From contig SUYA01000003.1 in the NCBI GenBank assembly GCA_015060695.1, positions 62,001-126,000 on the forward strand: DNA of 64,000 nucleotides, written 5' to 3'. Below the pieces are notes generated by a model. That model did no database searches and had not been told where the DNA came from. It saw nothing but the letters and a program-made list of their open reading frames with translations. Shown in pieces: positions 1 to 64,000 of this stretch; positions within the stretch are counted from its first letter, which is position 1, and each line of letters begins with the position of its first letter. Made by a program: the position numbers and the translations under genes. This stretch comes from Mediterranea massiliensis (GTDB lineage Bacteria > Bacteroidota > Bacteroidia > Bacteroidales > Bacteroidaceae).

Positions 1-97
1 TGCCTTTTACATCTTCGCTGGATACTGTCTTGAATGTTCCGTTGTGATACGCTTGAACTTTAAATTCGGGCATTTGTGCATTGATAATCGGTGTCAT
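1..97 (-). CDS. ahpC: Alkyl hydroperoxide reductase subunit C, N-terminal part (cut by window edge)
   Basis: The first 32 codons of a leftward gene are present. They translate to a start resembling AhpC (MTPIINAQMPEFKVQAY, then a TFKTVSSEDVKG stretch). AhpC is a cytoplasmic typical 2-Cys peroxiredoxin that reduces H2O2 and organic peroxides with AhpF. The peroxidatic Cys lies beyond the window edge and cannot be checked. It follows oxyR on the same strand after about 160 bp, and the gap holds a promoter box and a candidate OxyR site, so peroxide-responsive control is likely. The identification rests on the N-terminus only. Confidence 0.85.
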   Translation of the reverse strand, partial: MTPIINAQMPEFKVQAYHNGTFKTVSSEDVKG

Positions 98-184
98 AAT
101 CTTTTTGTTTTAATGGGTTATTACTTGTTTTATATACTATATTCTTTCTCTGTCATTGCAGGCTGTTTGTCTGTTCTGACGTTG

Positions 185-192
185 CAAAAATA
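185..192 (-). promoter_or_regulatory. -7 promoter box of ahpC
   Basis: On the minus strand this reads TATTTTTG, a full match to the Bacteroides -7 consensus TAnnTTTG, about 90 bp upstream of the ahpC start. A TTGT-containing stretch sits roughly where the -33 box is expected. Confidence 0.6.
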
Positions 193-200
193 TAGCAGAA

Positions 201-227
201 ATTCCGATTAAAACAATAATTCCGATT
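201..227. repeat. Two 9-bp direct repeats with 18-bp period upstream of ahpC
   Basis: ATTCCGATT occurs at 201-209 and again at 219-227. The pair lies just upstream of, and partly over, the expected -33 region of the ahpC promoter, a normal place for a regulator to bind. No known factor is assigned. Confidence 0.5.
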
Positions 228-245
228 GAAAGGTTTTATGTCCCG

Positions 246-282
246 ATAGACGTTTTCTATAAAGCGGATTGCGAAGCCCTAA
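246..282. promoter_or_regulatory. Candidate OxyR operator
   Basis: Four 4-bp blocks are each separated by exactly 7 bp: ATAG (246-249), CTAT (257-260), ATTG (268-271), CTAA (279-282). This is the spacing of the enterobacterial OxyR tetramer site ATAG-N7-CTAT-N7-ATAG-N7-CTAT, with the first two blocks perfect and one mismatch in each of the others. It overlaps the 3' end of oxyR and lies about 60-80 bp upstream of the ahpC promoter. Binding is inferred. Confidence 0.45.
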
Positions 283-1186
283 GTTTCAACATTTCGCGTG
301 GCACGGCATTTTGTATCTCTTTAATTATTGCATTTAATAAGGTGTGACGAATATAGTTCTTATTGGTCATCATGATGAGCTGCCGGGTAGGTATGGGTAC
401 GGCAAAGGGGCGCACCAGTTTTTTCTGTGTTTCGCTAAGTTGCAAGGCTGCCAATTCGGGGATGAAAGTAACGCCTCGTCCGCTTTCCACCATGCGCATA
501 AAGGTTTCCATGCTTCCTAAGCGATAGGTCAGTTGGCTGTTTTGTGCCGGTTTCAGTTGGCAGAAACGCACCAATTGGTCGCGGAAACAATGGCCTTCGT
601 CGAGTAACCAGAGCTGATTGCTGGTGGCTAAATCGGAAGTGCGTATCTTATCTTTCTCAAAAAGGGCATCCTCTTTGGCAACGTAGGCATAATATTGCTC
701 ATAGAAAAGGTGGTTTATGGCATATTCTTCAAAGTCGGGCATATTGGCCAGGATGCCACCATCAATCTCGCCGGTTAGCAGGGCTTGCTTGATGTGGGAA
801 GTCTTCATTTCGCTGACACGAATATCCAACTTGGGAAATTTCTTTTCCATATGAGGGAAAAAACGGGGCAACAGATAAGGAGCAATTGTAGGAAGTATGC
901 CTAAACGGAAAACACCACTTATCTCTTGACGTGTCTCTTCGATGAGGCTTTTTATGCGGCCGGCTTGGCTCAATACTTCGCGAGCCTGTTCTATGATTTG
1001 AATACCAATGGGGGTTATACCGATGGGCTGACGATTTCGGTCGAAAATCTTAGCGCCAAGTTCATCTTCCAATTTTTGAATCATGGCACTCAAAGTAGGT
1101 TGTGTCACATTGCATTGTTCGGCTGCCTTGCCAAAATGGCGTTGTTGGTCAAGCGCAATGATGTATTCCAATTGTTGCAGGGTCAT
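257..1186 (-). CDS. oxyR: Peroxide-sensing LysR-family regulator OxyR
   Basis: The 309-residue protein has an N-terminal winged helix-turn-helix (about residues 2-60, motif VTQPTLSAMIQKLE) and a LysR substrate-binding domain. The motif DEGHCFRDQ followed by RFC places C200 and C209, matching the redox-switch cysteines of E. coli OxyR (C199 and C208). Their disulfide turns the factor on in response to H2O2. The next gene on the same strand is ahpC, a classic OxyR target. The ATG lies about 25 bp downstream of a good -7 box. Family and sensor cysteines are visible; the regulon is inferred. Confidence 0.93.
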   Translation of the reverse strand: MTLQQLEYIIALDQQRHFGKAAEQCNVTQPTLSAMIQKLEDELGAKIFDRNRQPIGITPIGIQIIEQAREVLSQAGRIKSLIEETRQEISGVFRLGILPTIAPYLLPRFFPHMEKKFPKLDIRVSEMKTSHIKQALLTGEIDGGILANMPDFEEYAINHLFYEQYYAYVAKEDALFEKDKIRTSDLATSNQLWLLDEGHCFRDQLVRFCQLKPAQNSQLTYRLGSMETFMRMVESGRGVTFIPELAALQLSETQKKLVRPFAVPIPTRQLIMMTNKNYIRHTLLNAIIKEIQNAVPREMLKLRASQSAL

Positions 1187-1210
1187 GGTTTTTTTGTTCG
1201 ATTAGATATG

Positions 1211-1218
1211 CAAAGGTA
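1211..1218 (-). promoter_or_regulatory. -7 promoter box of oxyR
   Basis: The minus strand reads TACCTTTG (consensus TAnnTTTG), 24 bp before the oxyR ATG. Confidence 0.6.
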
Positions 1219-1289
1219 TGAAATTAAAGTGAAATATTTTCTTCATTCCTATTTTAAAATGCTGTAATTATTATGAAATGGAGTGACTC

Positions 1290-1297
1290 TACTTTTG
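1290..1297 (+). promoter_or_regulatory. -7 promoter box of the TonB receptor gene
   Basis: TACTTTTG matches TAnnTTTG, 26 bp before the ATG at 1324. Its position argues against the longer in-frame reading from 1273, which would start upstream of this box. Confidence 0.55.
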
Positions 1298-1323
1298 CAG
1301 CAGAATTTTTAATCTATTTAGTT

Positions 1324-4170
1324 ATGAGAAGAAAAAAAGTATTTTTTAATTTAATGTGGATGTTACTTGTTGCTATAACGGCATTGGCTGTTAATAATGA
1401 ACCTCTTGTGAAGTATGGAAGTATTCACGGAAGAGTTATTGATAATCAACAACAGACTTTACCGGGGGCCTCCATTTATGTTGAAAAACTACAGACAGGA
1501 GTAATCAGCGACATGAATGGATTTTATACATTGACTAATTTGGAACCGGGTACTTATATTATCAAGGTGACTTATGTGGGGTATAATCCGGTAGAAGCGA
1601 AACTGACAGTATCGGGAGGGAATACGTTAGAATATAATATTGTGATGAATGAAGGAGTAGAACTCCAACAAATAGAAGTTAAAGGGGCTTTTAGGGGACA
1701 GCGTAGGGCGGTGAACATGCAGAAGAACAGTATGGGTGTGACAAATGTGGTCTCTGCCGACCAGGTGGGAAAGTTTCCAGATTCCAATATTGGTGATGCC
1801 TTGAAACGTATCAATGGTATCAATGTGCAATATGATATGGGAGAAGCCCGATTTGGGCAGGTAAGAGGTACAAGTGCCGATTTGACTTCTGTGACCATAA
1901 ATGGAAATCGAATTCCTTCAGCCGAAGGTAATACACGCAATGTGCAGCTTGACTTAATTCCGGCAGATATGGTGCAGACCATTGAAGTGAATAAGGTAGT
2001 AACCAGCGATATGGATGGAGATGCCATAGGAGGTGCCATTAACTTAGTGACTAAAAATACTCCTTATAAAAGAGTGCTGAATGCTACAGCAGGAAGTGGT
2101 TATAATTGGGTAAGCGATAAGATGCAATTGAACTTGGGACTAACGTATGGCGACCGTTATTTTGATGATAAACTGGGAGTTATGTTAGCTGCAAGTTATC
2201 AGAATGCACCAGGTGGAGCAGATAATGTGGAGTTTGAATATGATGTAGACGATGACGGCAAGGTTTATCTCGATAAGGCTGAAATGAGACAATACTATGT
2301 AACTCGGGAACGTCAGAGTTATTCCTTGGCTGGCGATTATAAATTTAATGCTAACCATAAGATTTCTTTCAAGGGAATGTATAACCGTCGCAGTGATTGG
2401 GAGAATCGCTATCGTATCACATACAAGAAACTGAATGATGCTCCTTCTAAGCAATCTATTGTGTTGCAAACCAAGGGTGGTGTGGACGACAATCGGGATG
2501 CTCGATTGGAATTGCAACAGACAATGGATTTTACGCTCGATGGAGAGCATACATTCGGACGATTGGGCATGGATTGGGCTGTTTCTTACTCAAGAGCTAC
2601 CGAAGACCGACCGGGTGAACGTTATATGGGAGTAGTTATGAAAGGTAAAAAGAACGAAGCATATTTTGAGGGACTTGATTTCGTAGATGCAGGAGGAAAA
2701 TATCCTTTTCCGAATAAAGGAATCGGAAGTCTTGAAGCATATGAATGGGGTATTGATGAATTGACCAACTCTGATCAGGAAATCAGTGAAGATGAGTGGA
2801 AGTTCAGAATGAACTTTATACTTCCTTTGAACAAAGGGTTGTTTGGGAACAATTTACGCTTCGGAGTAAAGTATGCTGATAAGTCTAAGAGAAAAGAAAT
2901 ACACTGCTTTGACTATATTGAACCGTATGAAAAACTATCTGAAAATGCTTGGATGAATTATACGAACGGACAGATAAGGAACGATTTTATGGTAGATGGT
3001 AATCTTCCGGTGAATACCCCATTTGTTACTAAGGAATACTTGGGAGGACTTGAAATGAATCCTCGACAGGAGGGCGCTTTTGAACTCTACGAGGAGGCAT
3101 CGGGCAACTACAAGGCTACTGAGAAAATTACAAGTGCCTATGTGCGTTTCGACCAAGAGTTAGGGCGGAAGTTGCAGGCTGTATTGGGACTGCGTATGGA
3201 ACGGACGGATTTGAAGTATAACGGTTTCAATTGGGTTGTGGACAATTTGGACGATGAGCAAGGACGACTTGAGGCTACAGGCAACAAGAAGAGTCATTAT
3301 ACCAATTGGTTGCCAAGTCTTTTGTTGAAATACAATGTTAACGATGATTTGAAACTCCGTGCTTCGTTTACCCAAACATTATCACGCCCTAAATATTCGG
3401 CTCTGGTACCTTGTATTCACTATAATATTGCCGAAGAAGAGGCTCAATTTGGTAATGCCTATCTGAAACCAACCACTTCGTATAATTTCGACCTTAGTGG
3501 AGAATATTATTTCGAAAATGTAGGTTTGCTAAGTATCGGATTTTTCTATAAGGACGTGAGGGATGTAATAGCTGAAGAAAAATGGAAAACGACCAACGAC
3601 CCCAATATTCCGTCTGGGTTACTGAACGAAGACGGTGAGCCGGTGAAGTATGAAATTACCAAGCCTATCAATGCTTATGATGCTAACCTTTTGGGAGTGG
3701 AGTTTGCTTATCAACGTGATTTTGGATTCATAGCTCCTTCTTTGAAATGTATTGGGTTTTATGGTACTTATACTTATACACATAGTTCGACTAAAAACCA
3801 TCAGTTTGAACATCGAGTATTGGAAGAAGATGAAGACATTAAATTGACCGGTTCACCCGAACATACAGCTAATGCTTCGCTCTATTACGAAAATAAGGGG
3901 ATGAACCTCCGTTTATCTTATAACTTCGCATCTGATTTTGTAGATGAGTTTGGTACAGTAGCTGCTCTTGATCGTTATTACGACAAGGTAAACTATCTGG
4001 ATTTCAATGCCAGTTACACTTTGGGACAGAAATATAAAACAACATTTTATCTGGAAGTTAACAATCTCTTGAACCAGCCTCTCCGATATTATCAGGGAAA
4101 CAAAGAGCGTACTATGCAGGCAGAATATTACGGCATGAGACTGAATGCCGGTGTGAAGATAAATTTTTAA
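1324..4170 (+). CDS. TonB-dependent outer-membrane receptor
   Basis: The 948-residue protein begins with a signal peptide (MRRKKVFFNLMWMLLVAITA). A carboxypeptidase-regulatory-like beta domain follows (about 30-105, GRVIDNQQQTLPGASIYV), then a plug (about 125-240, with DSNIGDALKRINGINV and VRGTSADLTSVTINGN), then a long beta barrel ending in the terminal Phe expected for BAM insertion. It imports a ligand using TonB energy. No SusD partner is adjacent; the partner is a secreted metallophosphoesterase 15 bp downstream, which suggests capture of a phosphorylated compound or its product. I chose ATG 1324 because it starts the signal peptide and lies after the promoter box. The ligand is unknown. 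Confidence 0.88.
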   Translation: MRRKKVFFNLMWMLLVAITALAVNNEPLVKYGSIHGRVIDNQQQTLPGASIYVEKLQTGVISDMNGFYTLTNLEPGTYIIKVTYVGYNPVEAKLTVSGGNTLEYNIVMNEGVELQQIEVKGAFRGQRRAVNMQKNSMGVTNVVSADQVGKFPDSNIGDALKRINGINVQYDMGEARFGQVRGTSADLTSVTINGNRIPSAEGNTRNVQLDLIPADMVQTIEVNKVVTSDMDGDAIGGAINLVTKNTPYKRVLNATAGSGYNWVSDKMQLNLGLTYGDRYFDDKLGVMLAASYQNAPGGADNVEFEYDVDDDGKVYLDKAEMRQYYVTRERQSYSLAGDYKFNANHKISFKGMYNRRSDWENRYRITYKKLNDAPSKQSIVLQTKGGVDDNRDARLELQQTMDFTLDGEHTFGRLGMDWAVSYSRATEDRPGERYMGVVMKGKKNEAYFEGLDFVDAGGKYPFPNKGIGSLEAYEWGIDELTNSDQEISEDEWKFRMNFILPLNKGLFGNNLRFGVKYADKSKRKEIHCFDYIEPYEKLSENAWMNYTNGQIRNDFMVDGNLPVNTPFVTKEYLGGLEMNPRQEGAFELYEEASGNYKATEKITSAYVRFDQELGRKLQAVLGLRMERTDLKYNGFNWVVDNLDDEQGRLEATGNKKSHYTNWLPSLLLKYNVNDDLKLRASFTQTLSRPKYSALVPCIHYNIAEEEAQFGNAYLKPTTSYNFDLSGEYYFENVGLLSIGFFYKDVRDVIAEEKWKTTNDPNIPSGLLNEDGEPVKYEITKPINAYDANLLGVEFAYQRDFGFIAPSLKCIGFYGTYTYTHSSTKNHQFEHRVLEEDEDIKLTGSPEHTANASLYYENKGMNLRLSYNFASDFVDEFGTVAALDRYYDKVNYLDFNASYTLGQKYKTTFYLEVNNLLNQPLRYYQGNKERTMQAEYYGMRLNAGVKINF

Positions 4171-4185
4171 TATGATAACATATAG

Positions 4186-5136
4186 ATGAAAATTAATAAA
4201 ATGAAAAGAATTGTTTTTTTATTGATAGCGTTATTTGCTATTGCGAGTGTTTTTGCCCAAACACCAGAAGTCTGGAAGTCACTGAAAAAGGATCTGAATT
4301 TTTTCTTTGCTAACGATTTAGGAAGAAACGGGTATTATGACCAAAAGCCCATTGCCGAATTGATGGGTAGAATGGCCGAGGAAATAGGTCCTGAATGTGT
4401 GTTGGCTGCTGGAGATGTGCATCACTTCGATGGTGTGCAGAGTGTAAGCGACCCTTTGTGGATGACTAACTATGAGCTTATCTATAGTCATCCCGAACTG
4501 ATGATTGAATGGTTACCGGTACTTGGCAATCATGAATATCGTGGTAACACGCAAGCTGTAATTGACTATACAAACGTCAGTCGTCGCTGGAGTATGCCAG
4601 AACGTTATTATACTAAGATTTACAATGAAGATGGGGTTTCGGTACGTTTTGTTATGGTAGATACAACTCCTTTAATGGGTAAGTATCGTGAAGAAGATTG
4701 GAAGTATCCCGAAGCTTCTCTACAAGATAATGAAAAACAATTAGCATGGGTAGATTCGGTACTCTCGGTTGCCCACGAAGATTGGGTATTGGTAGTGGGT
4801 CACCATCCTATATATGCCGAAACTCCAAAGGATTTGAGTGAACGTGTGGATATGCAAAATACCTTAGGTAAAATATTAAATAAGCATCCTAATGTGGCAA
4901 TGTATCTTTGTGGACATATTCATAACTTCCAACATATACGAGTTTCAGATTCCCCTATTGAATTTATTGTTAATTCATCTGCTTCGCTCAGTCGCCAAGT
5001 GAAACCGATGGAATCTACAATCTATTGCAGTTCTGCACCTGGTTTTAGTGTTATCACCGCCGAGAAAAAAGAACTTTGTCTTCATATGATTGATAAAACC
5101 GGTAATGTCTTGCATAGTGTTGTAGTAAACAAATAA
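4186..5136 (+). CDS. Secreted purple-acid-phosphatase-like metallophosphoesterase
   Basis: A 316-residue calcineurin-like phosphoesterase with a signal peptide ending near VFAQ (residue 25). Metal-ligand motifs in order are DLG (D44), GDVHHFDG (D77), GNHEYRG (N115, H116), VVGHHPIY and CGHIHNFQ. The layout resembles tartrate-resistant (purple) acid phosphatases, but the tyrosine of GDxxY that gives the purple colour is His here (H80). It probably removes phosphate from small esters in the periplasm or outside. It sits 15 bp after the TonB receptor and is probably cotranscribed, with a terminator behind it. A second in-frame ATG at 4201 is an equally possible start. Substrate unknown. Confidence 0.8.
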   Translation: MKINKMKRIVFLLIALFAIASVFAQTPEVWKSLKKDLNFFFANDLGRNGYYDQKPIAELMGRMAEEIGPECVLAAGDVHHFDGVQSVSDPLWMTNYELIYSHPELMIEWLPVLGNHEYRGNTQAVIDYTNVSRRWSMPERYYTKIYNEDGVSVRFVMVDTTPLMGKYREEDWKYPEASLQDNEKQLAWVDSVLSVAHEDWVLVVGHHPIYAETPKDLSERVDMQNTLGKILNKHPNVAMYLCGHIHNFQHIRVSDSPIEFIVNSSASLSRQVKPMESTIYCSSAPGFSVITAEKKELCLHMIDKTGNVLHSVVVNK

Positions 5137-5173
5137 ACTCTTTAAGGGGACTGAAACACGTTGTTAAACCCTT

Positions 5174-5218
5174 AAAAGGCACAGGGATTAAAGAATAAAT
5201 ACTCCCTGTGCCTTTTTG
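5174..5218 (+). terminator. Intrinsic terminator after the phosphoesterase gene
   Basis: AAAAGGCACAGGGA pairs with TCCCTGTGCCTTTTT across a short AT-rich loop and ends in a T run, about 40 bp after the stop codon. Confidence 0.85.
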
Positions 5219-5282
5219 TTGAATGATTTAAGGAGATAACGTTAATTATCTTTAATTAGATAATCAATATTTTCTTTTCTTC

Positions 5283-5290
5283 TATTTTTG
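5283..5290 (+). promoter_or_regulatory. -7 promoter box of the DUF2752 gene
   Basis: TATTTTTG matches TAnnTTTG, 24 bp before the ATG at 5315. It overlaps an in-frame TTG at 5288, which therefore is not the start. Confidence 0.6.
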
Positions 5291-5314
5291 CTAAAAAGTT
5301 TATTTTTAACGAAG

Positions 5315-5665
5315 ATGCGGATTATTTGTTTGCTACTTGCTTTCTTTTTGTTTTGCTGGTTGATATACCTTATTGGCGAGCAATGGATGCTTCCTTGTCT
5401 GTTTCATAAATTTACGGGCTGGGATTGTCCTTTGTGCGGTGGGCAGCGGATGCTTCGTGCTTTGCTACATTCCGATTTTCGTGCTGCATTCCGATATAAT
5501 CCTTTCCTATTGTGTAGCTTGCCGCTTTTTATGTTGTGGGCAACTGCCTATTTGTGGCCTAAATCTGTAAAAAGCATTCCTCTTTTATCTAAATTGTGCA
5601 CTGATCGAATCTTTTTCATCTATTTATTTGTTTCTTTGCTTTGGGGTATCATTAGGAATCTATAA
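5315..5665 (+). CDS. DUF2752 family small membrane protein
   Basis: The 116-residue protein has about three hydrophobic segments and the family signature CPLCGGQRMLRALLHSDF followed by AFRYNP (compare CPxCGxTRA...LL.GdF..A...NP). The function of DUF2752 is not established; the paired Cys residues may bind metal. The start is ATG 5315, after the promoter box. A multi-spanning membrane protein gene follows 33 bp downstream, so the two probably form a small operon. Confidence 0.8.
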   Translation: MRIICLLLAFFLFCWLIYLIGEQWMLPCLFHKFTGWDCPLCGGQRMLRALLHSDFRAAFRYNPFLLCSLPLFMLWATAYLWPKSVKSIPLLSKLCTDRIFFIYLFVSLLWGIIRNL

Positions 5666-5698
5666 ATTTGTATTATCTATTAACTAAAAATATTTAAT

Positions 5699-6454
5699 AT
5701 GGAAACGTACAATTATCAGCAACCATTTACTGTGGGTGGAACAATCGATCGGGCTTGGGCTTTGACCATGAAGCATTTTCCTGTATTTCTTTTATTGACA
5801 ATTTTGGGTTTTATTGTTTCAAGTATTGTCCAATTAATCTATTACGTTCCCTATATTGAAATGTTGGCAACCTATGGTTCAGGGATAACTGAGGAGGAAT
5901 GGCTTGCCACGATGTTTGCCGATGATGATGTGTGGAGCTGGTTTTCTTGGTTAATTGTAGCGGTAATCTTTACCTTTTTCGCTAATAATTATTTGGTGGT
6001 GGTAGGTTGCCGCATGTTGAATGCTGCAGTTCGAGGCAACAAAGTAGATATGACGCTTGAGTTGAAGGATGCCCGTCATACTTTTTGGTTTTACTTGGGT
6101 GCATATATTGTTTATTCGGTCATTGTCATGGCCGGCACCATATTCTGTGTGATACCGGGTATTTTCTTAGGAGTACGCTTGATGTTTGTTCCGATGATTG
6201 CTTCCAATCATCCTGAAATACCTTTCAGCGAAGCCTTTAGTCGTTCGTGGAAGATGACTGAAGGTCATTTCTGGAGGCTGTTCGGATTGGGTATTGTTAT
6301 GATTTTGCTCAATATCGTAGGTCTTATCTTCTGTTGTATAGGCTACTTGCTGACTATTGTCATTACCTCTTTGGCCTATGCTTGTGCTTATAACTCACTT
6401 TCTCCGATAGAGTCGGAACCGGTGGTTGAAGAAGTGGTAATCGAGCAACAATAA
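5699..6454 (+). CDS. Polytopic membrane protein of unknown function
   Basis: The 251-residue protein has about five or six hydrophobic helices (for example near residues 27-50, 82-105, 138-165, 197-230) and an acidic C-terminus (SEPVVEEVVIEQQ). The N-terminal GGTIDRAWALTMKHF and internal EAFSRSWKMTEGHFWRLF resemble the DUF975/DUF4013-type integral membrane families common next to DUF2752 genes. No catalytic motif was recognised. It shares a likely transcript with the DUF2752 gene and ends at a strong terminator. Confidence 0.6.
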   Translation: METYNYQQPFTVGGTIDRAWALTMKHFPVFLLLTILGFIVSSIVQLIYYVPYIEMLATYGSGITEEEWLATMFADDDVWSWFSWLIVAVIFTFFANNYLVVVGCRMLNAAVRGNKVDMTLELKDARHTFWFYLGAYIVYSVIVMAGTIFCVIPGIFLGVRLMFVPMIASNHPEIPFSEAFSRSWKMTEGHFWRLFGLGIVMILLNIVGLIFCCIGYLLTIVITSLAYACAYNSLSPIESEPVVEEVVIEQQ

Positions 6455-6463
6455 TAAAAACAA

Positions 6464-6487
6464 AAGGGGGTGTAATAGCACCCCCTT
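6464..6487. terminator. Bidirectional terminator between convergent genes
   Basis: AAGGGGGTG and CACCCCCTT form a 9-bp stem around the loop TAATAG, between the membrane protein gene (+) and the helicase gene (-). Confidence 0.85.
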
Positions 6488-6500
6488 AATGTTTAAATAT

Positions 6501-8384
6501 CTATTTCTTCTTTTTTTTCTTCAATGGCTTGGCCCATCCTTCTTCTTCGAAATCGGGTTCAGGTCCTTTCAGCCATTTGCTGTTTTCGGGAGCAAAGAAC
6601 TGCTTCCAATCATCCTTTCGGCCGCGAGCCTTGGTGTATCCCCGTTCTTCTCGGCTGGGTTTCTTTGTTTTCGGCTCTTTATTAAGAGATTCTTTGTACT
6701 CTTTCTTTTTCTTTGGCTTGGCGAAATTTTTTTCCGATTTATTGCCAGCTTTCTCTTCTCCTTTTTCTTCCGAAATCTCTACTACTACTTTCCGGCCGTG
6801 GAATTTGGCATTTTTCAAGGCTTTTACCACCATCTTTGCATCCTCTTCGCGCACTTCAAAAAAGGAGAAGTTCAGCATCAGGTCGATGCGTCCGGTTTCT
6901 ACTCGCTTCTGTGTATGCTGATTCAGCAGGTCAAGTACATCGTAGGGGCGGAAGTTATCCTTTTTACCGAGGTTGATAAACAGTCGTGCAAAGCCCTTTT
7001 CCGCTTTACGATTACGTCCTTTTTTGCCCTTTTCATCGCTTTTTTCCTTGCGACCGGTGTCGGTTTTTATCTCTTCGCGGTCACGATAATAATCTAAGAA
7101 GCGGTTGAACTCCAACGATACAATGCGCTTGATGAGGTCTTCTTTCGATAACCACTCCAGTTTGCGATATACATCGTGCATAAATTCGCTGATTTCTTCT
7201 TCGTTTACCTTTACCTTTTCCAATTCATCAATCACTTTGAAGAGTTGTTTTTGGCAGATTTGTTGACTGGTGGGTATAGTTCCCATCTCAAATTGCTTGC
7301 CGATGATTTTTTCTATCTGGCGCATCTTGCCCTTCTCGCGCAGGTTGATAATGGCAACCGAAGTACCAGTCTTTCCGGCACGGCCGGTACGTCCGCTTCG
7401 GTGAGTGTAGCTCTCGGTGTCGTCGGGTAGTCCGTAGTTGATGACATGTGTCAGGTCGTCCACATCCAGTCCACGCGCAGCTACGTCGGTTGCCACCAGC
7501 AGTTGCAAGTTGCGTATGCGGAACTTCTGCATCACGGCATCGCGTTGTGCCTGGCTCAGTTCGCCGTGTAGTGTATCGGCATTGTAACCCTCCTGCATCA
7601 GCTTGTCGGCAATCTCTTGCGTCTCCTTGCGAGTGCGGCAGAAGATGATGGCATAGATGTCGGGGTAGTAGTCCACAACACGTTTCAAAGCTTCATATTT
7701 GTCTTTGGCCTGCACGCAGTAGGCACGATGCTTCACGTTTGCGGTACCTTCATTCTTGCGACCGATGGTTATCTCCTTGGCATTGCGCAGGTAGTTCTTG
7801 GCAATGGCCGCTATTTCCGGACTCATGGTAGCCGAGAACATCAACGTATTGCGTTGTTCGGGCACCTGCTCCAAGATGGCGTTGATGCTGTCGGTGAATC
7901 CCATATTCAGCATCTCGTCAGCCTCATCCATCACTACATTTTCAATCGTGGCCAATGATACGGTTTTGCGTTCCATCAAGTCAATCAATCGGCCGGGTGT
8001 AGCTACTATGACATGGACACCTCGTTTCAGTGCACGTATCTGGCTTTCGATGCTACTGCCACCATAGACAGGAAGCACTCGCAGGTCGTCAATGTACTTG
8101 GAATAGTCGTTCAAGTCGCCGGCTATCTGCAAGCAGAGTTCGCGGGTGGGGCAGAGAATTAGCGATTGCGGATGGCGTTGCTTCACGTTCACCTTTTGTA
8201 GCAAAGGCAAACCAAAAGCGGCTGTCTTGCCGGTGCCGGTTTGTGCCAGGGCCACTACATCGTTGTTTTTTCCTAACAGGTATGGAATGACGGCCTCTTG
8301 TACCGGCATGGGTTGCTCATAGCCCATCTCGCTGATGGCTTGGCAGATGGCGGGCGATACGCCCAATTCTTCGAAAGCGTTCAC
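6501..8384 (-). CDS. deaD: DEAD-box ATP-dependent RNA helicase
   Basis: A 627-residue helicase read from a GTG start (MNAFEELGVSPAIC...). Motifs in order: Q-motif QPMPVQ, motif I AQTGTGKT, PTREL, ATPGRL, motif II DEAD, SAT, and the HRSGRTGRAGKTG region. A DbpA-type RNA-binding fold follows, then a Lys/Arg-rich low-complexity tail. Such proteins unwind structured RNA in ribosome assembly and at low temperature. The GTG is preferred because the promoter box at 8417-8424 puts the transcript start about 26 nt upstream and no ATG lies between; a longer reading from 8450 would start before the promoter. Confidence 0.9.
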   Translation of the reverse strand: MNAFEELGVSPAICQAISEMGYEQPMPVQEAVIPYLLGKNNDVVALAQTGTGKTAAFGLPLLQKVNVKQRHPQSLILCPTRELCLQIAGDLNDYSKYIDDLRVLPVYGGSSIESQIRALKRGVHVIVATPGRLIDLMERKTVSLATIENVVMDEADEMLNMGFTDSINAILEQVPEQRNTLMFSATMSPEIAAIAKNYLRNAKEITIGRKNEGTANVKHRAYCVQAKDKYEALKRVVDYYPDIYAIIFCRTRKETQEIADKLMQEGYNADTLHGELSQAQRDAVMQKFRIRNLQLLVATDVAARGLDVDDLTHVINYGLPDDTESYTHRSGRTGRAGKTGTSVAIINLREKGKMRQIEKIIGKQFEMGTIPTSQQICQKQLFKVIDELEKVKVNEEEISEFMHDVYRKLEWLSKEDLIKRIVSLEFNRFLDYYRDREEIKTDTGRKEKSDEKGKKGRNRKAEKGFARLFINLGKKDNFRPYDVLDLLNQHTQKRVETGRIDLMLNFSFFEVREEDAKMVVKALKNAKFHGRKVVVEISEEKGEEKAGNKSEKNFAKPKKKKEYKESLNKEPKTKKPSREERGYTKARGRKDDWKQFFAPENSKWLKGPEPDFEEEGWAKPLKKKKKK

Positions 8385-8416
8385 GTTTTGATTGTTGTTT
8401 TTAAAGATTTCGGGTG

Positions 8417-8424
8417 CAAAGATA
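8417..8424 (-). promoter_or_regulatory. -7 promoter box of the helicase gene
   Basis: The minus strand reads TATCTTTG (TAnnTTTG). It sets the GTG at 8384 as the first good start codon. Confidence 0.6.
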
Positions 8425-8507
8425 GTGAAAGGTGAGTGAAGAAGAATCAAGTTTGCTTGAATTTCTTCTTCTAAACCGTATCCTATCTTATTAATAGATA
8501 GTTCAAA

Positions 8508-8546
8508 TTAGAGTAAAAGGCCGCAAACTGCGGCCTTTTACTCTAA
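8508..8546. terminator. Terminator after the thioredoxin-fold lipoprotein gene
   Basis: A near-perfect 18-bp stem with the 3-nt loop AAC (TTAGAGTAAAAGGCCGCA and its complement) abuts the lipoprotein stop codon. It runs in T on either strand. Confidence 0.85.
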
Positions 8547-10445
8547 TTATAATGCTTTCTGTAATTCTTCTTTCATCTTGCTTACGCCGGGGAAACCCAC
8601 CGATTTGTATTTGATGGTTCCTTCGCGGTCGATGACAAAGTAGGTAGGAACTCCCTCTATGCCAAATGTATTGCATAAGAACTCCCATTGAGCGGCGGTG
8701 ACGCGGAAGTGTTCGCCCTTGATGTCGGGAATCATCTGCTCCCATGTCTCTTTCGGAGAGGTTTCACCGGTTATGTAGAGGTAAACGATGTCTTTCTCTT
8801 TCAGTTCTTCTTTCATGGGTTTCATCTCTTTGTTGGCCATGCGGCAAGGGCCACACCAGGTAGCCCAGAAGTCAACCAACAATGTCTTGCCCCGATATTT
8901 GCTGATGATGGAAGCAAATAAATCTTCGTTGCTCACTTCGCCGGCTTCGTTTACGGTAAATCCCTCTTTCTTCTTGTTGGCTTCTATTTGCGCCAGCACT
9001 TTCTTGTTTAGGGCTTCTAAGTATTCCGAATAGGCTTCGGGCAAGCCCTTCATGGCTTCTCGTTGTTCGTCGGTCAAAGGTTTGAAGTCGGATACCTCTT
9101 TAGCTATTTTGCTTATTTCCATATAGGTTTCAAGTTCTTTCATAGTCAGCCCCATCGATTCTTTTTCGGCCGGGCTTGCCCATGAAAGTGTGGTAACGAT
9201 GTTGTTGAGGTAGGGAGTATAGGTAGCTTTAGGGTCTTTCAACGTCTCTTTCCACTCGTTGGGGAAGTAGTCGGCATTCATTGCTTTCTTTTCGTTTGCA
9301 ACAAGTTTTTGTCTCTCTTCGTTGCTTACCTCTTTCTTTGCTTGGTGCAATTTGAGGTGAGTCACCAAGTTGGGGGCTGTATATAGTTCGTAGAGGCCTT
9401 CTATTTGAGTTGTAACCTTTACATATTCTTTGGCCGATTTGCTTAACGAAGATTGTTCAACGGCTTCTATTACTTTGTTGGTAGTGTTTATCACCAGTTG
9501 TCTGTACTCTTCCATACTGCCCACCTCTTTTTGTTGCTGTTGGTGTGCGTTGAAGATGGGTTTCTTTATAGCTTCTATTTCTGTGAGTTCTTGTAGCAAA
9601 GATGCTAAGGGACCTTTGACGTAGGTCATTTCACCGTAGGGTGCTTTCTCTTTATGTAAGCCCGATTGGCGACGATTCATTTCACGCATATTGACGTAAA
9701 TTTCGGTGGTTTCTCCCGGTTCTAAGAAGTAGGGGATGCCTTGTCCTTGTAATCCTTGTACATATAGCATTGCCGGTACGGTGCCTGTTACTTGGAATGT
9801 TACTTCAAAGTTACCCTTTTCATCCACTATTATCTCTTCGTTGCGTGGGCTTCCGACGGGGAGGATAGCCCAAGTTTGTATTCCTTGTCCTTCCATACCC
9901 GGCTTATAATCCAATAAATGTCCTTTCAAGGTTGCTTCTCCGTAAGCCGATGTAGGTTGGGGCAATGCGGCTTCCTTGTCAGTTTGCTGTGTCAGTAACT
10001 CTTTGGGCAAATTCAGCTTGGGCAATTCGTTACTTTTCAGTTGAATGTCCCATATCTTCCAGCCTCCATTTACCTCCGGTCCTTCGGTGAAATCGATGCT
10101 TTTTGCGCCTCGCTTCAGCGGTGGGAATACCAATTGGAAGGTAGCTTCACCCGATTTGGGCATCCAAAATTCCTTGTCCGGTTCGATGCCAATACTCGAT
10201 GAAATGGGGTAGGTGTTGCCTTTGTTGTCTATCAGTTGGCTGGTCGATGCAACCTTTATCCAATAGTTGGGTGTGTAGGTGGCTTGTATGTCGAGCACGG
10301 TGGTGCTATCTGTCAGTGTCACTCTGCTCACTTCGATGCTGTTATTGTTGCGAGCGGTATATACCGGATTTTCGATAACCCTGTTTTCGGGTGTACAGCT
10401 TACCAGCAATGTCAGGCCGATAAGCATGAAGTAGAATTGTCTCAT
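8547..10445 (-). CDS. Thioredoxin-fold lipoprotein (TlpA/ResA-like) with large N-terminal region
   Basis: The 632-residue protein starts with a lipoprotein signal (MRQFYFMLIGLTLLVSC), so it should be anchored in the periplasm or outer membrane. Residues up to about 490 are all-beta and helical stretches typical of Bacteroides DUF4369-like proteins. The last 130 residues form a thioredoxin domain with WATWCGPCRM (CGPC redox pair). It probably reduces disulfides or senses redox in the envelope; the partner is unknown. The start at 10445 is chosen because it begins the signal peptide and lies 36 bp after the promoter box. It is monocistronic, with its own terminator. Confidence 0.82.
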   Translation of the reverse strand: MRQFYFMLIGLTLLVSCTPENRVIENPVYTARNNNSIEVSRVTLTDSTTVLDIQATYTPNYWIKVASTSQLIDNKGNTYPISSSIGIEPDKEFWMPKSGEATFQLVFPPLKRGAKSIDFTEGPEVNGGWKIWDIQLKSNELPKLNLPKELLTQQTDKEAALPQPTSAYGEATLKGHLLDYKPGMEGQGIQTWAILPVGSPRNEEIIVDEKGNFEVTFQVTGTVPAMLYVQGLQGQGIPYFLEPGETTEIYVNMREMNRRQSGLHKEKAPYGEMTYVKGPLASLLQELTEIEAIKKPIFNAHQQQQKEVGSMEEYRQLVINTTNKVIEAVEQSSLSKSAKEYVKVTTQIEGLYELYTAPNLVTHLKLHQAKKEVSNEERQKLVANEKKAMNADYFPNEWKETLKDPKATYTPYLNNIVTTLSWASPAEKESMGLTMKELETYMEISKIAKEVSDFKPLTDEQREAMKGLPEAYSEYLEALNKKVLAQIEANKKKEGFTVNEAGEVSNEDLFASIISKYRGKTLLVDFWATWCGPCRMANKEMKPMKEELKEKDIVYLYITGETSPKETWEQMIPDIKGEHFRVTAAQWEFLCNTFGIEGVPTYFVIDREGTIKYKSVGFPGVSKMKEELQKAL

Positions 10446-10481
10446 GCGGTTGAATTTTAAAGGTTTCTTATTATCTTCAGA

Positions 10482-10489
10482 CAAAGTTA
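10482..10489 (-). promoter_or_regulatory. -7 promoter box of the lipoprotein gene
   Basis: The minus strand reads TAACTTTG (TAnnTTTG), 36 bp before the ATG at 10445. Confidence 0.55.
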
Positions 10490-10670
10490 TATCATTTTCA
10501 TACAATGTTTTCTTCCCTGAATATCCTTTTTACATTGCATTAGTATTATTTAACGCCGATTTTTAGTTCTTAATATAGGTGATGGCTTTCGTTACTTTTC
10601 CGGTTTCGTAGAGTATTTTTTGCCTTTTGGTCTTAACTGTTTGTAGTCAGCGTGTTACAGTTTCCTTTAT

Positions 10671-10791
10671 TTTCTTTTCATGGAAACTGTCGTTTCTTGC
10701 TGTGGGAACGCGCGTTTCTTTTAAAGGGAACTGTCGTTTCCTTGCAAGGAAACGACAGTTTCTTCGTAAGGAAACGGAGCGTACAATGTAC
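10671..10791. repeat. Array A: degenerate repeat with 11/22-bp period
   Basis: Eleven consecutive 11-bp phrases fill this stretch. GGAAAC or GGGAAC starts at 10682, 10704, 10726, 10748 and 10770, exactly 22 bp apart, and TTTCTT/TTTCCTT phrases fall halfway between. Example phrases are GGAAACTGTCG and TTTCTTGCTGT. Bases 10729-10760 form a perfect 32-bp palindrome made by two neighbouring units. It occupies most of the 395-bp gap between two leftward genes; no ORF is credible there. Confidence 0.85.
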
Positions 10792-10799
10792 AGGGAGTT

Positions 10800-10835
10800 G
10801 ATGAGGCTCGGCATCGCCTCATCTACACGATGCCG
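10800..10835. other. Two overlapping, mutually exclusive hairpins
   Basis: GATGAGGC (10800-10807) pairs with GCCTCATC (10816-10823), and CGGCATCG (10809-10816) pairs with CGATGCCG (10828-10835). The stems overlap, so only one can form at a time. They lie just after the sugar kinase stop codon and may act as a weak terminator, though no T run follows. Confidence 0.5.
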
Positions 10836-10840
10836 ATGTC

Positions 10841-11767
10841 TTATTTTTCTCTCAACGAGCGGGCAAATTCCGAGGAGATGTAATTGTCGTAGCTCAAGCA
10901 GGCTTGTGAAGCAAAGCAGATGCCATATTCCACTACCTTATCCCAGTCATTGCCATTCAGTAGCGGCAGATTGTCGCCATAAATCCCTTCGTGAATCAGT
11001 CCGTAAAGGATGCCGGCATTGAAATTATCGCCTGCCCCTACGGTACTTACCGTCTGCAGGCGAGGCACCGGATACTCCTTGGCGGTGGTCGAAGTGCGCA
11101 ACGACACGTCTCCGTGTGCCGTAGTGCAAATGAAAGGTGCCCCATAGAACTTTATCTTCTCGTTATAAATCTTGTCAGGCTCGGTCAGTCCGAAGATATA
11201 ACCAAAATCCTCGTTCGAACCACGTATGATACTTGCTGCCTCAAAGTTTTCTATCATGTTGGGCATCAGGTGGATGAGCTCTTGCTGATGATTGGCTCGG
11301 AAGTTAGGGTCGTAATAGACAATGGCCCCTTGCGCTTTGGCTTCTTCCAGTAAACGTCCCACGGTGGGGCGAGTCAAGGAGTTGAGCGAATAGAAAGAAC
11401 CTAATAAAATAATATCCTCTTTACCGATGGAAGGCAACTCGATGGAGGCCTGCTGATTCTGATAATCCTTATAGAAACTATACTTGGCATCGTTGTTCTC
11501 GTTCAAAAAAGCCAACGAAATATCGGTCTTCACCCCTTTGCGCCGCATCATGTAGCGAGTATCCATGCCGTTTTTCAACATAAAACCTTCGATAAGGTCA
11601 CCCACATGGTCGTCACCAATCTGACTGATAAACTCCACCTTTATGCCGGCTCGTGCCAAGCTGACCATAGCATTGAATGTCGAACCTCCCGGTACGGCCA
11701 CTGTAGGTTGGTCGTTACGGAATATCACATCCAGAATGGTTTCGCCTATACCTATTACTTTTCGCAT
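10841..11767 (-). CDS. PfkB-family sugar kinase (fructokinase-like)
   Basis: A 308-residue ribokinase-fold kinase. The N-terminal VPGGSTFNAMVSLARAG is the substrate-side signature and STVGAGDNFNAGILYG carries the catalytic Asp of the GAGD motif. It phosphorylates a sugar with ATP in the cytoplasm; fructose is a reasonable guess but 2-keto-3-deoxygluconate or another ketose is possible given the hexuronate genes 2 kb away. The start at 11767 (MRKVIGIGETILDV) matches the family N-terminus; a longer reading upstream would run into the divergent M16 peptidase gene. Confidence 0.82.
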   Translation of the reverse strand: MRKVIGIGETILDVIFRNDQPTVAVPGGSTFNAMVSLARAGIKVEFISQIGDDHVGDLIEGFMLKNGMDTRYMMRRKGVKTDISLAFLNENNDAKYSFYKDYQNQQASIELPSIGKEDIILLGSFYSLNSLTRPTVGRLLEEAKAQGAIVYYDPNFRANHQQELIHLMPNMIENFEAASIIRGSNEDFGYIFGLTEPDKIYNEKIKFYGAPFICTTAHGDVSLRTSTTAKEYPVPRLQTVSTVGAGDNFNAGILYGLIHEGIYGDNLPLLNGNDWDKVVEYGICFASQACLSYDNYISSEFARSLREK

Positions 11768-11831
11768 ATCCTCTTTCGTTACTTCCGTGCAAATATCTGC
11801 AATTTTCCAGAGATAACAATAAGTTTTGTTG

Positions 11832-11839
11832 TATTTTTG
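11832..11839 (+). promoter_or_regulatory. -7 promoter box of the M16 peptidase gene, 4 bp from the start codon
   Basis: TATTTTTG matches TAnnTTTG and only four bases separate it from the ATG at 11844. The expected transcript start then falls on or next to the A of ATG, giving a leaderless or nearly leaderless mRNA. Confidence 0.55.
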
Positions 11840-11843
11840 CGGC

Positions 11844-13091
11844 ATGAAGCAAACGAAAGAGATAGAATCAGCGTGCAGTTTCCACACCTTGCCCAATGGA
11901 TTGCGCATCATTCATCGTCCTACAAACGGGCGAGTAGCCTATTGTGGATTTGCCATCGATGCCGGTACCAGAGACGAATGGGAACATCAGCAGGGAATGG
12001 CCCATTTTGTAGAACACCTCATATTCAAAGGAACACGTCGCCGAAAAGCATGGCACATACTGAACCGTATGGAAAGCGTAGGAGGCGACCTCAATGCCTA
12101 TACCAACAAAGAAGAAACCGTCATCTATTCGGCCTTCTTGACAGAACATTTGGACAGAGCCATGGAACTATTGGCCGACATCGTCTTCCACTCAACCTTC
12201 CCTCTCCATGAAATAGAAAAAGAAGTAGAAGTTATTGTCGATGAAATACAATCTTACGAAGACAATCCTTCTGAACTGATATTCGACGATTTCGAAGATT
12301 TGATATTTCGGGGACATCCCTTGGGACGGAATATTTTAGGACAACCCCAATTGCTGAGAACTTTCGGTACGTCGGAAGCCATGCAGTGGACGCGTAGCTA
12401 CTATCAACCTCAGAATATGGTTTTCTTTGTTCAAGGAAACATCCCTTTCAAACAGATATTGAAATATGTACAAAAGTTCTTGGCAGACATTCCCTCGCTT
12501 ACCGTAGAACATCATCGTGAACAACCCTCACTCTATGAACCTCGCCGGTTGACCGTGAAACGAGAAACCCATCAAGCCCATCTGATGATGGGAGGACGAG
12601 GATACGATGCCTATAACAATAAGCGAACAGCCCTCTATCTCTTAAACAACCTCTTGGGAGGACCGGGCATGAACAGTAGGCTGAATCTATCGTTGCGCGA
12701 AAGACGAGGCCTCGTCTATCAAGTAGAATCTAACCTGACAAGCTACACCGATACCGGTACCTTCAGCATCTACTTAGGGTGCGACCATGCCGATGTAGAA
12801 AGATGCATCTCGTTGGTCCATAAGGAACTAAGGCAATTAAGAAATAACAAGATGACAACATCCGGACTAAGTGCAGCCAAAAAACAATTGATAGGGCAGA
12901 TAGCCGTAGCCTCTGACAATAACGAAAACAATGCACTCAACATGGCCAAAAGCTACTTGCACTACCATCGCTACGAAGGTTCGGAAGCCCTATTCCTACG
13001 AATTGAAGCATTAACTGCCGAAGGATTGATGGAAGTGGCCAATGAAATGTTTGCCGAAGAGAGTCTGTCGCTGCTGATTTATGATTGTTGA
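11844..13091 (+). CDS. M16-family zinc metallopeptidase
   Basis: The 415-residue protein has the inverted zinc motif HFVEH (H54, E57, H58) in the first domain, with the downstream NKEETVIYSAF and EVEVIVDEI region expected to hold the third ligand. The second domain (about 180-400, GGPGMNSRLNLSLRERRGLVY) is the typical non-catalytic M16_C half. The family resembles mitochondrial processing peptidase and pitrilysin. No signal peptide is seen, so it is probably cytoplasmic. It ends 13 bp inside the convergent queH gene. Confidence 0.88.
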   Translation: MKQTKEIESACSFHTLPNGLRIIHRPTNGRVAYCGFAIDAGTRDEWEHQQGMAHFVEHLIFKGTRRRKAWHILNRMESVGGDLNAYTNKEETVIYSAFLTEHLDRAMELLADIVFHSTFPLHEIEKEVEVIVDEIQSYEDNPSELIFDDFEDLIFRGHPLGRNILGQPQLLRTFGTSEAMQWTRSYYQPQNMVFFVQGNIPFKQILKYVQKFLADIPSLTVEHHREQPSLYEPRRLTVKRETHQAHLMMGGRGYDAYNNKRTALYLLNNLLGGPGMNSRLNLSLRERRGLVYQVESNLTSYTDTGTFSIYLGCDHADVERCISLVHKELRQLRNNKMTTSGLSAAKKQLIGQIAVASDNNENNALNMAKSYLHYHRYEGSEALFLRIEALTAEGLMEVANEMFAEESLSLLIYDC

Positions 13092-13654
13092 TTTCGGAAG
13101 CTGAACTCGCAACCGCAATATTGTTGGTTATAAAAACCAAACTCTCGTAACAACTGGTTGCGGCGTTCTTGCAATCCACCTTTGCGCCAATTCTGCTCCC
13201 AAAATAAGGTATCGGGGTAGTACGAAGCAGCCAATCGTCCCGCCTCATTGATTTGATTCAAACACTTCCAACGGCTACTGGCCAAAGTGGTGGTGAACAG
13301 AGTAAAGCCGTTTGCAGAGGCATAACGGGCAGTTTCTGTCAATCGCACGATGAAGCACTTCAGGCACCGTCCACCTCGTTCCGGCTCACATTCCAATCCT
13401 TTCATGGTTTGTAGCCAAGCCTCATGGTCATAGTCGGCATCCACAAAGTCAAGCCCTTGGCTTGTGGCAAACCGGATAGCTTCCTCTTTACGAACCAGAT
13501 ACTCTTGCAAAGGGTAGATATTGGGATTGCAAAAGTATAAAGTAGGCCGGATATCGTTAGCCAACATACATTCAATGATGGCCGATGAGCAAGGAGCGCA
13601 ACAAGCGTGCAATAATACACGCTTGTCGCCATTAGGAGTTTCTATTTTTAGCAT
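13079..13654 (-). CDS. queH: Epoxyqueuosine reductase QueH
   Basis: A 191-residue DUF208 protein. It has an N-terminal HACCAPCS (C18, C19, C22), the central ERGGRCLKCF and the C-terminal QQYCGCEFS, the cysteines that bind the Fe-S cluster and metal in QueH. It reduces epoxyqueuosine to queuosine in tRNA anticodons and stands in for cobalamin-dependent QueG. It starts 23 bp after uxuA on the same strand, so it may be on that transcript. Its tail overlaps the convergent M16 gene by 13 bp. Confidence 0.9.
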   Translation of the reverse strand: MLKIETPNGDKRVLLHACCAPCSSAIIECMLANDIRPTLYFCNPNIYPLQEYLVRKEEAIRFATSQGLDFVDADYDHEAWLQTMKGLECEPERGGRCLKCFIVRLTETARYASANGFTLFTTTLASSRWKCLNQINEAGRLAASYYPDTLFWEQNWRKGGLQERRNQLLREFGFYNQQYCGCEFSFRNQQS

Positions 13655-13677
13655 AAAAAGTCAACTGCTTATTTGTT

Positions 13678-14850
13678 TTATCCCTCCATGCATTTACTTA
13701 TTCCCATTTCCAAGCCGCGCAACTCAGCCAAGCCACGCAAGCGGCCGATGCACGAATAGCCGGGATTGGTCTTCTTGCGAAGGTCATCCACCATCTGATG
13801 CCCATGATCAGGGCGCATGGCAATAGATTGTCCGCGTCGTTGTTGCAACTCCAAGAATGCTTTCATCACTCCAAACATATCAACATCCCCTTCCAGATGG
13901 TTGGCTTCATGGAAGTTTCCTTCAGCATCACGTTGTGTGCTGCGCAAATGTACAAAATGAATGCGGTCGCCAAATTGGGTCATCATGGCCGCACAATCGT
14001 TAGCATTGCTCACTCCTAATGAGCCGGTACAAAGGCAAAGTCCGTTGCTTTCATTCGGAACGGCATCAATCAATGCCTGAAAATCTTCGGCTCGGCTCAT
14101 GATGCGTGGTAACCCTAAGATAGACATCGGGGGATCGTCGGGATGAATAACCAATTTCACACCCGCTTCGTCGGCCACCGGACAAATTTCTTGTAGGAAA
14201 TAAATCAGGTTCTTCCGCAAACGTTCGGGGGTTATCTCCTTATATCGGTCCAGTTCTTGTTGAAATTGCTCCAATGTAAAACTCTCTTCCGAACCGGGAA
14301 GACCGGCAATCATGTTGCGCACCAATACTTCCCGTTCACTTTCATTCATCTGTTCGAAACGAGCCTTTGCTTTGGTTTTTTCCTCCTCGGTATATTCCTT
14401 TTCGGCACCCGGACGCTTTAGCAAGAAAAGATCGAAAGCAATAAATGCCGCCCGTTCAAAACGTAAAGCACGGCTTCCATCCGGCAATTCATATGCCAAG
14501 TCGGTGCGTGTCCAGTCCAATACGGGCATAAAGTTGTAAGTAACCACGTTTACACCACATTTCCCCAAGTTCTTCAAACTCTCCTTATAATTGTCGATGT
14601 AGCGTTGGAAGTCACCTGTTTGGGTTTTGATGTGCTCGTGTACCGGTACACTTTCTACTACCGACCATCGCAATCCCACACTTTCAATCAACTCCTTTCG
14701 TTTCATGATTTCTTCTATCGTCCATATTTCTCCATTGGGAATATGGTGTAAGGCATTCACAATGCCGGTGGCACCGGCTTGCTTGATGTCCCATAGGCTA
14801 ACCGGATCATTCGGTCCGTACCAACGCCAAGTTTGTTCACAAAGTATCAT
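13678..14850 (-). CDS. uxuA: Mannonate dehydratase UxuA
   Basis: The 390-residue protein starts with the family sequence [15 protein letters not shown] and carries IHPDDPP and LCTGSLG in the TIM barrel. It dehydrates D-mannonate to 2-keto-3-deoxygluconate in hexuronate catabolism and uses a divalent metal. Length matches the family. It lies 13 bp after the SDR oxidoreductase that likely makes mannonate, so the two form a pathway pair. Downstream KDG kinase and aldolase are not in this window. Confidence 0.93.
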
Positions 14851-14863
14851 ACCTTAATCATAA

Positions 14864-15676
14864 TTACATGGCATAAACATTGAAACCTCCATCTACCACA
14901 GCTACCGTACCGGTTACAAAGCTGGAGGCTTCGCTAATGAGGTATTGAATGGTTCCGCAAAGTTCTTCAGCACGTCCCATGCGACCAAAAGGTGTCTGAC
15001 GAATCACGTCTTCTCCTCGTTGTGTCCAGCTTCCATCGGGGTTGGTCAGTAGGGTGCGATTCTGTTCAGTCAGGAAAAATCCGGGTGCGATGGCATTTAC
15101 CCGAATGCCTTCACCAAACTTCTTGGCTACCTCAGTTGCCATATAGGCAGTAAAGTTGCTGATGCCGGCTTTGGCTGCCGCATATCCGCAAACACGCGTC
15201 ATTGGGCGGAAAGCAGCCATGCTGCTGAAGTTTACGATAGCTCCCTTACCTTGCTCTACCATCGGCTTCAAGAAAACTTGGGTAGGAAGCACAGTGCCAA
15301 TCAAGTTTAGTTCAAGTACACGCTGAAATTCTTCAATCTTTATGTCGAAGAATGTGCCGTCGGGGGCTATTGTTGCACCGGGCATATTACCTCCGGCAGC
15401 ATTCAGTAACGCATCTACCTTACCGTATGCAGATAGGATATCGGCCAAATTCTGTTCCAGTAACTCCCGATTCATTACATCGGTTGCTAAAAACATAGCT
15501 TCGCCCCCCTTCTCTTTAATTTCGCTTACAAGGGCTTCGCCCACTTCGGCTTTGCGGCCAAGGATTACCACCTTTGCACCCTCTTCGGCCAGATGGGCTG
15601 CAATGGCTTTACCCAACACACCGGTTCCTCCGGTAATAACTACTACTTTACCTTGAATATCGAACAAGTTTTTCAT
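14864..15676 (-). CDS. SDR-family mannonate (fructuronate) oxidoreductase
   Basis: A 270-residue short-chain dehydrogenase: cofactor loop GGTGVLGKAIA (about residues 16-26), NAAGG, and a catalytic YAAAK after an upstream Ser, with a C-terminal AVVDGGF motif. Its position directly ahead of uxuA indicates that it interconverts D-fructuronate and D-mannonate, the role of UxuB. Canonical E. coli UxuB belongs to a different (long-chain) family, so this would be a non-homologous replacement and I do not give it the symbol. It starts about 35 bp after a good promoter box. Confidence 0.82.
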   Translation of the reverse strand: MKNLFDIQGKVVVITGGTGVLGKAIAAHLAEEGAKVVILGRKAEVGEALVSEIKEKGGEAMFLATDVMNRELLEQNLADILSAYGKVDALLNAAGGNMPGATIAPDGTFFDIKIEEFQRVLELNLIGTVLPTQVFLKPMVEQGKGAIVNFSSMAAFRPMTRVCGYAAAKAGISNFTAYMATEVAKKFGEGIRVNAIAPGFFLTEQNRTLLTNPDGSWTQRGEDVIRQTPFGRMGRAEELCGTIQYLISEASSFVTGTVAVVDGGFNVYAM

Positions 15677-15710
15677 GATGATAATATTTATATGGTTCTG
15701 TTTTTTCCCA

Positions 15711-15718
15711 CAAAGATA
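15711..15718 (-). promoter_or_regulatory. -7 promoter box of the hexuronate operon
   Basis: The minus strand reads TATCTTTG, 34 bp before the SDR gene start. Confidence 0.6.
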
Positions 15719-15773
15719 GGGCTAAAATCTGATTTCTGAGATGAAGAAATATGTTTTAATCATGGATTATCGG

Positions 15774-16409
15774 TCAAATATGACTTTTTTGTAAAATCAA
15801 TAAGCTCTCCGGACCCATGTTGAAAAGTAAATCTATGATGCTCAGGTTAGGCAGGAATCCCAATTTCTGTTCGAACACTTGGTAATAAGGTACTGTGTTG
15901 AATGAAGCATCTTCTTCTTGAATCTTCCTTTTAGGATGAATGCGTTCCCGCCAATCTTCTTCATCATTATTTAGCGTGGTGCGATACTCTGTCGTGCGTT
16001 TTATGCAGGGTTGCATATCTACAAGCGAACAGACCAAGTTACATAGTTCTTCGTTGAAATCGATTAAAAACGTCCATTTCTTTTCGTAAAACGGATAGAA
16101 GTCGTCTTTGTAATATTCAAAAAAAGGAGTATGGTTGTAAGCCGATTGAATGGCATTCCAATGCAAGTGTCTCCAATTGCCATGGTCAGAAATCCGAATG
16201 TCGCGCATCAAGCATTTGGGTGTATTCGGTTTCACAGTAGGTATGGTCAGTGCCAATTCGCCATCGGGGGCAGCTATGTTACATCTGTTGCGATAAGTTT
16301 GTTTCACATAGTGGTCGTATTGTTCAATCAATACTTGGTTGGCTCGTAGCATTTTGGCGTAATAGGCTATGGGAGCCAAATAAGCTGAGGAAAGATATAT
16401 TGTCTTCAT
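15774..16409 (-). CDS. WbqC-family protein
   Basis: A 211-residue protein matching the WbqC-like family by eye: the N-terminal YLSSAYLAPIAYYAKML, the middle LTIPTV with HGNWRHLHWNAIQSAY, and FYEKKWTFLIDFNEEL. Members occur in O-antigen and surface-glycan clusters, and a glycine transferase role has been suggested for some. It is the last gene of a dapB-lepB-lepB-like-wbqC run with 7-bp spacing, an arrangement typical of Bacteroides. Function here is not established. Confidence 0.75.
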   Translation of the reverse strand: MKTIYLSSAYLAPIAYYAKMLRANQVLIEQYDHYVKQTYRNRCNIAAPDGELALTIPTVKPNTPKCLMRDIRISDHGNWRHLHWNAIQSAYNHTPFFEYYKDDFYPFYEKKWTFLIDFNEELCNLVCSLVDMQPCIKRTTEYRTTLNNDEEDWRERIHPKRKIQEEDASFNTVPYYQVFEQKLGFLPNLSIIDLLFNMGPESLLILQKSHI

Positions 16410-16416
16410 GCCTGCA

Positions 16417-17316
16417 CTATTTTATCTGTTTTCCTATGCGTTTCCGGTGGCTTGAGTACCAGATGTAAGAGGCCTTCCCAATGATATGGTCTTTCGGGAC
16501 AAATCCAAACAAGCGAGAGTCGGAGTAGTTATTGGGATTGTCTGATACTATCCAATGATAATCTTTGGAAAAACGGCATTGTGTTACATGTTTCCCGTCA
16601 ATAAAGAGAGAATCGTTCTTCACTGACGCTTGCCTACCTTCGTGCAGTAACAATGTGTTACATAGTAGTGTACAATTCCAGGGAGTTACGTCAACCGTTG
16701 TCTTGCTGTCAGGAATCACTAACGGAAGGTTGTGATTTTCAGGATTTCCTAACGGATGTATCCAGCAATCTTCGTCAATGGCTTGTTGTAGCAGATAGTA
16801 TTCATATCTGCTGAAGCTACGAATATTGTTCAATGAGTCTTTCCGAACGATTTCTTCTTTCTGCATATTCAAGCGTACTAACAATGAAAGCATTTCGTTT
16901 TCTCTTTCTGAGGGGTAGCTATAAAACCATTTCCTGTCGGATGAAATCATCCTGTCGGGGTGTACATTATAAAGGGAATCTATCAGTATGGTATCGCCGG
17001 GCAACCCAATGCAACGCCCAATAAACACCTTTCGCTGACTGATGCTTTTTTCAGCGTTATCGGCCGGATTGTTGAATACGATAATGTTGTTTCGCTTCAC
17101 CTTGTCTTCTCCCCAACGGTGGTAACCCCATATATCCATGAAAGGTAAACGCAAGCCATAGCTCCATTTGTTTATCAGAATGCGCTCATTTTTATAGAGC
17201 GAATTTTCCATTCCTGTTGACGGAAGGTGGTAAGAAGTGACCGCACAACCGCGTAGCAATGCTACGAAAAGTATTGCTACGCAACTTGTTACGATAATCT
17301 TCTTATTGGGTTTCAT
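16417..17316 (-). CDS. Signal peptidase I paralogue lacking both catalytic residues
   Basis: A 299-residue S26-fold protein with an N-terminal membrane helix (about 8-25). The boxes align with its neighbour LepB, but the nucleophile position reads LPSTGMENSL with Gly at 35 (LepB has IPSSSLEKTL with Ser), and the general-base position reads VFIGRCIGLPGD with Gly at 100 (LepB has YVKRCVGLPGD with Lys). The final box SDNPNNYSDSRLFG is kept. On this reading the Ser-Lys dyad is absent, so it should not cleave signal peptides by the known mechanism. It might be a regulatory or scaffold pseudo-enzyme. The frame is intact and lies in the dapB-lepB operon, so it is unlikely to be simple decay. Confidence 0.8.
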   Translation of the reverse strand: MKPNKKIIVTSCVAILFVALLRGCAVTSYHLPSTGMENSLYKNERILINKWSYGLRLPFMDIWGYHRWGEDKVKRNNIIVFNNPADNAEKSISQRKVFIGRCIGLPGDTILIDSLYNVHPDRMISSDRKWFYSYPSERENEMLSLLVRLNMQKEEIVRKDSLNNIRSFSRYEYYLLQQAIDEDCWIHPLGNPENHNLPLVIPDSKTTVDVTPWNCTLLCNTLLLHEGRQASVKNDSLFIDGKHVTQCRFSKDYHWIVSDNPNNYSDSRLFGFVPKDHIIGKASYIWYSSHRKRIGKQIK

Positions 17317-17340
17317 GGCACGGTTGTTGAATGACGGTTG

Positions 17341-18813
17341 CTAATCTTCGTGTACCCATTTGAATAAACGGTTCCAACGTATTTTCCCATCCAGCCAATC
17401 TCTGTCCTTGTCTAAAGAGAGCCATACCATAATGGGTTTTCCCACCACATGGTCTTCGGGAACAAATCCCCAATAGCGTGAGTCGGCCGAGTTGTGACGG
17501 TTATCACCCATCATCCAATAATAGTCCAATCGGAAAGTATAGCTGTCGGCTTTTTCTCCGTTGATGTATATGCCGTCGGGGCGATGTTCCAATTTGTTAC
17601 CTTCATAGGCCTCAATACAACGTTCGTAGATGGGTAATGTTTCTTCGTTTAAAGCAATTGTTTCTCCTTTTTTAGGTATCCAGATAGGTCCATAGTTGTC
17701 TCTGTCCCATTTTGTGTAGAGGTTAAGGGGGTACATTTGTCCGGCGGCAATCTCTTCCGGCTCTCTGATGATACGACTTATCAGTTTCTTATTGGAAGCC
17801 AATGAGTCGTACATCTTTTGGGTCAAGGGTAGGTGATAGATGGGAGCCAATCGTCCTTGCTTGTCTCTGTAGTTTAATCCTAATTGTTGCAATCCTCCTG
17901 CCCATTGGCTGCTCATTAACATCTGGTCATCTTGACTGATGCCTAATTGTCTGAACAGTTCTGTGGAGATTGGCGAACCGGTAGTTTGTACGAAGTAGTT
18001 GAACTGTACGTTTTCAGGTTGCGGGGTCAGTTCTCCGTCAATATAGATTTGTCCGTCAATGATTTGTAAGGTATCTCCCGGCAATCCGACGCAACGTTTT
18101 ACATAATTTTCTCGTCTATCTACGGGGCGTACAACAACCTCTCCGTAGTATTGTGGATAGTCAAGGATGTGTTTACGGCCGGTTTGGTAATGCAGGTCAT
18201 ACACCTTGCGCTGTTCTTTTCGGCTCAAACTGTCCATATTTATCTTTACGGGGTTAAGTCGTTCTCCTTCCCGATAAGCGATGGAGTAGAAGTCCTCCAT
18301 TTGGTTGGCTAATGCCACGGTGTCGCCTGCGGGAAAATTGAACACGACAATGTCTCCTCGCTTCACTTTACCAAATCCCGGTACCCGTTTGTATTCCCAT
18401 TTAGGCCATTCCAGATAGGATTTGCCTCCCCAGGGCAATGTGTGTTGTGTCAATGGCATGGAGAGGGGAGTGTTGGGTACACGGGGTCCATAACTCACTT
18501 TGCTTACATAAAGATAATCGCCTACTAACAATGTTTTTTCCAGCGATGAGCTGGGTATCTGGTAGTTTTGAAACAAGAAAATGTTGACAAAATAAACGGC
18601 TACACCGGCAAAGACGATAGCATCTATCCAGCTCATTACATTGCGCACAGTGCTCGATTTCGATTCTTTCCACCACGTCCAACGTATTTTCTTGGTGATG
18701 TATATGTCGTAGATAAATGGTAGCACGATGAGGCCTAACCAACTTTTTACCCATATCAAAAAGAGTAGATAGAGCAGGGTTACTATCCCAAATTTAATCC
18801 ATTGCTTTTTCAT
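17341..18813 (-). CDS. lepB: Signal peptidase I
   Basis: A 490-residue S26 peptidase with N-terminal membrane helices (about 8-40 and 62-82), nucleophile Ser90 in IPSSSLEKTL, general base Lys239 in YVKRCVGLPGDTLQI, and closing box MGDNRHNSADSRYWG. It removes signal peptides from exported proteins at the inner membrane. It is far longer than E. coli LepB (324), with insertions at about 160-230 and 270-390. It starts 17 bp after dapB and is followed 24 bp on by the dyad-less paralogue. Confidence 0.93.
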   Translation of the reverse strand: MKKQWIKFGIVTLLYLLFLIWVKSWLGLIVLPFIYDIYITKKIRWTWWKESKSSTVRNVMSWIDAIVFAGVAVYFVNIFLFQNYQIPSSSLEKTLLVGDYLYVSKVSYGPRVPNTPLSMPLTQHTLPWGGKSYLEWPKWEYKRVPGFGKVKRGDIVVFNFPAGDTVALANQMEDFYSIAYREGERLNPVKINMDSLSRKEQRKVYDLHYQTGRKHILDYPQYYGEVVVRPVDRRENYVKRCVGLPGDTLQIIDGQIYIDGELTPQPENVQFNYFVQTTGSPISTELFRQLGISQDDQMLMSSQWAGGLQQLGLNYRDKQGRLAPIYHLPLTQKMYDSLASNKKLISRIIREPEEIAAGQMYPLNLYTKWDRDNYGPIWIPKKGETIALNEETLPIYERCIEAYEGNKLEHRPDGIYINGEKADSYTFRLDYYWMMGDNRHNSADSRYWGFVPEDHVVGKPIMVWLSLDKDRDWLDGKIRWNRLFKWVHED

Positions 18814-18830
18814 TGTCTTTATATCGGTGT

Positions 18831-19586
18831 TTAGAAGTCAAACAAATCTTTCATTCCCAAGAAGCCGCTATGCAGGGCTGTATATTCGGCAGCCAGCACC
18901 GCACCCAATGCAAATCCTTTTCGGTTTTTCGCATCGTGGGTAATGCTGATGCTATCGGCCTCGCTATCGTAGCGTATGGTATGTATGCCGGGCACTTCGC
19001 CCTCGCGGACAGAGGCTATGGGCAATTCGTGAGCATTGCAAACATTGCTTCCACTCAAGGTGCCGTCGGCGGCCAGCAATGTGCCTTTTACCCAATTCTC
19101 CTTACGATCCAGATTCTCCAAGATGCCCTCGGCCAGTGTGATAGCCGTACCGCTGGGGGCATCCAACTTGTGTACATGATGTGTTTCACTCATGCTGACG
19201 TCGTAGTCGGCAAAGCGATTCATGATTTTGGCCAAATACTTATTGACGGCACTGAAGATGGCCACTCCCAAACTGAAGTTGGACGACCAGAACAGCGTTT
19301 TGCCTCCGGTTGTACACAATTGGCGCACCTCTTCGCCATGCTCCTCCAACCATCCGGTGCTGCCCGATACCAGCTTCACACCGGCCTCAAAGGTCTTCAG
19401 GTAGTTCTGATAAGCTACCATAGGGTTGGTAAATTCTATTGCTACGTCGGCACTTTTGAATGCCTCCGAATAGAAGTCTTCTTGGTTATTGATATCAATA
19501 ATGCAGACAATTTCGTGTCCGCGGCTCAGGGCAATCTGTTCAATCTCTTTGCCCATCTTTCCATAGCCTATTAATGCAATCTTCAT
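18831..19586 (-). CDS. dapB: 4-hydroxy-tetrahydrodipicolinate reductase
   Basis: A 251-residue enzyme with an N-terminal nucleotide-binding loop IALIGYGKMGKEI and the catalytic motif ETHHVHKLDAPSGTA. It reduces HTPA with NAD(P)H in lysine and diaminopimelate synthesis. The start at 19586 gives the family N-terminus and lies about 45 bp after a promoter box. It is the first gene of the dapB-lepB-lepB-like-wbqC run. Confidence 0.94.
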   Translation of the reverse strand: MKIALIGYGKMGKEIEQIALSRGHEIVCIIDINNQEDFYSEAFKSADVAIEFTNPMVAYQNYLKTFEAGVKLVSGSTGWLEEHGEEVRQLCTTGGKTLFWSSNFSLGVAIFSAVNKYLAKIMNRFADYDVSMSETHHVHKLDAPSGTAITLAEGILENLDRKENWVKGTLLAADGTLSGSNVCNAHELPIASVREGEVPGIHTIRYDSEADSISITHDAKNRKGFALGAVLAAEYTALHSGFLGMKDLFDF

Positions 19587-19631
19587 TGTTTTTTCTCTTA
19601 TTTTGTAGGATAATTCCTTTGTTATGAGTCG

Positions 19632-19639
19632 CAAAGATA
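19632..19639 (-). promoter_or_regulatory. -7 promoter box of dapB
   Basis: The minus strand reads TATCTTTG. It lies 10 bp from the opposite-strand -7 box of the DUF2851 gene, so the two promoters overlap face to face. Confidence 0.6.
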
Positions 19640-19649
19640 ATATTTTTCT

Positions 19650-19657
19650 TACATTTG
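19650..19657 (+). promoter_or_regulatory. -7 promoter box of the DUF2851 gene
   Basis: TACATTTG matches TAnnTTTG, 25 bp before the ATG at 19683. Confidence 0.55.
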
Positions 19658-19682
19658 TGCACAACATTAACGTTTCTTGATA

Positions 19683-20978
19683 ATGGAAAAGCTGCTTCAC
19701 TACGTGTGGAAACATAAAATATTCCCTTTAGAGCCTTTGCAGACGGTAGATGGCCAGCCTGTGGAGGTGATAGATACCGGATTGCCCAATGCTAATGCTG
19801 GTCCCGATTTCTTCAATGCAAAGTTGAAGATAGGTAATACCATGTGGGTAGGCAATGTAGAGATACATTTACAAGCCTCCGATTGGGTGAAACACGGGCA
19901 TGTGGGGAATAAAGCCTACGATAATGTCATCCTCCATGTGGTAGGCGAAAGCGATTGTCGGGTTTATAGAAGCAATGGCGAGTTGATTCCCCAACTATTG
20001 CTCCGATGCCCCGAACAGGTATGTTTACACTATGACGAATTGCGCCAATCAGAAGTTTATCCTCCTTGTTACCGGATATTGCCATCGTTGCCTCAATTAA
20101 CGGTACATTCCTGGTTTTCGGCCTTGCAAGTAGAACGTTTTGAACAAAAGACTACCCGTATAACCGAACGGTTGGAACGCTTCAATCACCATTGGGAAGA
20201 TGTGTTTTTCATCACCTTGGCTCGCAACTACGGTTTTGGTATAAACGGCGATGCCTTTGAGGCTTGGGCCGGTCGGTTGCCGTTGCGTGCAGTCGATAAA
20301 CATCGTGATAATCTTTTTCAGGTAGAAGCCATCTTCTTTGGGCAGGCAGGCCTGTTGGAAGAGGATTTCCCCGAAGCCGATACTTATTTCCATGCCTTGA
20401 AAAAAGAATTTCTCTACTTGAAACATAAATTCTCTTTGCCCGAACCGCTTCCTGTAGAGCAATGGCGATTCCTACGTCTGCGTCCCGGAAACTTCCCTCA
20501 TGTTCGTCTGGCTCAATTGGCCAACCTCTATCACAGTCGGGAATCATTGTTTTCGAAAGTCATAGAGGCCGAAACCATCGAAGAGGCCAAGAAGTTGCTG
20601 ACTACACAAACCTCGCCCTATTGGGAAGAGCATTTCACCTTCAGAACCGTCTCAACCCGTCAAGAGAAACGAGTAGGAGAGAATGCCCTTAATCTGATGA
20701 TTATCAATACCGTTATCCCGTTTCTTTATGCCTACGGGCTTCATCGGGGTAGCGATTTGCTTTGCGAGCGAGCCACCCGATTCCTTGAATTGCTGAAGGC
20801 CGAAAACAATTACGTTACCCGGATGTGGAGTGGTGCCGGCCTTTCCGTATCTACGGCAGCCGATTCGCAAGCACTTCTTCAGCTTCAGAAGGAGTATTGT
20901 GACAAAAAAGATTGCCTTCGTTGCCGCTTTGGTTATGAATACCTGAAGCAGTGGGAAATAAAGGGTAAGAATGCTTAA
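19683..20978 (+). CDS. DUF2851 family protein
   Basis: A 431-residue protein recognised by its N-terminus: HYVWKHKIFP, then NANAGPDFFNAKLKIG and WVGNVEIHLQASDWVKHGH, then NVILHVV. A C-terminal Cys cluster is present (CDKKDCLRCRFG). The family is widespread in Bacteroidetes; the acidic and His-rich core looks like a metal-dependent nuclease-type fold, which is inference. It starts at ATG 19683 after the promoter box; an in-frame TTG at 19677 is less likely. Confidence 0.82.
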   Translation: MEKLLHYVWKHKIFPLEPLQTVDGQPVEVIDTGLPNANAGPDFFNAKLKIGNTMWVGNVEIHLQASDWVKHGHVGNKAYDNVILHVVGESDCRVYRSNGELIPQLLLRCPEQVCLHYDELRQSEVYPPCYRILPSLPQLTVHSWFSALQVERFEQKTTRITERLERFNHHWEDVFFITLARNYGFGINGDAFEAWAGRLPLRAVDKHRDNLFQVEAIFFGQAGLLEEDFPEADTYFHALKKEFLYLKHKFSLPEPLPVEQWRFLRLRPGNFPHVRLAQLANLYHSRESLFSKVIEAETIEEAKKLLTTQTSPYWEEHFTFRTVSTRQEKRVGENALNLMIINTVIPFLYAYGLHRGSDLLCERATRFLELLKAENNYVTRMWSGAGLSVSTAADSQALLQLQKEYCDKKDCLRCRFGYEYLKQWEIKGKNA

Positions 20979-21022
20979 TTCGCTGGTTTTCATCGTTGAT
21001 TGTCTGTTTTAACTGGTTACCA

Positions 21023-21046
21023 CAGGGCAATAGGCCCTGCTTTGTT
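21023..21046 (+). terminator. Probable terminator after the DUF2851 gene
   Basis: CAGGGC and GCCCTG form a 6-bp GC stem around AATAG, followed by CTTTGTTT, 45 bp after the stop codon. Confidence 0.5.
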
Positions 21047-21092
21047 TCGGCTAACCATACGTCTGCTTTGTGCTTCTGCAGCAGCACTTGCC

Positions 21093-21301
21093 GGTGGTTA
21101 GCTCGCTTCCGGTTCGCTTCTTGGTCGCTCCTCGCACGCTACGTGTACGCACGCTGTTCGGTCGTTCTTCGGTCGTTGTTCGCTGTTTGTTCGCTCTCTA
21201 TAGGACCGAAGAACGACCGAAGAAACACCGAAGAAACACCGAAGCGGGACCGAACCAGAAGCGAGCCAAGTACGGCCGAGAAGCGAAGCGGGTTTTCGGT
21301 G
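21093..21301. repeat. Array B: 11-bp phrases in two opposed blocks
   Basis: Nineteen 11-bp phrases without a gap. From 21104 to 21202 nine in a row start with CG and most end in TT or TA (for example CGGTCGTTCTT, CGGTCGTTGTT, CGCTGTTTGTT); the phrase at 21093-21103 is more diverged. From 21203 the phrases are the reverse-complement type (GGACCGAAGAA, CGACCGAAGAA, ACACCGAAGAA twice with one change). The blocks therefore form a long imperfect inverted repeat, including a perfect 18-bp arm pair at 21157-21174 and 21204-21221. GC content is much higher than in the flanks. Short ORFs crossing it are not credible because 11 is not a multiple of 3. Confidence 0.85.
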
Positions 21302-21345
21302 GCCCCTTGAGGGTGGCGTGGCCTTTGCTCTCCTCGCGGGACGTG

Positions 21346-21353
21346 CAAATATA
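21346..21353 (-). promoter_or_regulatory. Possible promoter reading leftward into array B
   Basis: The minus strand reads TATATTTG, a full TAnnTTTG match, 45 bp to the right of the array, with no gene in front of it. It could drive a non-coding transcript of the array. No clear -33 box at the usual spacing. Confidence 0.35.
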
Positions 21354-21363
21354 TAACACCACC

Positions 21364-21398
21364 CTTCGGTTTTAACTACTCAAAAACCGAAGTTTTTT
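21364..21398 (+). terminator. Intrinsic terminator to the right of array B
   Basis: CTTCGGTTTT pairs with AAAAACCGAAG around an 8-nt loop and ends in TTTTTT. It would stop rightward transcripts that cross array B. Confidence 0.7.
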
Positions 21399-21685
21399 CA
21401 AAATTAACAATTGATAACATCGTAACAGTCTGTTTTTCAATAAAGTAGGAAGTAAAAAAAGAATACTTTTATAACTATGTCAATATACAAGAAAAACAAT
21501 CGTATTGTTTTACAAAAACCATATACTGTTGCTTCATTTATTATCCTTTTATTCGATAAAAATAGGATTTTAACATTTATCTGATTGTTTTACACTTATA
21601 GAATTTTTAGTCTAAATGGAAAATCCTTGAAATAGTGGGTTGAAAGTGGTAGGTTGAAACAGAGAATCCTTTCTATAAATGAAGA
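21399..21685. other. AT-rich gap with no recognised feature
   Basis: I see no gene, promoter box with a matching gene, or periodic repeat here. Confidence 0.6.
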
Positions 21686-21722
21686 ATGAGGGTGTGCAAC
21701 GCTGAATTGTGCACACCCTCAT
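21686..21722. terminator. Terminator after the acetyltransferase gene
   Basis: ATGAGGGTGTGCA pairs perfectly with TGCACACCCTCAT, 30 bp after the stop codon of the leftward gene. Confidence 0.8.
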
Positions 21723-21751
21723 CATTGAATTTATTGAGTGGGATTTTTGTA

Positions 21752-22885
21752 TCAAATCTTTTTGGTGTAGCAACGGCGTTTCTTGTGTTGCTCGGTTTTG
21801 AAGTAATCCCATTGGGCTTGCACCTTTCCGTTCATTTCCAGTTCAGGGTTACTTTCGGCATATTCATAGCCCAGCTTTTGATAGACAGGGATGAGGTCAG
21901 AGAACAGTAGTGCATTGACTCCCTTACTTTGGTATTCGGGTTTGACGGCAACCAACAGCAGGTCGAGTACTTTGGGATATTTCTTTAGGAAAATGGTTTT
22001 TGCCAAGTGCCACCATCCGAAGGGCAACAAGCGACCTTTGCTCTTGCGCAGTGCTTGGCTGAGCGATGGCATGGAGATTCCTACGGCAATCAATTGGTCA
22101 TTGGCATCGGTGATGAGAGTTACCATACGCAAATCGAGGATGGGCAGATAGGTTTTGATGTATTGCTCTATCTGTCGGTCGGAGAGTGCCGAATAGCCAT
22201 AAAGGGGGCTATATGCCTCGTTTACCAATTCGAAGATGGCTTTCCCGTAGCGTTTGCCAATCTCCTTGGCCGAGGTGCATTTTACAATGTTCAGATTGTA
22301 TTTGCGTTGAATGATTTCGGAAATGCGCTTGTGCTTGTCGGGGATGGCATCGGGGATATAGATTTTAAATTCTACCCAGTCGGCATCTTTCTCAAATCCT
22401 AATTGTTCTATGTGTTGGGGATAGTAAGGATAATTGTAGATGGTAGCCATGGTGCTTAGTTGGTCGAAACCTTCGATAAGCATACCCTCGGCATCGAGGT
22501 CGGTGAATCCTAACGGGCCTTGTATGCTGGTCATTCCACGCTCTTTTCCCCATTTTTCAACCGTATCGAGCAATGCCTTGGATACTTCAAAATCGTCGAT
22601 GAAATCAATCCATCCGAATCTAACATCTTTCTTTCCCCACGTTTCGTTGGCGCGTTTGTTGATGATGGCCGCTGTGCGTCCCACAATTTTTCCATCCTTG
22701 TAAGCCAAGAAATAATCGGCTTCACAAAAATCGAAGGCTGGGTTCTTACGACGGTCGAAAGTGGTAAGCATATCATCGTAGAGGTCGGGAACGGAATAGG
22801 CATTATCCTTATATAACTCGTAATTGAATCGGATAAATTGCTTTAATTCAGCAGATGTGGTAACTTTTTTAATTTCTATTGCCAT
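21752..22885 (-). CDS. GNAT-fold acetyltransferase-like protein
   Basis: A 377-residue protein. The N-terminal part (about 1-170) has YFLAYKDGKIVGRTAAIIN and GPLGFTDLDAEGMLIEGFD. The C-terminal part carries the GNAT acetyl-CoA region LLLVAVKPEYQSKGVNALLFSDL (V-x5-Q-x-x-G/A type) and ends basic (HKKRRCYTKKI). It matches large uncharacterised N-acetyltransferase-like proteins of Bacteroidetes; substrate unknown. The start at 22885 (MAIEIKKVTTSAEL) follows the promoter box by 33 bp. Divergent from tyrS. Confidence 0.72.
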   Translation of the reverse strand: MAIEIKKVTTSAELKQFIRFNYELYKDNAYSVPDLYDDMLTTFDRRKNPAFDFCEADYFLAYKDGKIVGRTAAIINKRANETWGKKDVRFGWIDFIDDFEVSKALLDTVEKWGKERGMTSIQGPLGFTDLDAEGMLIEGFDQLSTMATIYNYPYYPQHIEQLGFEKDADWVEFKIYIPDAIPDKHKRISEIIQRKYNLNIVKCTSAKEIGKRYGKAIFELVNEAYSPLYGYSALSDRQIEQYIKTYLPILDLRMVTLITDANDQLIAVGISMPSLSQALRKSKGRLLPFGWWHLAKTIFLKKYPKVLDLLLVAVKPEYQSKGVNALLFSDLIPVYQKLGYEYAESNPELEMNGKVQAQWDYFKTEQHKKRRCYTKKI

Positions 22886-22918
22886 ACTTTTTGGAATCTT
22901 TGATGGATATTCAGGACA

Positions 22919-22926
22919 CAAAGGTA
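22919..22926 (-). promoter_or_regulatory. -7 promoter box of the acetyltransferase gene
   Basis: The minus strand reads TACCTTTG (TAnnTTTG). Confidence 0.6.
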
Positions 22927-22968
22927 AGCATTTCGCCTTAAAACATTCTCTTTTTCTGAAAAAAGTAG

Positions 22969-22976
22969 TACTTTTG
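22969..22976 (+). promoter_or_regulatory. -7 promoter box of tyrS
   Basis: TACTTTTG, 43 bp before the tyrS ATG, leaves a short leader with no visible T-box. Confidence 0.6.
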
Positions 22977-23019
22977 CCGAAAATTTTGGTAAGAATCAAC
23001 GAAATATAAAACAAATACG

Positions 23020-24312
23020 ATGAATTTTGTAGAAGAACTTAGATGGCGCGGCATGTTGCATACCATGATGCCGGGCACAGAAGAATTGCTTGCGAAAGAG
23101 ATGGTTACGGCATATTTGGGCATCGACCCTACAGCCGACTCATTGCACATTGGTCACCTTTGCGGTGTGATGATGCTTCGTCACTTGCAACGTTGCGGAC
23201 ATAAACCCTTGGCGCTGATTGGCGGTGCAACCGGTATGATTGGTGACCCGTCAGGCAAATCGCAAGAGCGTAACTTGCTGAACGAAGAAACTTTGCGTCA
23301 TAATGTAGAGTGCATTAAGAAGCAACTTTCCAAATTTTTGGATTTTGAGAGTGATGCACCCAACAAGGCAGAGCTGGTGAATAACTATGACTGGATGAAG
23401 GATTTCACCTTCCTTGATTTTGCACGTGAAATAGGCAAGCACATCACCGTAAACTATATGATGGCCAAAGACTCGGTTCAAAAGCGATTGAACGGTGAGG
23501 CACGCGATGGCCTTTCTTTTACCGAATTTACCTATCAGTTGTTGCAGGGTTATGATTTCCTTTACTTGTATGAAAATAAAAATTGCAAGCTGCAGTTGGG
23601 AGGAAGCGACCAATGGGGTAACATTACCACAGGCTCGGAGCTGGTGCGACGCACCAACGGAGGTGAGGTATTTGCACTGACCTGTCCGCTCATTACTAAG
23701 GCCGATGGTGGAAAGTTTGGAAAAACAGAAAGCGGAAACGTGTGGCTCGACCCGCGATACACCTCTCCCTATAAATTCTATCAGTTCTGGTTGAACGTGA
23801 GCGACGATGATGCCGCACGCTACATCAAGATTTTCACTTCCATCGGACAAGAAGAGATAGAGTCATTGATTGCCCAACATGCCGAAGCACCCCACTTGCG
23901 CGTGCTGCAAAAGCGTTTGGCTAAGGAAGTAACCATCATGGTACATTCAGAAGAAGAATACAATGCTGCCGTAGAGGCATCGAGCATCCTTTTTGGAGGA
24001 GGAACTTCGGAAGCATTGAAGAAACTCGATGAGGCTACTCTGCTTTCTATTTTCGAAGGAGTACCCCAATTTGAAATCTCACGCGAAGCATTGAACGAAG
24101 GCGTTAAAGCTGTTGAGCTCTTTACCGATCATGCGGCAGTATTCCCATCAAAGGGCGAGATGCGTAAGATGGTGCAAGGTGGTGGCGTATCTTTGAATAA
24201 AGAGAAATTGGCGGCTTTCGACCAAGTAATCACTGCTTCAGACCTGCTTAATGATAAGTATCTGCTGGTACAAAGAGGTAAGAAAAACTACTATTTACTC
24301 CTTGCGAAATAA
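23020..24312 (+). CDS. tyrS: Tyrosyl-tRNA synthetase
   Basis: A 430-residue class I synthetase: HIGH motif H43-H46 (SLHIGHLCG), tyrosine-binding [10 protein letters not shown] and [16 protein letters not shown]-type loop KFGKTESG, and a C-terminal S4 RNA-binding domain ([13 protein letters not shown]). It charges tRNA-Tyr. Length and motif order are normal. tRNA-Gln follows about 90 bp downstream with its own promoter. Confidence 0.96.
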
Positions 24313-24362
24313 AAAAATGCAAAAAAAATAGCAAAATACTTGCAAGAATAAAAAAAGTCCTC

Positions 24363-24370
24363 TATCTTTG
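24363..24370 (+). promoter_or_regulatory. -7 promoter box of tRNA-Gln
   Basis: TATCTTTG, 30 bp before the tRNA. A TTG at 24340-24342 with 20 bp spacing fits the -33 element. Confidence 0.65.
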
Positions 24371-24400
24371 CACCGCTTTTCAAAAGAAAGCACAAATGAT

Positions 24401-24474
24401 TGGACTATGGTGTAATGGTAGCACAACAGGTTTTGGTTCTGTTTGTCTAGGTTCGAATCCTGGTAGTCCAACCA
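24401..24474 (+). tRNA. tRNA-Gln (anticodon TTG)
   Basis: The acceptor stem TGGACTA pairs with TAGTCCA. The D arm is GTGTAATGGTAGCAC, the anticodon loop TTTTGGT has TTG at 34-36, and the T arm contains GGTTCGAATCC. CCA is encoded. Confidence 0.95.
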
Positions 24475-24486
24475 ATACTGGAGGAT

Positions 24487-24530
24487 GAAGAAAGCTCTGA
24501 TAACTCGAACGTTGTCGGAGCTTCTTTTTT
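24487..24530 (+). terminator. Terminator after tRNA-Gln
   Basis: GAAGAAAGCTC pairs with GGAGCTTCTTTTTT across a 21-nt loop region and ends in a T run. Confidence 0.65.
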
Positions 24531-24548
24531 ATCTATAAACAAGAAACA

Positions 24549-25136
24549 ATGAATCAGATAAAGACGGTATGTGTATATAGTGCTTCAAGTACTCAGATTG
24601 ACTCGGCTTATGTGGAGGCAGCTCGTCGATTGGGTACACTGTTGGGGCAAAGACAAATTCGGGTAGTGAACGGGGCCGGTCGCATGGGGCTGATGGCTGC
24701 TGTATCGGATGCAGCGATGCAGGTCGGCGGGATGGTAAGCGGTGTTATCCCTACATTTATGTTGGAGCAAGGTTGGCATCACACCGGATTGACCGAGTTG
24801 ATAGAAGTTCCTACAATGCACGAACGGAAGCGTACCATGATTGCCATGAGCGATGCCATTATTGCTTTGCCGGGTGGGTGTGGTACTTTAGAAGAACTGC
24901 TGGAAGCTATTACTTGGAAGCAATTGGGACTTTACTTGAATCCTATCGTCATTCTGAATACAAACGATTACTATGCTCCGTTACTTGAAATGTTGCAGAG
25001 GGCCATCGAAGGTAAGTTTATGAGGGCCAAACATGGAGATATATGGTCGGTGGCAAACACACCGGAGGAGGCAGTGGAAATGATACATACTATGCCTATT
25101 TGGGATTCGTCGATTCGAAAATTAGCCGAAATATAG
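24549..25136 (+). CDS. LOG-family (TIGR00730) protein, nucleoside-monophosphate phosphoribohydrolase-like
   Basis: A 195-residue Rossmann-fold protein with the family motif PGGCGTLEELLEAITW and an upstream MHERKRTM. LOG proteins cleave N6-substituted AMP or AMP-like nucleotides to the base and ribose 5-phosphate. It begins an apparent operon whose next gene starts 1 bp after its stop. Whether it acts on cytokinin-type nucleotides here is unknown. Confidence 0.9.
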   Translation: MNQIKTVCVYSASSTQIDSAYVEAARRLGTLLGQRQIRVVNGAGRMGLMAAVSDAAMQVGGMVSGVIPTFMLEQGWHHTGLTELIEVPTMHERKRTMIAMSDAIIALPGGCGTLEELLEAITWKQLGLYLNPIVILNTNDYYAPLLEMLQRAIEGKFMRAKHGDIWSVANTPEEAVEMIHTMPIWDSSIRKLAEI

Positions 25137-25137
25137 A

Positions 25138-25833
25138 ATGAAAGTTGAGATTTTGCCCTATACCCTGCAGATGGACAATGCTATTGTGTTTATTTTGCTT
25201 CTGTGCTTTTTGTTCTCCTCCTATGTGTTGTCGCGTAGTCGTAAGTTTTTGTGGCAACTGGGGCAGGACTTTATTATGCATCGTGCACGGATTAGCCTGT
25301 TTGCAGATTCTACGGGTGGAGATGCGCGTTCTTTCTCTATGCTACTGTTGCAGTTGTGTGTGCTGATGGGTATTTCGTGCTACTATTTTTTTGTAAGTCT
25401 GTATGATGTGACTTGGCTCAGTATTCCACCGCTCAGTTTGTGCGCCATTTACATGCTTTTATCAGCTTTGTATTTTGTTTTGAAGTGGCTGCTTTATCTC
25501 TTGATTGGAAGCGTTTTTTTTGACAAAAGCAGGGTTTATATATGGATTAGTTCTTATTCTACGTTGCTATATTACTTTAGTTTTCTTCTTTTCCCGTTCT
25601 CATTGCTGCTTGTTTTCTTGGAGATGGGTTTGTATTGGACAGTAGCATTAGGAATATTTTTGTTACTATTTGCTAAAATATTGATGTTCTATAAGGGAAT
25701 AAAGCTTTTTTGTGGTAATTTGTACGATGGTTTGCTTTTATTTTTGTACTTTTGTGCCCTCGAAATCGTCCCTGTGTTTGTATTGTATCGAGGGCTGATG
25801 GAGTTAAATGGAAGTTTGATAATAAAAAATTAG
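25138..25833 (+). CDS. DUF4271 membrane protein
   Basis: A 231-residue, strongly hydrophobic protein with about six membrane helices. DUF4271 genes are commonly found just before hemD in Bacteroidetes, as here (4-bp gap). No catalytic motif is visible. Starts one base after the LOG gene stop. Confidence 0.8.
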   Translation: MKVEILPYTLQMDNAIVFILLLCFLFSSYVLSRSRKFLWQLGQDFIMHRARISLFADSTGGDARSFSMLLLQLCVLMGISCYYFFVSLYDVTWLSIPPLSLCAIYMLLSALYFVLKWLLYLLIGSVFFDKSRVYIWISSYSTLLYYFSFLLFPFSLLLVFLEMGLYWTVALGIFLLLFAKILMFYKGIKLFCGNLYDGLLLFLYFCALEIVPVFVLYRGLMELNGSLIIKN

Positions 25834-25837
25834 AACA

Positions 25838-26584
25838 TTGAGTACTAAAAAAATTCTTGTGTCACAGCCGAAGCCGGCTTCAGATAAGTCTCCTTATTAC
25901 GATATTGCTACGAAGTATGGTGTAGAGATGGTATTTCGCCCTTTTATCAAGGTTGAAAGTTTGTCTCCTAAGGAATTCAGACAACAAAAGGTCTCTATCC
26001 TCGATTATACAGCTATTGTATTTACCTCTCGTCATGCCATTGACCATTTCTTTGGATTGTGTGCTGAAATGCGGGTTGCTATTCCTGAAACCATGAAATA
26101 TTTCTGTGTTACAGAAACCATAGCACTCTATATACAGAAATATGTTCAGTATCGTAAACGTAAGATATTCTTTGGTGGTACAGGTAAATTTGAGGATTTG
26201 ATGCCTACCATTATGAAGCATAAGTCTGAAAAATATCTGGTACCCATGTCTGATGTACATACTGATGACATCAAGAATATGCTTGACAAGGGTAAGGTGG
26301 TGCATCAAGAAGTGGTGATGTATCGCACGGTGAGCAATGATTTTGCTGCTGATGAAGTTTTCGATTACGATATGTTGGTGTTCTTCAGCCCTGCAGGTGT
26401 GTCCTCTTTAAAGAAAAACTTCCCTAACTTCGAACAAGGAAATATAGCCATTGCTACATTGGGTGCTGCGACTGCTCAAGCGGTGCGCGATGCCGGATTG
26501 CGTTTGGATATAGAGGCTCCGTCGCCGAAAGCACCTTCAATGACTGCCGCCATTGAGTTGTATTTGAAAGAGAATAATCAGTAA
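25838..26584 (+). CDS. hemD: Uroporphyrinogen-III synthase
   Basis: A 248-residue two-lobed protein resembling Bacteroides HemD (ILVSQPKPASDKSPYYDIA; YTAIVFTSRHAIDHFF; FFSPAGVSSLKKNFP; ATLGAATAQAV). It closes hydroxymethylbilane into uroporphyrinogen III. The start is TTG at 25838: no in-frame ATG or GTG lies nearby, the next ATG would delete about 30 conserved residues, and the TTG sits 4 bp after the previous stop. Its tetrapyrrole neighbours are not in this window. Confidence 0.85.
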   Translation: MSTKKILVSQPKPASDKSPYYDIATKYGVEMVFRPFIKVESLSPKEFRQQKVSILDYTAIVFTSRHAIDHFFGLCAEMRVAIPETMKYFCVTETIALYIQKYVQYRKRKIFFGGTGKFEDLMPTIMKHKSEKYLVPMSDVHTDDIKNMLDKGKVVHQEVVMYRTVSNDFAADEVFDYDMLVFFSPAGVSSLKKNFPNFEQGNIAIATLGAATAQAVRDAGLRLDIEAPSPKAPSMTAAIELYLKENNQ

Positions 26585-26587
26585 CCG

Positions 26588-26965
26588 ATGAGTAAAGGGT
26601 TTTGCAAGGCCGAACGTCTCTGTAGAAAGAAACAGATTGAGCGAATCTTTGCCGGTGGAGCACATTCGTTTTCTCTTTTCCCACTGCGGGTGGTGTATAT
26701 GCCTATGCAAGATTTAGATGCAGAAGCATCGGTTTTGATAAGTGTTTCGAAGCGTCATTTTAAGCGGGCGGTGAAGCGGAATCGTGTAAAGCGTCAGATA
26801 CGTGAGGCCTATCGCTTGAACAAGCAATCTCTTTTGGAATGTTTACGCGAGAAGCAGTGTCGTGTAGGCATTGCGTTCATTTATCTGTCGGATGAATTGG
26901 TTAATTCTGAGTTAATTCAGGAACGAATGAAAGTGGCTTTGAGTCGCATTGTCGAACGTATATGA
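26588..26965 (+). CDS. rnpA: Ribonuclease P protein component
   Basis: A 125-residue basic protein with the RNR motif [19 protein letters not shown]. It assists RNase P RNA in tRNA 5' maturation. The yidD start overlaps its stop by 4 bp, the usual rnpA-yidD pairing. Confidence 0.94.
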
Positions 26966-27171
26966 AATATCTGCTTCTGCTCCCTATTTATTTCTATCAA
27001 CGTTGCATTTCGCCTATGTTTCCTCCGGCATGCAGGTTTACACCGACCTGTTCGCAATATGCCATAGAGGCCATTCGCAAGCATGGGGCTTGTAAGGGAC
27101 TTTATTTAACGATTCGTCGTCTTTTGCGTTGTCATCCTTGGGGTGGGTCCGGATACGACCCTGTTCCTTGA
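26962..27171 (+). CDS. yidD: Membrane protein insertion efficiency factor YidD
   Basis: A 69-residue protein with [15 protein letters not shown] and a C-terminal [12 protein letters not shown], both diagnostic. It is peripheral at the inner membrane and helps YidC-dependent insertion. ATGA overlap with rnpA. Confidence 0.95.
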
Positions 27172-27181
27172 ACATTTATTT

Positions 27182-27823
27182 ATGATATTCGATTTCCATA
27201 CTCATCGTGAACCTCAGATACCCTATAAGGCTCTTGTGAATTGTTCTCCCGAAGTCTTGGCTACCAAGTCTTTGGAAGGGTACTACTCTGTAGGCATTCA
27301 TCCTTGGAATGTACAGCAGGCTGTGGGCAGTGAGGAGTATTGGCAGAATTTTTCTTCTTTGCTGAGTAGGCCTGAAGTATTGGCTGTGGGTGAAGCCGGC
27401 ATAGATAGGAGTAGCGGAGTTCTTCTGGATGTGCAGGAAGCATTTTTTGTGCAGCAGATTCGGGTAAGCGAGGAGTTGGGTAAACCGTTGATTATCCATG
27501 CGGTGCATGCAGATGATAGGATGCTTTATTTGAGAAAGAAAATGAAGCCTTCGCAGCCGTGGGCCGTTCATGGATTCCGAGCAAAGCCGGTAGCGATGAA
27601 GAGTTATTTGGAAGCAGGTTTCTATATCTCGTTTGGCGAAAGGTGTAACGAGGAATCTCTTCGGCAGATTCCTGCTGATAGATTGTTCTTGGAAACAGAT
27701 GAGAGTATGTTACCTATCGAAGAGATATACGAGAGGGCAGCGAAGGTGCGCAACGTGTCATCCAAGGAGTTGGAAGGACAGTTGGCAGCAAATCTGTATC
27801 GTTTTTTTGGAAGGGTGTTGTAG
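27182..27823 (+). CDS. TatD-family metal-dependent hydrolase
   Basis: A 213-residue TIM-barrel protein. It has the N-terminal metal motif DFHTHR, then SVGIHPWN, AVGEAGIDR, LIIHAVHA and the C-terminal LFLETDES. TatD-like enzymes are metal-dependent nucleases or deacylases; the exact role is open. It is slightly short for the family. I start at 27182 (MIFDFHTH), 10 bp after yidD. It ends 4 bp from the convergent methyltransferase gene. Confidence 0.88.
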   Translation: MIFDFHTHREPQIPYKALVNCSPEVLATKSLEGYYSVGIHPWNVQQAVGSEEYWQNFSSLLSRPEVLAVGEAGIDRSSGVLLDVQEAFFVQQIRVSEELGKPLIIHAVHADDRMLYLRKKMKPSQPWAVHGFRAKPVAMKSYLEAGFYISFGERCNEESLRQIPADRLFLETDESMLPIEEIYERAAKVRNVSSKELEGQLAANLYRFFGRVL

Positions 27824-27827
27824 TCTT

Positions 27828-29024
27828 TTATACTTTCTGACAACGAATGAGCCGTTTCTCATTGGGGGAAAGGGTGGTGGCAAACAGGTAAATCTCTCCT
27901 CCTTCTTCTATCTTTAGTCGTTTGCGTAGTTCGGATACCGATGCCGGAAAGTTACGGATGGTGAGGTTGGCTTTCTTTGCACCGTCTGTCAGTTGTTTTA
28001 CTTCTTTTTTTCCAAAGCCGCAACTCTCTGTGATGCGGAATTTACGTCCGGGGAAGTCCTCTATCAGTCGGGTTGAGGTGTATAGGTGGCTGTTAGGGTG
28101 TAATTTCTTTATGCCGTATTGATGTGCTAAGCTGCGGAAGGCACCAGCCTTTAGAAGTGAGGCGTTGGGTTCGTATAGGTAGTTTTCCGGCGAAGAGGCA
28201 TATTTGCACAGACTTTCTTGTTCTTGTTGTCGGGTGAAGCAGAAGCATTGTCTTTTTTGGTTGGGCAACAAGTTGATGCAGTAGATAGGAATCTCCTTGA
28301 TAGTCTCCTTTCCTAATATTAAGAGTAGCTCTTTGCACTCGCCACCGGCCGATACGATGTGGGCTGCTTGCACATATTTCAGTTCATTCAATGCCAGCGA
28401 AAGGTCGAGCATGGGCGATAGCTTTACTAATACGTGTTGTGATTTTTGCAGCAGAAGTTCCTCTATGGCAGATACATTAGGCTCGCAATCGGAAATGGCT
28501 ACGGTTTTTGCTCCTTGCGTATTGCGTCGGGCGGGATCGATGAATATCCAATCGGCAGTTCTCATCTGTTGCAGATGGTCGATGGCATCGCTGTTTCTGA
28601 TGGTGATATGCTTTAGTCCTAATAGCGGGAAATTGTGTGCGGCCAGTTGGCACAGTATCTCTTGCCTCTCTACATAGGTGACTTCTTTGAATAGAGTGGA
28701 GAGGCAGGCGCAGTCGATGCCGAAACCTCCGGTAAGGTCGGTTAGTGAGTGGTATGTGGAGTGGGGTGTCTGGATGATTTCGGCTTTGTAGCGTGCTGTC
28801 TGTTCGGACGAACATTGTTCCATAGAGAGGTGTGGCGGGTACAAAATCTCCGAGCAAGCTGCCCAGGTGGGCAGTTTTTTCAAGGCTGCTTGCCTTCCGG
28901 CTATCTGTGCAATGGCTGTGGGCATATCTACTTGTGGGTAGCGTTTGGCTTGCAGTGCCAAGGCGTGTGGATTGTCGGACAGATGCTCTTCTATAAATTT
29001 TTTTGTTTCCGGCTGAATCATCAA
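27828..29024 (-). CDS. Class I SAM-dependent methyltransferase with THUMP-like domain
   Basis: A 398-residue protein. Motif I reads DLTGGFGIDCACLS (about residue 98), WIFIDPARR is the DPPR-type motif IV, and a basic THUMP-like C-terminal domain contains FPGRKFRITESCGFGKKE. The layout suggests rRNA or tRNA methylation. It overlaps the upstream peptidase stop by 4 bp (ATGA), so the two are translationally coupled. Substrate unknown. Confidence 0.82.
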   Translation of the reverse strand: MMIQPETKKFIEEHLSDNPHALALQAKRYPQVDMPTAIAQIAGRQAALKKLPTWAACSEILYPPHLSMEQCSSEQTARYKAEIIQTPHSTYHSLTDLTGGFGIDCACLSTLFKEVTYVERQEILCQLAAHNFPLLGLKHITIRNSDAIDHLQQMRTADWIFIDPARRNTQGAKTVAISDCEPNVSAIEELLLQKSQHVLVKLSPMLDLSLALNELKYVQAAHIVSAGGECKELLLILGKETIKEIPIYCINLLPNQKRQCFCFTRQQEQESLCKYASSPENYLYEPNASLLKAGAFRSLAHQYGIKKLHPNSHLYTSTRLIEDFPGRKFRITESCGFGKKEVKQLTDGAKKANLTIRNFPASVSELRKRLKIEEGGEIYLFATTLSPNEKRLIRCQKV

Positions 29025-29761
29025 TCTATGAGTTGGTATTGTTTAATGGCTATCTTACGGCTGACACGGTTGAAGTGCCACCATTCGTTCTTGAGTGTGG
29101 AGAAGCCGGCTGCGGTCATGATGCGACGCAGCAGTTCTCTATTGGCTTTGGCTTCGGCAGTAATGAGTCCTTTGTTGACTAATTCGTCTTCGTGGTCAAT
29201 GTGCGCTTCTGCTCCGAAGTGGTCGAACTTTGTGCCCATGTCAAGGGGTTCTCCTTTCTCATCGACGATGGTCAAATCGACGGCTAATCCGTAATTGTGC
29301 ATACCTCCTCCGTTGGCGGGGTTGGATACATAGCTCGATTCGGCAGTGCCTTTAACTCGGTTCCACATGCGGCGTTGCACTTCCATGGGGCGTGCGGCGT
29401 CATATACTATCAAGCTATAGTTGGGGTGTTGGGCTTTGAGCAGTTGCTGTGCTTTCTTCAGGCTTTCCATGGCCAAGGGGTGCAGGTAGGCTTCGCACAA
29501 TTCGCCGTAAAGTATTTCGCCCATGAAATTGTGGGGCGTGGCATAAATCAGTTTTATCTGAATGGTAGAGTCGGCTTGGGCTATATCTACCAGTCCGAGG
29601 GAGTCCATCTTCAGTGCCATGCTGCTTTTGGCAAGGGTGTCTGCTTTTACTTTTACACTGCTTGTTTCTGCAGTGGGGGCAGCGGTGGGTTGCTGTTTCA
29701 TTTGGCAACCGGTGTTGCCCAGTAGCATGGCTGCTATATATATAATTAGGTATTTTTTCAT
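29021..29761 (-). CDS. M15-family D-Ala-D-Ala dipeptidase-like lipoprotein
   Basis: A 246-residue protein with a lipoprotein-type signal (MKKYLIIYIAAMLLGNTGC). Zinc motifs of the VanX/M15 type are present: GGMHNYGLAVDLT (HxxxxxxD), TKFDHFG and the C-terminal NEWWHFNRV. It probably trims peptidoglycan D-Ala-D-Ala or related peptides in the periplasm, not necessarily in resistance. A longer reading would enter the tRNA-Asn gene, so 29761 is the start. Confidence 0.88.
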   Translation of the reverse strand: MKKYLIIYIAAMLLGNTGCQMKQQPTAAPTAETSSVKVKADTLAKSSMALKMDSLGLVDIAQADSTIQIKLIYATPHNFMGEILYGELCEAYLHPLAMESLKKAQQLLKAQHPNYSLIVYDAARPMEVQRRMWNRVKGTAESSYVSNPANGGGMHNYGLAVDLTIVDEKGEPLDMGTKFDHFGAEAHIDHEDELVNKGLITAEAKANRELLRRIMTAAGFSTLKNEWWHFNRVSRKIAIKQYQLID

Positions 29762-29836
29762 TGTAACTGTTTTTGGGGAGTATGGAAATATTTGAAAATA
29801 AAAAGCGGTATATTCCGTGAGGACTATACCGCTTTG

Positions 29837-29910
29837 CTCTTCCTCTTGGACTTGAACCAAGGACCCTCTGATTAACAGTCAGATGCTCTAACCGACTGAG
29901 CTAAGGAAGA
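29837..29910 (-). tRNA. tRNA-Asn (anticodon GTT), copy 2
   Basis: The minus strand reads TCTTCCT ... AGGAAGA with D arm GCTCAGTCGGTTAGAGC and an anticodon loop holding GTT; T arm GGTTCAAGTCC. CCA is not encoded. Identical in sequence to the copy 97 bp to the right. Confidence 0.95.
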
Positions 29911-29933
29911 ATGTTTGCATTTTCAAGGTTTTG

Positions 29934-30007
29934 CTCTTCCTCTTGGACTTGAACCAAGGACCCTCTGATTAACAGTCAGATGCTCTAACCGACTGAGCTA
30001 AGGAAGA
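29934..30007 (-). tRNA. tRNA-Asn (anticodon GTT), copy 1
   Basis: Same 74-nt tRNA as copy 2, separated from it by 23 bp, and nearer the promoter. The flanking TTTTGCTC and GAAGAAT bases also match, which suggests a recent tandem duplication. Confidence 0.95.
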
Positions 30008-30036
30008 ATATTGACTTTTTCCTTTCAAATGCGGTG

Positions 30037-30044
30037 CAAAGGTA
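30037..30044 (-). promoter_or_regulatory. -7 promoter box of the tRNA-Asn pair
   Basis: The minus strand reads TACCTTTG, with TTG 20 bp upstream as -33 element, the same spacing as at tRNA-Gln. Confidence 0.65.
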
Positions 30045-30107
30045 ATAGGATATTTTTAAATAAGCAATATCTTTGCAGAAAAAAATGTGATAATGGAGTA
30101 ATTTTAT

Positions 30108-30115
30108 TATTTTTG
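30108..30115 (+). promoter_or_regulatory. -7 promoter box of the processing protease gene
   Basis: TATTTTTG matches TAnnTTTG, 51 bp before the ATG at 30167. A second match, TATCTTTG, lies at 30068-30075. Confidence 0.5.
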
Positions 30116-30166
30116 TGCCCATCAAACCGCCTATTTTAGGTGTTTATACCGCTAAAAGAGATAGAT

Positions 30167-31837
30167 ATGAAGAAGAAAATCTTATGCTTGCCCATGTTGG
30201 CATTGGCCTTGGTGGCTTTGGTAAGTATAGCTTCGAAAGAGAGCGACGACCGTAATTTCCGTATTGCCAAGAATTTGGATGTATTTAATTCGATAGTCAA
30301 GGAGTTGGAGATGCTTTATGTAGATACCATCGACCCAGACAAGAGTATCCGTAGAGGCATTGATGCCATGCTTTACGGATTGGATCCTTATACGGTGTAT
30401 TATCCGGAAGACGATGATGATGAATTGGAGATGATGTTGAAAAACTCGTATGGTGGCATTGGTTCGGTTATTACCTGGAATCCGAAGTTGAAGCGTTCGA
30501 TGATTGCCGAGCCTTACGAAGGGATGCCGGCACACGAAGTGGGGCTGAAGGCCGGTGATATTTTGCTGGAGATTGATGGCAAGGATTTGATGGGGAAGAA
30601 TAATCAGCAGGTTAGTGAGATGCTGCGCGGACAGGTGGGTACTACTTTTCGTTTGAAAGTGGAAAGGCCTGGTGCGAAGAAGCCCATCGAGTTTGAGATA
30701 TTGCGCCGTAGTATAGAACAGCCCATTATTCCTTATCATACCGTGTTGCCCGATAGTGTGGGATTCATTATGTTGACTACTTTCAGTGGTAATCCGTCGA
30801 AAGAGTTTAAGCAGGCGTTTCTGGAATTGAAGAAGCAGGGTATTCGTTCGTTGGTGGTCGATTTGCGGGGCAATGGCGGTGGCTTGTTGGACGAGGCGGT
30901 GGAGATTGCCAACTTCTTTGTACCTCGTGGTAAGACGTTGGTGACGACGCGAGGCAAGGTGAAGCAAGTTAGTAATGCTTATAAGACGTTGCGCGAACCG
31001 CTCGACTTGGACATGCCGCTGGTGTTGTTGGTAGATGGAAATACGGCATCCAGTTCGGAGATATTGGCAGGCTCTCTGCAAGACTTGGACAGGGCAGTGA
31101 TTATAGGTAGTAGGACACTTGGTAAGGGATTGGTGCAGACAACTCGGCCTCTGCCTTACGGGGGGACGATGAAGCTAACCACCTCGAAGTATTATATCCC
31201 AAGCGGACGATGCGTGCAGGCCATTGACTATAATCGGAGGGACGATGACGGTCAGGCGGGGCGCATACCCGATAGCTTGACTACTGTATTTTATACAGCG
31301 GCCGGCAGACCGGTGCGCGATGGAGGAGGGGTAAGCCCCGATGTGGAAGTGAAAGCTGAGAAGTTGCCGAACATACTTTATTATTTGGTAAATGAGAATT
31401 TGATTTTCGATTATGCCACACAGTATTGCTTGAAGTATCCTACCATAGCACCGGCGCAGGAATTTGTGGTGAGCGATGCCGACTATGAAGCGTTCAAGGA
31501 GATGGTGCGGAAAGCCGATTTCAAATATGACCAGCAGACCAGTAAAATGCTGAAGACACTGAAGGAGATTGCCGAGTTTGAGGGATATATGGAGAATGCA
31601 TCGGCCGAATTTGAGGCTTTGGAGAAGAAGTTGCAGCACGATTTGGAGCATGACCTGAATCACTTTGCCAAGGAGATAAAGAGTTTGATTGCCATCGAAT
31701 TGCAAAAGCGTTATTATTATCAACGAGGAGGAATTATCGAACAGTTGAAAGACGACCCCGATTTGAAGGAGGCACTTCGCCTGCTTGCTTCGCCCGAAGA
31801 GTACAAAAAGTTGCTGGCACCTCCTGTCAAATTGTAA
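30167..31837 (+). CDS. C-terminal processing protease, S41 family (Ctp/Tsp-like)
   Basis: A 556-residue protein with a signal-anchor (about 3-22), a PDZ domain (about 85-170, with SYGGIGSVI and GLKAGDILLEIDGKDL), the S41 core VDLRGNGGGLLDEA, nucleophile Ser295 in NTASSSEILAG, and Lys320 in GSRTLGKGLVQT. The Ser-Lys spacing of 25 equals that of CtpB. It cleaves exported proteins at the C-terminus in the periplasm. The C-terminal ~130 residues are helical. Start at 30167 gives the signal sequence. Confidence 0.93.
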   Translation: MKKKILCLPMLALALVALVSIASKESDDRNFRIAKNLDVFNSIVKELEMLYVDTIDPDKSIRRGIDAMLYGLDPYTVYYPEDDDDELEMMLKNSYGGIGSVITWNPKLKRSMIAEPYEGMPAHEVGLKAGDILLEIDGKDLMGKNNQQVSEMLRGQVGTTFRLKVERPGAKKPIEFEILRRSIEQPIIPYHTVLPDSVGFIMLTTFSGNPSKEFKQAFLELKKQGIRSLVVDLRGNGGGLLDEAVEIANFFVPRGKTLVTTRGKVKQVSNAYKTLREPLDLDMPLVLLVDGNTASSSEILAGSLQDLDRAVIIGSRTLGKGLVQTTRPLPYGGTMKLTTSKYYIPSGRCVQAIDYNRRDDDGQAGRIPDSLTTVFYTAAGRPVRDGGGVSPDVEVKAEKLPNILYYLVNENLIFDYATQYCLKYPTIAPAQEFVVSDADYEAFKEMVRKADFKYDQQTSKMLKTLKEIAEFEGYMENASAEFEALEKKLQHDLEHDLNHFAKEIKSLIAIELQKRYYYQRGGIIEQLKDDPDLKEALRLLASPEEYKKLLAPPVKL

Positions 31838-32023
31838 GCTACTGACAAAATGATATTCGAACCGCCTGAGAATTGCTTATTTCGGAGCAAGATAGGGGGC
31901 GGTGGAAAATTTTAAAGCGAAAAATGAGTTATGTTGCTTGCTATCAAGTAACTAAACCAAAATTTAACACTCCTTTAACACGCAAAACTGTGTAAATATT
32001 CGTTGATTTTATCCCTTTTTGGG

Positions 32024-32210
32024 GGAAGATACCACCTTTTGCCTCGGAAGATAGGATCTTTTGGGGCAAAAGATAGTATGTTTGCGCCGGAAAGGTGCAC
32101 TGTTTCTGCCGGGAATGTACGCAACAAACACGGTTGGCGAGCGCAGTTTGTTCGGTAAAGGTGCGCAGTTTGCTCGGTAGGAGCGCACATTTCGGACGGT
32201 AAGGCTTGGA
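32024..32210. repeat. Array C: degenerate repeat with 11/22-bp period
   Basis: Seventeen 11-bp phrases in a row: GGAAGATACCA, CCTTTTGCCTC, GGAAGATAGGA, TCTTTTGGGGC, AAAAGATAGTA, TGTTTGCGCCG and so on, to TAAAGGTGCGC, AGTTTGCTCGG, TAGGAGCGCAC. A-containing and T-containing phrases mostly alternate, so like repeats are 22 bp apart (for example AAG at 32026-32028 and 32048-32050; CGGTA at 32153-32157 and 32175-32179). It fills the centre of the 516-bp gap 31838-32353; the remainder of that gap shows no gene. Confidence 0.85.
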
Positions 32211-32353
32211 ATTTTGATTTTTTTCGAGCCTTTTTACAAAAGTGTCGGTTAGCAGAAATGGTTAAAAAGCCGCTTTTTTGTTATGAGAAAGGGTAATTCG
32301 CTTTCATTCTGACAAACGATGTTGCTGTGCCGATGGGTACACGATGCTTTAAG

Positions 32354-32986
32354 TTATTTCCTACCGAAGTCGGCCGGTATCTCGCCCCACTGCTTGGTTT
32401 CCCACTTCAGGATGGGAGTGGAGTAACTGTTTAGTCGCAGCCAATTTTCGGCCCGTTCTATCAAGGTAAACAGTTTTTCGGTTTGGGGTGTACGCTCCAG
32501 TTTAGTCTTACACCGCTTTTGCTTTACCCACCCGATGGCATTTACGCTGTCGCTGTAGATAGGCATTTCGATGCCCTTCTGCTTCATCAAGGCCAGCCCA
32601 TGCACAATGGCTAAGAATTCGCCAATGTTATTTGTTCCATACACCGGTCCGAAGTGGAACACCTCTTGCCTGCTGGCCACATGCACCCCTCGATATTCCA
32701 TCGCACCAGGATTACCACTGCAGGCGGCATCTACCGCCAGACTGTTCTCAATCACCTCCGGTGGCAGTGGGGCATTCTTATCGGGGCGGTTCGGCTTGCT
32801 GCCGGTAGCGTTGCCGATGTAGTCGGTAGGCGAGGAAGCCAATGCCCTTTCGGCTTCGGGCAATGTGTCGAATGACTTAAATCTGGCCCCTTCGTATCCT
32901 TTCGTTTGCAGCTGACAATCGGTCCACGAATCATAGATTCCCGGTTTTACACCCACCCAAACCACGTAATACTTCTGTTTCTTCAT
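32354..32986 (-). CDS. rnhA: Ribonuclease HI with N-terminal viroplasmin-type domain
   Basis: The 210-residue protein has an N-terminal caulimovirus-type RNA/DNA hybrid-binding domain (about 1-50, KYYVVWVGVKPGIYDSW). The RNase H core has the acidic residues in VDAACSGNPGAMEYRG, NNIGEFLAIVHGL and YSDSVNAIGWVK. It degrades RNA in RNA-DNA hybrids. The promoter box lies only 4 bp before the ATG, predicting a leaderless transcript. Confidence 0.9.
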   Translation of the reverse strand: MKKQKYYVVWVGVKPGIYDSWTDCQLQTKGYEGARFKSFDTLPEAERALASSPTDYIGNATGSKPNRPDKNAPLPPEVIENSLAVDAACSGNPGAMEYRGVHVASRQEVFHFGPVYGTNNIGEFLAIVHGLALMKQKGIEMPIYSDSVNAIGWVKQKRCKTKLERTPQTEKLFTLIERAENWLRLNSYSTPILKWETKQWGEIPADFGRK

Positions 32987-32990
32987 GCCG

Positions 32991-32998
32991 CAAAGATA
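32991..32998 (-). promoter_or_regulatory. -7 promoter box of rnhA, 4 bp from the start codon
   Basis: The minus strand reads TATCTTTG, then CGGC, then ATG. The predicted transcript start coincides with the start codon. Confidence 0.55.
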
Positions 32999-33038
32999 AA
33001 AAAAATCAGAATCACTTGGCCGTAGTTACGGGATTTTC

Positions 33039-33046
33039 TACCTTTG
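33039..33046 (+). promoter_or_regulatory. -7 promoter box of aroK, 6 bp from the start codon
   Basis: TACCTTTG, then CCCATT, then ATG at 33053. The predicted leader is 0-3 nt. Confidence 0.55.
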
Positions 33047-33052
33047 CCCATT

Positions 33053-33580
33053 ATGAAACGAATATTCCTTGTCGGCTATATGGGAGCCGGAAAAACAACC
33101 TTGGGCAAAGCCTTTGCACATGCCGTAGGTATGCAATTTGTTGATTTGGATTGGTATATAGAACAACGCTTCTGCAAGTCCATCAGCCAATTGTTCTCTC
33201 AACGTGGCGAAGAGGCCTTTAGGAAGATAGAGCAAAATATGCTGCACGAAGTAGCCCAGTTTGAAGACGTCGTTATCTCGACAGGCGGAGGAACGCCCTG
33301 CTTCTTCGACAACATGGATTACATGAACGAACACGGGCAAACCGTCTTCCTCGATGTAGATACAGAAGTGTTGTTCAAACGATTGCGCATAGCCAAGCAA
33401 CAACGCCCCATCTTGCAGGGAAAAGACGATGAAGAGTTAAAGAACTTTATCCAACAAGCCCTTGTGGCTCGTCTGCCTCACTACCGAAAGGCAACATACT
33501 GCTTCGACGGAAATCGCTTAGAAAGCCGACGACAGATTGACGAAAGTGTAGCACAACTGAAGAAAATATTAAGCATATAA
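33053..33580 (+). CDS. aroK: Shikimate kinase
   Basis: A 175-residue P-loop kinase: Walker A GYMGAGKTT (residues 8-16), substrate-binding DLDWYIE and STGGGTPC, and a lid region RPILQGKD. It phosphorylates shikimate in aromatic amino-acid synthesis. I start at ATG 33053; an in-frame TTG at 33044 overlaps the promoter. argB follows 9 bp downstream. Confidence 0.93.
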   Translation: MKRIFLVGYMGAGKTTLGKAFAHAVGMQFVDLDWYIEQRFCKSISQLFSQRGEEAFRKIEQNMLHEVAQFEDVVISTGGGTPCFFDNMDYMNEHGQTVFLDVDTEVLFKRLRIAKQQRPILQGKDDEELKNFIQQALVARLPHYRKATYCFDGNRLESRRQIDESVAQLKKILSI

Positions 33581-33589
33581 GGAAAGAAT

Positions 33590-34363
33590 ATGAAAGAAAA
33601 ACTGACCATAATCAAGGTAGGAGGAAAAATTGTAGAAGAAGAAGCCACCCTGAATCAGTTGCTCGATGACTTTGCAACCATTGAAGGCTATAAATTATTG
33701 GTACACGGCGGCGGACGAAGTGCCACACGAATAGCCGCACAACTGGGCATAGAGAGCCAAATGGTGAACGGACGTCGCATTACCGATGCCGAAACGCTGA
33801 AGGTAGTGACCATGGTTTATGGAGGATTGGTGAACAAAAACATCGTGGCCGGCCTGCAAGCGCGGGGCGTAAATGCACTGGGACTGACAGGAGCCGATAT
33901 GAACGTCATTCGTAGCCAGAAACGTCCGGTCAAGGAGATTGACTACGGCTTTGTAGGCGATGTAAAACAGGTAGATGCCTCCTTCTTGGGCGACCTTATT
34001 CACAAGGGCATTGTGCCCGTCATGGCTCCCCTGACGCACGACGGTGAGGGTCATATGCTGAACACAAATGCCGACACCATTGCCGGCGAAACGGCCAAGG
34101 CACTGGCCACACTGTTCGATGTAACACTGGTGTTCTGTTTCGAAAAGAAAGGAGTGTTAAGCGATGAGAACGATGACAATAGCGTGATTTCTACCATCAG
34201 CGAAGATACTTTCAGACAATTGGTTGCCGAAGGAGTGATTCAAGGCGGCATGATTCCTAAGCTGGAAAATTCGTTCGAGTCTATTCATGCCGGGGTAAGC
34301 AAGGTTATTATAACGCAAGCATCGGCCATTAGCAATAAGCAAGCCGGCACACACATTTCTTGA
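33590..34363 (+). CDS. argB: Acetylglutamate kinase-family enzyme
   Basis: A 257-residue amino-acid kinase: IIKVGGKIVEEE, VHGGGRSATRIA, NGRRITDAETL, and NTNADTIAGETAKAL. It phosphorylates N-acylglutamate for arginine synthesis. Some Bacteroides use N-succinyl rather than N-acetyl intermediates (established for the B. fragilis transcarbamylase), so the acyl group is uncertain. Its stop codon lies inside the terminator stem. Confidence 0.92.
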   Translation: MKEKLTIIKVGGKIVEEEATLNQLLDDFATIEGYKLLVHGGGRSATRIAAQLGIESQMVNGRRITDAETLKVVTMVYGGLVNKNIVAGLQARGVNALGLTGADMNVIRSQKRPVKEIDYGFVGDVKQVDASFLGDLIHKGIVPVMAPLTHDGEGHMLNTNADTIAGETAKALATLFDVTLVFCFEKKGVLSDENDDNSVISTISEDTFRQLVAEGVIQGGMIPKLENSFESIHAGVSKVIITQASAISNKQAGTHIS

Positions 34364-34417
34364 TAAAACAACAATGGCTGCCTATCTGTTATTAGGCAGC
34401 CATTGTTGTTTTATCAA
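34360..34417. terminator. Bidirectional terminator overlapping the argB stop codon
   Basis: A perfect 25-bp stem (34360-34384 with 34393-34417) around an 8-nt loop. The argB TGA (34361-34363) is within the left arm. It separates convergent argB and topA. Confidence 0.9.
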
Positions 34418-34433
34418 GACAGTCTGAAATAAT

Positions 34434-36782
34434 TTATTTCTTCTTGGCGGTAAAACGGCCTCTTCGCTTGGTAGTTGGTTCCTTCTCGTCTTGCAGGCGG
34501 ATTAAAGTTAAACAAGAATCCAACGTCAAATCTTGCGGTACAATTTCCTTGGGAATCTTGTAGTTCTTTCCCTTATAGGCTATGTATGGACCATATTTTC
34601 CATTCAATATTTCCAATTCCGGCTCTTCCTCAAAACGCTTTAAGTGTCTTTGAGCCTCAGTTTGTTGTTTCTCTTTTATCAGTTCTATGGCTTGATCCAA
34701 CTCTATTTCCAGCGGGTCAATCTCTTTCGGCAATGAGGTATAAGTACCGTTATAGTAGATGTAAGGCCCGAAACGTCCGGCACTGACGGTTACACTCTTT
34801 TCTTCGTATTCACCTAAGTTGCGTGGCAATTTAAAGAGTTCAAGTACCTCTTCTAAGGTAACCGTTTCAATCGACATATCTTTCTTGAGTTGGGCAAAGC
34901 GTGGCTTCTCCTTGTCTTCGGCCTTTCCTATTTGGGCAACGGGACCGAATCGGCCTATTTTTACCGACACCTGCTTGCCGGTACCCGGCTCACAACCCAA
35001 TACTCGTTCGCCGGCCTTGTGCTCATTCTTGGTTTTGATAGCCGCTTCTACCGAAGGATGGAAATCTTTGTAGAACAATTTCAGTGTATCGGTCCACTGC
35101 TCCCTTCCTTCAGCAATTTCGTCGAATTGCTTCTCTACGTTGGCCGTAAAGTTATAATCCATGATGGCGGGGAAGTACTCTGTCAAGAAATCATTGACTA
35201 CCATACCTATATCTGTGGGCAACAACTTCGATTTTTCGGCACCTGCTGTTTCGGTGCGCATAGAGTCTTGAATCTTTTCGTTTTTCAAACTCATTATGTT
35301 GTATGTACGCTCTTCTCCCGCTTTGTCTCCTTTTTCTACATATTCGCGTTGTTGGATGGTAGAAATGGTAGGAGCATAGGTTGACGGACGTCCAATGCCC
35401 AATTCCTCTAATTTATGTACCAAGCTGGCTTCAGTATATCGCAAGGGACGTTGGGTAAAACGTTCGATTGCCGTAATCTCTTGATGTTGCAACGTTTGTC
35501 CGATAGTAAGAGGCGGTAATAGACGAGCCTCTTCCTCTTGTTCGTTCTCCTCGTCGTATGATTCACGATAAACTCGCAGGAAGCCATCGAACTTTATCAC
35601 TTCGCCGGTAGCGGCAAAACTCTCTGGCGAATTACTGATGGAGATGGTTACAGTTGTTTTTTCAACTTCGGCTTCGGCCATTTGTGAAGCAATAGTACGT
35701 TTCCAAATCAAGTCATAAAGGCGTTTTTCTTGAGATGTACCCTCTATCTTTGCTTGCTCCATGTAAGTGGGGCGAATGGCTTCGTGTGCTTCTTGTGCTC
35801 CTTTGGTTTTGGTCGCAAAATTGCGTGAATGTACATATTGCTCACCCATCAGGTTGAGAATGGTTTCTTTACTGCTATGGATGGCTAAGGCTGAAAGGTT
35901 TACCGAGTCGGTACGCATATAGGTAATCTTTCCCGATTCATACAATCGTTGAGCTACCATCATGGTTTGGGCCACAGTAAATCCTAATTTGCGAGCGGCT
36001 TCTTGTTGAAGGGTAGAAGTGGTGAAGGGGGCAGCCGGAAACTTCTTCAGTGGTTTGGTAGTGATGTCACTAATGCTGAATGTAGCCTGCTTACAATCTT
36101 CCAAGAATTGTTTGGCTTCTTCCTTTGTCTTGAAACGTCGGGGCAACTCTGCTTTCAACTCCACATTTTTTCCGTCGGCATCGGGTACCACGAATGTAGC
36201 GGTTACCTTATAGGCTGCTTCAATCTTAAAGTTCTGTATTTCACGTTCACGCTCAACAATCAGTCTGACTGCCACCGATTGTACGCGCCCTGCTGATAGT
36301 GCAGGTTTGACTTTGCGCCATAGTACGGGAGATAGCTCAAAGCCTACTATACGGTCAAGGATTCGACGTGCTTGTTGTGCATCGACCAGATTGATGTCAA
36401 TGCTACGAGGCTCTTCGATTGCTTTTAGTATGGCATTCTTAGTGATTTCATGAAAAACAATGCGCTTGGTGTTTTCAGGATTTAGTTTCAATACTTCATA
36501 CAAATGCCATGCTATGGCTTCTCCTTCACGGTCTTCATCGGAAGCTAACCATACGGTTTCGGCTTTCTTGGCTTGTTCTTTTAGTTCGGAAACCAGTTTT
36601 TTCTTATCGGCCGGTATTTCATAATCGGGTTTGAAATTACCATCTACATCGATACTGAAATCTTTCTTTTTCAAATCGCGAATGTGGCCATAACTTGACA
36701 ACACTTTATAGTCTTTTCCCAAGAATTTCTCTATGGTTTTGGCTTTAGCCGGAGACTCTACTATGACAAGATTCTTTTGCAT
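34434..36782 (-). CDS. topA: DNA topoisomerase I
   Basis: A 782-residue type IA topoisomerase: TOPRIM VIVESPAKAKTIEKFLG and DEDREGEAIAWHL, catalytic Tyr288 in ITYMRTDS, and two or three C-terminal FGPY/YGPYI repeats (RFGPYIYYNGTY, KYGPYIAYKGKNY) in place of zinc fingers, then a basic tail. It relaxes negative supercoils. The start at 36782 gives the canonical N-terminus. Confidence 0.95.
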   Translation of the reverse strand: MQKNLVIVESPAKAKTIEKFLGKDYKVLSSYGHIRDLKKKDFSIDVDGNFKPDYEIPADKKKLVSELKEQAKKAETVWLASDEDREGEAIAWHLYEVLKLNPENTKRIVFHEITKNAILKAIEEPRSIDINLVDAQQARRILDRIVGFELSPVLWRKVKPALSAGRVQSVAVRLIVEREREIQNFKIEAAYKVTATFVVPDADGKNVELKAELPRRFKTKEEAKQFLEDCKQATFSISDITTKPLKKFPAAPFTTSTLQQEAARKLGFTVAQTMMVAQRLYESGKITYMRTDSVNLSALAIHSSKETILNLMGEQYVHSRNFATKTKGAQEAHEAIRPTYMEQAKIEGTSQEKRLYDLIWKRTIASQMAEAEVEKTTVTISISNSPESFAATGEVIKFDGFLRVYRESYDEENEQEEEARLLPPLTIGQTLQHQEITAIERFTQRPLRYTEASLVHKLEELGIGRPSTYAPTISTIQQREYVEKGDKAGEERTYNIMSLKNEKIQDSMRTETAGAEKSKLLPTDIGMVVNDFLTEYFPAIMDYNFTANVEKQFDEIAEGREQWTDTLKLFYKDFHPSVEAAIKTKNEHKAGERVLGCEPGTGKQVSVKIGRFGPVAQIGKAEDKEKPRFAQLKKDMSIETVTLEEVLELFKLPRNLGEYEEKSVTVSAGRFGPYIYYNGTYTSLPKEIDPLEIELDQAIELIKEKQQTEAQRHLKRFEEEPELEILNGKYGPYIAYKGKNYKIPKEIVPQDLTLDSCLTLIRLQDEKEPTTKRRGRFTAKKK

Positions 36783-36823
36783 AAAATTTATCTTATATAG
36801 GGCATATGCCCAAAAATTCGCCG

Positions 36824-36831
36824 CAAAAGTA
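36824..36831 (-). promoter_or_regulatory. -7 promoter box of topA
   Basis: The minus strand reads TACTTTTG, 41 bp before the topA ATG. Confidence 0.6.
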
Positions 36832-36854
36832 GAAAAAAAGCCAAATACCACCTT

Positions 36855-36904
36855 ATAATAAAAGGAGTTTTTCATTTTTTTATCATGAAAACCCCTTTTA
36901 TTAT
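36855..36904. terminator. Large hairpin between the envelope operon and topA
   Basis: ATAATAAAAGG (left) and CCTTTTATTAT (right) extend to a stem of about 20 bp with one mismatch and a short T-rich loop. It lies after the leftward beta-barrel gene and is probably its terminator. Confidence 0.65.
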
Positions 36905-36941
36905 GAATATTCGGCTTATAATCCCTAAGGATTTTGGCTAT

Positions 36942-38579
36942 TTAAAAATGCAAGGTGATACCTCCCATTATAGTAAGACCGGCACACGGATACCCCCAAT
37001 AATATTGGTTGGAACGGTCCAACAAGTTGGTGGCACGGGCATATATGCCAAATTTCTTTCCTATTTGATAGTGTCCTTCGGCATAGAGATTGACGTAAGC
37101 AGGGGCTTTTTCGTTGTTATGAGCCTCGTTTTTGCTTCGTCCGATGTATCTGATTCCGCCTTCTATCTGTAGAGGTTCTATAGGGTGAATCTCTATTTTA
37201 CCTTCTGCATCTATGGCCGGCATGAAGTATAAAGCAAATTTGTCTATTTGTTCCTTGACATCCCATTGGTGATACACAAGCGAACCTTGCAGAGAAACGT
37301 ATGGAGAGAAGGTTAAGGAGAGTTCGCCACCTATATAAAGGTTGTTCAAATCGCCTTGTTTCACATAAAGATTTGAAATGGCAGGTCCTCCGATTTCTGT
37401 ATCCCAGTAGTTGATAACTTCATTCTTCATTACTTGATAGCCACCGAAGAGATGTATGCCAAAGGTGTTGTCTGCCGTCAGACGAAAACCGGCAGAAGCA
37501 TTCAGTTGTTCGTAACCCGGTAGGAAGGCATGATTTATCCAATTATAGGGAGAAAGGGCTTCCAAACGACGGAAGTCGTTCAGACGATGGCCGCCGGTGG
37601 CTTGTAGGTAGAGGTGGCTTTTTCGGCTGGTGGCATATTGCACCAATATATCTGGGGCAGCATTGAATTGCTCGATGGCATCGTGGCCGAAAGCTAAGTC
37701 AATATGTGCACCCAAACGCACTTTCCATATTTCGTTTTCAAAACGGTAATAGGGATTTAACCCAATGGTAGTATAACTGAATTTATATTCTTCTTCGTCG
37801 CGATAGTCGGGCTTTACTCCATAATTATTGAATACATTGTTCATTTGCATGGCCAATCCTATGGTTGAATGCTCCTTGAGTGGCGCAAATACATCGGCTT
37901 TGGTGCGTAGAATGCTCTCTTTCAATGATGCTTCGTGGCGATTATAAGCCCGGTTGTAAAGCAATAAATTGGTTTCGGCTTTGAACTGTACGGGCATATC
38001 GGTATCGGTAGAAGAGAGGCCGATATGTACATCGCCCGAATTGTAACGTTGACGGCCGTAAAGCAGATTGAAGTTGCTGAGGCCGAAGTGGCCTGCTGCG
38101 TTGAAATCAACCTTCTTGAAGGCATGCGAGTAGTTGATGCCTGCATTTGTGCGATAGTAATACAGGGGTTGCCAATCCATGCCATCTACATCGAGTGTTA
38201 ATCCAAATCTGTCTTTATTAGAAGGGCTGAATAGATAGTTTCCATAGATGTCCAGACTTCCATTGTTGCCATAACCAAACCGCAAATAACCGGGATTTGA
38301 CTTGGCTTGTACTTCTTTTCCGGTGTAATTGGGCATAATGCCGGCAGGTATCTGGTGAATAGGTAATAAGTTAGCATCATACTCTACCTGACGTGCGTTG
38401 GCAATAGGAGTTTCCACTTTGGGTACAACATTAATTTTCTGTGCCTCACCTATAATAGGATTATACTCTTGTTCTACCACAACGGTGCGTGCCAAGGTGG
38501 TGTCTGGTAATTGTTGTTGTGCCATGACGCTTGTTGCGATCAAGGAAATTCCCAATAAAATATATAGTTTCTTTTTCAT
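36942..38579 (-). CDS. Outer-membrane beta-barrel protein of unknown function
   Basis: A 545-residue protein with a signal peptide (MKKKLYILLGISLIATSVMAQ), a short linker rich in Val and Pro, then repeated amphipathic strands (LRFGYGNNGSLDIYGNYLF and similar) ending in LTIMGGITLHF, a C-terminal Phe signature for BAM. It lacks the plug of a TonB receptor. Follows the TPR lipid/periplasmic gene by 17 bp, so the two probably work together at the envelope. Ligand or cargo unknown. Confidence 0.75.
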   Translation of the reverse strand: MKKKLYILLGISLIATSVMAQQQLPDTTLARTVVVEQEYNPIIGEAQKINVVPKVETPIANARQVEYDANLLPIHQIPAGIMPNYTGKEVQAKSNPGYLRFGYGNNGSLDIYGNYLFSPSNKDRFGLTLDVDGMDWQPLYYYRTNAGINYSHAFKKVDFNAAGHFGLSNFNLLYGRQRYNSGDVHIGLSSTDTDMPVQFKAETNLLLYNRAYNRHEASLKESILRTKADVFAPLKEHSTIGLAMQMNNVFNNYGVKPDYRDEEEYKFSYTTIGLNPYYRFENEIWKVRLGAHIDLAFGHDAIEQFNAAPDILVQYATSRKSHLYLQATGGHRLNDFRRLEALSPYNWINHAFLPGYEQLNASAGFRLTADNTFGIHLFGGYQVMKNEVINYWDTEIGGPAISNLYVKQGDLNNLYIGGELSLTFSPYVSLQGSLVYHQWDVKEQIDKFALYFMPAIDAEGKIEIHPIEPLQIEGGIRYIGRSKNEAHNNEKAPAYVNLYAEGHYQIGKKFGIYARATNLLDRSNQYYWGYPCAGLTIMGGITLHF

Positions 38580-38596
38580 GATTCAATCCTCCAGTC

Positions 38597-41500
38597 TCAA
38601 TTATCTAATTGTTTCAATCGTTCTTCAATCATGCCTGCTATGTCATCGTTGGCTTGGTAGTTTTGTTGCAAAGATAACAGGTATTGGCGTGCATCAAGTT
38701 TCTTGTCTGTGGCGATATAAACATCGCTTAGCAAAATAAATGTCCTTGCCAACCAATAGGCATGTGGCGTGCTTTGTTCAATGAATCCGATAGCTTCAGA
38801 TTCGGCTGTTGCATAGTTACCTTGGTTATAGAATTGTTGTGCAATTAGGTATTTGGCTTCTGCTCCGTAAATAGTTCGAGTGTCGTTGGCTAATAGTTTT
38901 AGGTCATTTATTGCCTTTTCATCGGCTTTTTCTATCAGATAGGCTTTGCCGCGACAGTAAAGAGCTTCGTTTTTCAACTCTGGCGAGAGTTTGGTGTCGT
39001 TCAATAATGTGGTAGCAGCTGTAATAATTTCCGGGCAATCATTCAGCATGGTTGCACTGCGCAAGATACCTAATGTGCCCAAATTTCGTCGTTCGGTTGT
39101 AGAGGCTTTGGCTTGCAGTTGTTTGTAATCCTTCATGGCCTCGGCATAATTTTTACGCTTATACAGGATTTCGCTATGCATTAATAGGGCTTCTTCCGAG
39201 TAAGGAGTATTAGGATAGTCCAGTAAATATGTGGTATGTGTCATTACAGCTTCTTCGTCACCTTTTTCCTTGGCTAAGGTAGCTAAGTAATAGTGGGCAT
39301 TTAAGCTGAATGCACCTTGTGGATAGCTTTGAAGATAGCGTTGAAAACTACTCTTGGCATTCTCTTTTTCTCCTTTCATATATACTTTTTCAGCGGCTAT
39401 GTAAGTGAGTGAGTCTTGTTCAGTGACCTCAAACCTTACGTTGCCCGGCATTTGTGCAATTAAGGTGGCATACTCTTCTACTCGGTTGGCATCTACGTAG
39501 ATAGATTTTAAATCGCGTATGGCTAATCGTGCCTCTTCACTTCCAGGATAATTGGTTATTACTTGTTTATAGGCAGTAATGGCACGATCGTAATCTTCGT
39601 TTTGATAATATAGCATACCTATTTCGGTGGCTGCTTTGCGTGCCAGTGGGTTTTCGGGGTGTTGTTTTAATAGGTTGCTGAAGGTTTCTATAGCTTCATT
39701 GTTTTGTCCATTTTGTACTTGCGAGCGTCCTTTTTCATACAAGGCGTTGATGGCATAGGGTGAATGGGGGTATTTTTCTGACAATTGATTTAATAGTGTG
39801 ACTTTACCGGCATAGTCTTTCTGTAATCCGGCTACTAAAGCCAATTGATAATAGGCATAGTCACCGGTAGCTGTACCTTGTTCTTCGGCTTTGATGTAGT
39901 ACGATTTTGCTTCGTTGAATTGACGATGATTTAAATAACAGTCTCCGATACGGTTATAGGCATCGGCCCTCAGGTTCGTGTTGGATTCTTTTTCATTTCT
40001 CAAGAAGGATAAAAAATATTCCCTTGCCTGAGAAAATTTCTGTTCACGGAAAAAGATGTATCCTATGCTATAATTGGAGAGGGCATACATCTGTGTGTTT
40101 CGATTAGGTGTCAGTTGTTGATAGCTCTGTAAGTCGCGAACGGCATCGTTTGGTCTATTTAAACGGTAATAAGCCTCTCCTCGCCAATAGAGGGCATCTG
40201 CTTTTGCCTGCCTATTGTAATTGCCTAAAGCAATGCTTTGTGAAAAACGTTCGATGGCTTGTGTAAATAGTGCATTCGTGAAGTCTTGTGTACCCAGTTG
40301 GAAAAGAATCTTTTGTTTGGCTTCTAAAATAGAGGAACTGGGGTGCGTAATGCGTTCGATGGATTGTAACGCAGCTTCATAGCTACGGGTATTCATATAG
40401 ACATCGACGAGATAGCTGCTGACTTTATCAATATATTGTGATTGAGGAAATTCATTGAGAAACTTTTCGAAAACAGTTACTGATTGTCCGAAAGCTGAGT
40501 AGGCGGTTTCGTGAATGCAAAGGGCATAATTGTAGGCTGCCTGTTCTTTTACTTTACGATTGGCATCCGAAGCGGCTGCTTGTTCAAAAGCCATGCGTGC
40601 TTTGGTTTTATCGGCCAGTTTTAAGTAAGCGAGTCCGCTATGCAGGTAGGCATTTTGTGTTAAAGCATCATCTACTTTTGTTACCTCTGCTAAATACGTG
40701 GGTACTTCGCTGAAAACTCCACAATGGTAGCAAGAAAGTCCTAACATATAGAAGGCATCGCGTCGCAGGGTAGTCTCCTTGCTTGTTTCTACATATTTCT
40801 TGAAGGCGTTCATGGCTTTTGCATAGTTGCCACGGTGGTAATCGGTTGTACCTAACACACGTTGCATTTCTGCGCTATGTGTTTGATTTCCGAAGTGTGT
40901 AAGATAATCATTTGCCACGATTTCGGCTTTTTCAAACTGTTGTTGTTGCAAATAGATTTCTGCTATATAGTATGGTGTAAGGGATTTATATTTCTTCTCA
41001 TTTTGTAAGGTAAGAAATCCCTTTAATGCTTCATCGTAACGGTTTTGTGTATAGCGGATGTAAGAGAGGTAATAAGTACAATCTGCTTCATAACGAGGGG
41101 TGGTGGTACGTAAAGTTTCCAACCATATAGCAGCATTTTGCAACTCTCCTATCTGCAAATAGCTGATGGCCATGCGATATATTATGTCCTCACGATCGGT
41201 TTTTGATAATTTTTCCAAGTTAATGTCGGTCATTACCTCCAAAACACTTTCGTAATTATCTTCAAAGAAGTAGGCTGAGGCAATCAATGCTTTTATACGT
41301 TCCTCAAAAGGTGTTTCGGGATATTGAGCCAGATGCTGTTGTAATATATCTATGCAATTTTTGTTTTGAAGTTCATATTCCACACAAGCCAGCATATAAG
41401 AAGCTTCCATACGGGAAGTCTTGTTTTCAACAGTTGCTGGTACTTGTTGTAGATAATCTTTCAAAGGTTTTAGTACCGCTGTATATGCCTTTTGTTCAAA

Positions 41501-41623
41501 TAATAGTTTGCTCTCCTTGAATAAATCTTCTGTTGGAGTAGTTTGTGTTACTGTTTGTGCCGAAGTAAGCAGAGGCAAACAGCAAAGCATCAAACCTAAT
41601 CTTCGAAATAGTTTCTGTTTCAT
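38597..41623 (-). CDS. Large tetratricopeptide-repeat envelope protein
   Basis: A 1008-residue protein with a signal peptide (ending near LLTSAQ) and about 20 TPR-like helical pairs along its length (for example AYNRIGDCYLNHRQFNEAKSYY, AIETFSNLLKQHPENPLARK). TPRs mediate protein-protein contacts; the position between a Nudix gene and a beta-barrel gene suggests a periplasmic scaffold. The reading frame is continuous. Exact function unknown. Confidence 0.85.
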   Translation of the reverse strand: MKQKLFRRLGLMLCCLPLLTSAQTVTQTTPTEDLFKESKLLFEQKAYTAVLKPLKDYLQQVPATVENKTSRMEASYMLACVEYELQNKNCIDILQQHLAQYPETPFEERIKALIASAYFFEDNYESVLEVMTDINLEKLSKTDREDIIYRMAISYLQIGELQNAAIWLETLRTTTPRYEADCTYYLSYIRYTQNRYDEALKGFLTLQNEKKYKSLTPYYIAEIYLQQQQFEKAEIVANDYLTHFGNQTHSAEMQRVLGTTDYHRGNYAKAMNAFKKYVETSKETTLRRDAFYMLGLSCYHCGVFSEVPTYLAEVTKVDDALTQNAYLHSGLAYLKLADKTKARMAFEQAAASDANRKVKEQAAYNYALCIHETAYSAFGQSVTVFEKFLNEFPQSQYIDKVSSYLVDVYMNTRSYEAALQSIERITHPSSSILEAKQKILFQLGTQDFTNALFTQAIERFSQSIALGNYNRQAKADALYWRGEAYYRLNRPNDAVRDLQSYQQLTPNRNTQMYALSNYSIGYIFFREQKFSQAREYFLSFLRNEKESNTNLRADAYNRIGDCYLNHRQFNEAKSYYIKAEEQGTATGDYAYYQLALVAGLQKDYAGKVTLLNQLSEKYPHSPYAINALYEKGRSQVQNGQNNEAIETFSNLLKQHPENPLARKAATEIGMLYYQNEDYDRAITAYKQVITNYPGSEEARLAIRDLKSIYVDANRVEEYATLIAQMPGNVRFEVTEQDSLTYIAAEKVYMKGEKENAKSSFQRYLQSYPQGAFSLNAHYYLATLAKEKGDEEAVMTHTTYLLDYPNTPYSEEALLMHSEILYKRKNYAEAMKDYKQLQAKASTTERRNLGTLGILRSATMLNDCPEIITAATTLLNDTKLSPELKNEALYCRGKAYLIEKADEKAINDLKLLANDTRTIYGAEAKYLIAQQFYNQGNYATAESEAIGFIEQSTPHAYWLARTFILLSDVYIATDKKLDARQYLLSLQQNYQANDDIAGMIEERLKQLDN

Positions 41624-41634
41624 TATCTTTTTTG

Positions 41635-42168
41635 TTATATGTGTTTTCTCTGTTCTTTCAAGAATCGTATTACTCCTTGGCGAACGGAATCTAATCCGAA
41701 TTCTTCAGGACGAATGGCTGGCAACGGTAAGAAGAATAGTTCGGCTGCATCGTCCATAGCTTGGAATGAATGTGTATCTTTTACCGTACAGCAAAAGAAC
41801 ATATCGAGTGTATGTACAGTGAAGCCCGAATATAGATAGCGGTTGGGTAATGAAAAAAGGTATTCTACTTTTTCTACTTTTAATCCCGTTTCTTCCAGTA
41901 CCTCTCTTGCCACTCCTTCTTCAGCAGTTTCGCCCATATCGATAAATCCTCCGGGTAAATCGAGGGTGTTTTTAGCCGGTTCTTTAGCCCGACGGCACAC
42001 AAGTAGCTCGTTCTGTTCATTTAATATGAAAGCTACCGTTGCGGCTGCTGAATTGAAATAATAGGTAAAGCCGCACGTACAGCATTGTTTTGACTTAAAA
42101 TTGTGTTCTTCAAATTGCCCCGAACCACATTCGGGGCAATATTTGAATTGAGATAATGGATGACTCAT
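41635..42168 (-). CDS. Nudix hydrolase with zinc ribbon
   Basis: A 177-residue protein with an N-terminal CPEC...CCTC zinc ribbon (NADH-pyrophosphatase-type) and a full Nudix box GGFIDMGETAEEGVAREVLEETG (written here by its ends: GGFIDMGE and REVLEETG). It hydrolyses a nucleoside diphosphate derivative in the cytoplasm; NADH is possible. It starts 2 bp after pepP and precedes the TPR gene by 11 bp. Confidence 0.88.
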   Translation of the reverse strand: MSHPLSQFKYCPECGSGQFEEHNFKSKQCCTCGFTYYFNSAAATVAFILNEQNELLVCRRAKEPAKNTLDLPGGFIDMGETAEEGVAREVLEETGLKVEKVEYLFSLPNRYLYSGFTVHTLDMFFCCTVKDTHSFQAMDDAAELFFLPLPAIRPEEFGLDSVRQGVIRFLKEQRKHI

Positions 42169-42170
42169 AT

Positions 42171-43544
42171 TTATCGTAAAGCTTCAACTTCTTCGGGAGT
42201 CAATGGAATTTTTTTACCCAACAAGCGGGCACCATTTTCGGTGATGAGATAGTCCTCTTCATTACGTATGCCGCCAAAGTTGCGCCATTCATCCAACTTG
42301 TCATAACAAATAAAGTCGGTAAATTTGCCTTGGCTCTTCCATAAATCAATCAATTCGGGAATAAAGTAGATACCTGGTTCGATGGTTAATACAAATCCTG
42401 GTTCTAATGGAGCACCGAGTCGAAGGCTTTTACGTCCGAATTGAGTACTCTTAGGTTGACCGTTGTATCCTACCCATACTTCACCCAAATTTTCCATATC
42501 GTGTACATCGAGTCCCATCATATGTCCCAATCCACATGGATAGAACATGGCATGTGCACCTTCGCGAACAGCATCGTCGGCATTACCTTTCATCAATCCC
42601 AACCCTTTCATGCCTTCTACCATCACTTTGGCTGAAAGGTCGTAAATGTCAACAAAGGGTACACCCGGCCGTAAAGCATTGACAGCAGCTCGATGCATTT
42701 CGTTTTGCAGTTGGTAGATAATGCGTTGGCGTTCAGTAAAGGTTTTGTCGGCTGGCACTGTTGATGACATGTCGCCACAATAGCCACTTTCGACTTCGGC
42801 ACCGGCATCAATCAAGAACAAATCACCCGATTTGATTTGATTACCATGATAGTGGTTATGCAAGGTTTGTCCGTTTATGGTGGCTATGATAGGGAAACTC
42901 AATTCACAATTTTGTTCCATGGCCACTCGTTGTATTTCGGCCGTTACCTGATATTCGAACATACCGGGACGTATGCATTTCATAGCAGCAATATGCATAT
43001 CTGCCGTTACGTTGCAGGCGCGTTCAATTTCAATGATTTCTTCTTCAGTTTTGTAATTACGTTGAGCTACTACCGCACGGATGAATGGAACTGAAGCGAC
43101 TTGATTAGTGGGCAATATGCCCAACAGATTCATCAATTTAATGCGGTGTTCGCTTCGATAAGGAGGCAGGTAATGGATGGTGCGGCCTTGTTGTTGTGCC
43201 TTTTGCAAATAGGCTGCTAAGTTTATGGATGGAGATACCTCTTTGATGCCAACTGTTGCGGCTTTCTCAGTCAATGTAGGTTGTGTACCCATCCAAACTA
43301 TATGGTCGATAGATAGTTCATCACCGAAAATTATTTCGCGTCCCTCGTCTATATCAATCACTGCGCATAGGCCGGCTGCACTTATGCCAAAATAATAAAG
43401 AAAAGTAGAGTCTTGGCGATAACGGAAAGCGTTGTCTTCATAATTTAATCCTTGTTCGTCGTTGCCTAAAAAGAGCAACAAGCCGCTACCCATCGCTTTG
43501 CGGAGTTGTGTGCGGCGTTGTACATAGGTTTCTTTTGTGAACAT
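42171..43544 (-). CDS. pepP: Xaa-Pro aminopeptidase (aminopeptidase P family)
   Basis: A 457-residue M24B peptidase: N-terminal creatinase-like domain (FLGNDEQGLNYEDNAFRYRQ region) and a pita-bread catalytic domain with metal ligands in LFLIDAGAEVESGYCGDMS, GLGHMMGLDVHDMEN and EPGIYFIPEL. It releases N-terminal residues before proline. The start at 43544 follows a promoter box by 26 bp and gives the family N-terminus. Divergent from rpoN. Confidence 0.9.
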   Translation of the reverse strand: MFTKETYVQRRTQLRKAMGSGLLLFLGNDEQGLNYEDNAFRYRQDSTFLYYFGISAAGLCAVIDIDEGREIIFGDELSIDHIVWMGTQPTLTEKAATVGIKEVSPSINLAAYLQKAQQQGRTIHYLPPYRSEHRIKLMNLLGILPTNQVASVPFIRAVVAQRNYKTEEEIIEIERACNVTADMHIAAMKCIRPGMFEYQVTAEIQRVAMEQNCELSFPIIATINGQTLHNHYHGNQIKSGDLFLIDAGAEVESGYCGDMSSTVPADKTFTERQRIIYQLQNEMHRAAVNALRPGVPFVDIYDLSAKVMVEGMKGLGLMKGNADDAVREGAHAMFYPCGLGHMMGLDVHDMENLGEVWVGYNGQPKSTQFGRKSLRLGAPLEPGFVLTIEPGIYFIPELIDLWKSQGKFTDFICYDKLDEWRNFGGIRNEEDYLITENGARLLGKKIPLTPEEVEALR

Positions 43545-43570
43545 AATGGTAATGGTTTTAAGATTTTGGG

Positions 43571-43578
43571 CAAATATA
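43571..43578 (-). promoter_or_regulatory. -7 promoter box of pepP
   Basis: The minus strand reads TATATTTG (TAnnTTTG). Confidence 0.55.
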
Positions 43579-43601
43579 GCACAAAGTCTCGAACTATTCA
43601 C

Positions 43602-43609
43602 TATTTTTG
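43602..43609 (+). promoter_or_regulatory. -7 promoter box of rpoN
   Basis: TATTTTTG, 20 bp before the rpoN ATG at 43630. Confidence 0.55.
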
Positions 43610-43629
43610 CACCATAAATGCAATAACAC

Positions 43630-45114
43630 ATGGCTCAAAATTCAAAACAAATACAGACGCAAGCTCAGCAGCAACTCCAAACACTTTCGGCTCAACAAGT
43701 GTTGGTGGCAAGGTTGTTGGAACTTCCTACTGTGGAATTGGAAGATCGTGTAAGAGCTGAAGTGTTAGAGAATCCTGCGTTGGAAGAGGGAAGCGAAGAA
43801 CTTTCTTTACCTGATGAAACAGTCGGAAATGATTTAGATAATCTACAGGAAGAGGTTACTTACGATGATTTGAAGGATTTCCTGACGCCTGACGACATAC
43901 CCGACTATAAACTTCAAGAACCCGGACGTAATCGTAATGAGCAAACTGAAATTCCTTTTTCCGAAGCTACATCTTTTTATGAACTACTGAAAGAACAATT
44001 GGCCGAACAACCTCTTGGGAAACGTATGCGTGATGTTGTAGGTTATTTGATAGGTTCTCTTGACGATGATGGTTTTTTGCGTAAGTCACTATCTGCTCTT
44101 ATCGATGAATTGTTGCTGTACATGAATATTTCTACCACTGAGTCAGAGTTGGAAGATGCTTTGCGGGTAATTCAAGCATTCGACCCTGCAGGAGTTGGAG
44201 CGAGAAATCTGCAAGAGTGTCTATTGTTGCAGATAGAACGGAATATGCGGAAAGAAGGAGCTGACAAAGAATTGTTGCATTTAGAAAAGAAGATTGTAAC
44301 TAAATATTATGAAGATTTTACCCGTAAGAATTGGGAAAAAATAACAGAGCGTACAAAGGTCGATTCGGATATGTCTCGGAAGGCCATTAGCGAGATATGT
44401 CGTTTAAACCCAAGACCTGGTGCTTCTTTAGGTGAAGTCATAGGAAAAAACATGCAACAGATAGTACCCGATTTCATAGTTGAAAGCTTTGATGACGCTT
44501 CTATTACTATCAATCTGAATAATCCTCATTTACCCCCTTTGCATGTAAGTCGCGATTATAGTCGTATGTATGAAGAACAGAATAAGCAGAGCGATAATAA
44601 GAATAAATCGGCATCCGAGGCATTAGTATTTATACGCTCTAAGATGGAAGCTGCGCATGGATTTATAGAGGCCTTGCGTACTCGTCAAGAAACGTTGTTG
44701 GCTTGTATGCAAACCATTGTTGAATTGCAGCGTCCTTTCTTTCAAGAAGGTGATGAAAACTTATTGCGTCCTATGCTGATGAAAGATGTGGCTGAACGTA
44801 TCGGGGTAGATGTATCAACCGTGTCGCGAGTGGCATCAAGCAAATATGTACAAACCAATTATGGTATTTATTCATTGAAATTCTTTTTTAGTGATACTTA
44901 TACCAACCAAGAGGGCGAAGAAATTTCACTTCGACAAATAAGAACTGCCATGTTAGAGTGTGTTTCAGAAGAGGATAAGCATAATCCTTATACAGACGAT
45001 GAGTTGTGTGAGATGATGAAAGAAAAAGGATTCCCTATAGCGCGCCGTACAGTAGCCAAATATCGTCAGCAATTAGGTATTCCTACAGCTCGTATGCGGA
45101 GAATAATTTTATAA
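43630..45114 (+). CDS. rpoN: RNA polymerase sigma-54 factor
   Basis: A 494-residue RpoN: Gln/Leu-rich region I (QTQAQQQLQTLSAQQ), an acidic region II, core-binding region, helix-turn-helix VSTVSRVASSKYVQTNYG and the RpoN box ARRTVAKYRQ. It directs polymerase to -24/-12 promoters and needs an AAA+ activator, none of which is in this window. The next gene starts within its stop codon. Confidence 0.94.
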   Translation: MAQNSKQIQTQAQQQLQTLSAQQVLVARLLELPTVELEDRVRAEVLENPALEEGSEELSLPDETVGNDLDNLQEEVTYDDLKDFLTPDDIPDYKLQEPGRNRNEQTEIPFSEATSFYELLKEQLAEQPLGKRMRDVVGYLIGSLDDDGFLRKSLSALIDELLLYMNISTTESELEDALRVIQAFDPAGVGARNLQECLLLQIERNMRKEGADKELLHLEKKIVTKYYEDFTRKNWEKITERTKVDSDMSRKAISEICRLNPRPGASLGEVIGKNMQQIVPDFIVESFDDASITINLNNPHLPPLHVSRDYSRMYEEQNKQSDNKNKSASEALVFIRSKMEAAHGFIEALRTRQETLLACMQTIVELQRPFFQEGDENLLRPMLMKDVAERIGVDVSTVSRVASSKYVQTNYGIYSLKFFFSDTYTNQEGEEISLRQIRTAMLECVSEEDKHNPYTDDELCEMMKEKGFPIARRTVAKYRQQLGIPTARMRRIIL

Positions 45115-45788
45115 TGAAGAAGATGGAAAATAGAACCGATAAAGAAAAAGTATTGCGTGTTGTTTCACATCTCGTGTCGGCAGTTTTTGCTCCTGGCATG
45201 CTTCCTTTCGTTGCTTTTCTTATTTTATTTACGTGCTCTTATTTGCGCATTATGCCCTTACAGTATCGCCTTATTGTATTGGGAATTGTATTCTGTTTTA
45301 CGTTGTTGTTACCTATGTTTAGCATGTATATATATCGCAAGTTGTATAAGCTCTCAAAGGATGAATTACGACAACGACACCATAGATTTATTCCTTTCTT
45401 GTTGGTAATTTTCTCGTACGTGGTTTGTTTGATACTTATGGTTCGTATGCATATGCCTTGGTATCTGACAGCTATTGTTTGGGATGCTATGTTGATGTTG
45501 CTATTATGTACAATAATCAATTTATGGTGGCGATTAAGTATTCATATGGCAGGAATAGGGGCGATTATTGGTGGATTGGTGACTTTTAGTATGTTGTTCG
45601 GTTATAACCCGATGTGGTGGTTGTGTTTTTTTATTTTGACAGCCGGTATGTTGGGTAGTGCCCGAATGATATTATATGGGCATAGTTTTGGAGAAGTGTT
45701 AGGAGGGTTTGCAGTAGGAATGTTTACCACTTTCTTGGTGCTTCATCCGGTAAGTAACATTTTTTTCAGTATTCTCTTTTTTATGTGA
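45114..45788 (+). CDS. PAP2-like membrane protein with a degenerate active site
   Basis: A 224-residue protein with about six membrane helices. The PAP2 motif 3 region reads ARMILYGHSFGE: Arg and His are kept with the right spacing, but the first Ser is Ala and the final Asp is Glu. Motif 2 reads SIHMAG rather than PSGH. It may be a lipid phosphatase variant or an inactive relative. Its ATG shares one base with the rpoN stop (TAATG), so it is translationally coupled. Confidence 0.7.
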   Translation: MKKMENRTDKEKVLRVVSHLVSAVFAPGMLPFVAFLILFTCSYLRIMPLQYRLIVLGIVFCFTLLLPMFSMYIYRKLYKLSKDELRQRHHRFIPFLLVIFSYVVCLILMVRMHMPWYLTAIVWDAMLMLLLCTIINLWWRLSIHMAGIGAIIGGLVTFSMLFGYNPMWWLCFFILTAGMLGSARMILYGHSFGEVLGGFAVGMFTTFLVLHPVSNIFFSILFFM

Positions 45789-45831
45789 TAAGAACAAAAC
45801 AATATTATTAACCTTTTAAAATGTAAGTATC

Positions 45832-46212
45832 ATGAACGTACCAACTAATTTGAAGTACACAAGCGAACATGAATGGATTCGCGTGGAAGGTGACATTGCT
45901 TATGTCGGCATTACTGATTATGCTCAAGAACAATTAGGCGACATTGTCTTTGTAGATATCCCTACAGTAGGGGAAACTTTGGAGGCAGCCGATGTGTTTG
46001 GTACCATTGAAGTGGTAAAAACTATTTCAGACCTTTTCTTGCCTGTAGGTGGTGAAGTGTTAGAACAAAACGATGCTTTGGTAGATCAACCAGAATTGGT
46101 AAACAACGATCCTTATGGTGAAGGATGGCTCATTAAATTGAAACCTGCTGCAGATGCCGACTATGATGCATTATTAGATGCAGAAGGATATAAAGCTGTG
46201 ATTAATCAATAA
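45832..46212 (+). CDS. gcvH: Glycine cleavage system H protein
   Basis: A 126-residue lipoyl-carrier: YTSEHEWIRVEGDIAYVGIT N-terminus and lipoylation Lys63 in GTIEVVKTISD (usual ESVKA is VVKTI here). It shuttles the aminomethyl group between P, T and L proteins. gcvP, gcvT and lpd are not adjacent. Followed at once by purE. Confidence 0.94.
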   Translation: MNVPTNLKYTSEHEWIRVEGDIAYVGITDYAQEQLGDIVFVDIPTVGETLEAADVFGTIEVVKTISDLFLPVGGEVLEQNDALVDQPELVNNDPYGEGWLIKLKPAADADYDALLDAEGYKAVINQ

Positions 46213-46221
46213 TTGACAGAT

Positions 46222-46731
46222 ATGAATCCGATTGTAAGTATCATCATGGGTAGCACTTCAGACCTTCCGGTAATGGAAAAAGCTGCTCAACTGTTGAATG
46301 ACATGCATGTACCGTTCGAAATGAATGCCCTTTCGGCTCATCGTACACCTGAGGCCGTCGAGCAGTTTGCCAAAGCTGCTCAGGCACGTGGTATTAAAGT
46401 GATTATTGCGGCTGCCGGAATGGCTGCTGCCTTGCCTGGTGTGATAGCGGCAAATACAACTTTACCTGTTATTGGTGTGCCTATTAAAGGTTCGGTATTG
46501 GATGGTGTAGATGCACTTTATTCCATTATTCAGATGCCTCCGGGTATTCCTGTGGCTACAGTAGCTATTAATGGAGCAATGAATGCAGCCATCTTGGCTA
46601 TTCAAATGCTTTCTTTGAGCGATTCATCATTGGCTGAAAGTTTAACTGCTTATAAAGCCGGATTGAAAAAAAAGATAGAAAAAGCTAACGAGGATCTGAA
46701 GGAGATAAAATACGAGTATAAAGTAGATTAA
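46222..46731 (+). CDS. purE: N5-carboxyaminoimidazole ribonucleotide mutase
   Basis: A 169-residue PurE: VSIIMGSTSDLPVMEKA, the catalytic-loop region LSAHRTPE, and AAAGMAAALPGVIAA. It moves the carboxyl group of N5-CAIR to give CAIR in purine synthesis. Start at ATG 46222, 9 bp after gcvH; ispG begins 2 bp after its stop. Confidence 0.95.
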   Translation: MNPIVSIIMGSTSDLPVMEKAAQLLNDMHVPFEMNALSAHRTPEAVEQFAKAAQARGIKVIIAAAGMAAALPGVIAANTTLPVIGVPIKGSVLDGVDALYSIIQMPPGIPVATVAINGAMNAAILAIQMLSLSDSSLAESLTAYKAGLKKKIEKANEDLKEIKYEYKVD

Positions 46732-46733
46732 GT

Positions 46734-48587
46734 ATGGATTTATTCAATTATAGTCGTCGGGTGACTTTGGAAGTGAATGTAGGAGCTACTCCGTTAGGTG
46801 GCTCCAATCCTATCCGTATTCAAAGTATGACTAATACGGTGACAATGGATACACAAGCTTGTGTGGCGCAGGCTAAGCGGATAGCCGATGCTGGTGGCGA
46901 ATATGTGCGTCTGACTACTCAGGGAGTGCGCGAAGCAGAAAACATGAAGAATATCAACATGGAGTTACGTCAAGCCGGATATTTGACACCGTTGGTGGCC
47001 GATGTGCATTTCAATCCGAATGTAGCTGATGTGGCAGCCTTATATGCTGAGAAGGTGCGCATCAATCCTGGCAACTATGTGGATGCAGCTCGTACATTTA
47101 AAGAACTGGAATATACCGATGAGGAGTATGCTGCTGAGGTAGATAAGATTCGTCGTCGCTTTATCCCTTTTCTGAACATCTGTAAAGAGAATCATACCGC
47201 TATTCGCATCGGGGTTAATCATGGTTCTTTGTCCGACCGTATCATGTCGCGCTATGGTGATACCCCGGAAGGTATGGTAGAATCTTGTATGGAGTTCTTG
47301 CGCATTTGTGTGGAAGAGCAATTTACGGATGTTGTTATTTCCATTAAAGCCTCAAATACAGTGGTAATGGTAAAGACTGTTCGTCTGTTGGCTGAACGCA
47401 TGGAACAAGAAGGAATGGCCTTTCCGTTGCATTTAGGAGTTACCGAAGCTGGTGATGGCGAAGATGGGCGTATTAAGTCGGCTTTAGGAATAGGTGCTTT
47501 GTTGGCCGATGGATTGGGAGATACAATTCGGGTGTCGTTGAGTGAACGTCCGGAAGCAGAGATACCGGTGGCACGCCAATTGGTCGATTATATCAATACT
47601 CGTGTGGGGCATCCTTATATTCCCGGAGCCGTAGCTTCGGGCTTTGACTATTTGCGACCGGAGCGTCGTTCTACCAAGGCCGTGCATAATATTGGTGGAG
47701 GACAACTTCCCGTTGTGATAGCAGCTCGTTTGGAAAATGATGCTTCTATTTGGGATTCTCAATTTCGTCCGGATTATCTGTATGTAGGCCGCTCTTTACC
47801 TACTGAACTTACCGATGGAATGGAATATATAGTAGATGCCGATTGTTGGACAGGGCGAGAAGCTACTTGGCCGGTATTCAAGTCAGACCAACTTCCTTTT
47901 ATGGGTGGGTGTGCTGCACCAATGAAATTTTTGTTCATAACCTATTTGGGGTTGAATGATGAAGTGTTGGCCTGTTTGCGCTTTCATCCGGAAGTAGTAC
48001 TGATAGTGCAAAGCAATCATCCGAACCGTTTGGGCGAGCAACGAGCTTTGGTTCATCAATTGATGAATGAAGGATTGTCAAACCCGGTAGTCTTCTTCCA
48101 GCATTATAGTGAAGAGCGGGATGAGGCTTTACAAATTAAGGCGGCTGCCGATATGGGACCACTTATTTTCGATGGGTTGACCGATGGCTTGTTTATATTT
48201 AATCAGTTTCATTCGGATGCCTCTCCCACCCGTGACGAACAAACGGCTTTCGGTATTCTTCAAGCCGGGCGAGTACGCACGGTGAAAACCGAGTATATCT
48301 CTTGTCCGGGATGTGGTCGTACTTTGTACAATCTGGAAGAAACTATTGCTCGCATCAAGGCTGCCACAAGTCATCTGAAGGGCTTGAAGATAGGTATTAT
48401 GGGCTGTATTGTGAATGGTCCTGGCGAGATGGCTGATGCAGATTATGGATATGTAGGTGCCGGACGAGGTAAGATAAGTTTGTATAAACAGAAGGAATGT
48501 ATAGAAAAGAATATTCCTGAAGCCGAGGCGGTAGAGAAACTTATTGAGTTGATAAAAGCTAATGGCGATTGGCAAGAGCGGGTATAA
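46734..48587 (+). CDS. ispG: 4-hydroxy-3-methylbut-2-enyl diphosphate synthase, long form
   Basis: A 617-residue IspG, far longer than the E. coli enzyme (372), as in plants and Chlamydia, with an inserted middle domain (about 250-500). N-terminal TIM barrel (PIRIQSMTNTVT; PLVADVHFNPNVA; IRIGVNHGS) and the C-terminal Fe-S part with CPGCGRT and MGCIVNGPGE. It makes HMBPP in the non-mevalonate isoprenoid pathway. Cotranscribed with gcvH and purE. Confidence 0.95.
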   Translation: MDLFNYSRRVTLEVNVGATPLGGSNPIRIQSMTNTVTMDTQACVAQAKRIADAGGEYVRLTTQGVREAENMKNINMELRQAGYLTPLVADVHFNPNVADVAALYAEKVRINPGNYVDAARTFKELEYTDEEYAAEVDKIRRRFIPFLNICKENHTAIRIGVNHGSLSDRIMSRYGDTPEGMVESCMEFLRICVEEQFTDVVISIKASNTVVMVKTVRLLAERMEQEGMAFPLHLGVTEAGDGEDGRIKSALGIGALLADGLGDTIRVSLSERPEAEIPVARQLVDYINTRVGHPYIPGAVASGFDYLRPERRSTKAVHNIGGGQLPVVIAARLENDASIWDSQFRPDYLYVGRSLPTELTDGMEYIVDADCWTGREATWPVFKSDQLPFMGGCAAPMKFLFITYLGLNDEVLACLRFHPEVVLIVQSNHPNRLGEQRALVHQLMNEGLSNPVVFFQHYSEERDEALQIKAAADMGPLIFDGLTDGLFIFNQFHSDASPTRDEQTAFGILQAGRVRTVKTEYISCPGCGRTLYNLEETIARIKAATSHLKGLKIGIMGCIVNGPGEMADADYGYVGAGRGKISLYKQKECIEKNIPEAEAVEKLIELIKANGDWQERV

Positions 48588-48597
48588 GCCGCTCTTG
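48573..48597. terminator. Short terminator at the end of ispG
   Basis: CAAGAGCGG pairs with CCGCTCTTG around GTATAAG; the ispG stop codon is in the loop and CTTT follows. Confidence 0.6.
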
Positions 48598-48615
48598 CTT
48601 TGATGATTATATGGA

Positions 48616-50451
48616 TTAACTGAGCGATTGCATATCGTTCAGTTTTTTGTAATATCCTTCTTTGGACAATAACTCTTCGTGGCGTCCACGCTCTACGATT
48701 TCTCCTTCATAAAGCACACAGATTTCATCGGCATGTTTTATGGTACTTAGACGGTGGGCTATGGCAATGGTAGTGCGTGTTTTCATCAACCGTTCCAACG
48801 CTTCTTGCACTAGTCGTTCACTTTCTGTATCGAGTGCAGAAGTTGCTTCGTCGAGAATAAGGATGGGCGGATTCTTTAAGATGGCGCGTGCTATACTGAT
48901 GCGTTGCCGTTGTCCACCGCTTAGTTTGCCTCCACGGTCGCCGATGTTGGTGTCATATCCGTGTTCGGTTTCCATGATGAAGTCGTGCGCATTAGCTATC
49001 TTGGCCGCTTCCATTACCTGTTCCAACGTGGCATTTTCCACACCGAAAGCAATGTTGTTAAAGAAAGAGTCGTTGAAGAGTATGGCTTCTTGATTGACGT
49101 TACCGATGAGGGAACGGAGGTCGTGAATACGTAGCTCTTTGATGTCAATACCGTCTATGCAGATGGAACCTTTTTGTACATCGTGGTAGCGGGGCAATAA
49201 ATCAACTAAGGTAGATTTTCCACTGCCCGATTGTCCTACCAAAGCTATGGTACTTCCTCGACGCACTTTTAAGTTGACATTCTTTAGTACTTGGCGTTGA
49301 CCGTCGTAACTGAATGTGATGTTTCGGAATTCTATCTCTTCTTTCAAAGCTGGTAATGGCTTGGGGTTGTTCGTTTCTTTGATAGGATTTTCGGCTAACA
49401 GTATTTTATCGATACGTTCCATGGAGGCCAATCCTTTGGGTATGTTATAGCTAGCTTTTGAGAATTCTTTCAGTGGGTTGAGAACGCTGTATAAGATGAC
49501 CATATAATAGATGAAGGTGGAGGCGTCGATAGTAGAATTGTTGCTGAGGATGAGTGAACCACCGAACCAAAGCACGATGACAATCATCAGTGTACCTAGA
49601 AATTCGCTCATGGGGTGAGCCAATGCTTGGCGAAAAGCTACACGATTGGTTGCATTTCTAAATTCGTTACTACATTCGCTGAAGCGCCCTATCATTTTAT
49701 CTTCGGCTACAAATGCCTTAATGATGCGTAAACCTCCTAAAGTTTCTTCTAATTGTGCCATGGTGTCGCTCCATTTGCTTTGTGCTTCCAGTGACTTGCG
49801 TTTCAGTTTCCGGCCAATCTTTCCCATCACCCATCCCATACCAGGTACTACCAATAAAGTAAACAGTGTCAGTTGCCAACTTACCACAATCAACGTAGTG
49901 AAGTATATAATGATAAGGATGGGGTTTTTAATAAGCATATCCAGGGTGCTGGTTACGGAGGTTTCCACTTCGGTAACATCACCGCTCATGCGGGCAATGA
50001 TGTCGCCTTTGCGCTCTTCGCTAAAGAAGCCCAACGGCAGGCGCATGACTTTGGAATAGACCATAATGCGGATGTCGCGTACTACCCCGGTGCGCAAAGG
50101 TATCATAACAGCCGATGAGGCATAGTAACACCCCGTCTTTAGTAGCGTCATGAAAGCCAGAAACAGACCGATAAAGAGCAGGGCCAATGAGGCTCCGTGG
50201 CTGTCTATCAGCAGCGAGACGTAGTAGTTTAGGTTGTTCATCAGCAAATCCTTGATAGCCAAATCGCTTTCCCAAGGGATGAACTCATAACTCCTCTGGT
50301 CAATCTTGAAAAGTATATTCAAGATGGGGATAAGCAGGGCAAACGAGAATATATTGAATATGGCCGAAAGCAGATTCAGTAATACGGCCCAGCCCAAAAA
50401 ACGTTTATAAGGCGATACGAAGCGTCGCAGCAATTGAATAAAATCTTTCAT
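48616..50451 (-). CDS. ABC exporter, fused membrane and ATPase domains (MsbA-like)
   Basis: A 611-residue half-transporter: six membrane helices in residues 1-320, then an ATPase with Walker A GQSGSGKSTLVD, signature LSGGQRQRISIARAIL, and Walker B ILILDEATSALD. Such dimers flip lipids or export hydrophobic compounds. MsbA is plausible but no lipid A gene is adjacent. Single gene with a clear promoter. Confidence 0.9.
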   Translation of the reverse strand: MKDFIQLLRRFVSPYKRFLGWAVLLNLLSAIFNIFSFALLIPILNILFKIDQRSYEFIPWESDLAIKDLLMNNLNYYVSLLIDSHGASLALLFIGLFLAFMTLLKTGCYYASSAVMIPLRTGVVRDIRIMVYSKVMRLPLGFFSEERKGDIIARMSGDVTEVETSVTSTLDMLIKNPILIIIYFTTLIVVSWQLTLFTLLVVPGMGWVMGKIGRKLKRKSLEAQSKWSDTMAQLEETLGGLRIIKAFVAEDKMIGRFSECSNEFRNATNRVAFRQALAHPMSEFLGTLMIVIVLWFGGSLILSNNSTIDASTFIYYMVILYSVLNPLKEFSKASYNIPKGLASMERIDKILLAENPIKETNNPKPLPALKEEIEFRNITFSYDGQRQVLKNVNLKVRRGSTIALVGQSGSGKSTLVDLLPRYHDVQKGSICIDGIDIKELRIHDLRSLIGNVNQEAILFNDSFFNNIAFGVENATLEQVMEAAKIANAHDFIMETEHGYDTNIGDRGGKLSGGQRQRISIARAILKNPPILILDEATSALDTESERLVQEALERLMKTRTTIAIAHRLSTIKHADEICVLYEGEIVERGRHEELLSKEGYYKKLNDMQSLS

Positions 50452-50467
50452 AACTAGTTGTTTGCGG

Positions 50468-50475
50468 CAAAGATA
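50468..50475 (-). promoter_or_regulatory. -7 promoter box of the ABC exporter gene
   Basis: The minus strand reads TATCTTTG, 16 bp before the ATG. Confidence 0.6.
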
Positions 50476-50778
50476 ATTCTTTTCTGTGATTTGTTGGGTA
50501 TTTGTGCTTGCTTATTTCCTGAAAGATATTTTTATCAATCAATCTTGGAGCATGGATTAATAGCTATTTTAAACTGTTTTTTCATGAAAAAGTCATAGTG
50601 AGAACTGTTATTCAATATATTTTAAAATACAATAAGGCGTAGAATTACTTTTTGTCATTATTTTCCTTCTTGCTATTTTTTTCTCACTTGTTATTATCAT
50701 AAGCAATTTGTTGTTGAATATCAAATGCTTATTTGATTTTATTTTTTTGTAATTGGTAAACTTTCCATATAACGTCTC
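50476..50778. other. AT-rich gap with no recognised gene
   Basis: No ORF, tRNA or clear hairpin terminator was recognised in this stretch, which runs up to array D. Confidence 0.6.
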
Positions 50779-50866
50779 AAAAAGATACTACCTTTTAAGC
50801 GAAAAGATTGTATCTTTTTATTAAGAAGTTGCTATCTTTTTAGGCAAAACATAGTAACTTCTTTAA
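50779..50866. repeat. Array D: degenerate repeat with 11/22-bp period
   Basis: Eight 11-bp phrases: AAAAAGATACT, ACCTTTTAAGC, GAAAAGATTGT, ATCTTTTTATT, AAGAAGTTGCT, ATCTTTTTAGG, CAAAACATAGT, AACTTCTTTAA. A-rich and T-rich phrases alternate strictly, so each composite unit is 22 bp and nearly palindromic (AAAGAT...ATCTTT). It lies just past the 3' end of the histidine phosphatase gene. Confidence 0.85.
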
Positions 50867-50885
50867 ATTATGATTCGTGCTTCCT

Positions 50886-52145
50886 TTATTTTTGGTGTTC
50901 TTCCAAGCGTTGCAGGAAGAAGGTTTTTGCCGATGACCAATCGTAATATGTGCCATGCACAGCTTGAAGGGGCAGTTTTGCTTCCTGTTCGTTGAGTAGC
51001 AACTTTACCAACACGTTGCCTTGGGCATTGCGGAAGAAGATAAGCTGCAGATTGCCTCCCATAGGTGCTACACGGAAATCGTTCCAGACTTCGTCGAACT
51101 TTTCTATATCGGTTTCGGCATTACAGCACCCTTCTACCTGCATCAATGCCAATAGGCGGATGAGGTGTGTGTCGTGTCCGAAGCGCAGATGGGCACGTGT
51201 GGCATCTTTCCCCTGCAACACAGCTTCACTACTTTCGATGATGTTCCTCAACAAGTTGCGTGCCTGTCCAACCATTAGTCCGCGTGCCATAGGGGCATTG
51301 GCGTTGCATACGTACATTCGGGCATTCACTGTTTCCCAAATGCCATATAGTTCTTCGTAGGTAAAAAGGTCGTAGAACGATACATTTTTCAGTTCTACGT
51401 TTTGCATGTCTGCCGCAATCCAAAAGAAACTGCGCATCAAATCTGTCGGATCAGCAATGGCTTCCGGGCGTTTGAAAAGCGATTCCATCAGTCGTTGGGG
51501 CTGTATTTTGCGGCCTTCGAACTCTTGAAATATTTCCTTGCGCCATGGGGCATCTTCGGCACTGAACGCTTCGCCTTGAGCATCGGTGTGGGCAATATAG
51601 TCCATGTAGCTATGATAGGCTCGGCGACTGACTTGTAGGGAGGGGTTGAGTTCTTTCAATCGTTCGGTAAAGTAACTCATGCTTATGGCGGCACGTAAGG
51701 ACGTGGAAGAACGGGCATCAATTACTGCCTCTCCTCTGAACAAAGTGGGGAAGTGTAGCATCATACGTTCAGCAATTTCGCGCATTTGACGTTCTCCTAA
51801 TGGGGTAATGCTGCCACTCTTTCCTTCGGCATCGGCCCATACTTTGTGGATGCGTGTACGTACATCCTTACCCAATTCGGTTAACTCATCTACGCAGTAA
51901 AGCGAATCGAGCACTCCCTTGACTTGCAGATAGCGGACATCGTTTGTCATCCAGCGCGAACCGTGACGGCCATAATGACTGATATATACTGGTTCATACC
52001 CTTCGAGGATGGGTGACATTGTTCCTGTAGGTGTGGGGTAGGCAAAATAAACACTACCCAACTGTTCGTTCCTCATCCGTTCTGCCTCTTGTGCCGATAA
52101 CGGCAATAGGCGTAGCAGTAGTAAACTGATAATTAAAAATTTCAT
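50886..52145 (-). CDS. Secreted histidine-type phosphatase (phytase/MINPP-like)
   Basis: A 419-residue protein with a signal peptide (MKFLIISLLLLRLLPLSAQ), nucleophile His61 in SHYGRHGSRW and a C-terminal FGHDTHLIRL (H324, D325) supplying the proton donor of HD-type acid phosphatases. It removes phosphate from a sugar or inositol phosphate outside the cytoplasm. It is the last gene of the glycan operon, 32 bp after the GH28-like gene. The substrate might be a phosphorylated glycan (for example phosphomannan trimmed with GH92); that is inference. Confidence 0.82.
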   Translation of the reverse strand: MKFLIISLLLLRLLPLSAQEAERMRNEQLGSVYFAYPTPTGTMSPILEGYEPVYISHYGRHGSRWMTNDVRYLQVKGVLDSLYCVDELTELGKDVRTRIHKVWADAEGKSGSITPLGERQMREIAERMMLHFPTLFRGEAVIDARSSTSLRAAISMSYFTERLKELNPSLQVSRRAYHSYMDYIAHTDAQGEAFSAEDAPWRKEIFQEFEGRKIQPQRLMESLFKRPEAIADPTDLMRSFFWIAADMQNVELKNVSFYDLFTYEELYGIWETVNARMYVCNANAPMARGLMVGQARNLLRNIIESSEAVLQGKDATRAHLRFGHDTHLIRLLALMQVEGCCNAETDIEKFDEVWNDFRVAPMGGNLQLIFFRNAQGNVLVKLLLNEQEAKLPLQAVHGTYYDWSSAKTFFLQRLEEHQK

Positions 52146-52177
52146 AATGTAGTTATGAGGCTGTTTTACTTACATAT

Positions 52178-53563
52178 CTATTTCATCTTGATGGATTCGC
52201 GAGCCACATTGTTGCGCACTTTTTCGGCACTATGTACACGGACATCGTCGAAGGTGATGTCGGATGCGGTGTCGATATAAAAGCCGTATGTGGGACCATA
52301 TACAAATCCTTCACCCAAACAAGGACGTTTGTCGTAGATGCCTCCGGGGTATTCGGTAGTCTGTTGCAGACGTACATCTACATTGCGGAAGTGGATATTG
52401 TTTACTTTGTCCTTTACATCACCTCCTACAAACACTCCATTCTCGCCCATGCAGCGGATGTTCTCGAAATAGATATCAGAAACTTCGCCGCAACGTCCTT
52501 CGGTAGCTCCTTTGGGGAAACGCCAACCGGCATCCTTGTGGTTACCCACGGCACGCGGATAAGAGGTCACATAGATAGGTTCGGACTTGCCCCACCAAAC
52601 GTCGCTAAAGAAGCGGCTTTCTATCATCATGTTGCTGAATACCACGTCGCGCACCGTACCTTCATCGCGGTTCTGTATGCCGATGCCGCGGTTGCTCTCC
52701 TTGATGATGCAGTTGTCGAAAAGCACCCGCTTAATCTCATCCATATTTTCCGAACCAATCTTGATGGCACAAGAACGGGAAGTCATGGTGCAGTTGTTCA
52801 CTACAATATCGTGACAGGGGCCATACTCTTCGAATTCGCGGCGGTTTTTCAAACAGATACAGTCATCACCCGACTCGATGTGACAATCACTGATGCGCAC
52901 ATTGCGCGAGTGATCTAAATCGATGCCATCGCCATTGCGTATTTTGAGGTTGTTCAAAATGGTTATTCCACTGATAGTAGCATCGTTGCAACCAATCAAA
53001 TGAACCGTCCAATAGGGACTGTTGCATAGAGTGATGTCTCTCAGTATAATGCGCTCTACATTGATTAATGTCAAAACATGTGGACGAGGGTCGAAGTCGT
53101 TTACCAATGGTTTTAGTTCGTAGCTGTCTTCCAACTCCTTTCCCATAAATGCCACTCCGTTACCATCGATAGTACCTGTACCGGTAATGGATACTTGCTT
53201 CAAATCCTTGCCGCTAATCCACATCATGCCTTCACCTCGGTTGGCACGGAAAGCACTTTCTGTATAGACCGATTCGTCGGGATTGGCCAATAGTCGGGCA
53301 TTGGGTTGCAAATGCAATTCCACATATGATGCTAATTTAAACGGACTGCATAAGAAGGTACGACCTGCTGGTATCAACACTTGGCCCCCTCCGGCCTCAT
53401 TGCAGGCATTAATGGCTGCCTGAATAGCGAGTGCATCATCGGTTACCCCATCACCTACGGCGCCGTAGTCCATTACGTTAAATACATTCTCGTTTCCTTT
53501 CTGTGTAGCGCATGCTACCATCATCAATCCCAATAGAGACAGTAATAAACTTTTTACTTTCAT
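52178..53563 (-). CDS. GH28-like beta-helix lipoprotein glycosidase
   Basis: A 461-residue protein with a lipobox (LGLMMVAC, Cys18) and a pectate-lyase-type beta helix. Carboxylates of GH28 are present: NGDGIDLD (D212) and SGDDCICLK (D233, D234). The GHG and RIK motifs of polygalacturonases are not seen; the matching stretch reads RSCAIKIGSE. It probably hydrolyses an alpha-linked uronate or a related sugar, but the host-glycan neighbours argue against plain pectin. Operon position: 22 bp after GH92. Confidence 0.75.
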   Translation of the reverse strand: MKVKSLLLSLLGLMMVACATQKGNENVFNVMDYGAVGDGVTDDALAIQAAINACNEAGGGQVLIPAGRTFLCSPFKLASYVELHLQPNARLLANPDESVYTESAFRANRGEGMMWISGKDLKQVSITGTGTIDGNGVAFMGKELEDSYELKPLVNDFDPRPHVLTLINVERIILRDITLCNSPYWTVHLIGCNDATISGITILNNLKIRNGDGIDLDHSRNVRISDCHIESGDDCICLKNRREFEEYGPCHDIVVNNCTMTSRSCAIKIGSENMDEIKRVLFDNCIIKESNRGIGIQNRDEGTVRDVVFSNMMIESRFFSDVWWGKSEPIYVTSYPRAVGNHKDAGWRFPKGATEGRCGEVSDIYFENIRCMGENGVFVGGDVKDKVNNIHFRNVDVRLQQTTEYPGGIYDKRPCLGEGFVYGPTYGFYIDTASDITFDDVRVHSAEKVRNNVARESIKMK

Positions 53564-53585
53564 ATGTTTTCTTCTAACTGTTTAG

Positions 53586-55889
53586 CTACTTTATTTCATA
53601 ACTCACGATTCCCCACTCTTTGTTCGGACGGCTTCCCATTTGTAACTCCAAAATTCCACCGGCTACTATATCGTTGTGGTGTAGGTAGTTTTTAGTATAT
53701 GGCTCTCCATTCAGCGTGGCTGATTGGATGTAGATATTTGCTTTAGATGCTCCATGAGCAATGATATGAAAGGGCTTTCCTCCTTCGGGCGATATGGTTA
53801 GCTTGGGAAATGAGGGGCTGGCTATCAGATAGTAAGGTGTACCGGGACAAACCGGATAAAAACCCATAGCAGCAAACAGGTACCAAGCAGACATCTGTCC
53901 TGCATCGTCATTGCCAGATAGTCCACCCGGTGCATTCAGGTATTCGGTGTTCATAATGTGGCGGACAGCCTGTTGTGTTTTCCAAGCTTGTCCGGCATAG
54001 TTGAACATGAAGGCAATCTGATGACATGGCTCGTTGCCGTGCCAATAACGTCCTTCGCTGAACATGGAGTCCAATTTTGCCACGTAGGCATCCTGTCCTC
54101 CCATACACTCCATCAAACCTTGTGGATCGTGAGGCACATACCAGGTGTAATGGCATGGGGCTCCTTCGGTAATGAAGCGACTGAAATCGAATCTATTTTC
54201 TTCTTGCAAGAACTCGCCGTTGGCAAATCGACCTTGTGCATATCCGGTTCGTGGGTTTATCACGTGACGGTAGTTTTGGCTGCGTGCGCTCAATAGTTTA
54301 TAGTCTTCATCTTTACCTAATGCCTTGGCTATTTGCGATAGGCAGAAGTCATCGTATGCATACTCTAAGGTGCGTGACACTTGTTCTTCAGTGTGGAAAG
54401 CATCGGGTACTTTATCTTCCAAAGGGATGTAGCCATATTTTAAGTACGAGGTCAAGGCACGCCGTCCCATGCCATTCTTGTAGTCTTGTTCGTCAATCGG
54501 AGTGCTAAATGCATTCTGCCTCATAGCTTTGTAGGCTGTTTCAATGTCGAAATTGCGGATGCCTTTTATATATGCATCGCTGATGGCAGACAGACAATGG
54601 TCGCCAATCATGGCTGCAGTGTAGCTATTCCAACAAGGGAATATGGGCAACCAACCTCCTTGTTGGTATTTCAATACCAGCGATTGCATCATCTGTCCAC
54701 CTTTTTTTGGTATAATCAGATTAATTAATGGATGTTGAGCACGATATGTATCCCACATACTGAATCCATCGTAGTAGGTTTCGCCTTGTGGCAATTTGGC
54801 AATCTTATTTGCAGAAGCAAATGCAGGATATTCTCCGTTGGTATCGTTGAAGGTCTGAGGTAAGAAAGAAGAACGATACAAGGCTCCGTAAAATTTCTCT
54901 AAAGCATTCTCTTCATTGCTTTCAGCTTGCAGCAGGGCCAATCTATCTTCCCAAATATTGGTCAACTCCTTTTGAGTTTGTTCAAAACTCCAATGGGGTA
55001 TTTCATTTTGCAGATTCATCCATGCATTTTCCATGCTGACAAATGACGAGGCTGCTTTGATGATTACTTCTTCATCGTTTTCTACATCAAATTCAATGTA
55101 AGCACCTATTTTATTGATACGTTCGTTATTGATTTTTCCACCCATTTCTGTGTGCCCTTGTAAGAGGCTATCGGCATGGAATACACCATAATTAGTAATG
55201 GGGCGTTTGGTTTCGATGACAAAATGGCCGCTATATCCGGCCGCTTCGCCCCATCCTTGATAGATACGGTGTACGGGATTATACCCATAGATGCGATTGT
55301 TTTGTGGGTCGATGCGTATATACCCTTCACCTTCATCATTGTTGGGTTGAACTACTAAATATCCTTTTCCGGCCTTTTCAAAAGTGAAGCGGAATATAGC
55401 CGAACGGCTTCGTCCGGTCATTTCGGCCAAAATCTTTTCATTAGGAAGTCGTACAGCATAATAGGCTGGAGTAGCCGTTTCATCCTTGTGGCTGAAGGAA
55501 GTGGCCCGTTCAGTAGGTTGCAAGCGTAACTTTTCGGAGAGTGGCATTATGGTAAATGAACCAAAGTCTTGTGTACAGCCTCCAACTATCCAATGGGAAG
55601 CACGGAATCCTTGTAACAACGTGTCGCGATAATAATAGGGGGCTATGCATTTCTTTTCGGTATCTTGGGTTTGCGGTGTCCAGAAGTTCATTCCATGGGG
55701 TTCGAGTACAGCAGGTATGGTTTGTCCGAATTCTTCAGTCTTTTTACCAAATTTCCCGGCAGTTTTTGTTATACTTGGTGCTGTACCTACTCTAGTATCA
55801 ATATACTTCAAACGTTGTATGTCCGGAGTTTCATTACATGACACGGCAAATATTCCTAATAGAATGAATATGTATGTACTGACTTTCAT
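53586..55889 (-). CDS. GH92 alpha-mannosidase, lipoprotein
   Basis: A 767-residue enzyme with a lipoprotein signal (KVSTYIFILLGIFAVSC) and GH92 hallmarks: WHGNEPCHQIAFMFNYAG, YVPHDPQGLMECMGG and LSGNDDAGQMSAWYLF. Family members are Ca-dependent exo-alpha-mannosidases acting on N-glycans or yeast mannan. The start at 55889 overlaps the acetyltransferase stop by 4 bp (ATGA). Linkage specificity cannot be read from sequence. Confidence 0.9.
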   Translation of the reverse strand: MKVSTYIFILLGIFAVSCNETPDIQRLKYIDTRVGTAPSITKTAGKFGKKTEEFGQTIPAVLEPHGMNFWTPQTQDTEKKCIAPYYYRDTLLQGFRASHWIVGGCTQDFGSFTIMPLSEKLRLQPTERATSFSHKDETATPAYYAVRLPNEKILAEMTGRSRSAIFRFTFEKAGKGYLVVQPNNDEGEGYIRIDPQNNRIYGYNPVHRIYQGWGEAAGYSGHFVIETKRPITNYGVFHADSLLQGHTEMGGKINNERINKIGAYIEFDVENDEEVIIKAASSFVSMENAWMNLQNEIPHWSFEQTQKELTNIWEDRLALLQAESNEENALEKFYGALYRSSFLPQTFNDTNGEYPAFASANKIAKLPQGETYYDGFSMWDTYRAQHPLINLIIPKKGGQMMQSLVLKYQQGGWLPIFPCWNSYTAAMIGDHCLSAISDAYIKGIRNFDIETAYKAMRQNAFSTPIDEQDYKNGMGRRALTSYLKYGYIPLEDKVPDAFHTEEQVSRTLEYAYDDFCLSQIAKALGKDEDYKLLSARSQNYRHVINPRTGYAQGRFANGEFLQEENRFDFSRFITEGAPCHYTWYVPHDPQGLMECMGGQDAYVAKLDSMFSEGRYWHGNEPCHQIAFMFNYAGQAWKTQQAVRHIMNTEYLNAPGGLSGNDDAGQMSAWYLFAAMGFYPVCPGTPYYLIASPSFPKLTISPEGGKPFHIIAHGASKANIYIQSATLNGEPYTKNYLHHNDIVAGGILELQMGSRPNKEWGIVSYEIK

Positions 55890-56971
55890 AGCTTGATGTA
55901 AATTTTTCGTTTGTACAAGAGGAATCCCAAAAGTCCCATAAATAGGGTAAATAGGATGGAATAAAAGGCTGATGCCAGATATGGATTTGTTATGAAGGCA
56001 TGAATGGCATTGTAGATGTCGCTTTTCACTCCGAAAGTGCTTAACAAGATGGCAAGCATTTCGCTTGCAATATACAGAAATAGTGGATTTACTCCGAACA
56101 CTTCGAAAATTTGTCCCCATTGCTTGTGGCCTTTTATGTCTATGATGTATAAAAGTATTGTCAGTATGAAGATTGCTATACTGCAAGTGACTAATACAAA
56201 CGAAGGCGACCATATGCGTTTATTCAATGGCATGATCTCTGCAAGGAGTAAACCAGATAGTAGCAAGCAGATGGAAATAAGGAGCAGAGAATTTAATGAT
56301 TTGCTGATTTTCGTTGTAGATCCTTTGCTTTTATTTAAAAGAATCCTTCCTATACAGAATCCAATCAAACAGTGTGCAATGGCTGAAATGCTACTTACTA
56401 TTCCTTCGGGGTCGATAGGACGTTTGGTATAGAGATGTGAATCACTCAATAACCAATGATCAATGCGTGCCAAAAGATTTGTTGAATTGTTGGTATAGCC
56501 ATTGCCTGCAAAGAGCAGGATGGTGTAGATGGCAAGCAGTATTATCACTATCCATTTTATGCTTTTATGAGGAAGGCGAATGGCTATGAATGAGGTGATG
56601 CAATAACATAGTGCAATGCGTGGCAATACCCCTGTCAGCCTTAGGTGGTCGAAAGGCAGATAATCACCTTTGCAGATAAGGGCGAACCAGTGAATAACCC
56701 ATCCGATGAGTAAGATGAATATGGTGCGTTTCAAAATTTTCCCTACAACTTCTTTAGTAAATTGGAAATTGTATTTTTGTAGGGAGATATATGTGGAAAT
56801 GCCCATTATGAAGAGGAAAGATGGGAATACTAAGTCGCAAGGGGTAAGTCCGTTCCATTCAGCATGACGCAGTGCTGCATACGAGAGAGGTCCTCCCGCA
56901 TTATTCACTACAATCATGCCAGCAACGGTAATGCCTCTCATAATGTCGAGTGACAGTAATCTTCCTTTCAT
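55886..56971 (-). CDS. HGSNAT-like membrane acetyltransferase (DUF5009 type)
   Basis: A 361-residue protein with about ten membrane helices. Its N-terminal LSLDIMRGITVAGMIVVNN and RHAEWNGLTPCDLVFPSFLF match human heparan-alpha-glucosaminide N-acetyltransferase around its active-site His (H36 here, by eye). HGSNAT moves acetyl from acetyl-CoA across a membrane to a terminal glucosamine. It follows GH89 by 65 bp and overlaps GH92 by 4 bp, so it belongs to the glycan operon. Acceptor here is not shown. Confidence 0.82.
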   Translation of the reverse strand: MKGRLLSLDIMRGITVAGMIVVNNAGGPLSYAALRHAEWNGLTPCDLVFPSFLFIMGISTYISLQKYNFQFTKEVVGKILKRTIFILLIGWVIHWFALICKGDYLPFDHLRLTGVLPRIALCYCITSFIAIRLPHKSIKWIVIILLAIYTILLFAGNGYTNNSTNLLARIDHWLLSDSHLYTKRPIDPEGIVSSISAIAHCLIGFCIGRILLNKSKGSTTKISKSLNSLLLISICLLLSGLLLAEIMPLNKRIWSPSFVLVTCSIAIFILTILLYIIDIKGHKQWGQIFEVFGVNPLFLYIASEMLAILLSTFGVKSDIYNAIHAFITNPYLASAFYSILFTLFMGLLGFLLYKRKIYIKL

Positions 56972-57036
56972 AATCTGTTGTTTTAGTGATTGATAACTGA
57001 TAATCAGTATAAGTAATGCTTACTCAATACTCATCG

Positions 57037-59196
57037 TTATTCACTAATTATTTTTATGGCTTCTTTAGCTAATGTTATCGGGTCTCCTTCGGGCGTTGAG
57101 GTGTAAGGATTCTTGGCTAAAGTCCAAGGCTCTTCTATGGCGTAGTAGTCCAATGTTATCAAGGGCTTTCCGTCTAAAACATCTTGCAGAGTTTGCCAAT
57201 AGATACTCCAACGCGTATAATAGAAGTCACGCAACAGGCCGTTCCATTCTTTGTGTGCATAGTCACGCAGTCCACCTTCATCGGCACAGAAACGGTTTCC
57301 CCAAGTGGTGATTTGTACACGTGCGTTCCATTCATAGAGGTCTTTTTCTTCGTCGGTGATACCTTTGTTTCGTGCCATCTCAATCCATCTTCCTACGCGG
57401 AATTCACTACGGCTGCCTAATAGGCGGTCTTGCATCAATAACAGTTGTAAGAAGTATTGAGAGTTGCGTTTGAAGCTGTTCGAGTCAAAAGCCTTGAAAT
57501 CGGCAATGGTGTGATGATAGGCAATACGGGCACGGTCGGCAATAGCTTGTCGGGTAATATCTATCAGATCGTATTCAAAATTGTTGTTACCTCGATATTT
57601 TTCTGCTATATCAACCATCAGTTTAGCAGCTTTGATGGTGACGGTGGGGTCGTAATAGTTTTGCATCTTACTCCAACTACTGGCTTGGAAGTTGTTCAAT
57701 GAGGGGCGTCCGCAGAAGATGCTTTCGTGAGGGCCTTGTTGATTGTTTCCTCGTGGACAGTTGTAGATACCATCGATGAGTAAGGCCCAAGCAGCTTCTA
57801 TGGTAGGATCCTTAACGCCATATCGGGCTTGGCAATAGCTTTTTATCCACTCTTCTTTAGTGAATTGTTTCGGGCGCCACGGTAGTTCACACATCAGTTC
57901 GAACATTACCGGATTGTTTTCGGTTCCTTCCATGGTGAGTCCGATGCCTTTTAGGTGTTTGGCCAAAGGGTTGTTTTTAGTTAGGTAGAAATTTTCCAGT
58001 AGTTGATCCATACGTCCGTGTAGTCCCACGTTTCCACCGAAATTTTCGAGCAGACAGAATAGCCATTCGTGTTGTTCATATCCTTTGTCGCGTTTCCAAA
58101 TGGAGGGTATGCCCCACATGGGGCGACATTCGCTGAAAAGGTCGAGGATGAGCAAGTCGCCTTGCGGCAGGTTTTTTATCATTTCGGGGCGTGGATTTTC
58201 GGTCCATCCTTGTATTACCCATACGGCTTTGGGGTTTACTTTTTTCATTTCGGCCATGATAGCTTTTCCGGATGCGTCGAAATCTACTCCGGCGGCATTC
58301 TTGGCTTCGTGGAAAGGATCCATGGAGTAATAGTCGGCTTTTCCGAAGAGTTTTTCTTGTTCTTCGTAGTACAATTCGGCTATTTCGGTATAGCGAGGGT
58401 CAGTAGGTTGTAGAAATGCCGGTCGGGTAAATCCGTTCCATAAATCGCCTTTGGTGATATTTAGGCCAAGTTTTTTGTCGGCATTGTGTGGTATCATACC
58501 ACTATATCCTGGGAATACAGGTTTAATGCCGAGTTCCTTCATGCGGCGGATAATTTTTTTCTGTAACACTTCTTGTGTGGCATACCAAGAATCGGGATTG
58601 GGGCCTCCCCATCCTTCCAAGTTGTTCATGGCCCACCAAGCCAGGAATGCCGGGCCGGCAATAAAGTTGTTTACTTCTTGTTTCGTGTATCCTAAGCGTA
58701 GGAGTACATTCCGCCAAATGCACTCTTGGCCTACGGCGGCCAACGGAAGATTGATGCCGTGCAATGCCATCCAATCTAATTCCTTTTCCCAACGTTCCCA
58801 ATCCCAAAAGGCCATGGTGTACGAGAAAGTGCAATAGTTAAAATCGTAGCGCAGGGTTAAATCTGTTTCACGTCTTTCTTTTTTTACTACAGGAGGAAGT
58901 ATCTCTGGTAAGTCTGCTTTCATGTTATTCCAGGTCAACTGTATGCCGGCATAATATTTCAGATACCAGTTTAAACCGGTGGCTATATTGACATAAGTAT
59001 TGCCTCGTATTACTACTTTTTTTCCGCGCTGATCTAATTCGAAAAAGTCTTTATCTCCTTTTTTTAATTCAATATTGAATTTCTTGGATGCGCCTGCATC
59101 AATACGTTCCAAAAGGTCATGGATAGGATTGGCATACAAGTTTGAAAAAAGAGTTGTTGCGACGAATAATAATGTTATACAAACTTTGTGTTTCAT
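57037..59196 (-). CDS. GH89 alpha-N-acetylglucosaminidase
   Basis: A 719-residue NAGLU-family enzyme with a signal peptide (ending near YANP). N-terminal domain to about 110, then the barrel with MAFWDWERWEKELDWMALHG. Likely catalytic acids are E297 (SMDPFHEAKN) and E423 (GLTMEGTENNPV), by comparison with human NAGLU E316/E446 and clostridial GH89. It cuts terminal alpha-GlcNAc from heparan ends or from GlcNAc-alpha-1,4-Gal on mucins. First gene of the operon after the HTCS. Confidence 0.92.
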   Translation of the reverse strand: MKHKVCITLLFVATTLFSNLYANPIHDLLERIDAGASKKFNIELKKGDKDFFELDQRGKKVVIRGNTYVNIATGLNWYLKYYAGIQLTWNNMKADLPEILPPVVKKERRETDLTLRYDFNYCTFSYTMAFWDWERWEKELDWMALHGINLPLAAVGQECIWRNVLLRLGYTKQEVNNFIAGPAFLAWWAMNNLEGWGGPNPDSWYATQEVLQKKIIRRMKELGIKPVFPGYSGMIPHNADKKLGLNITKGDLWNGFTRPAFLQPTDPRYTEIAELYYEEQEKLFGKADYYSMDPFHEAKNAAGVDFDASGKAIMAEMKKVNPKAVWVIQGWTENPRPEMIKNLPQGDLLILDLFSECRPMWGIPSIWKRDKGYEQHEWLFCLLENFGGNVGLHGRMDQLLENFYLTKNNPLAKHLKGIGLTMEGTENNPVMFELMCELPWRPKQFTKEEWIKSYCQARYGVKDPTIEAAWALLIDGIYNCPRGNNQQGPHESIFCGRPSLNNFQASSWSKMQNYYDPTVTIKAAKLMVDIAEKYRGNNNFEYDLIDITRQAIADRARIAYHHTIADFKAFDSNSFKRNSQYFLQLLLMQDRLLGSRSEFRVGRWIEMARNKGITDEEKDLYEWNARVQITTWGNRFCADEGGLRDYAHKEWNGLLRDFYYTRWSIYWQTLQDVLDGKPLITLDYYAIEEPWTLAKNPYTSTPEGDPITLAKEAIKIISE

Positions 59197-59228
59197 GGTG
59201 TTATTGATACTAATTGGGTTCTTTGTTG

Positions 59229-59236
59229 CAAAGATA
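59229..59236 (-). promoter_or_regulatory. -7 promoter box of the glycan operon
   Basis: The minus strand reads TATCTTTG, 32 bp before the GH89 ATG. Confidence 0.6.
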
Positions 59237-59334
59237 TTTCTTTTCTATTAAAAATATGGGTAAAATGATGCAAAACAGGTGGAAAATAGTAAATATTATT
59301 GCTTAAGCGAAAATAGTGGATGTTGATGCTACTG

Positions 59335-59378
59335 TATTTCCCCTTTTTGAAAAAATATTTTTTCAAAAAGGGGAAATA
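59335..59378. other. 44-bp perfect palindrome between the HTCS and GH89 genes
   Basis: Bases 59335-59356 are the exact reverse complement of 59357-59378 (outer TATTTCCCC, centre AAATATTT). It could be the HTCS terminator, as A/T-rich with no loop, or a dimer operator of the downstream operon about 100 bp ahead of its promoter. Confidence 0.85.
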
Positions 59379-59433
59379 AAAACTCTCTATGAGCTGAGGT
59401 GAATAATTGAGGAAATTTTGTTATGAATACTTT

Positions 59434-62400
59434 TTAAATAGTTCTCTCCCTTTTCTTTTTTAGCAAATCGCTGGGAAGGTACCCGAATTGCTGTTTGAAG
59501 CACTTGGTGAAGTATTTAGGATCTTCAAATCCTACGCTATAAGCCACTTCTGAAACATTTACATTATAGTCGGATTGTTGCAGGTATTTATGAGCCATAT
59601 TCATGCGATATGTTTTCATGAATTGTCCGATAGGTTGGCCTGTCAAATCTTGTAGTTTCTTGTTGACAAGCGTCTTACTATATCCCATATCCTTTACAAA
59701 ACAATCTAAGTTGTATTCAGAGTCGGAATAGTGTTCTGTCATTAATTTTAATGCATTGCTCATGAAGTCTTTATCCTTCGATTCGGTGATGATAGGTAAA
59801 TCGGCAACATTTTCACTATTGGCTAACTGATGGCGATATCGCCGCAACATGTTCAATATGTTACGGATGCGAAGCAATAGCATCTCTTCGTCGAAAGGTT
59901 TACAAAGATATTCGTCCACACCAAATTCAAAACTTTGTTTTTCGTGCTCTTCGCTTCTGATGGCCGTAAGCATGAGGAAGGGGATATGTGAAGTGGTAAT
60001 ATTCTCCTTGATGCGTTTTGAAAGCTCCATGCCATCCATGACAGGCATCATTAAATCGCTTACTATCAAGTCTATTTTTTGCTTATTTACTATTTCTATT
60101 GCCTCTTCTCCATTGCTTGCTTCGGCAACTAAATAATCGTTTTGTAACAGGCGTCGGATGTAAATACGCATATCCGGATTGTCTTCAACAATCAATACCG
60201 TTTCTTGTTTCTTAATCTTGTAAACCTCAATTCCTTCGTCAACACAATTTGCGTGTTCATTTGTTTCAGATGTATCGTGAGACAAATTTGTGTCAAGCTT
60301 TGCGGTCAGCGGTATTCGTATCCTGAAAGAGGCTCCTTGCACATGATTATTGCGAGCAGTGATTACTCCTCCGTGCAATTCAATGATTTTGCGGCATAAG
60401 AACAATCCGATACCTGTACCGCTTTGTCCGTATACAGGATGTTTTACGCTTTGTTTTGATTGGTAGAAGCGAGTAAAAATTCGCTCGTAATCCTCGTTTA
60501 CGATGCCATATCCCGAATCGGAAACATTGATGTATAATTCGTCTTTACCATGTTTATCTTTTATTTGTGCTATATAGATAGTGATGACACCTCCATCGGG
60601 CGTAAATTTTATGGCATTGCTTATCAGATTGACTAAAGCCTTTCGCATATAACCGGCATCGAGGGTAAAACACTCCTCTTTAACATGCGATAGGTTTCGT
60701 ATCCGAATGTTTCGTTCATGTGCAAATGCTCGGAAAGGGAGTAACCATTCTTCAATCAGTTGGCAAAGGTTTACGGATGTTGGTTGTAAAATGACTCGAT
60801 CATTATCCAACTTTCTGAAATCCATCAATTCATTTACCAATGAGAGGAGATAGCGAGAGTTGCGTTCGGCTATCTGAAGTTGTTCTTGCATTTCTTCATC
60901 GGTAGTTTGTTTTAATGCGTGCTCTATAGGCCCATGAATCAGTGTAACAGGGGTACGAAATTCGTGTGTAATGTTTGTAAAGAAGGCAATCTTTTCTTCG
61001 GTGGCTTGCTCTACATGCTTAGCCATATCTTCCAGTTGCAGATTGCGATCGGCCAGTTCCCTGGTGCGTTGTTCCACTTTCTTCTCCAGATATTCTTGCC
61101 GTTCGCGGTAATTCATGGTTTTCCAATACCAATAGAAATACACTCCCGATGCCACAAGGGCTAACATTAATAAATAAAACCACACCGTTTTATAGAAATA
61201 GGGCTTTATGGTTAGTTGATATTCAACTATTTGAGGCGACCAGTGCCCCAATTCGTTAGTGGCTTTTATCTGAAGAGTATATCTGCCTGCGGGTAAGACA
61301 TTGTATCGGATGGTATTTTCTCCTCCCTGCATCTCATTCCATTCTTCATACTCTTTAAGTCGATAAGCAAATCGAATACGATGGCTATTTCCGTAGCTTT
61401 GGGTAGTCAGGTTCATTACCAATCGACTATCTTTTTCATGGAGTTGAATTTCCGATGTCGGCAGAATGTTCTTGCCAGCCGTAGTTATTGAAGTACAACT
61501 TATGGTAGGATGGTTACAACTTTCTGGTTTGTTATTTGTGTGTAGTATAGCTAAACCGTTAGCCGTGGCTAAATATAGTTTCTTATGATGTCGTGAATGG
61601 AAAATGCCGTTGTTGTAAAAATAGGTATTAGGTAATCCGTCTGCTTGAGTGTAATTGCTGAAAGTCAAATTCTCTGTGTTCAATAAAGTTAGTCCTTCAA
61701 CGGTTGTTATCCACAGGTTTCCTACTTCGTCTTCGGCAATGCCGCTGATGGTATTGCTTGCCAATCCGTCTTGTGTGGTAAAATTACGGAAAGTAAATGT
61801 CTCATCTTTCTCTTCTGTCAATAGGTAAAGGCCGCTTCCATTGCCTCCCAACCACATGTTGCGACCACCATCTTGAAGGATGCAATTTATTTTTTCTATT
61901 TCTCTGGAATGAGGTTGGCTCAATTTGTTGCGTAGGTAGGTGTATTTAAAGTCTTTGTGTGATTTGGCAAACGAACGTAAATCCAAAATGTAAACTCCTT
62001 GTGTAGTGCCTACCCACAATCGTTGTTTATAGTCAGTACATAAAGCTTCTATAGCTTCGAATTCGTTATTGCTTTGAGGAAAGAGAATGCGCTCAAAACT
62101 TTTGGTTGACTTGTCATAGAAATGCAGTCCTCGGGTAGAGCCAAACCAGATTCCTCTATTCAATAAGTCTTCGCAGGCACTATTTATGAAGTCGCCTTCG
62201 ATAGAAGGGTATTCTTCGCGAGTATATCGGTGGAAACGGTTGTTTTTGGGGATGTTCAAATCTAAAAAGTTGATGCCTACTCCCCAAGTATAAGCCCATA
62301 AGTGATTGTCGTTGTCTATCAACAAACCTGTCAATGTGTTATTGCTGATAGTGTTAAGGTCATTGGGTGAGAATAGGTGTTGAGTTATGGGTTGATGAGG

Positions 62401-63561
62401 AGCTTTTAATACGCTTAATCCTCTTTCCATATGGGCAACATATAAATTGCCTTGCAAATCTTCGGCAATGGCATTTACTGGTTGTGTATTCTTTTCCGGT
62501 TGCCACAAATCTACTTGCAAGCGTTTTTTTGTCAGCAAATTTACGCCTCCGCTTTCGGTACCAAGCCAGATGTTATCATTTTCAGTCAATAGGCAATTGA
62601 TAGAGTTACAATTAATGTTACTACGATCGTTGTTTTGCCGGATAAAAGAGAAAGTATCTGTTTCGCGATGATATACGTTCAACCCGTTTAGTGTAGCTAC
62701 AATTAAGTCGCCATGTTTGGTTAATTTAATGTCTGTGATATACGCCTGACTTAACATACCTGGGCGATGTGTAGAATAGCGGTAACGTTTCATCTGCTTA
62801 TGGGTATGGTCATAGCGAAACAAACCACGATTTGTTCCTATCCAAAGATAATTTCCATCGGGTTGCATACACAAAATGCGCCAGTCTGGGCTAAAGGATG
62901 GAAGTAGTTGTTCAGGAATGGGATTGTATTCTATGCTATGTCCCTCCTTCTTGTTTAGCTTGCAAATCCTATTATCGATGCCAGCCCATATTTCACCCTG
63001 TGTTTCAACAATGGCTTGTATAGGTGATGAACCTATTTGTGGTAATGTGTAGAAATCTGTGACTTTGTTCTCTTTCAGTTGCAAACACCATAAGGTATAT
63101 TCGTTGGCCAGCCAGATGTTTCCATCACTATCTTTGTAAAGCGTTTGAATACTTTCGGTTAAAAGTTGATTCAAGCGCTCGTCTATTCTTAAATCAAGTG
63201 TTATTAGGCTGTGCTTTTGTAAATCAATCAAATCGATACCCCCCTCAGAAGCAATCCATAATCGATGTTCATTGTCTTCACAGATATGGCGTACAAAATT
63301 GTTTTTCAGTGTGATGGGAGTAGAGTGGGTGTGATAGTGGTTGAATCCATATCCGTCATAGCGCACCACTCCTCGTTGGGTGGCTATCCAGATGTAACCT
63401 TGACTATCTTGTATCAGGTGATTGACATGACTATGTGGTAGTCCAGTTCGCTCGGTAATGAATTCCGAACTGTATTGACTAAAAAAACGATTTACTTCTT
63501 GTGCATGGGTTAGTATTGCAGAAAGTAGGTATATTGTAAACTGTATGATACGATTCTTCAT
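59434..63561 (-). CDS. Hybrid two-component system sensor-regulator (HTCS)
   Basis: A 1375-residue one-protein system: signal peptide, two seven-bladed regulator-propeller domains (about 30-700, repeats such as GNLWITTVEGLTLLN), Y_Y_Y domain, one membrane helix (near 790-810), HisKA with His866 in NITHEFRTPVTLI, HATPase (SGTGIGLFLC), receiver with Asp1169 in DLIVSDLMMPVMDG, and a C-terminal AraC-type HTH (about 1270-1375, VNVSEVAYSVGFEDPKYF). It senses a periplasmic oligosaccharide and activates glycan-use genes, most likely the adjacent GH89 operon. Its start overlaps the permease stop by 4 bp. Confidence 0.94.
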   Translation of the reverse strand: MKNRIIQFTIYLLSAILTHAQEVNRFFSQYSSEFITERTGLPHSHVNHLIQDSQGYIWIATQRGVVRYDGYGFNHYHTHSTPITLKNNFVRHICEDNEHRLWIASEGGIDLIDLQKHSLITLDLRIDERLNQLLTESIQTLYKDSDGNIWLANEYTLWCLQLKENKVTDFYTLPQIGSSPIQAIVETQGEIWAGIDNRICKLNKKEGHSIEYNPIPEQLLPSFSPDWRILCMQPDGNYLWIGTNRGLFRYDHTHKQMKRYRYSTHRPGMLSQAYITDIKLTKHGDLIVATLNGLNVYHRETDTFSFIRQNNDRSNINCNSINCLLTENDNIWLGTESGGVNLLTKKRLQVDLWQPEKNTQPVNAIAEDLQGNLYVAHMERGLSVLKAPHQPITQHLFSPNDLNTISNNTLTGLLIDNDNHLWAYTWGVGINFLDLNIPKNNRFHRYTREEYPSIEGDFINSACEDLLNRGIWFGSTRGLHFYDKSTKSFERILFPQSNNEFEAIEALCTDYKQRLWVGTTQGVYILDLRSFAKSHKDFKYTYLRNKLSQPHSREIEKINCILQDGGRNMWLGGNGSGLYLLTEEKDETFTFRNFTTQDGLASNTISGIAEDEVGNLWITTVEGLTLLNTENLTFSNYTQADGLPNTYFYNNGIFHSRHHKKLYLATANGLAILHTNNKPESCNHPTISCTSITTAGKNILPTSEIQLHEKDSRLVMNLTTQSYGNSHRIRFAYRLKEYEEWNEMQGGENTIRYNVLPAGRYTLQIKATNELGHWSPQIVEYQLTIKPYFYKTVWFYLLMLALVASGVYFYWYWKTMNYRERQEYLEKKVEQRTRELADRNLQLEDMAKHVEQATEEKIAFFTNITHEFRTPVTLIHGPIEHALKQTTDEEMQEQLQIAERNSRYLLSLVNELMDFRKLDNDRVILQPTSVNLCQLIEEWLLPFRAFAHERNIRIRNLSHVKEECFTLDAGYMRKALVNLISNAIKFTPDGGVITIYIAQIKDKHGKDELYINVSDSGYGIVNEDYERIFTRFYQSKQSVKHPVYGQSGTGIGLFLCRKIIELHGGVITARNNHVQGASFRIRIPLTAKLDTNLSHDTSETNEHANCVDEGIEVYKIKKQETVLIVEDNPDMRIYIRRLLQNDYLVAEASNGEEAIEIVNKQKIDLIVSDLMMPVMDGMELSKRIKENITTSHIPFLMLTAIRSEEHEKQSFEFGVDEYLCKPFDEEMLLLRIRNILNMLRRYRHQLANSENVADLPIITESKDKDFMSNALKLMTEHYSDSEYNLDCFVKDMGYSKTLVNKKLQDLTGQPIGQFMKTYRMNMAHKYLQQSDYNVNVSEVAYSVGFEDPKYFTKCFKQQFGYLPSDLLKKKRERTI

Positions 63562-64000
63562 GATGGGGTGTGGGTTAATAGCTTTTTACTTAAGTGTCGG
63601 ACAGGATACCATACGGCCAAAAAACCTACCGAGACGACGGTGATGAATATAAGCAGAATGTCTGTAAAGTGTACTTTCACCGGATATGCGTCCACTACGA
63701 ATTGTCCGTTGCCCCCTCCTAAAGAGATGAAACCGAATTCTTGTTGTAACCTGCACAATATGATACCGATTACAATCCCTATAAGTGTGCCTATCAGTGA
63801 AATAAGTCTCCCTTCAAAAAGAAATATTCGGCTGATAATTTGGTCGTTTGCACCCAATCGGCTCAAGGTTTTTACATCTTCGACTTTGTCAAGGATAAGC
63901 ATTGTAAGTGTACCAATGACATTGAAACAAGCGATGGCTACGATGAATGTTAGAAATAAATAGGAGATGAATTTCTCTATTTCCATGATGCGAAATACAT
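63558..64000 (-). CDS. FtsX-family ABC transporter permease, C-terminal part (cut by window edge)
   Basis: The reading frame is open to the window edge. The last 147 residues include three membrane helices and the FtsX-domain pattern FIVAIACFNVIGTLTMLIL, LSRLGANDQIISRIFLFEG and a C-terminal WYPVRHLSKKLL. The form resembles LolC/LolE lipoprotein-release permeases. Its stop codon overlaps the HTCS start (ATGA), so the regulator may be expressed from this gene's promoter. Confidence 0.8.
   Translation of the reverse strand, partial: VFRIMEIEKFISYLFLTFIVAIACFNVIGTLTMLILDKVEDVKTLSRLGANDQIISRIFLFEGRLISLIGTLIGIVIGIILCRLQQEFGFISLGGGNGQFVVDAYPVKVHFTDILLIFITVVSVGFLAVWYPVRHLSKKLLTHTPS

What the first reader, a model, noticed from the sequence alone, without database searches (positions are those of the whole stretch)
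10671..50866. Four intergenic arrays share an exact 11-bp (22-bp) period but not a sequence
Arrays A (10671-10791), B (21093-21301), C (32024-32210) and D (50779-50866) each split into consecutive 11-bp phrases with no slip over 8 to 19 phrases. In A, C and D the phrases alternate A-rich and T-rich, so like phrases recur every 22 bp and each 22-mer is a loose palindrome. Themes differ (GGAAAC/TTTCTT; CGGTCGTTCTT; GGAAGATA/TTTTG; AAAAGAT/ATCTTTTT). A conserved helical-turn period with free sequence suggests selection on geometry: phased binding of a nucleoid or other repeat-reading protein, curved DNA, or a replicating repeat family that is homogenised locally. I know of no named element with these features.
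Basis: partly seen in the sequence, partly recalled or inferred. Interest (0 to 1): 0.75.

Follow-up and report, generated by a model that had tools for sequence, protein, structure and literature searches.

The report
22-bp arrays beside DUF6078 genes
Bacteroides genomes carry many short between-gene repeat arrays that share one exact 22-letter spacing but not one sequence, and a small protein of unknown function (DUF6078) is encoded right beside such an array in nearly every record checked, which may explain how the spacing stays fixed while the sequence varies.

Summary
Arrays A-D have exact 22-bp (B: 11-bp) periods, and lag 22 (with its double, 44) stands out between genes across Bacteroides: 23 intergenic arrays in 800 kb of unselected sequence, against a mean of 1.3 at lags not divisible by 11, nearly every array with its own theme. 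In the window's genome A, B, C and a fifth theme E are dispersed families (about 12, 18, 8 and 30 loci); D has 3. Theme A looks protein-read rather than hairpin-selected: free spacers and no overall covariation, and steps of exactly 22 bp (162 of 213). The new lead: several A arrays adjoin a DUF6078 gene. All 10 DUF6078 genes found by protein search in two other collections have a 22-bp array just 3' of them, in at least four unrelated themes; 3% of genes in general do. Protein similarity tracks theme similarity. I propose that DUF6078 paralogs read these arrays, REPtron-like but without an HuH transposase. Binding is inferred, not shown, and no examined copy of B, C, D or E in this genome has a DUF6078 gene beside it.

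The parts
10650..10803 (.). A array: about five 22-bp units RGAAAC-n4-GTTTCY-n6 between two co-directional genes (thioredoxin-like 8547-10505 and pfkB 10841-11911); one of about 12 A loci in the genome
10671..10780 (.). phrases of array A in register with exact 11/22-bp steps
20985..21516 (.). B element: outer homology shared by B copies (13 aligned), with the 11-bp-period inverted array (21093-21301) inside; ends approximate, read by eye from the copy alignment
21093..21301 (.). B array: 11-bp direct phrases, then the same phrases inverted (long hairpin-capable)
31825..32256 (+). C element: 8 copies at 86-100% identity; left end overlaps the last codons of the S41 peptidase gene (ends 31837); ends approximate, right edge variable
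32024..32210 (.). C array: 22-bp period, GGAAGATA / TCTTTT half-sites grading into GGTGCGC / AGTTTGTTCGG
50779..50866 (.). D array: four 22-bp units AAAAGATA..TATCTTTT; 3 loci in the genome, and weaker matches to the first units of C

Best explanation
The arrays are tandem binding platforms made of 22-bp dyads (half-sites every 11 bp, so like half-sites recur two helical turns apart), and the fixed spacing is set by small proteins that read them. Arrays change by whole units, and some ride inside TIR-bounded elements. Shown: the period, dispersal, gene-array linkage, protein-theme correlation, free spacers without overall covariation of the half-sites, two whole-unit steps. Inferred: that DUF6078 binds the array as a dimer or oligomer, and that binding is why arrays persist and spread. 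Most likely use: a REP-like gene-plus-repeat unit whose protein holds or disseminates its array (I give dissemination about 0.4).
For: 10 of 10 DUF6078 genes found by protein search alone in the plasmid and phage collections have a lag-22 array (score 37-51 of 66) on the 3' side, from overlapping the gene end to 69 bp away, except the partial gene L359 at 294 bp; 0 of 9 on the 5' side. Controls: 3' windows of 17 of 539 genes in unselected Bacteroides (3.2%; 5' 14 of 511) and 1 of 30 other genes in the same loci (5' 0 of 24). In 3.1 Mb of fetched loci there are 20 distinct DUF6078 loci, near-duplicates counted; all but L289 (2.3 kb away) have an array within 300 bp, but most of those outside the ten had been fetched for A arrays. 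Themes differ by gene: GTGCCA..TGGCAC and TTTGCCA..TGGCAAA (related), AGTACT..AGTACT, TGACC..GGTCA, several GAAAC..GTTTC forms, and a Treponema theme with GTTTCA. Mantel correlation of protein identity with theme similarity r=0.54, p=0.0012 (18 of the 20 loci; L357, L359 left out); in 11 loci not fetched for A arrays r=0.42, p=0.0062. The array beside one P. distasonis DUF6078 gene recurs at 25 places in 11 records, all Parabacteroides. Theme A: spacers 0.01-0.41 bits, half-sites 0.7-1.7 bits (the latter inflated, since units had to match 8 of 12 half-site letters); Watson-Crick pairs 625 observed, 624.1 expected. E array 0.039 substitutions per site and no gaps in 8 copies, against 0.23-0.25 and 4.5-5.7 gaps per pair in leader and tail (11 copies each). 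In one orthologous gap two arrays differ by exactly 22 bp each and by no other indel.
Confidence: 0.6

Rival explanations
1. The arrays are minisatellite cargo of ordinary MITEs (as BrickBuilt in P. gingivalis): an IS transposase moves the element through terminal inverted repeats, and the 22-bp period is incidental.
For: E lies in a 425-431-bp element with TTTAAGTTTnGCAA terminal repeats at both ends in 6 of 23 copies (two of them with 3 mismatches at one end) and possible 7-bp target duplications (own match 0.67, swapped flanks 0.44 at k=7 only). The B. xylanisolvens array at L312 also lies between TGACAATA repeats. BrickBuilt has 23-nt repeats inside a TIR-bounded element (PMC4596501).
Against: Unrelated arrays share 22 bp exactly. 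The array is about six times less diverged than the rest of the E element, and E cores occur without recognisable leader or tail. No such TIR-bounded body was seen around A arrays. It does not predict DUF6078 linkage.
Confidence: 0.2
2. Selection is on RNA or single-stranded DNA hairpins (terminators, transcript stabilisers or long duplexes; 11 bp is one turn of A-form RNA).
For: Arrays fold strongly; 347 nt of the B element reverse strand fold to -146 kcal/mol and carry a TATATTTG box. C and E are more stable on one strand. Some single arrays have skewed G-T against A-C mismatches, and the per-array majority wobble fraction is 0.70 against 0.61 expected in 23 unselected arrays. One theme A pair covaries.
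Against: Theme A half-site pairs show no overall covariation (625 against 624.1 within units, 335 against 337.7 between units). In 63 named A arrays the wobble fraction is 0.629 against 0.606 expected; in the unselected arrays units repeat the same mismatch, so counts are not independent. No fixed orientation to genes in the own genome (18 and 19 codirectional). The A half-site letters recur across genera, which pairing alone would not require.
Confidence: 0.12
3. Phased A/T tracts give intrinsic curvature or a general nucleoid-protein platform, read by shape and not sequence.
For: 11-bp phasing of A-rich and T-rich phrases in A, C and D. E arrays adjoin HU-HIG genes in five genomes.
Against: Some themes are G/C-rich at the dyads (CACGGCCGTGG). 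Within an array the sequence is kept from unit to unit, which shape alone does not need. Themes track DUF6078 sequence.
Confidence: 0.06
4. Neutral tandem slippage: arrays are minisatellites without function.
For: Recent whole-unit amplification is visible (G000 C11 with seven near-identical units; P. goldsteinii L189).
Against: Only 22 bp and its double stand out; low divergence and no gaps in the E array against its own leader and tail; free spacers between recurring half-sites; linkage to one gene family.
Confidence: 0.04

Closest known systems
REPtron: TnpA-REP (RAYT) gene flanked by its REP palindromes, with copies elsewhere (PMC6006769: one short section and passages; PMC3733652: passages)
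   Same: One protein-coding gene carrying its cognate repeat, dispersed intergenic copies, repeat and protein diverging together; its subclass 2.6 is mostly Bacteroidetes with 'atypical' structures
   Different: The gene here is DUF6078, not an HuH/Y1 protein; repeats are 22-bp tandem dyad arrays, theme A without the GT[AG]G foot; this genome's only detected Y1_Tnp is not within 1.5 kb of a 22-bp array
BrickBuilt MITE of Porphyromonas gingivalis (PMC4596501: abstract, first two of nine parts of the text, part of section 7, section 8)
   Same: Intergenic, dispersed, tandem short units between leader and tail with terminal repeats, 19 copies in one strain
   Different: 23-nt units of one sequence in P. 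gingivalis and P. gulae, IS5-like GAGACC ends; here 22 bp with many themes across a genus and a linked gene
Plasmid iterons and partition-site arrays (e.g. R6K 22-bp iterons, R1 parC 11-bp repeats; recalled, no call)
   Same: Tandem protein sites spaced by whole helical turns
   Different: Those sit at one origin or partition site per replicon beside a Rep or Par gene; these are tens of chromosomal loci
HTCS regulator sites of Bacteroides, direct repeats averaging 21 bp apart (PMC3878776, passages)
   Same: Two sites on one face of the helix about two turns apart
   Different: Single site pairs at glycan operons; neighbours of the own-genome arrays show no common function (90 of 122 neighbours scanned, 141 Pfam families, at most 4 members in any)

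Membership tests
REPtron (RAYT/REP) | Y1 HuH transposase gene beside the repeat | tested here: not met
   One Y1_Tnp in G000 (C4:26415-26585; assembly 86.6% complete), no 22-bp array within 1.5 kb of it; the linked gene is DUF6078
REPtron (RAYT/REP) | repeat copies dispersed between genes, with one copy at the gene | tested here: met
   G000 A family about 12 loci, one beside DUF6078; P. distasonis array 25 places in 11 records
REPtron (RAYT/REP) | GT[AG]G foot at a single hairpin | tested here: not met
   Theme A has no GTAG or GTGG in its half-sites; E contains GTAG inside its palindrome but in tandem 22-bp units. Subclass 2.6 REPs also lack this foot (PMC6006769)
MITE | terminal inverted repeats | tested here: inconclusive
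   E: both ends in 6 of 23 copies, two weak; B, C: none established
MITE | target-site duplication | tested here: inconclusive
   7-bp match 0.67 own against 0.44 swapped, 6 copies, one of seven lengths tried
BrickBuilt MITE | 23-nt repeat with IS5-like GAGACC ends | tested here: not met
   period 22; E ends TTTAAGTTTnGCAA; BrickBuilt ends from PMC4596501
CRISPR array | repeats of 24-48 bp separated by unrelated spacers of similar length | tested here: not met
   units abut at 22 bp; variable parts are only 4 and 6 bp. cas genes were not searched for
Known structured RNA (Rfam) | match to a curated covariance model | tested here: not met
   At gathering scores Rfam finds only three tRNAs in the window
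Iteron origin | replication initiator gene and origin function | not tested
   no replication assay or initiator search
Known DNA-binding fold for DUF6078 | fold match to a solved DNA-binding protein | tested here: inconclusive

The most novel reading that the evidence does not exclude
DUF6078 founds a new kind of gene-plus-repeat system: a family of small cysteine-bearing DNA readers that switch target sequence freely while keeping a 22-bp lattice, spread their own arrays through the genome, and coat them as two-turn filaments that insulate, organise or silence DNA; other readers (HU-HIG for theme E) use the same lattice, so 22 bp is a common currency of Bacteroides chromosome architecture.
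Probability: 0.3. Interest if true: 0.93.

Novelty: categorically new. Interest (0 to 1): 0.85.

Why it matters
It would give a testable role to an unknown protein family (PF19555) and explain a repeat class that is common in Bacteroides chromosomes (25 arrays in 800 kb of the unselected sample). It also offers natural pairs of protein and target, with different targets at one fixed spacing, a clean system for learning how a DNA-binding specificity evolves.

Tried and rejected
RAYT as the mobiliser: one Y1_Tnp gene found, with a REP-like hairpin inside the gene (as described for subclass 2.4), no 22-bp array within 1.5 kb. Regulon: no shared neighbour function. Empty-site comparison for the B locus: nearest relatives are about 72-79% identical and the other flanking gene was not found there, so no clean empty site. 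RNA strand test: mixed. Viral contigs for DUF6078: 79 pattern matches, no relative confirmed. Four further DUF6078 protein searches with other queries gave no new record. Terminal repeats for B and C were not established. The fold searches gave no match; a family not listed is not excluded. An early lag count used stretches partly chosen for theme A and is not relied on. Rows dropped: L116 (E copy at a contig start, printed but misplaced there) was left out; the partial A copy C8:72999 was left out of context counts; the neighbour scans used 90 of 122 proteins and 42 of 44 distinct ones; L357 and L359 were left out of the Mantel test.
Full report
WHAT IS IN THE WINDOW. Arrays A, B, C and D are real and at the stated places. 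A, C and D repeat at 22 bp with A-rich and T-rich phrases alternating at 11 bp; B has an 11-bp period, a run of phrases in one orientation followed by the same kind of phrases inverted. The window lies in a 2.53-Mb assembly of 28 contigs, 86.6% complete. One genome of the same genus has a contig of 118,553 bases, the length of a Bacteroides gallinarum contig, and another is 5,976,145 bases long, the length of B. xylanisolvens XB1A, so I take the genus to be Bacteroides.

NOT FOUR ISOLATED ARRAYS BUT FAMILIES. DNA search of the whole assembly finds about 12 A loci, one partial, 18 B loci, 8 C loci, 3 D loci and, from another stretch, a fifth theme E (ACTACCTATAGGTAGT-n6) at 30 loci. Matches are about 72-100% identical. 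Fetched copies lie in gaps between the longer reading frames; small frames of 70-159 codons overlap some B, C and A copies. The orientation of 61 flanking gene pairs is 37 codirectional (18 and 19 in the two senses), 15 convergent and 9 divergent, against 31, 7 and 8 for other gaps of 150 bp or more. For 22 unselected arrays of other genomes it is 17, 4 and 1 against 99, 17 and 42, so divergent gaps may be avoided there. Of 65 named A loci 6 have the array inside a frame of 90 codons or more.

THE PERIOD IS A GENUS-WIDE RULE. I took 40 stretches of 20 kb at fixed coordinates from 17 other Bacteroides genomes, chosen mostly for having one contig, and counted regions of strong self-match at every lag from 8 to 60. 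Intergenic lag-22 regions number 23 (25 in all) and lag-44 regions 15; lags not divisible by 11 average 1.33 with a maximum of 7 at lag 23; one shuffle gave 0. Nearly every array has a different theme. In 536 kb from other families of the order there was no excess (4 against a mean of 2.94). In the own-genome sample (the window plus C3:1-200000 and two further stretches) the figures are 11 against 0.23. The A pattern occurs in 10 of 36 other genomes of the genus and in 0 of 24 from other families of the order.

GEOMETRY AND RECOGNITION. An exact-pattern scan of the genome collection for two A units gave 65 stretches, nearly all Bacteroides, Parabacteroides and relatives, plus single hits labelled Porphyromonas, Ignavibacteriae and Blautia. 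Walking outward from the matched core, the next A-rich half-site is exactly 22 bp away in 162 of 213 steps and the next T-rich one in 146 of 229. In 144 units not forced by the pattern, spacers carry 0.01-0.41 bits and half-sites 0.7-1.7 bits; the half-site figure is inflated, because a unit had to match 8 of 12 half-site letters to be counted. Paired half-site positions form 625 Watson-Crick pairs where independence predicts 624.1 within units, and 335 against 337.7 between units; one of six pairs (2-15) covaries in both tests. The same filter slightly disfavours double changes. On balance this suggests separately read half-sites, not hairpin pairing. Dyad symmetry exceeds column-permuted controls in 16 of 25 unselected arrays, 16 of 21 own-genome arrays and 64 of 65 named A loci.

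HOW ARRAYS CHANGE. In an orthologous gap of three species, two adjacent arrays differ by exactly one 22-bp unit lost and one gained, with no other indel inside the arrays at 18-19% divergence; array substitutions there are higher than in the flanks (0.11-0.19 against 0.08-0.11). In a second gap no unit changed, one 1-bp gap lies at the array edge, and the array is less diverged (0.02-0.04) than flanks that for one species include a replaced segment (0.04-0.27). An E array in three other species kept its unit number. A B-theme array at C11 shows seven nearly identical units, a recent amplification. In the E family the 88-bp array has 0.039 substitutions per site and no gaps among 8 copies, against 0.229 and 0.250 with 4.5 and 5.7 gaps per pair in leader and tail of the same element (11 copies each); over all 23 cores it is 0.078 with 0.35 gaps per pair, and in six cores without leader or tail 0.150 with 1.07 gaps per pair. 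This may reflect constraint in place or selection among mobile master copies.

THE LINKED GENE. Among genes flanking the 65 named A loci, one group of small proteins recurred directly beside the array in five loci (Bacteroides, Parabacteroides and a Prevotellaceae assembly); three larger groups (ABC-F ATPases, hybrid sensors, FtsX permeases) also recurred and were not pursued. The small protein is DUF6078, PF19555 (E 1e-32 to 1e-49). The own genome has one at C3 beside an A array. Because those loci had been fetched for arrays, I tested the link in reverse: DUF6078 proteins were sought by tblastn in the plasmid and phage collections, with no reference to arrays. All 10 loci found have a lag-22 array on the 3' side, score 37-51 of 66, from overlapping the gene end to 69 bp away, save a partial gene at 294 bp; none of nine 5' sides has one. 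A 3' window of the same size reaches the threshold for 17 of 539 genes in unselected Bacteroides and for 1 of 30 other genes in the same loci. Of the three DUF6078 genes in the contiguous or fixed-coordinate samples, two adjoin an array (L306, 26 bp; L011, 0 bp) and one is 2.3 kb from one (L289). Three of the 19 linked loci (L169, L174, L190) have the array on the 5' side. Two of the ten reverse-test loci resemble loci already held (L357 like L141, L360 like L030), and one array (L352) lies within an annotated pbpC reading frame. The themes fall into at least four unrelated groups, and one gene is on a Treponema plasmid. Protein identity and theme similarity correlate (Mantel r=0.54, p=0.0012, 18 loci; r=0.42, p=0.0062 in 11 loci not fetched for A arrays, one of which, L011, lies on a contig picked partly for A hits). 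The array beside one P. distasonis gene is found at 25 places in 11 records, all Parabacteroides, every listed row P. distasonis, so a gene-linked theme is dispersed in that species.

THE PROTEIN. Alignment of 48 members shows near-invariant cysteines at 17, 22, 28 and 59 of L141's protein and a conserved GRKxYY region. AlphaFold gives mean pLDDT 91.8 and pTM 0.77; no solved structure matches convincingly. That the cysteines hold zinc and that it binds DNA are guesses.

THE OTHER THEMES. In 3.1 Mb of fetched loci (overlaps included) no DUF6078 adjoins a copy of B, C, D or E from this genome (18, 8, 3 and 30 loci); most of the genome outside these loci was not read. E arrays adjoin an HU-HIG gene (PF18291) at its 3' end in 4 of the 14 other genomes with E matches, and lie 5' of one in this genome. 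These loci were fetched for E arrays and at least two share their other neighbour, so may be orthologous; this is only a lead.

VERDICT. Function, binding and mobility remain to be shown. It works like a REPtron but does not meet that family's definition.

Noticed in passing
window 29833-30009: Two tRNA-Asn genes in tandem as a 97-bp direct duplication (1.8 copies, 100% match).
   Followed up: no
L257 (G000 C4:26415-26585): The only detected Y1_Tnp (RAYT-like, 199-aa frame) gene carries a GC-rich hairpin GGGGCACCCCTTGCGGGTGCCC inside its reading frame, like that described for TnpA-REP subclass 2.4.
   Followed up: partly
L367:568-1383; L261, L263, L266, L276: Theme E arrays lie at the 3' end of HU-HIG genes in four Bacteroides genomes, and 5' of one in this genome.
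   Followed up: partly
window 21340-21362 and B copies: Highly conserved GTGCAAATATATAACACC in B copies reads as TATATTTG on the minus strand, a promoter-like -7 box (consensus recalled), pointing into the inverted 11-bp array.
   Followed up: no
L312:9650-10250: B. xylanisolvens array with CACGGCCGTGG dyads lies between repeated TGACAATA ends; its core recurs at many loci in related species.
   Followed up: partly
L354/L361 (Treponema saccharophilum pTS1): DUF6078 with a 22-bp array on a spirochaete plasmid, suggesting transfer between phyla; the record has a second DUF6078 match.
   Followed up: no
L322:1813-2097, L308:14337-14640, L292:13816-14034: Two arrays of different themes sit next to each other in one gap, in three of the 40 unselected stretches (the first of L322 is purine-rich and not dyad-symmetric).
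   Followed up: no
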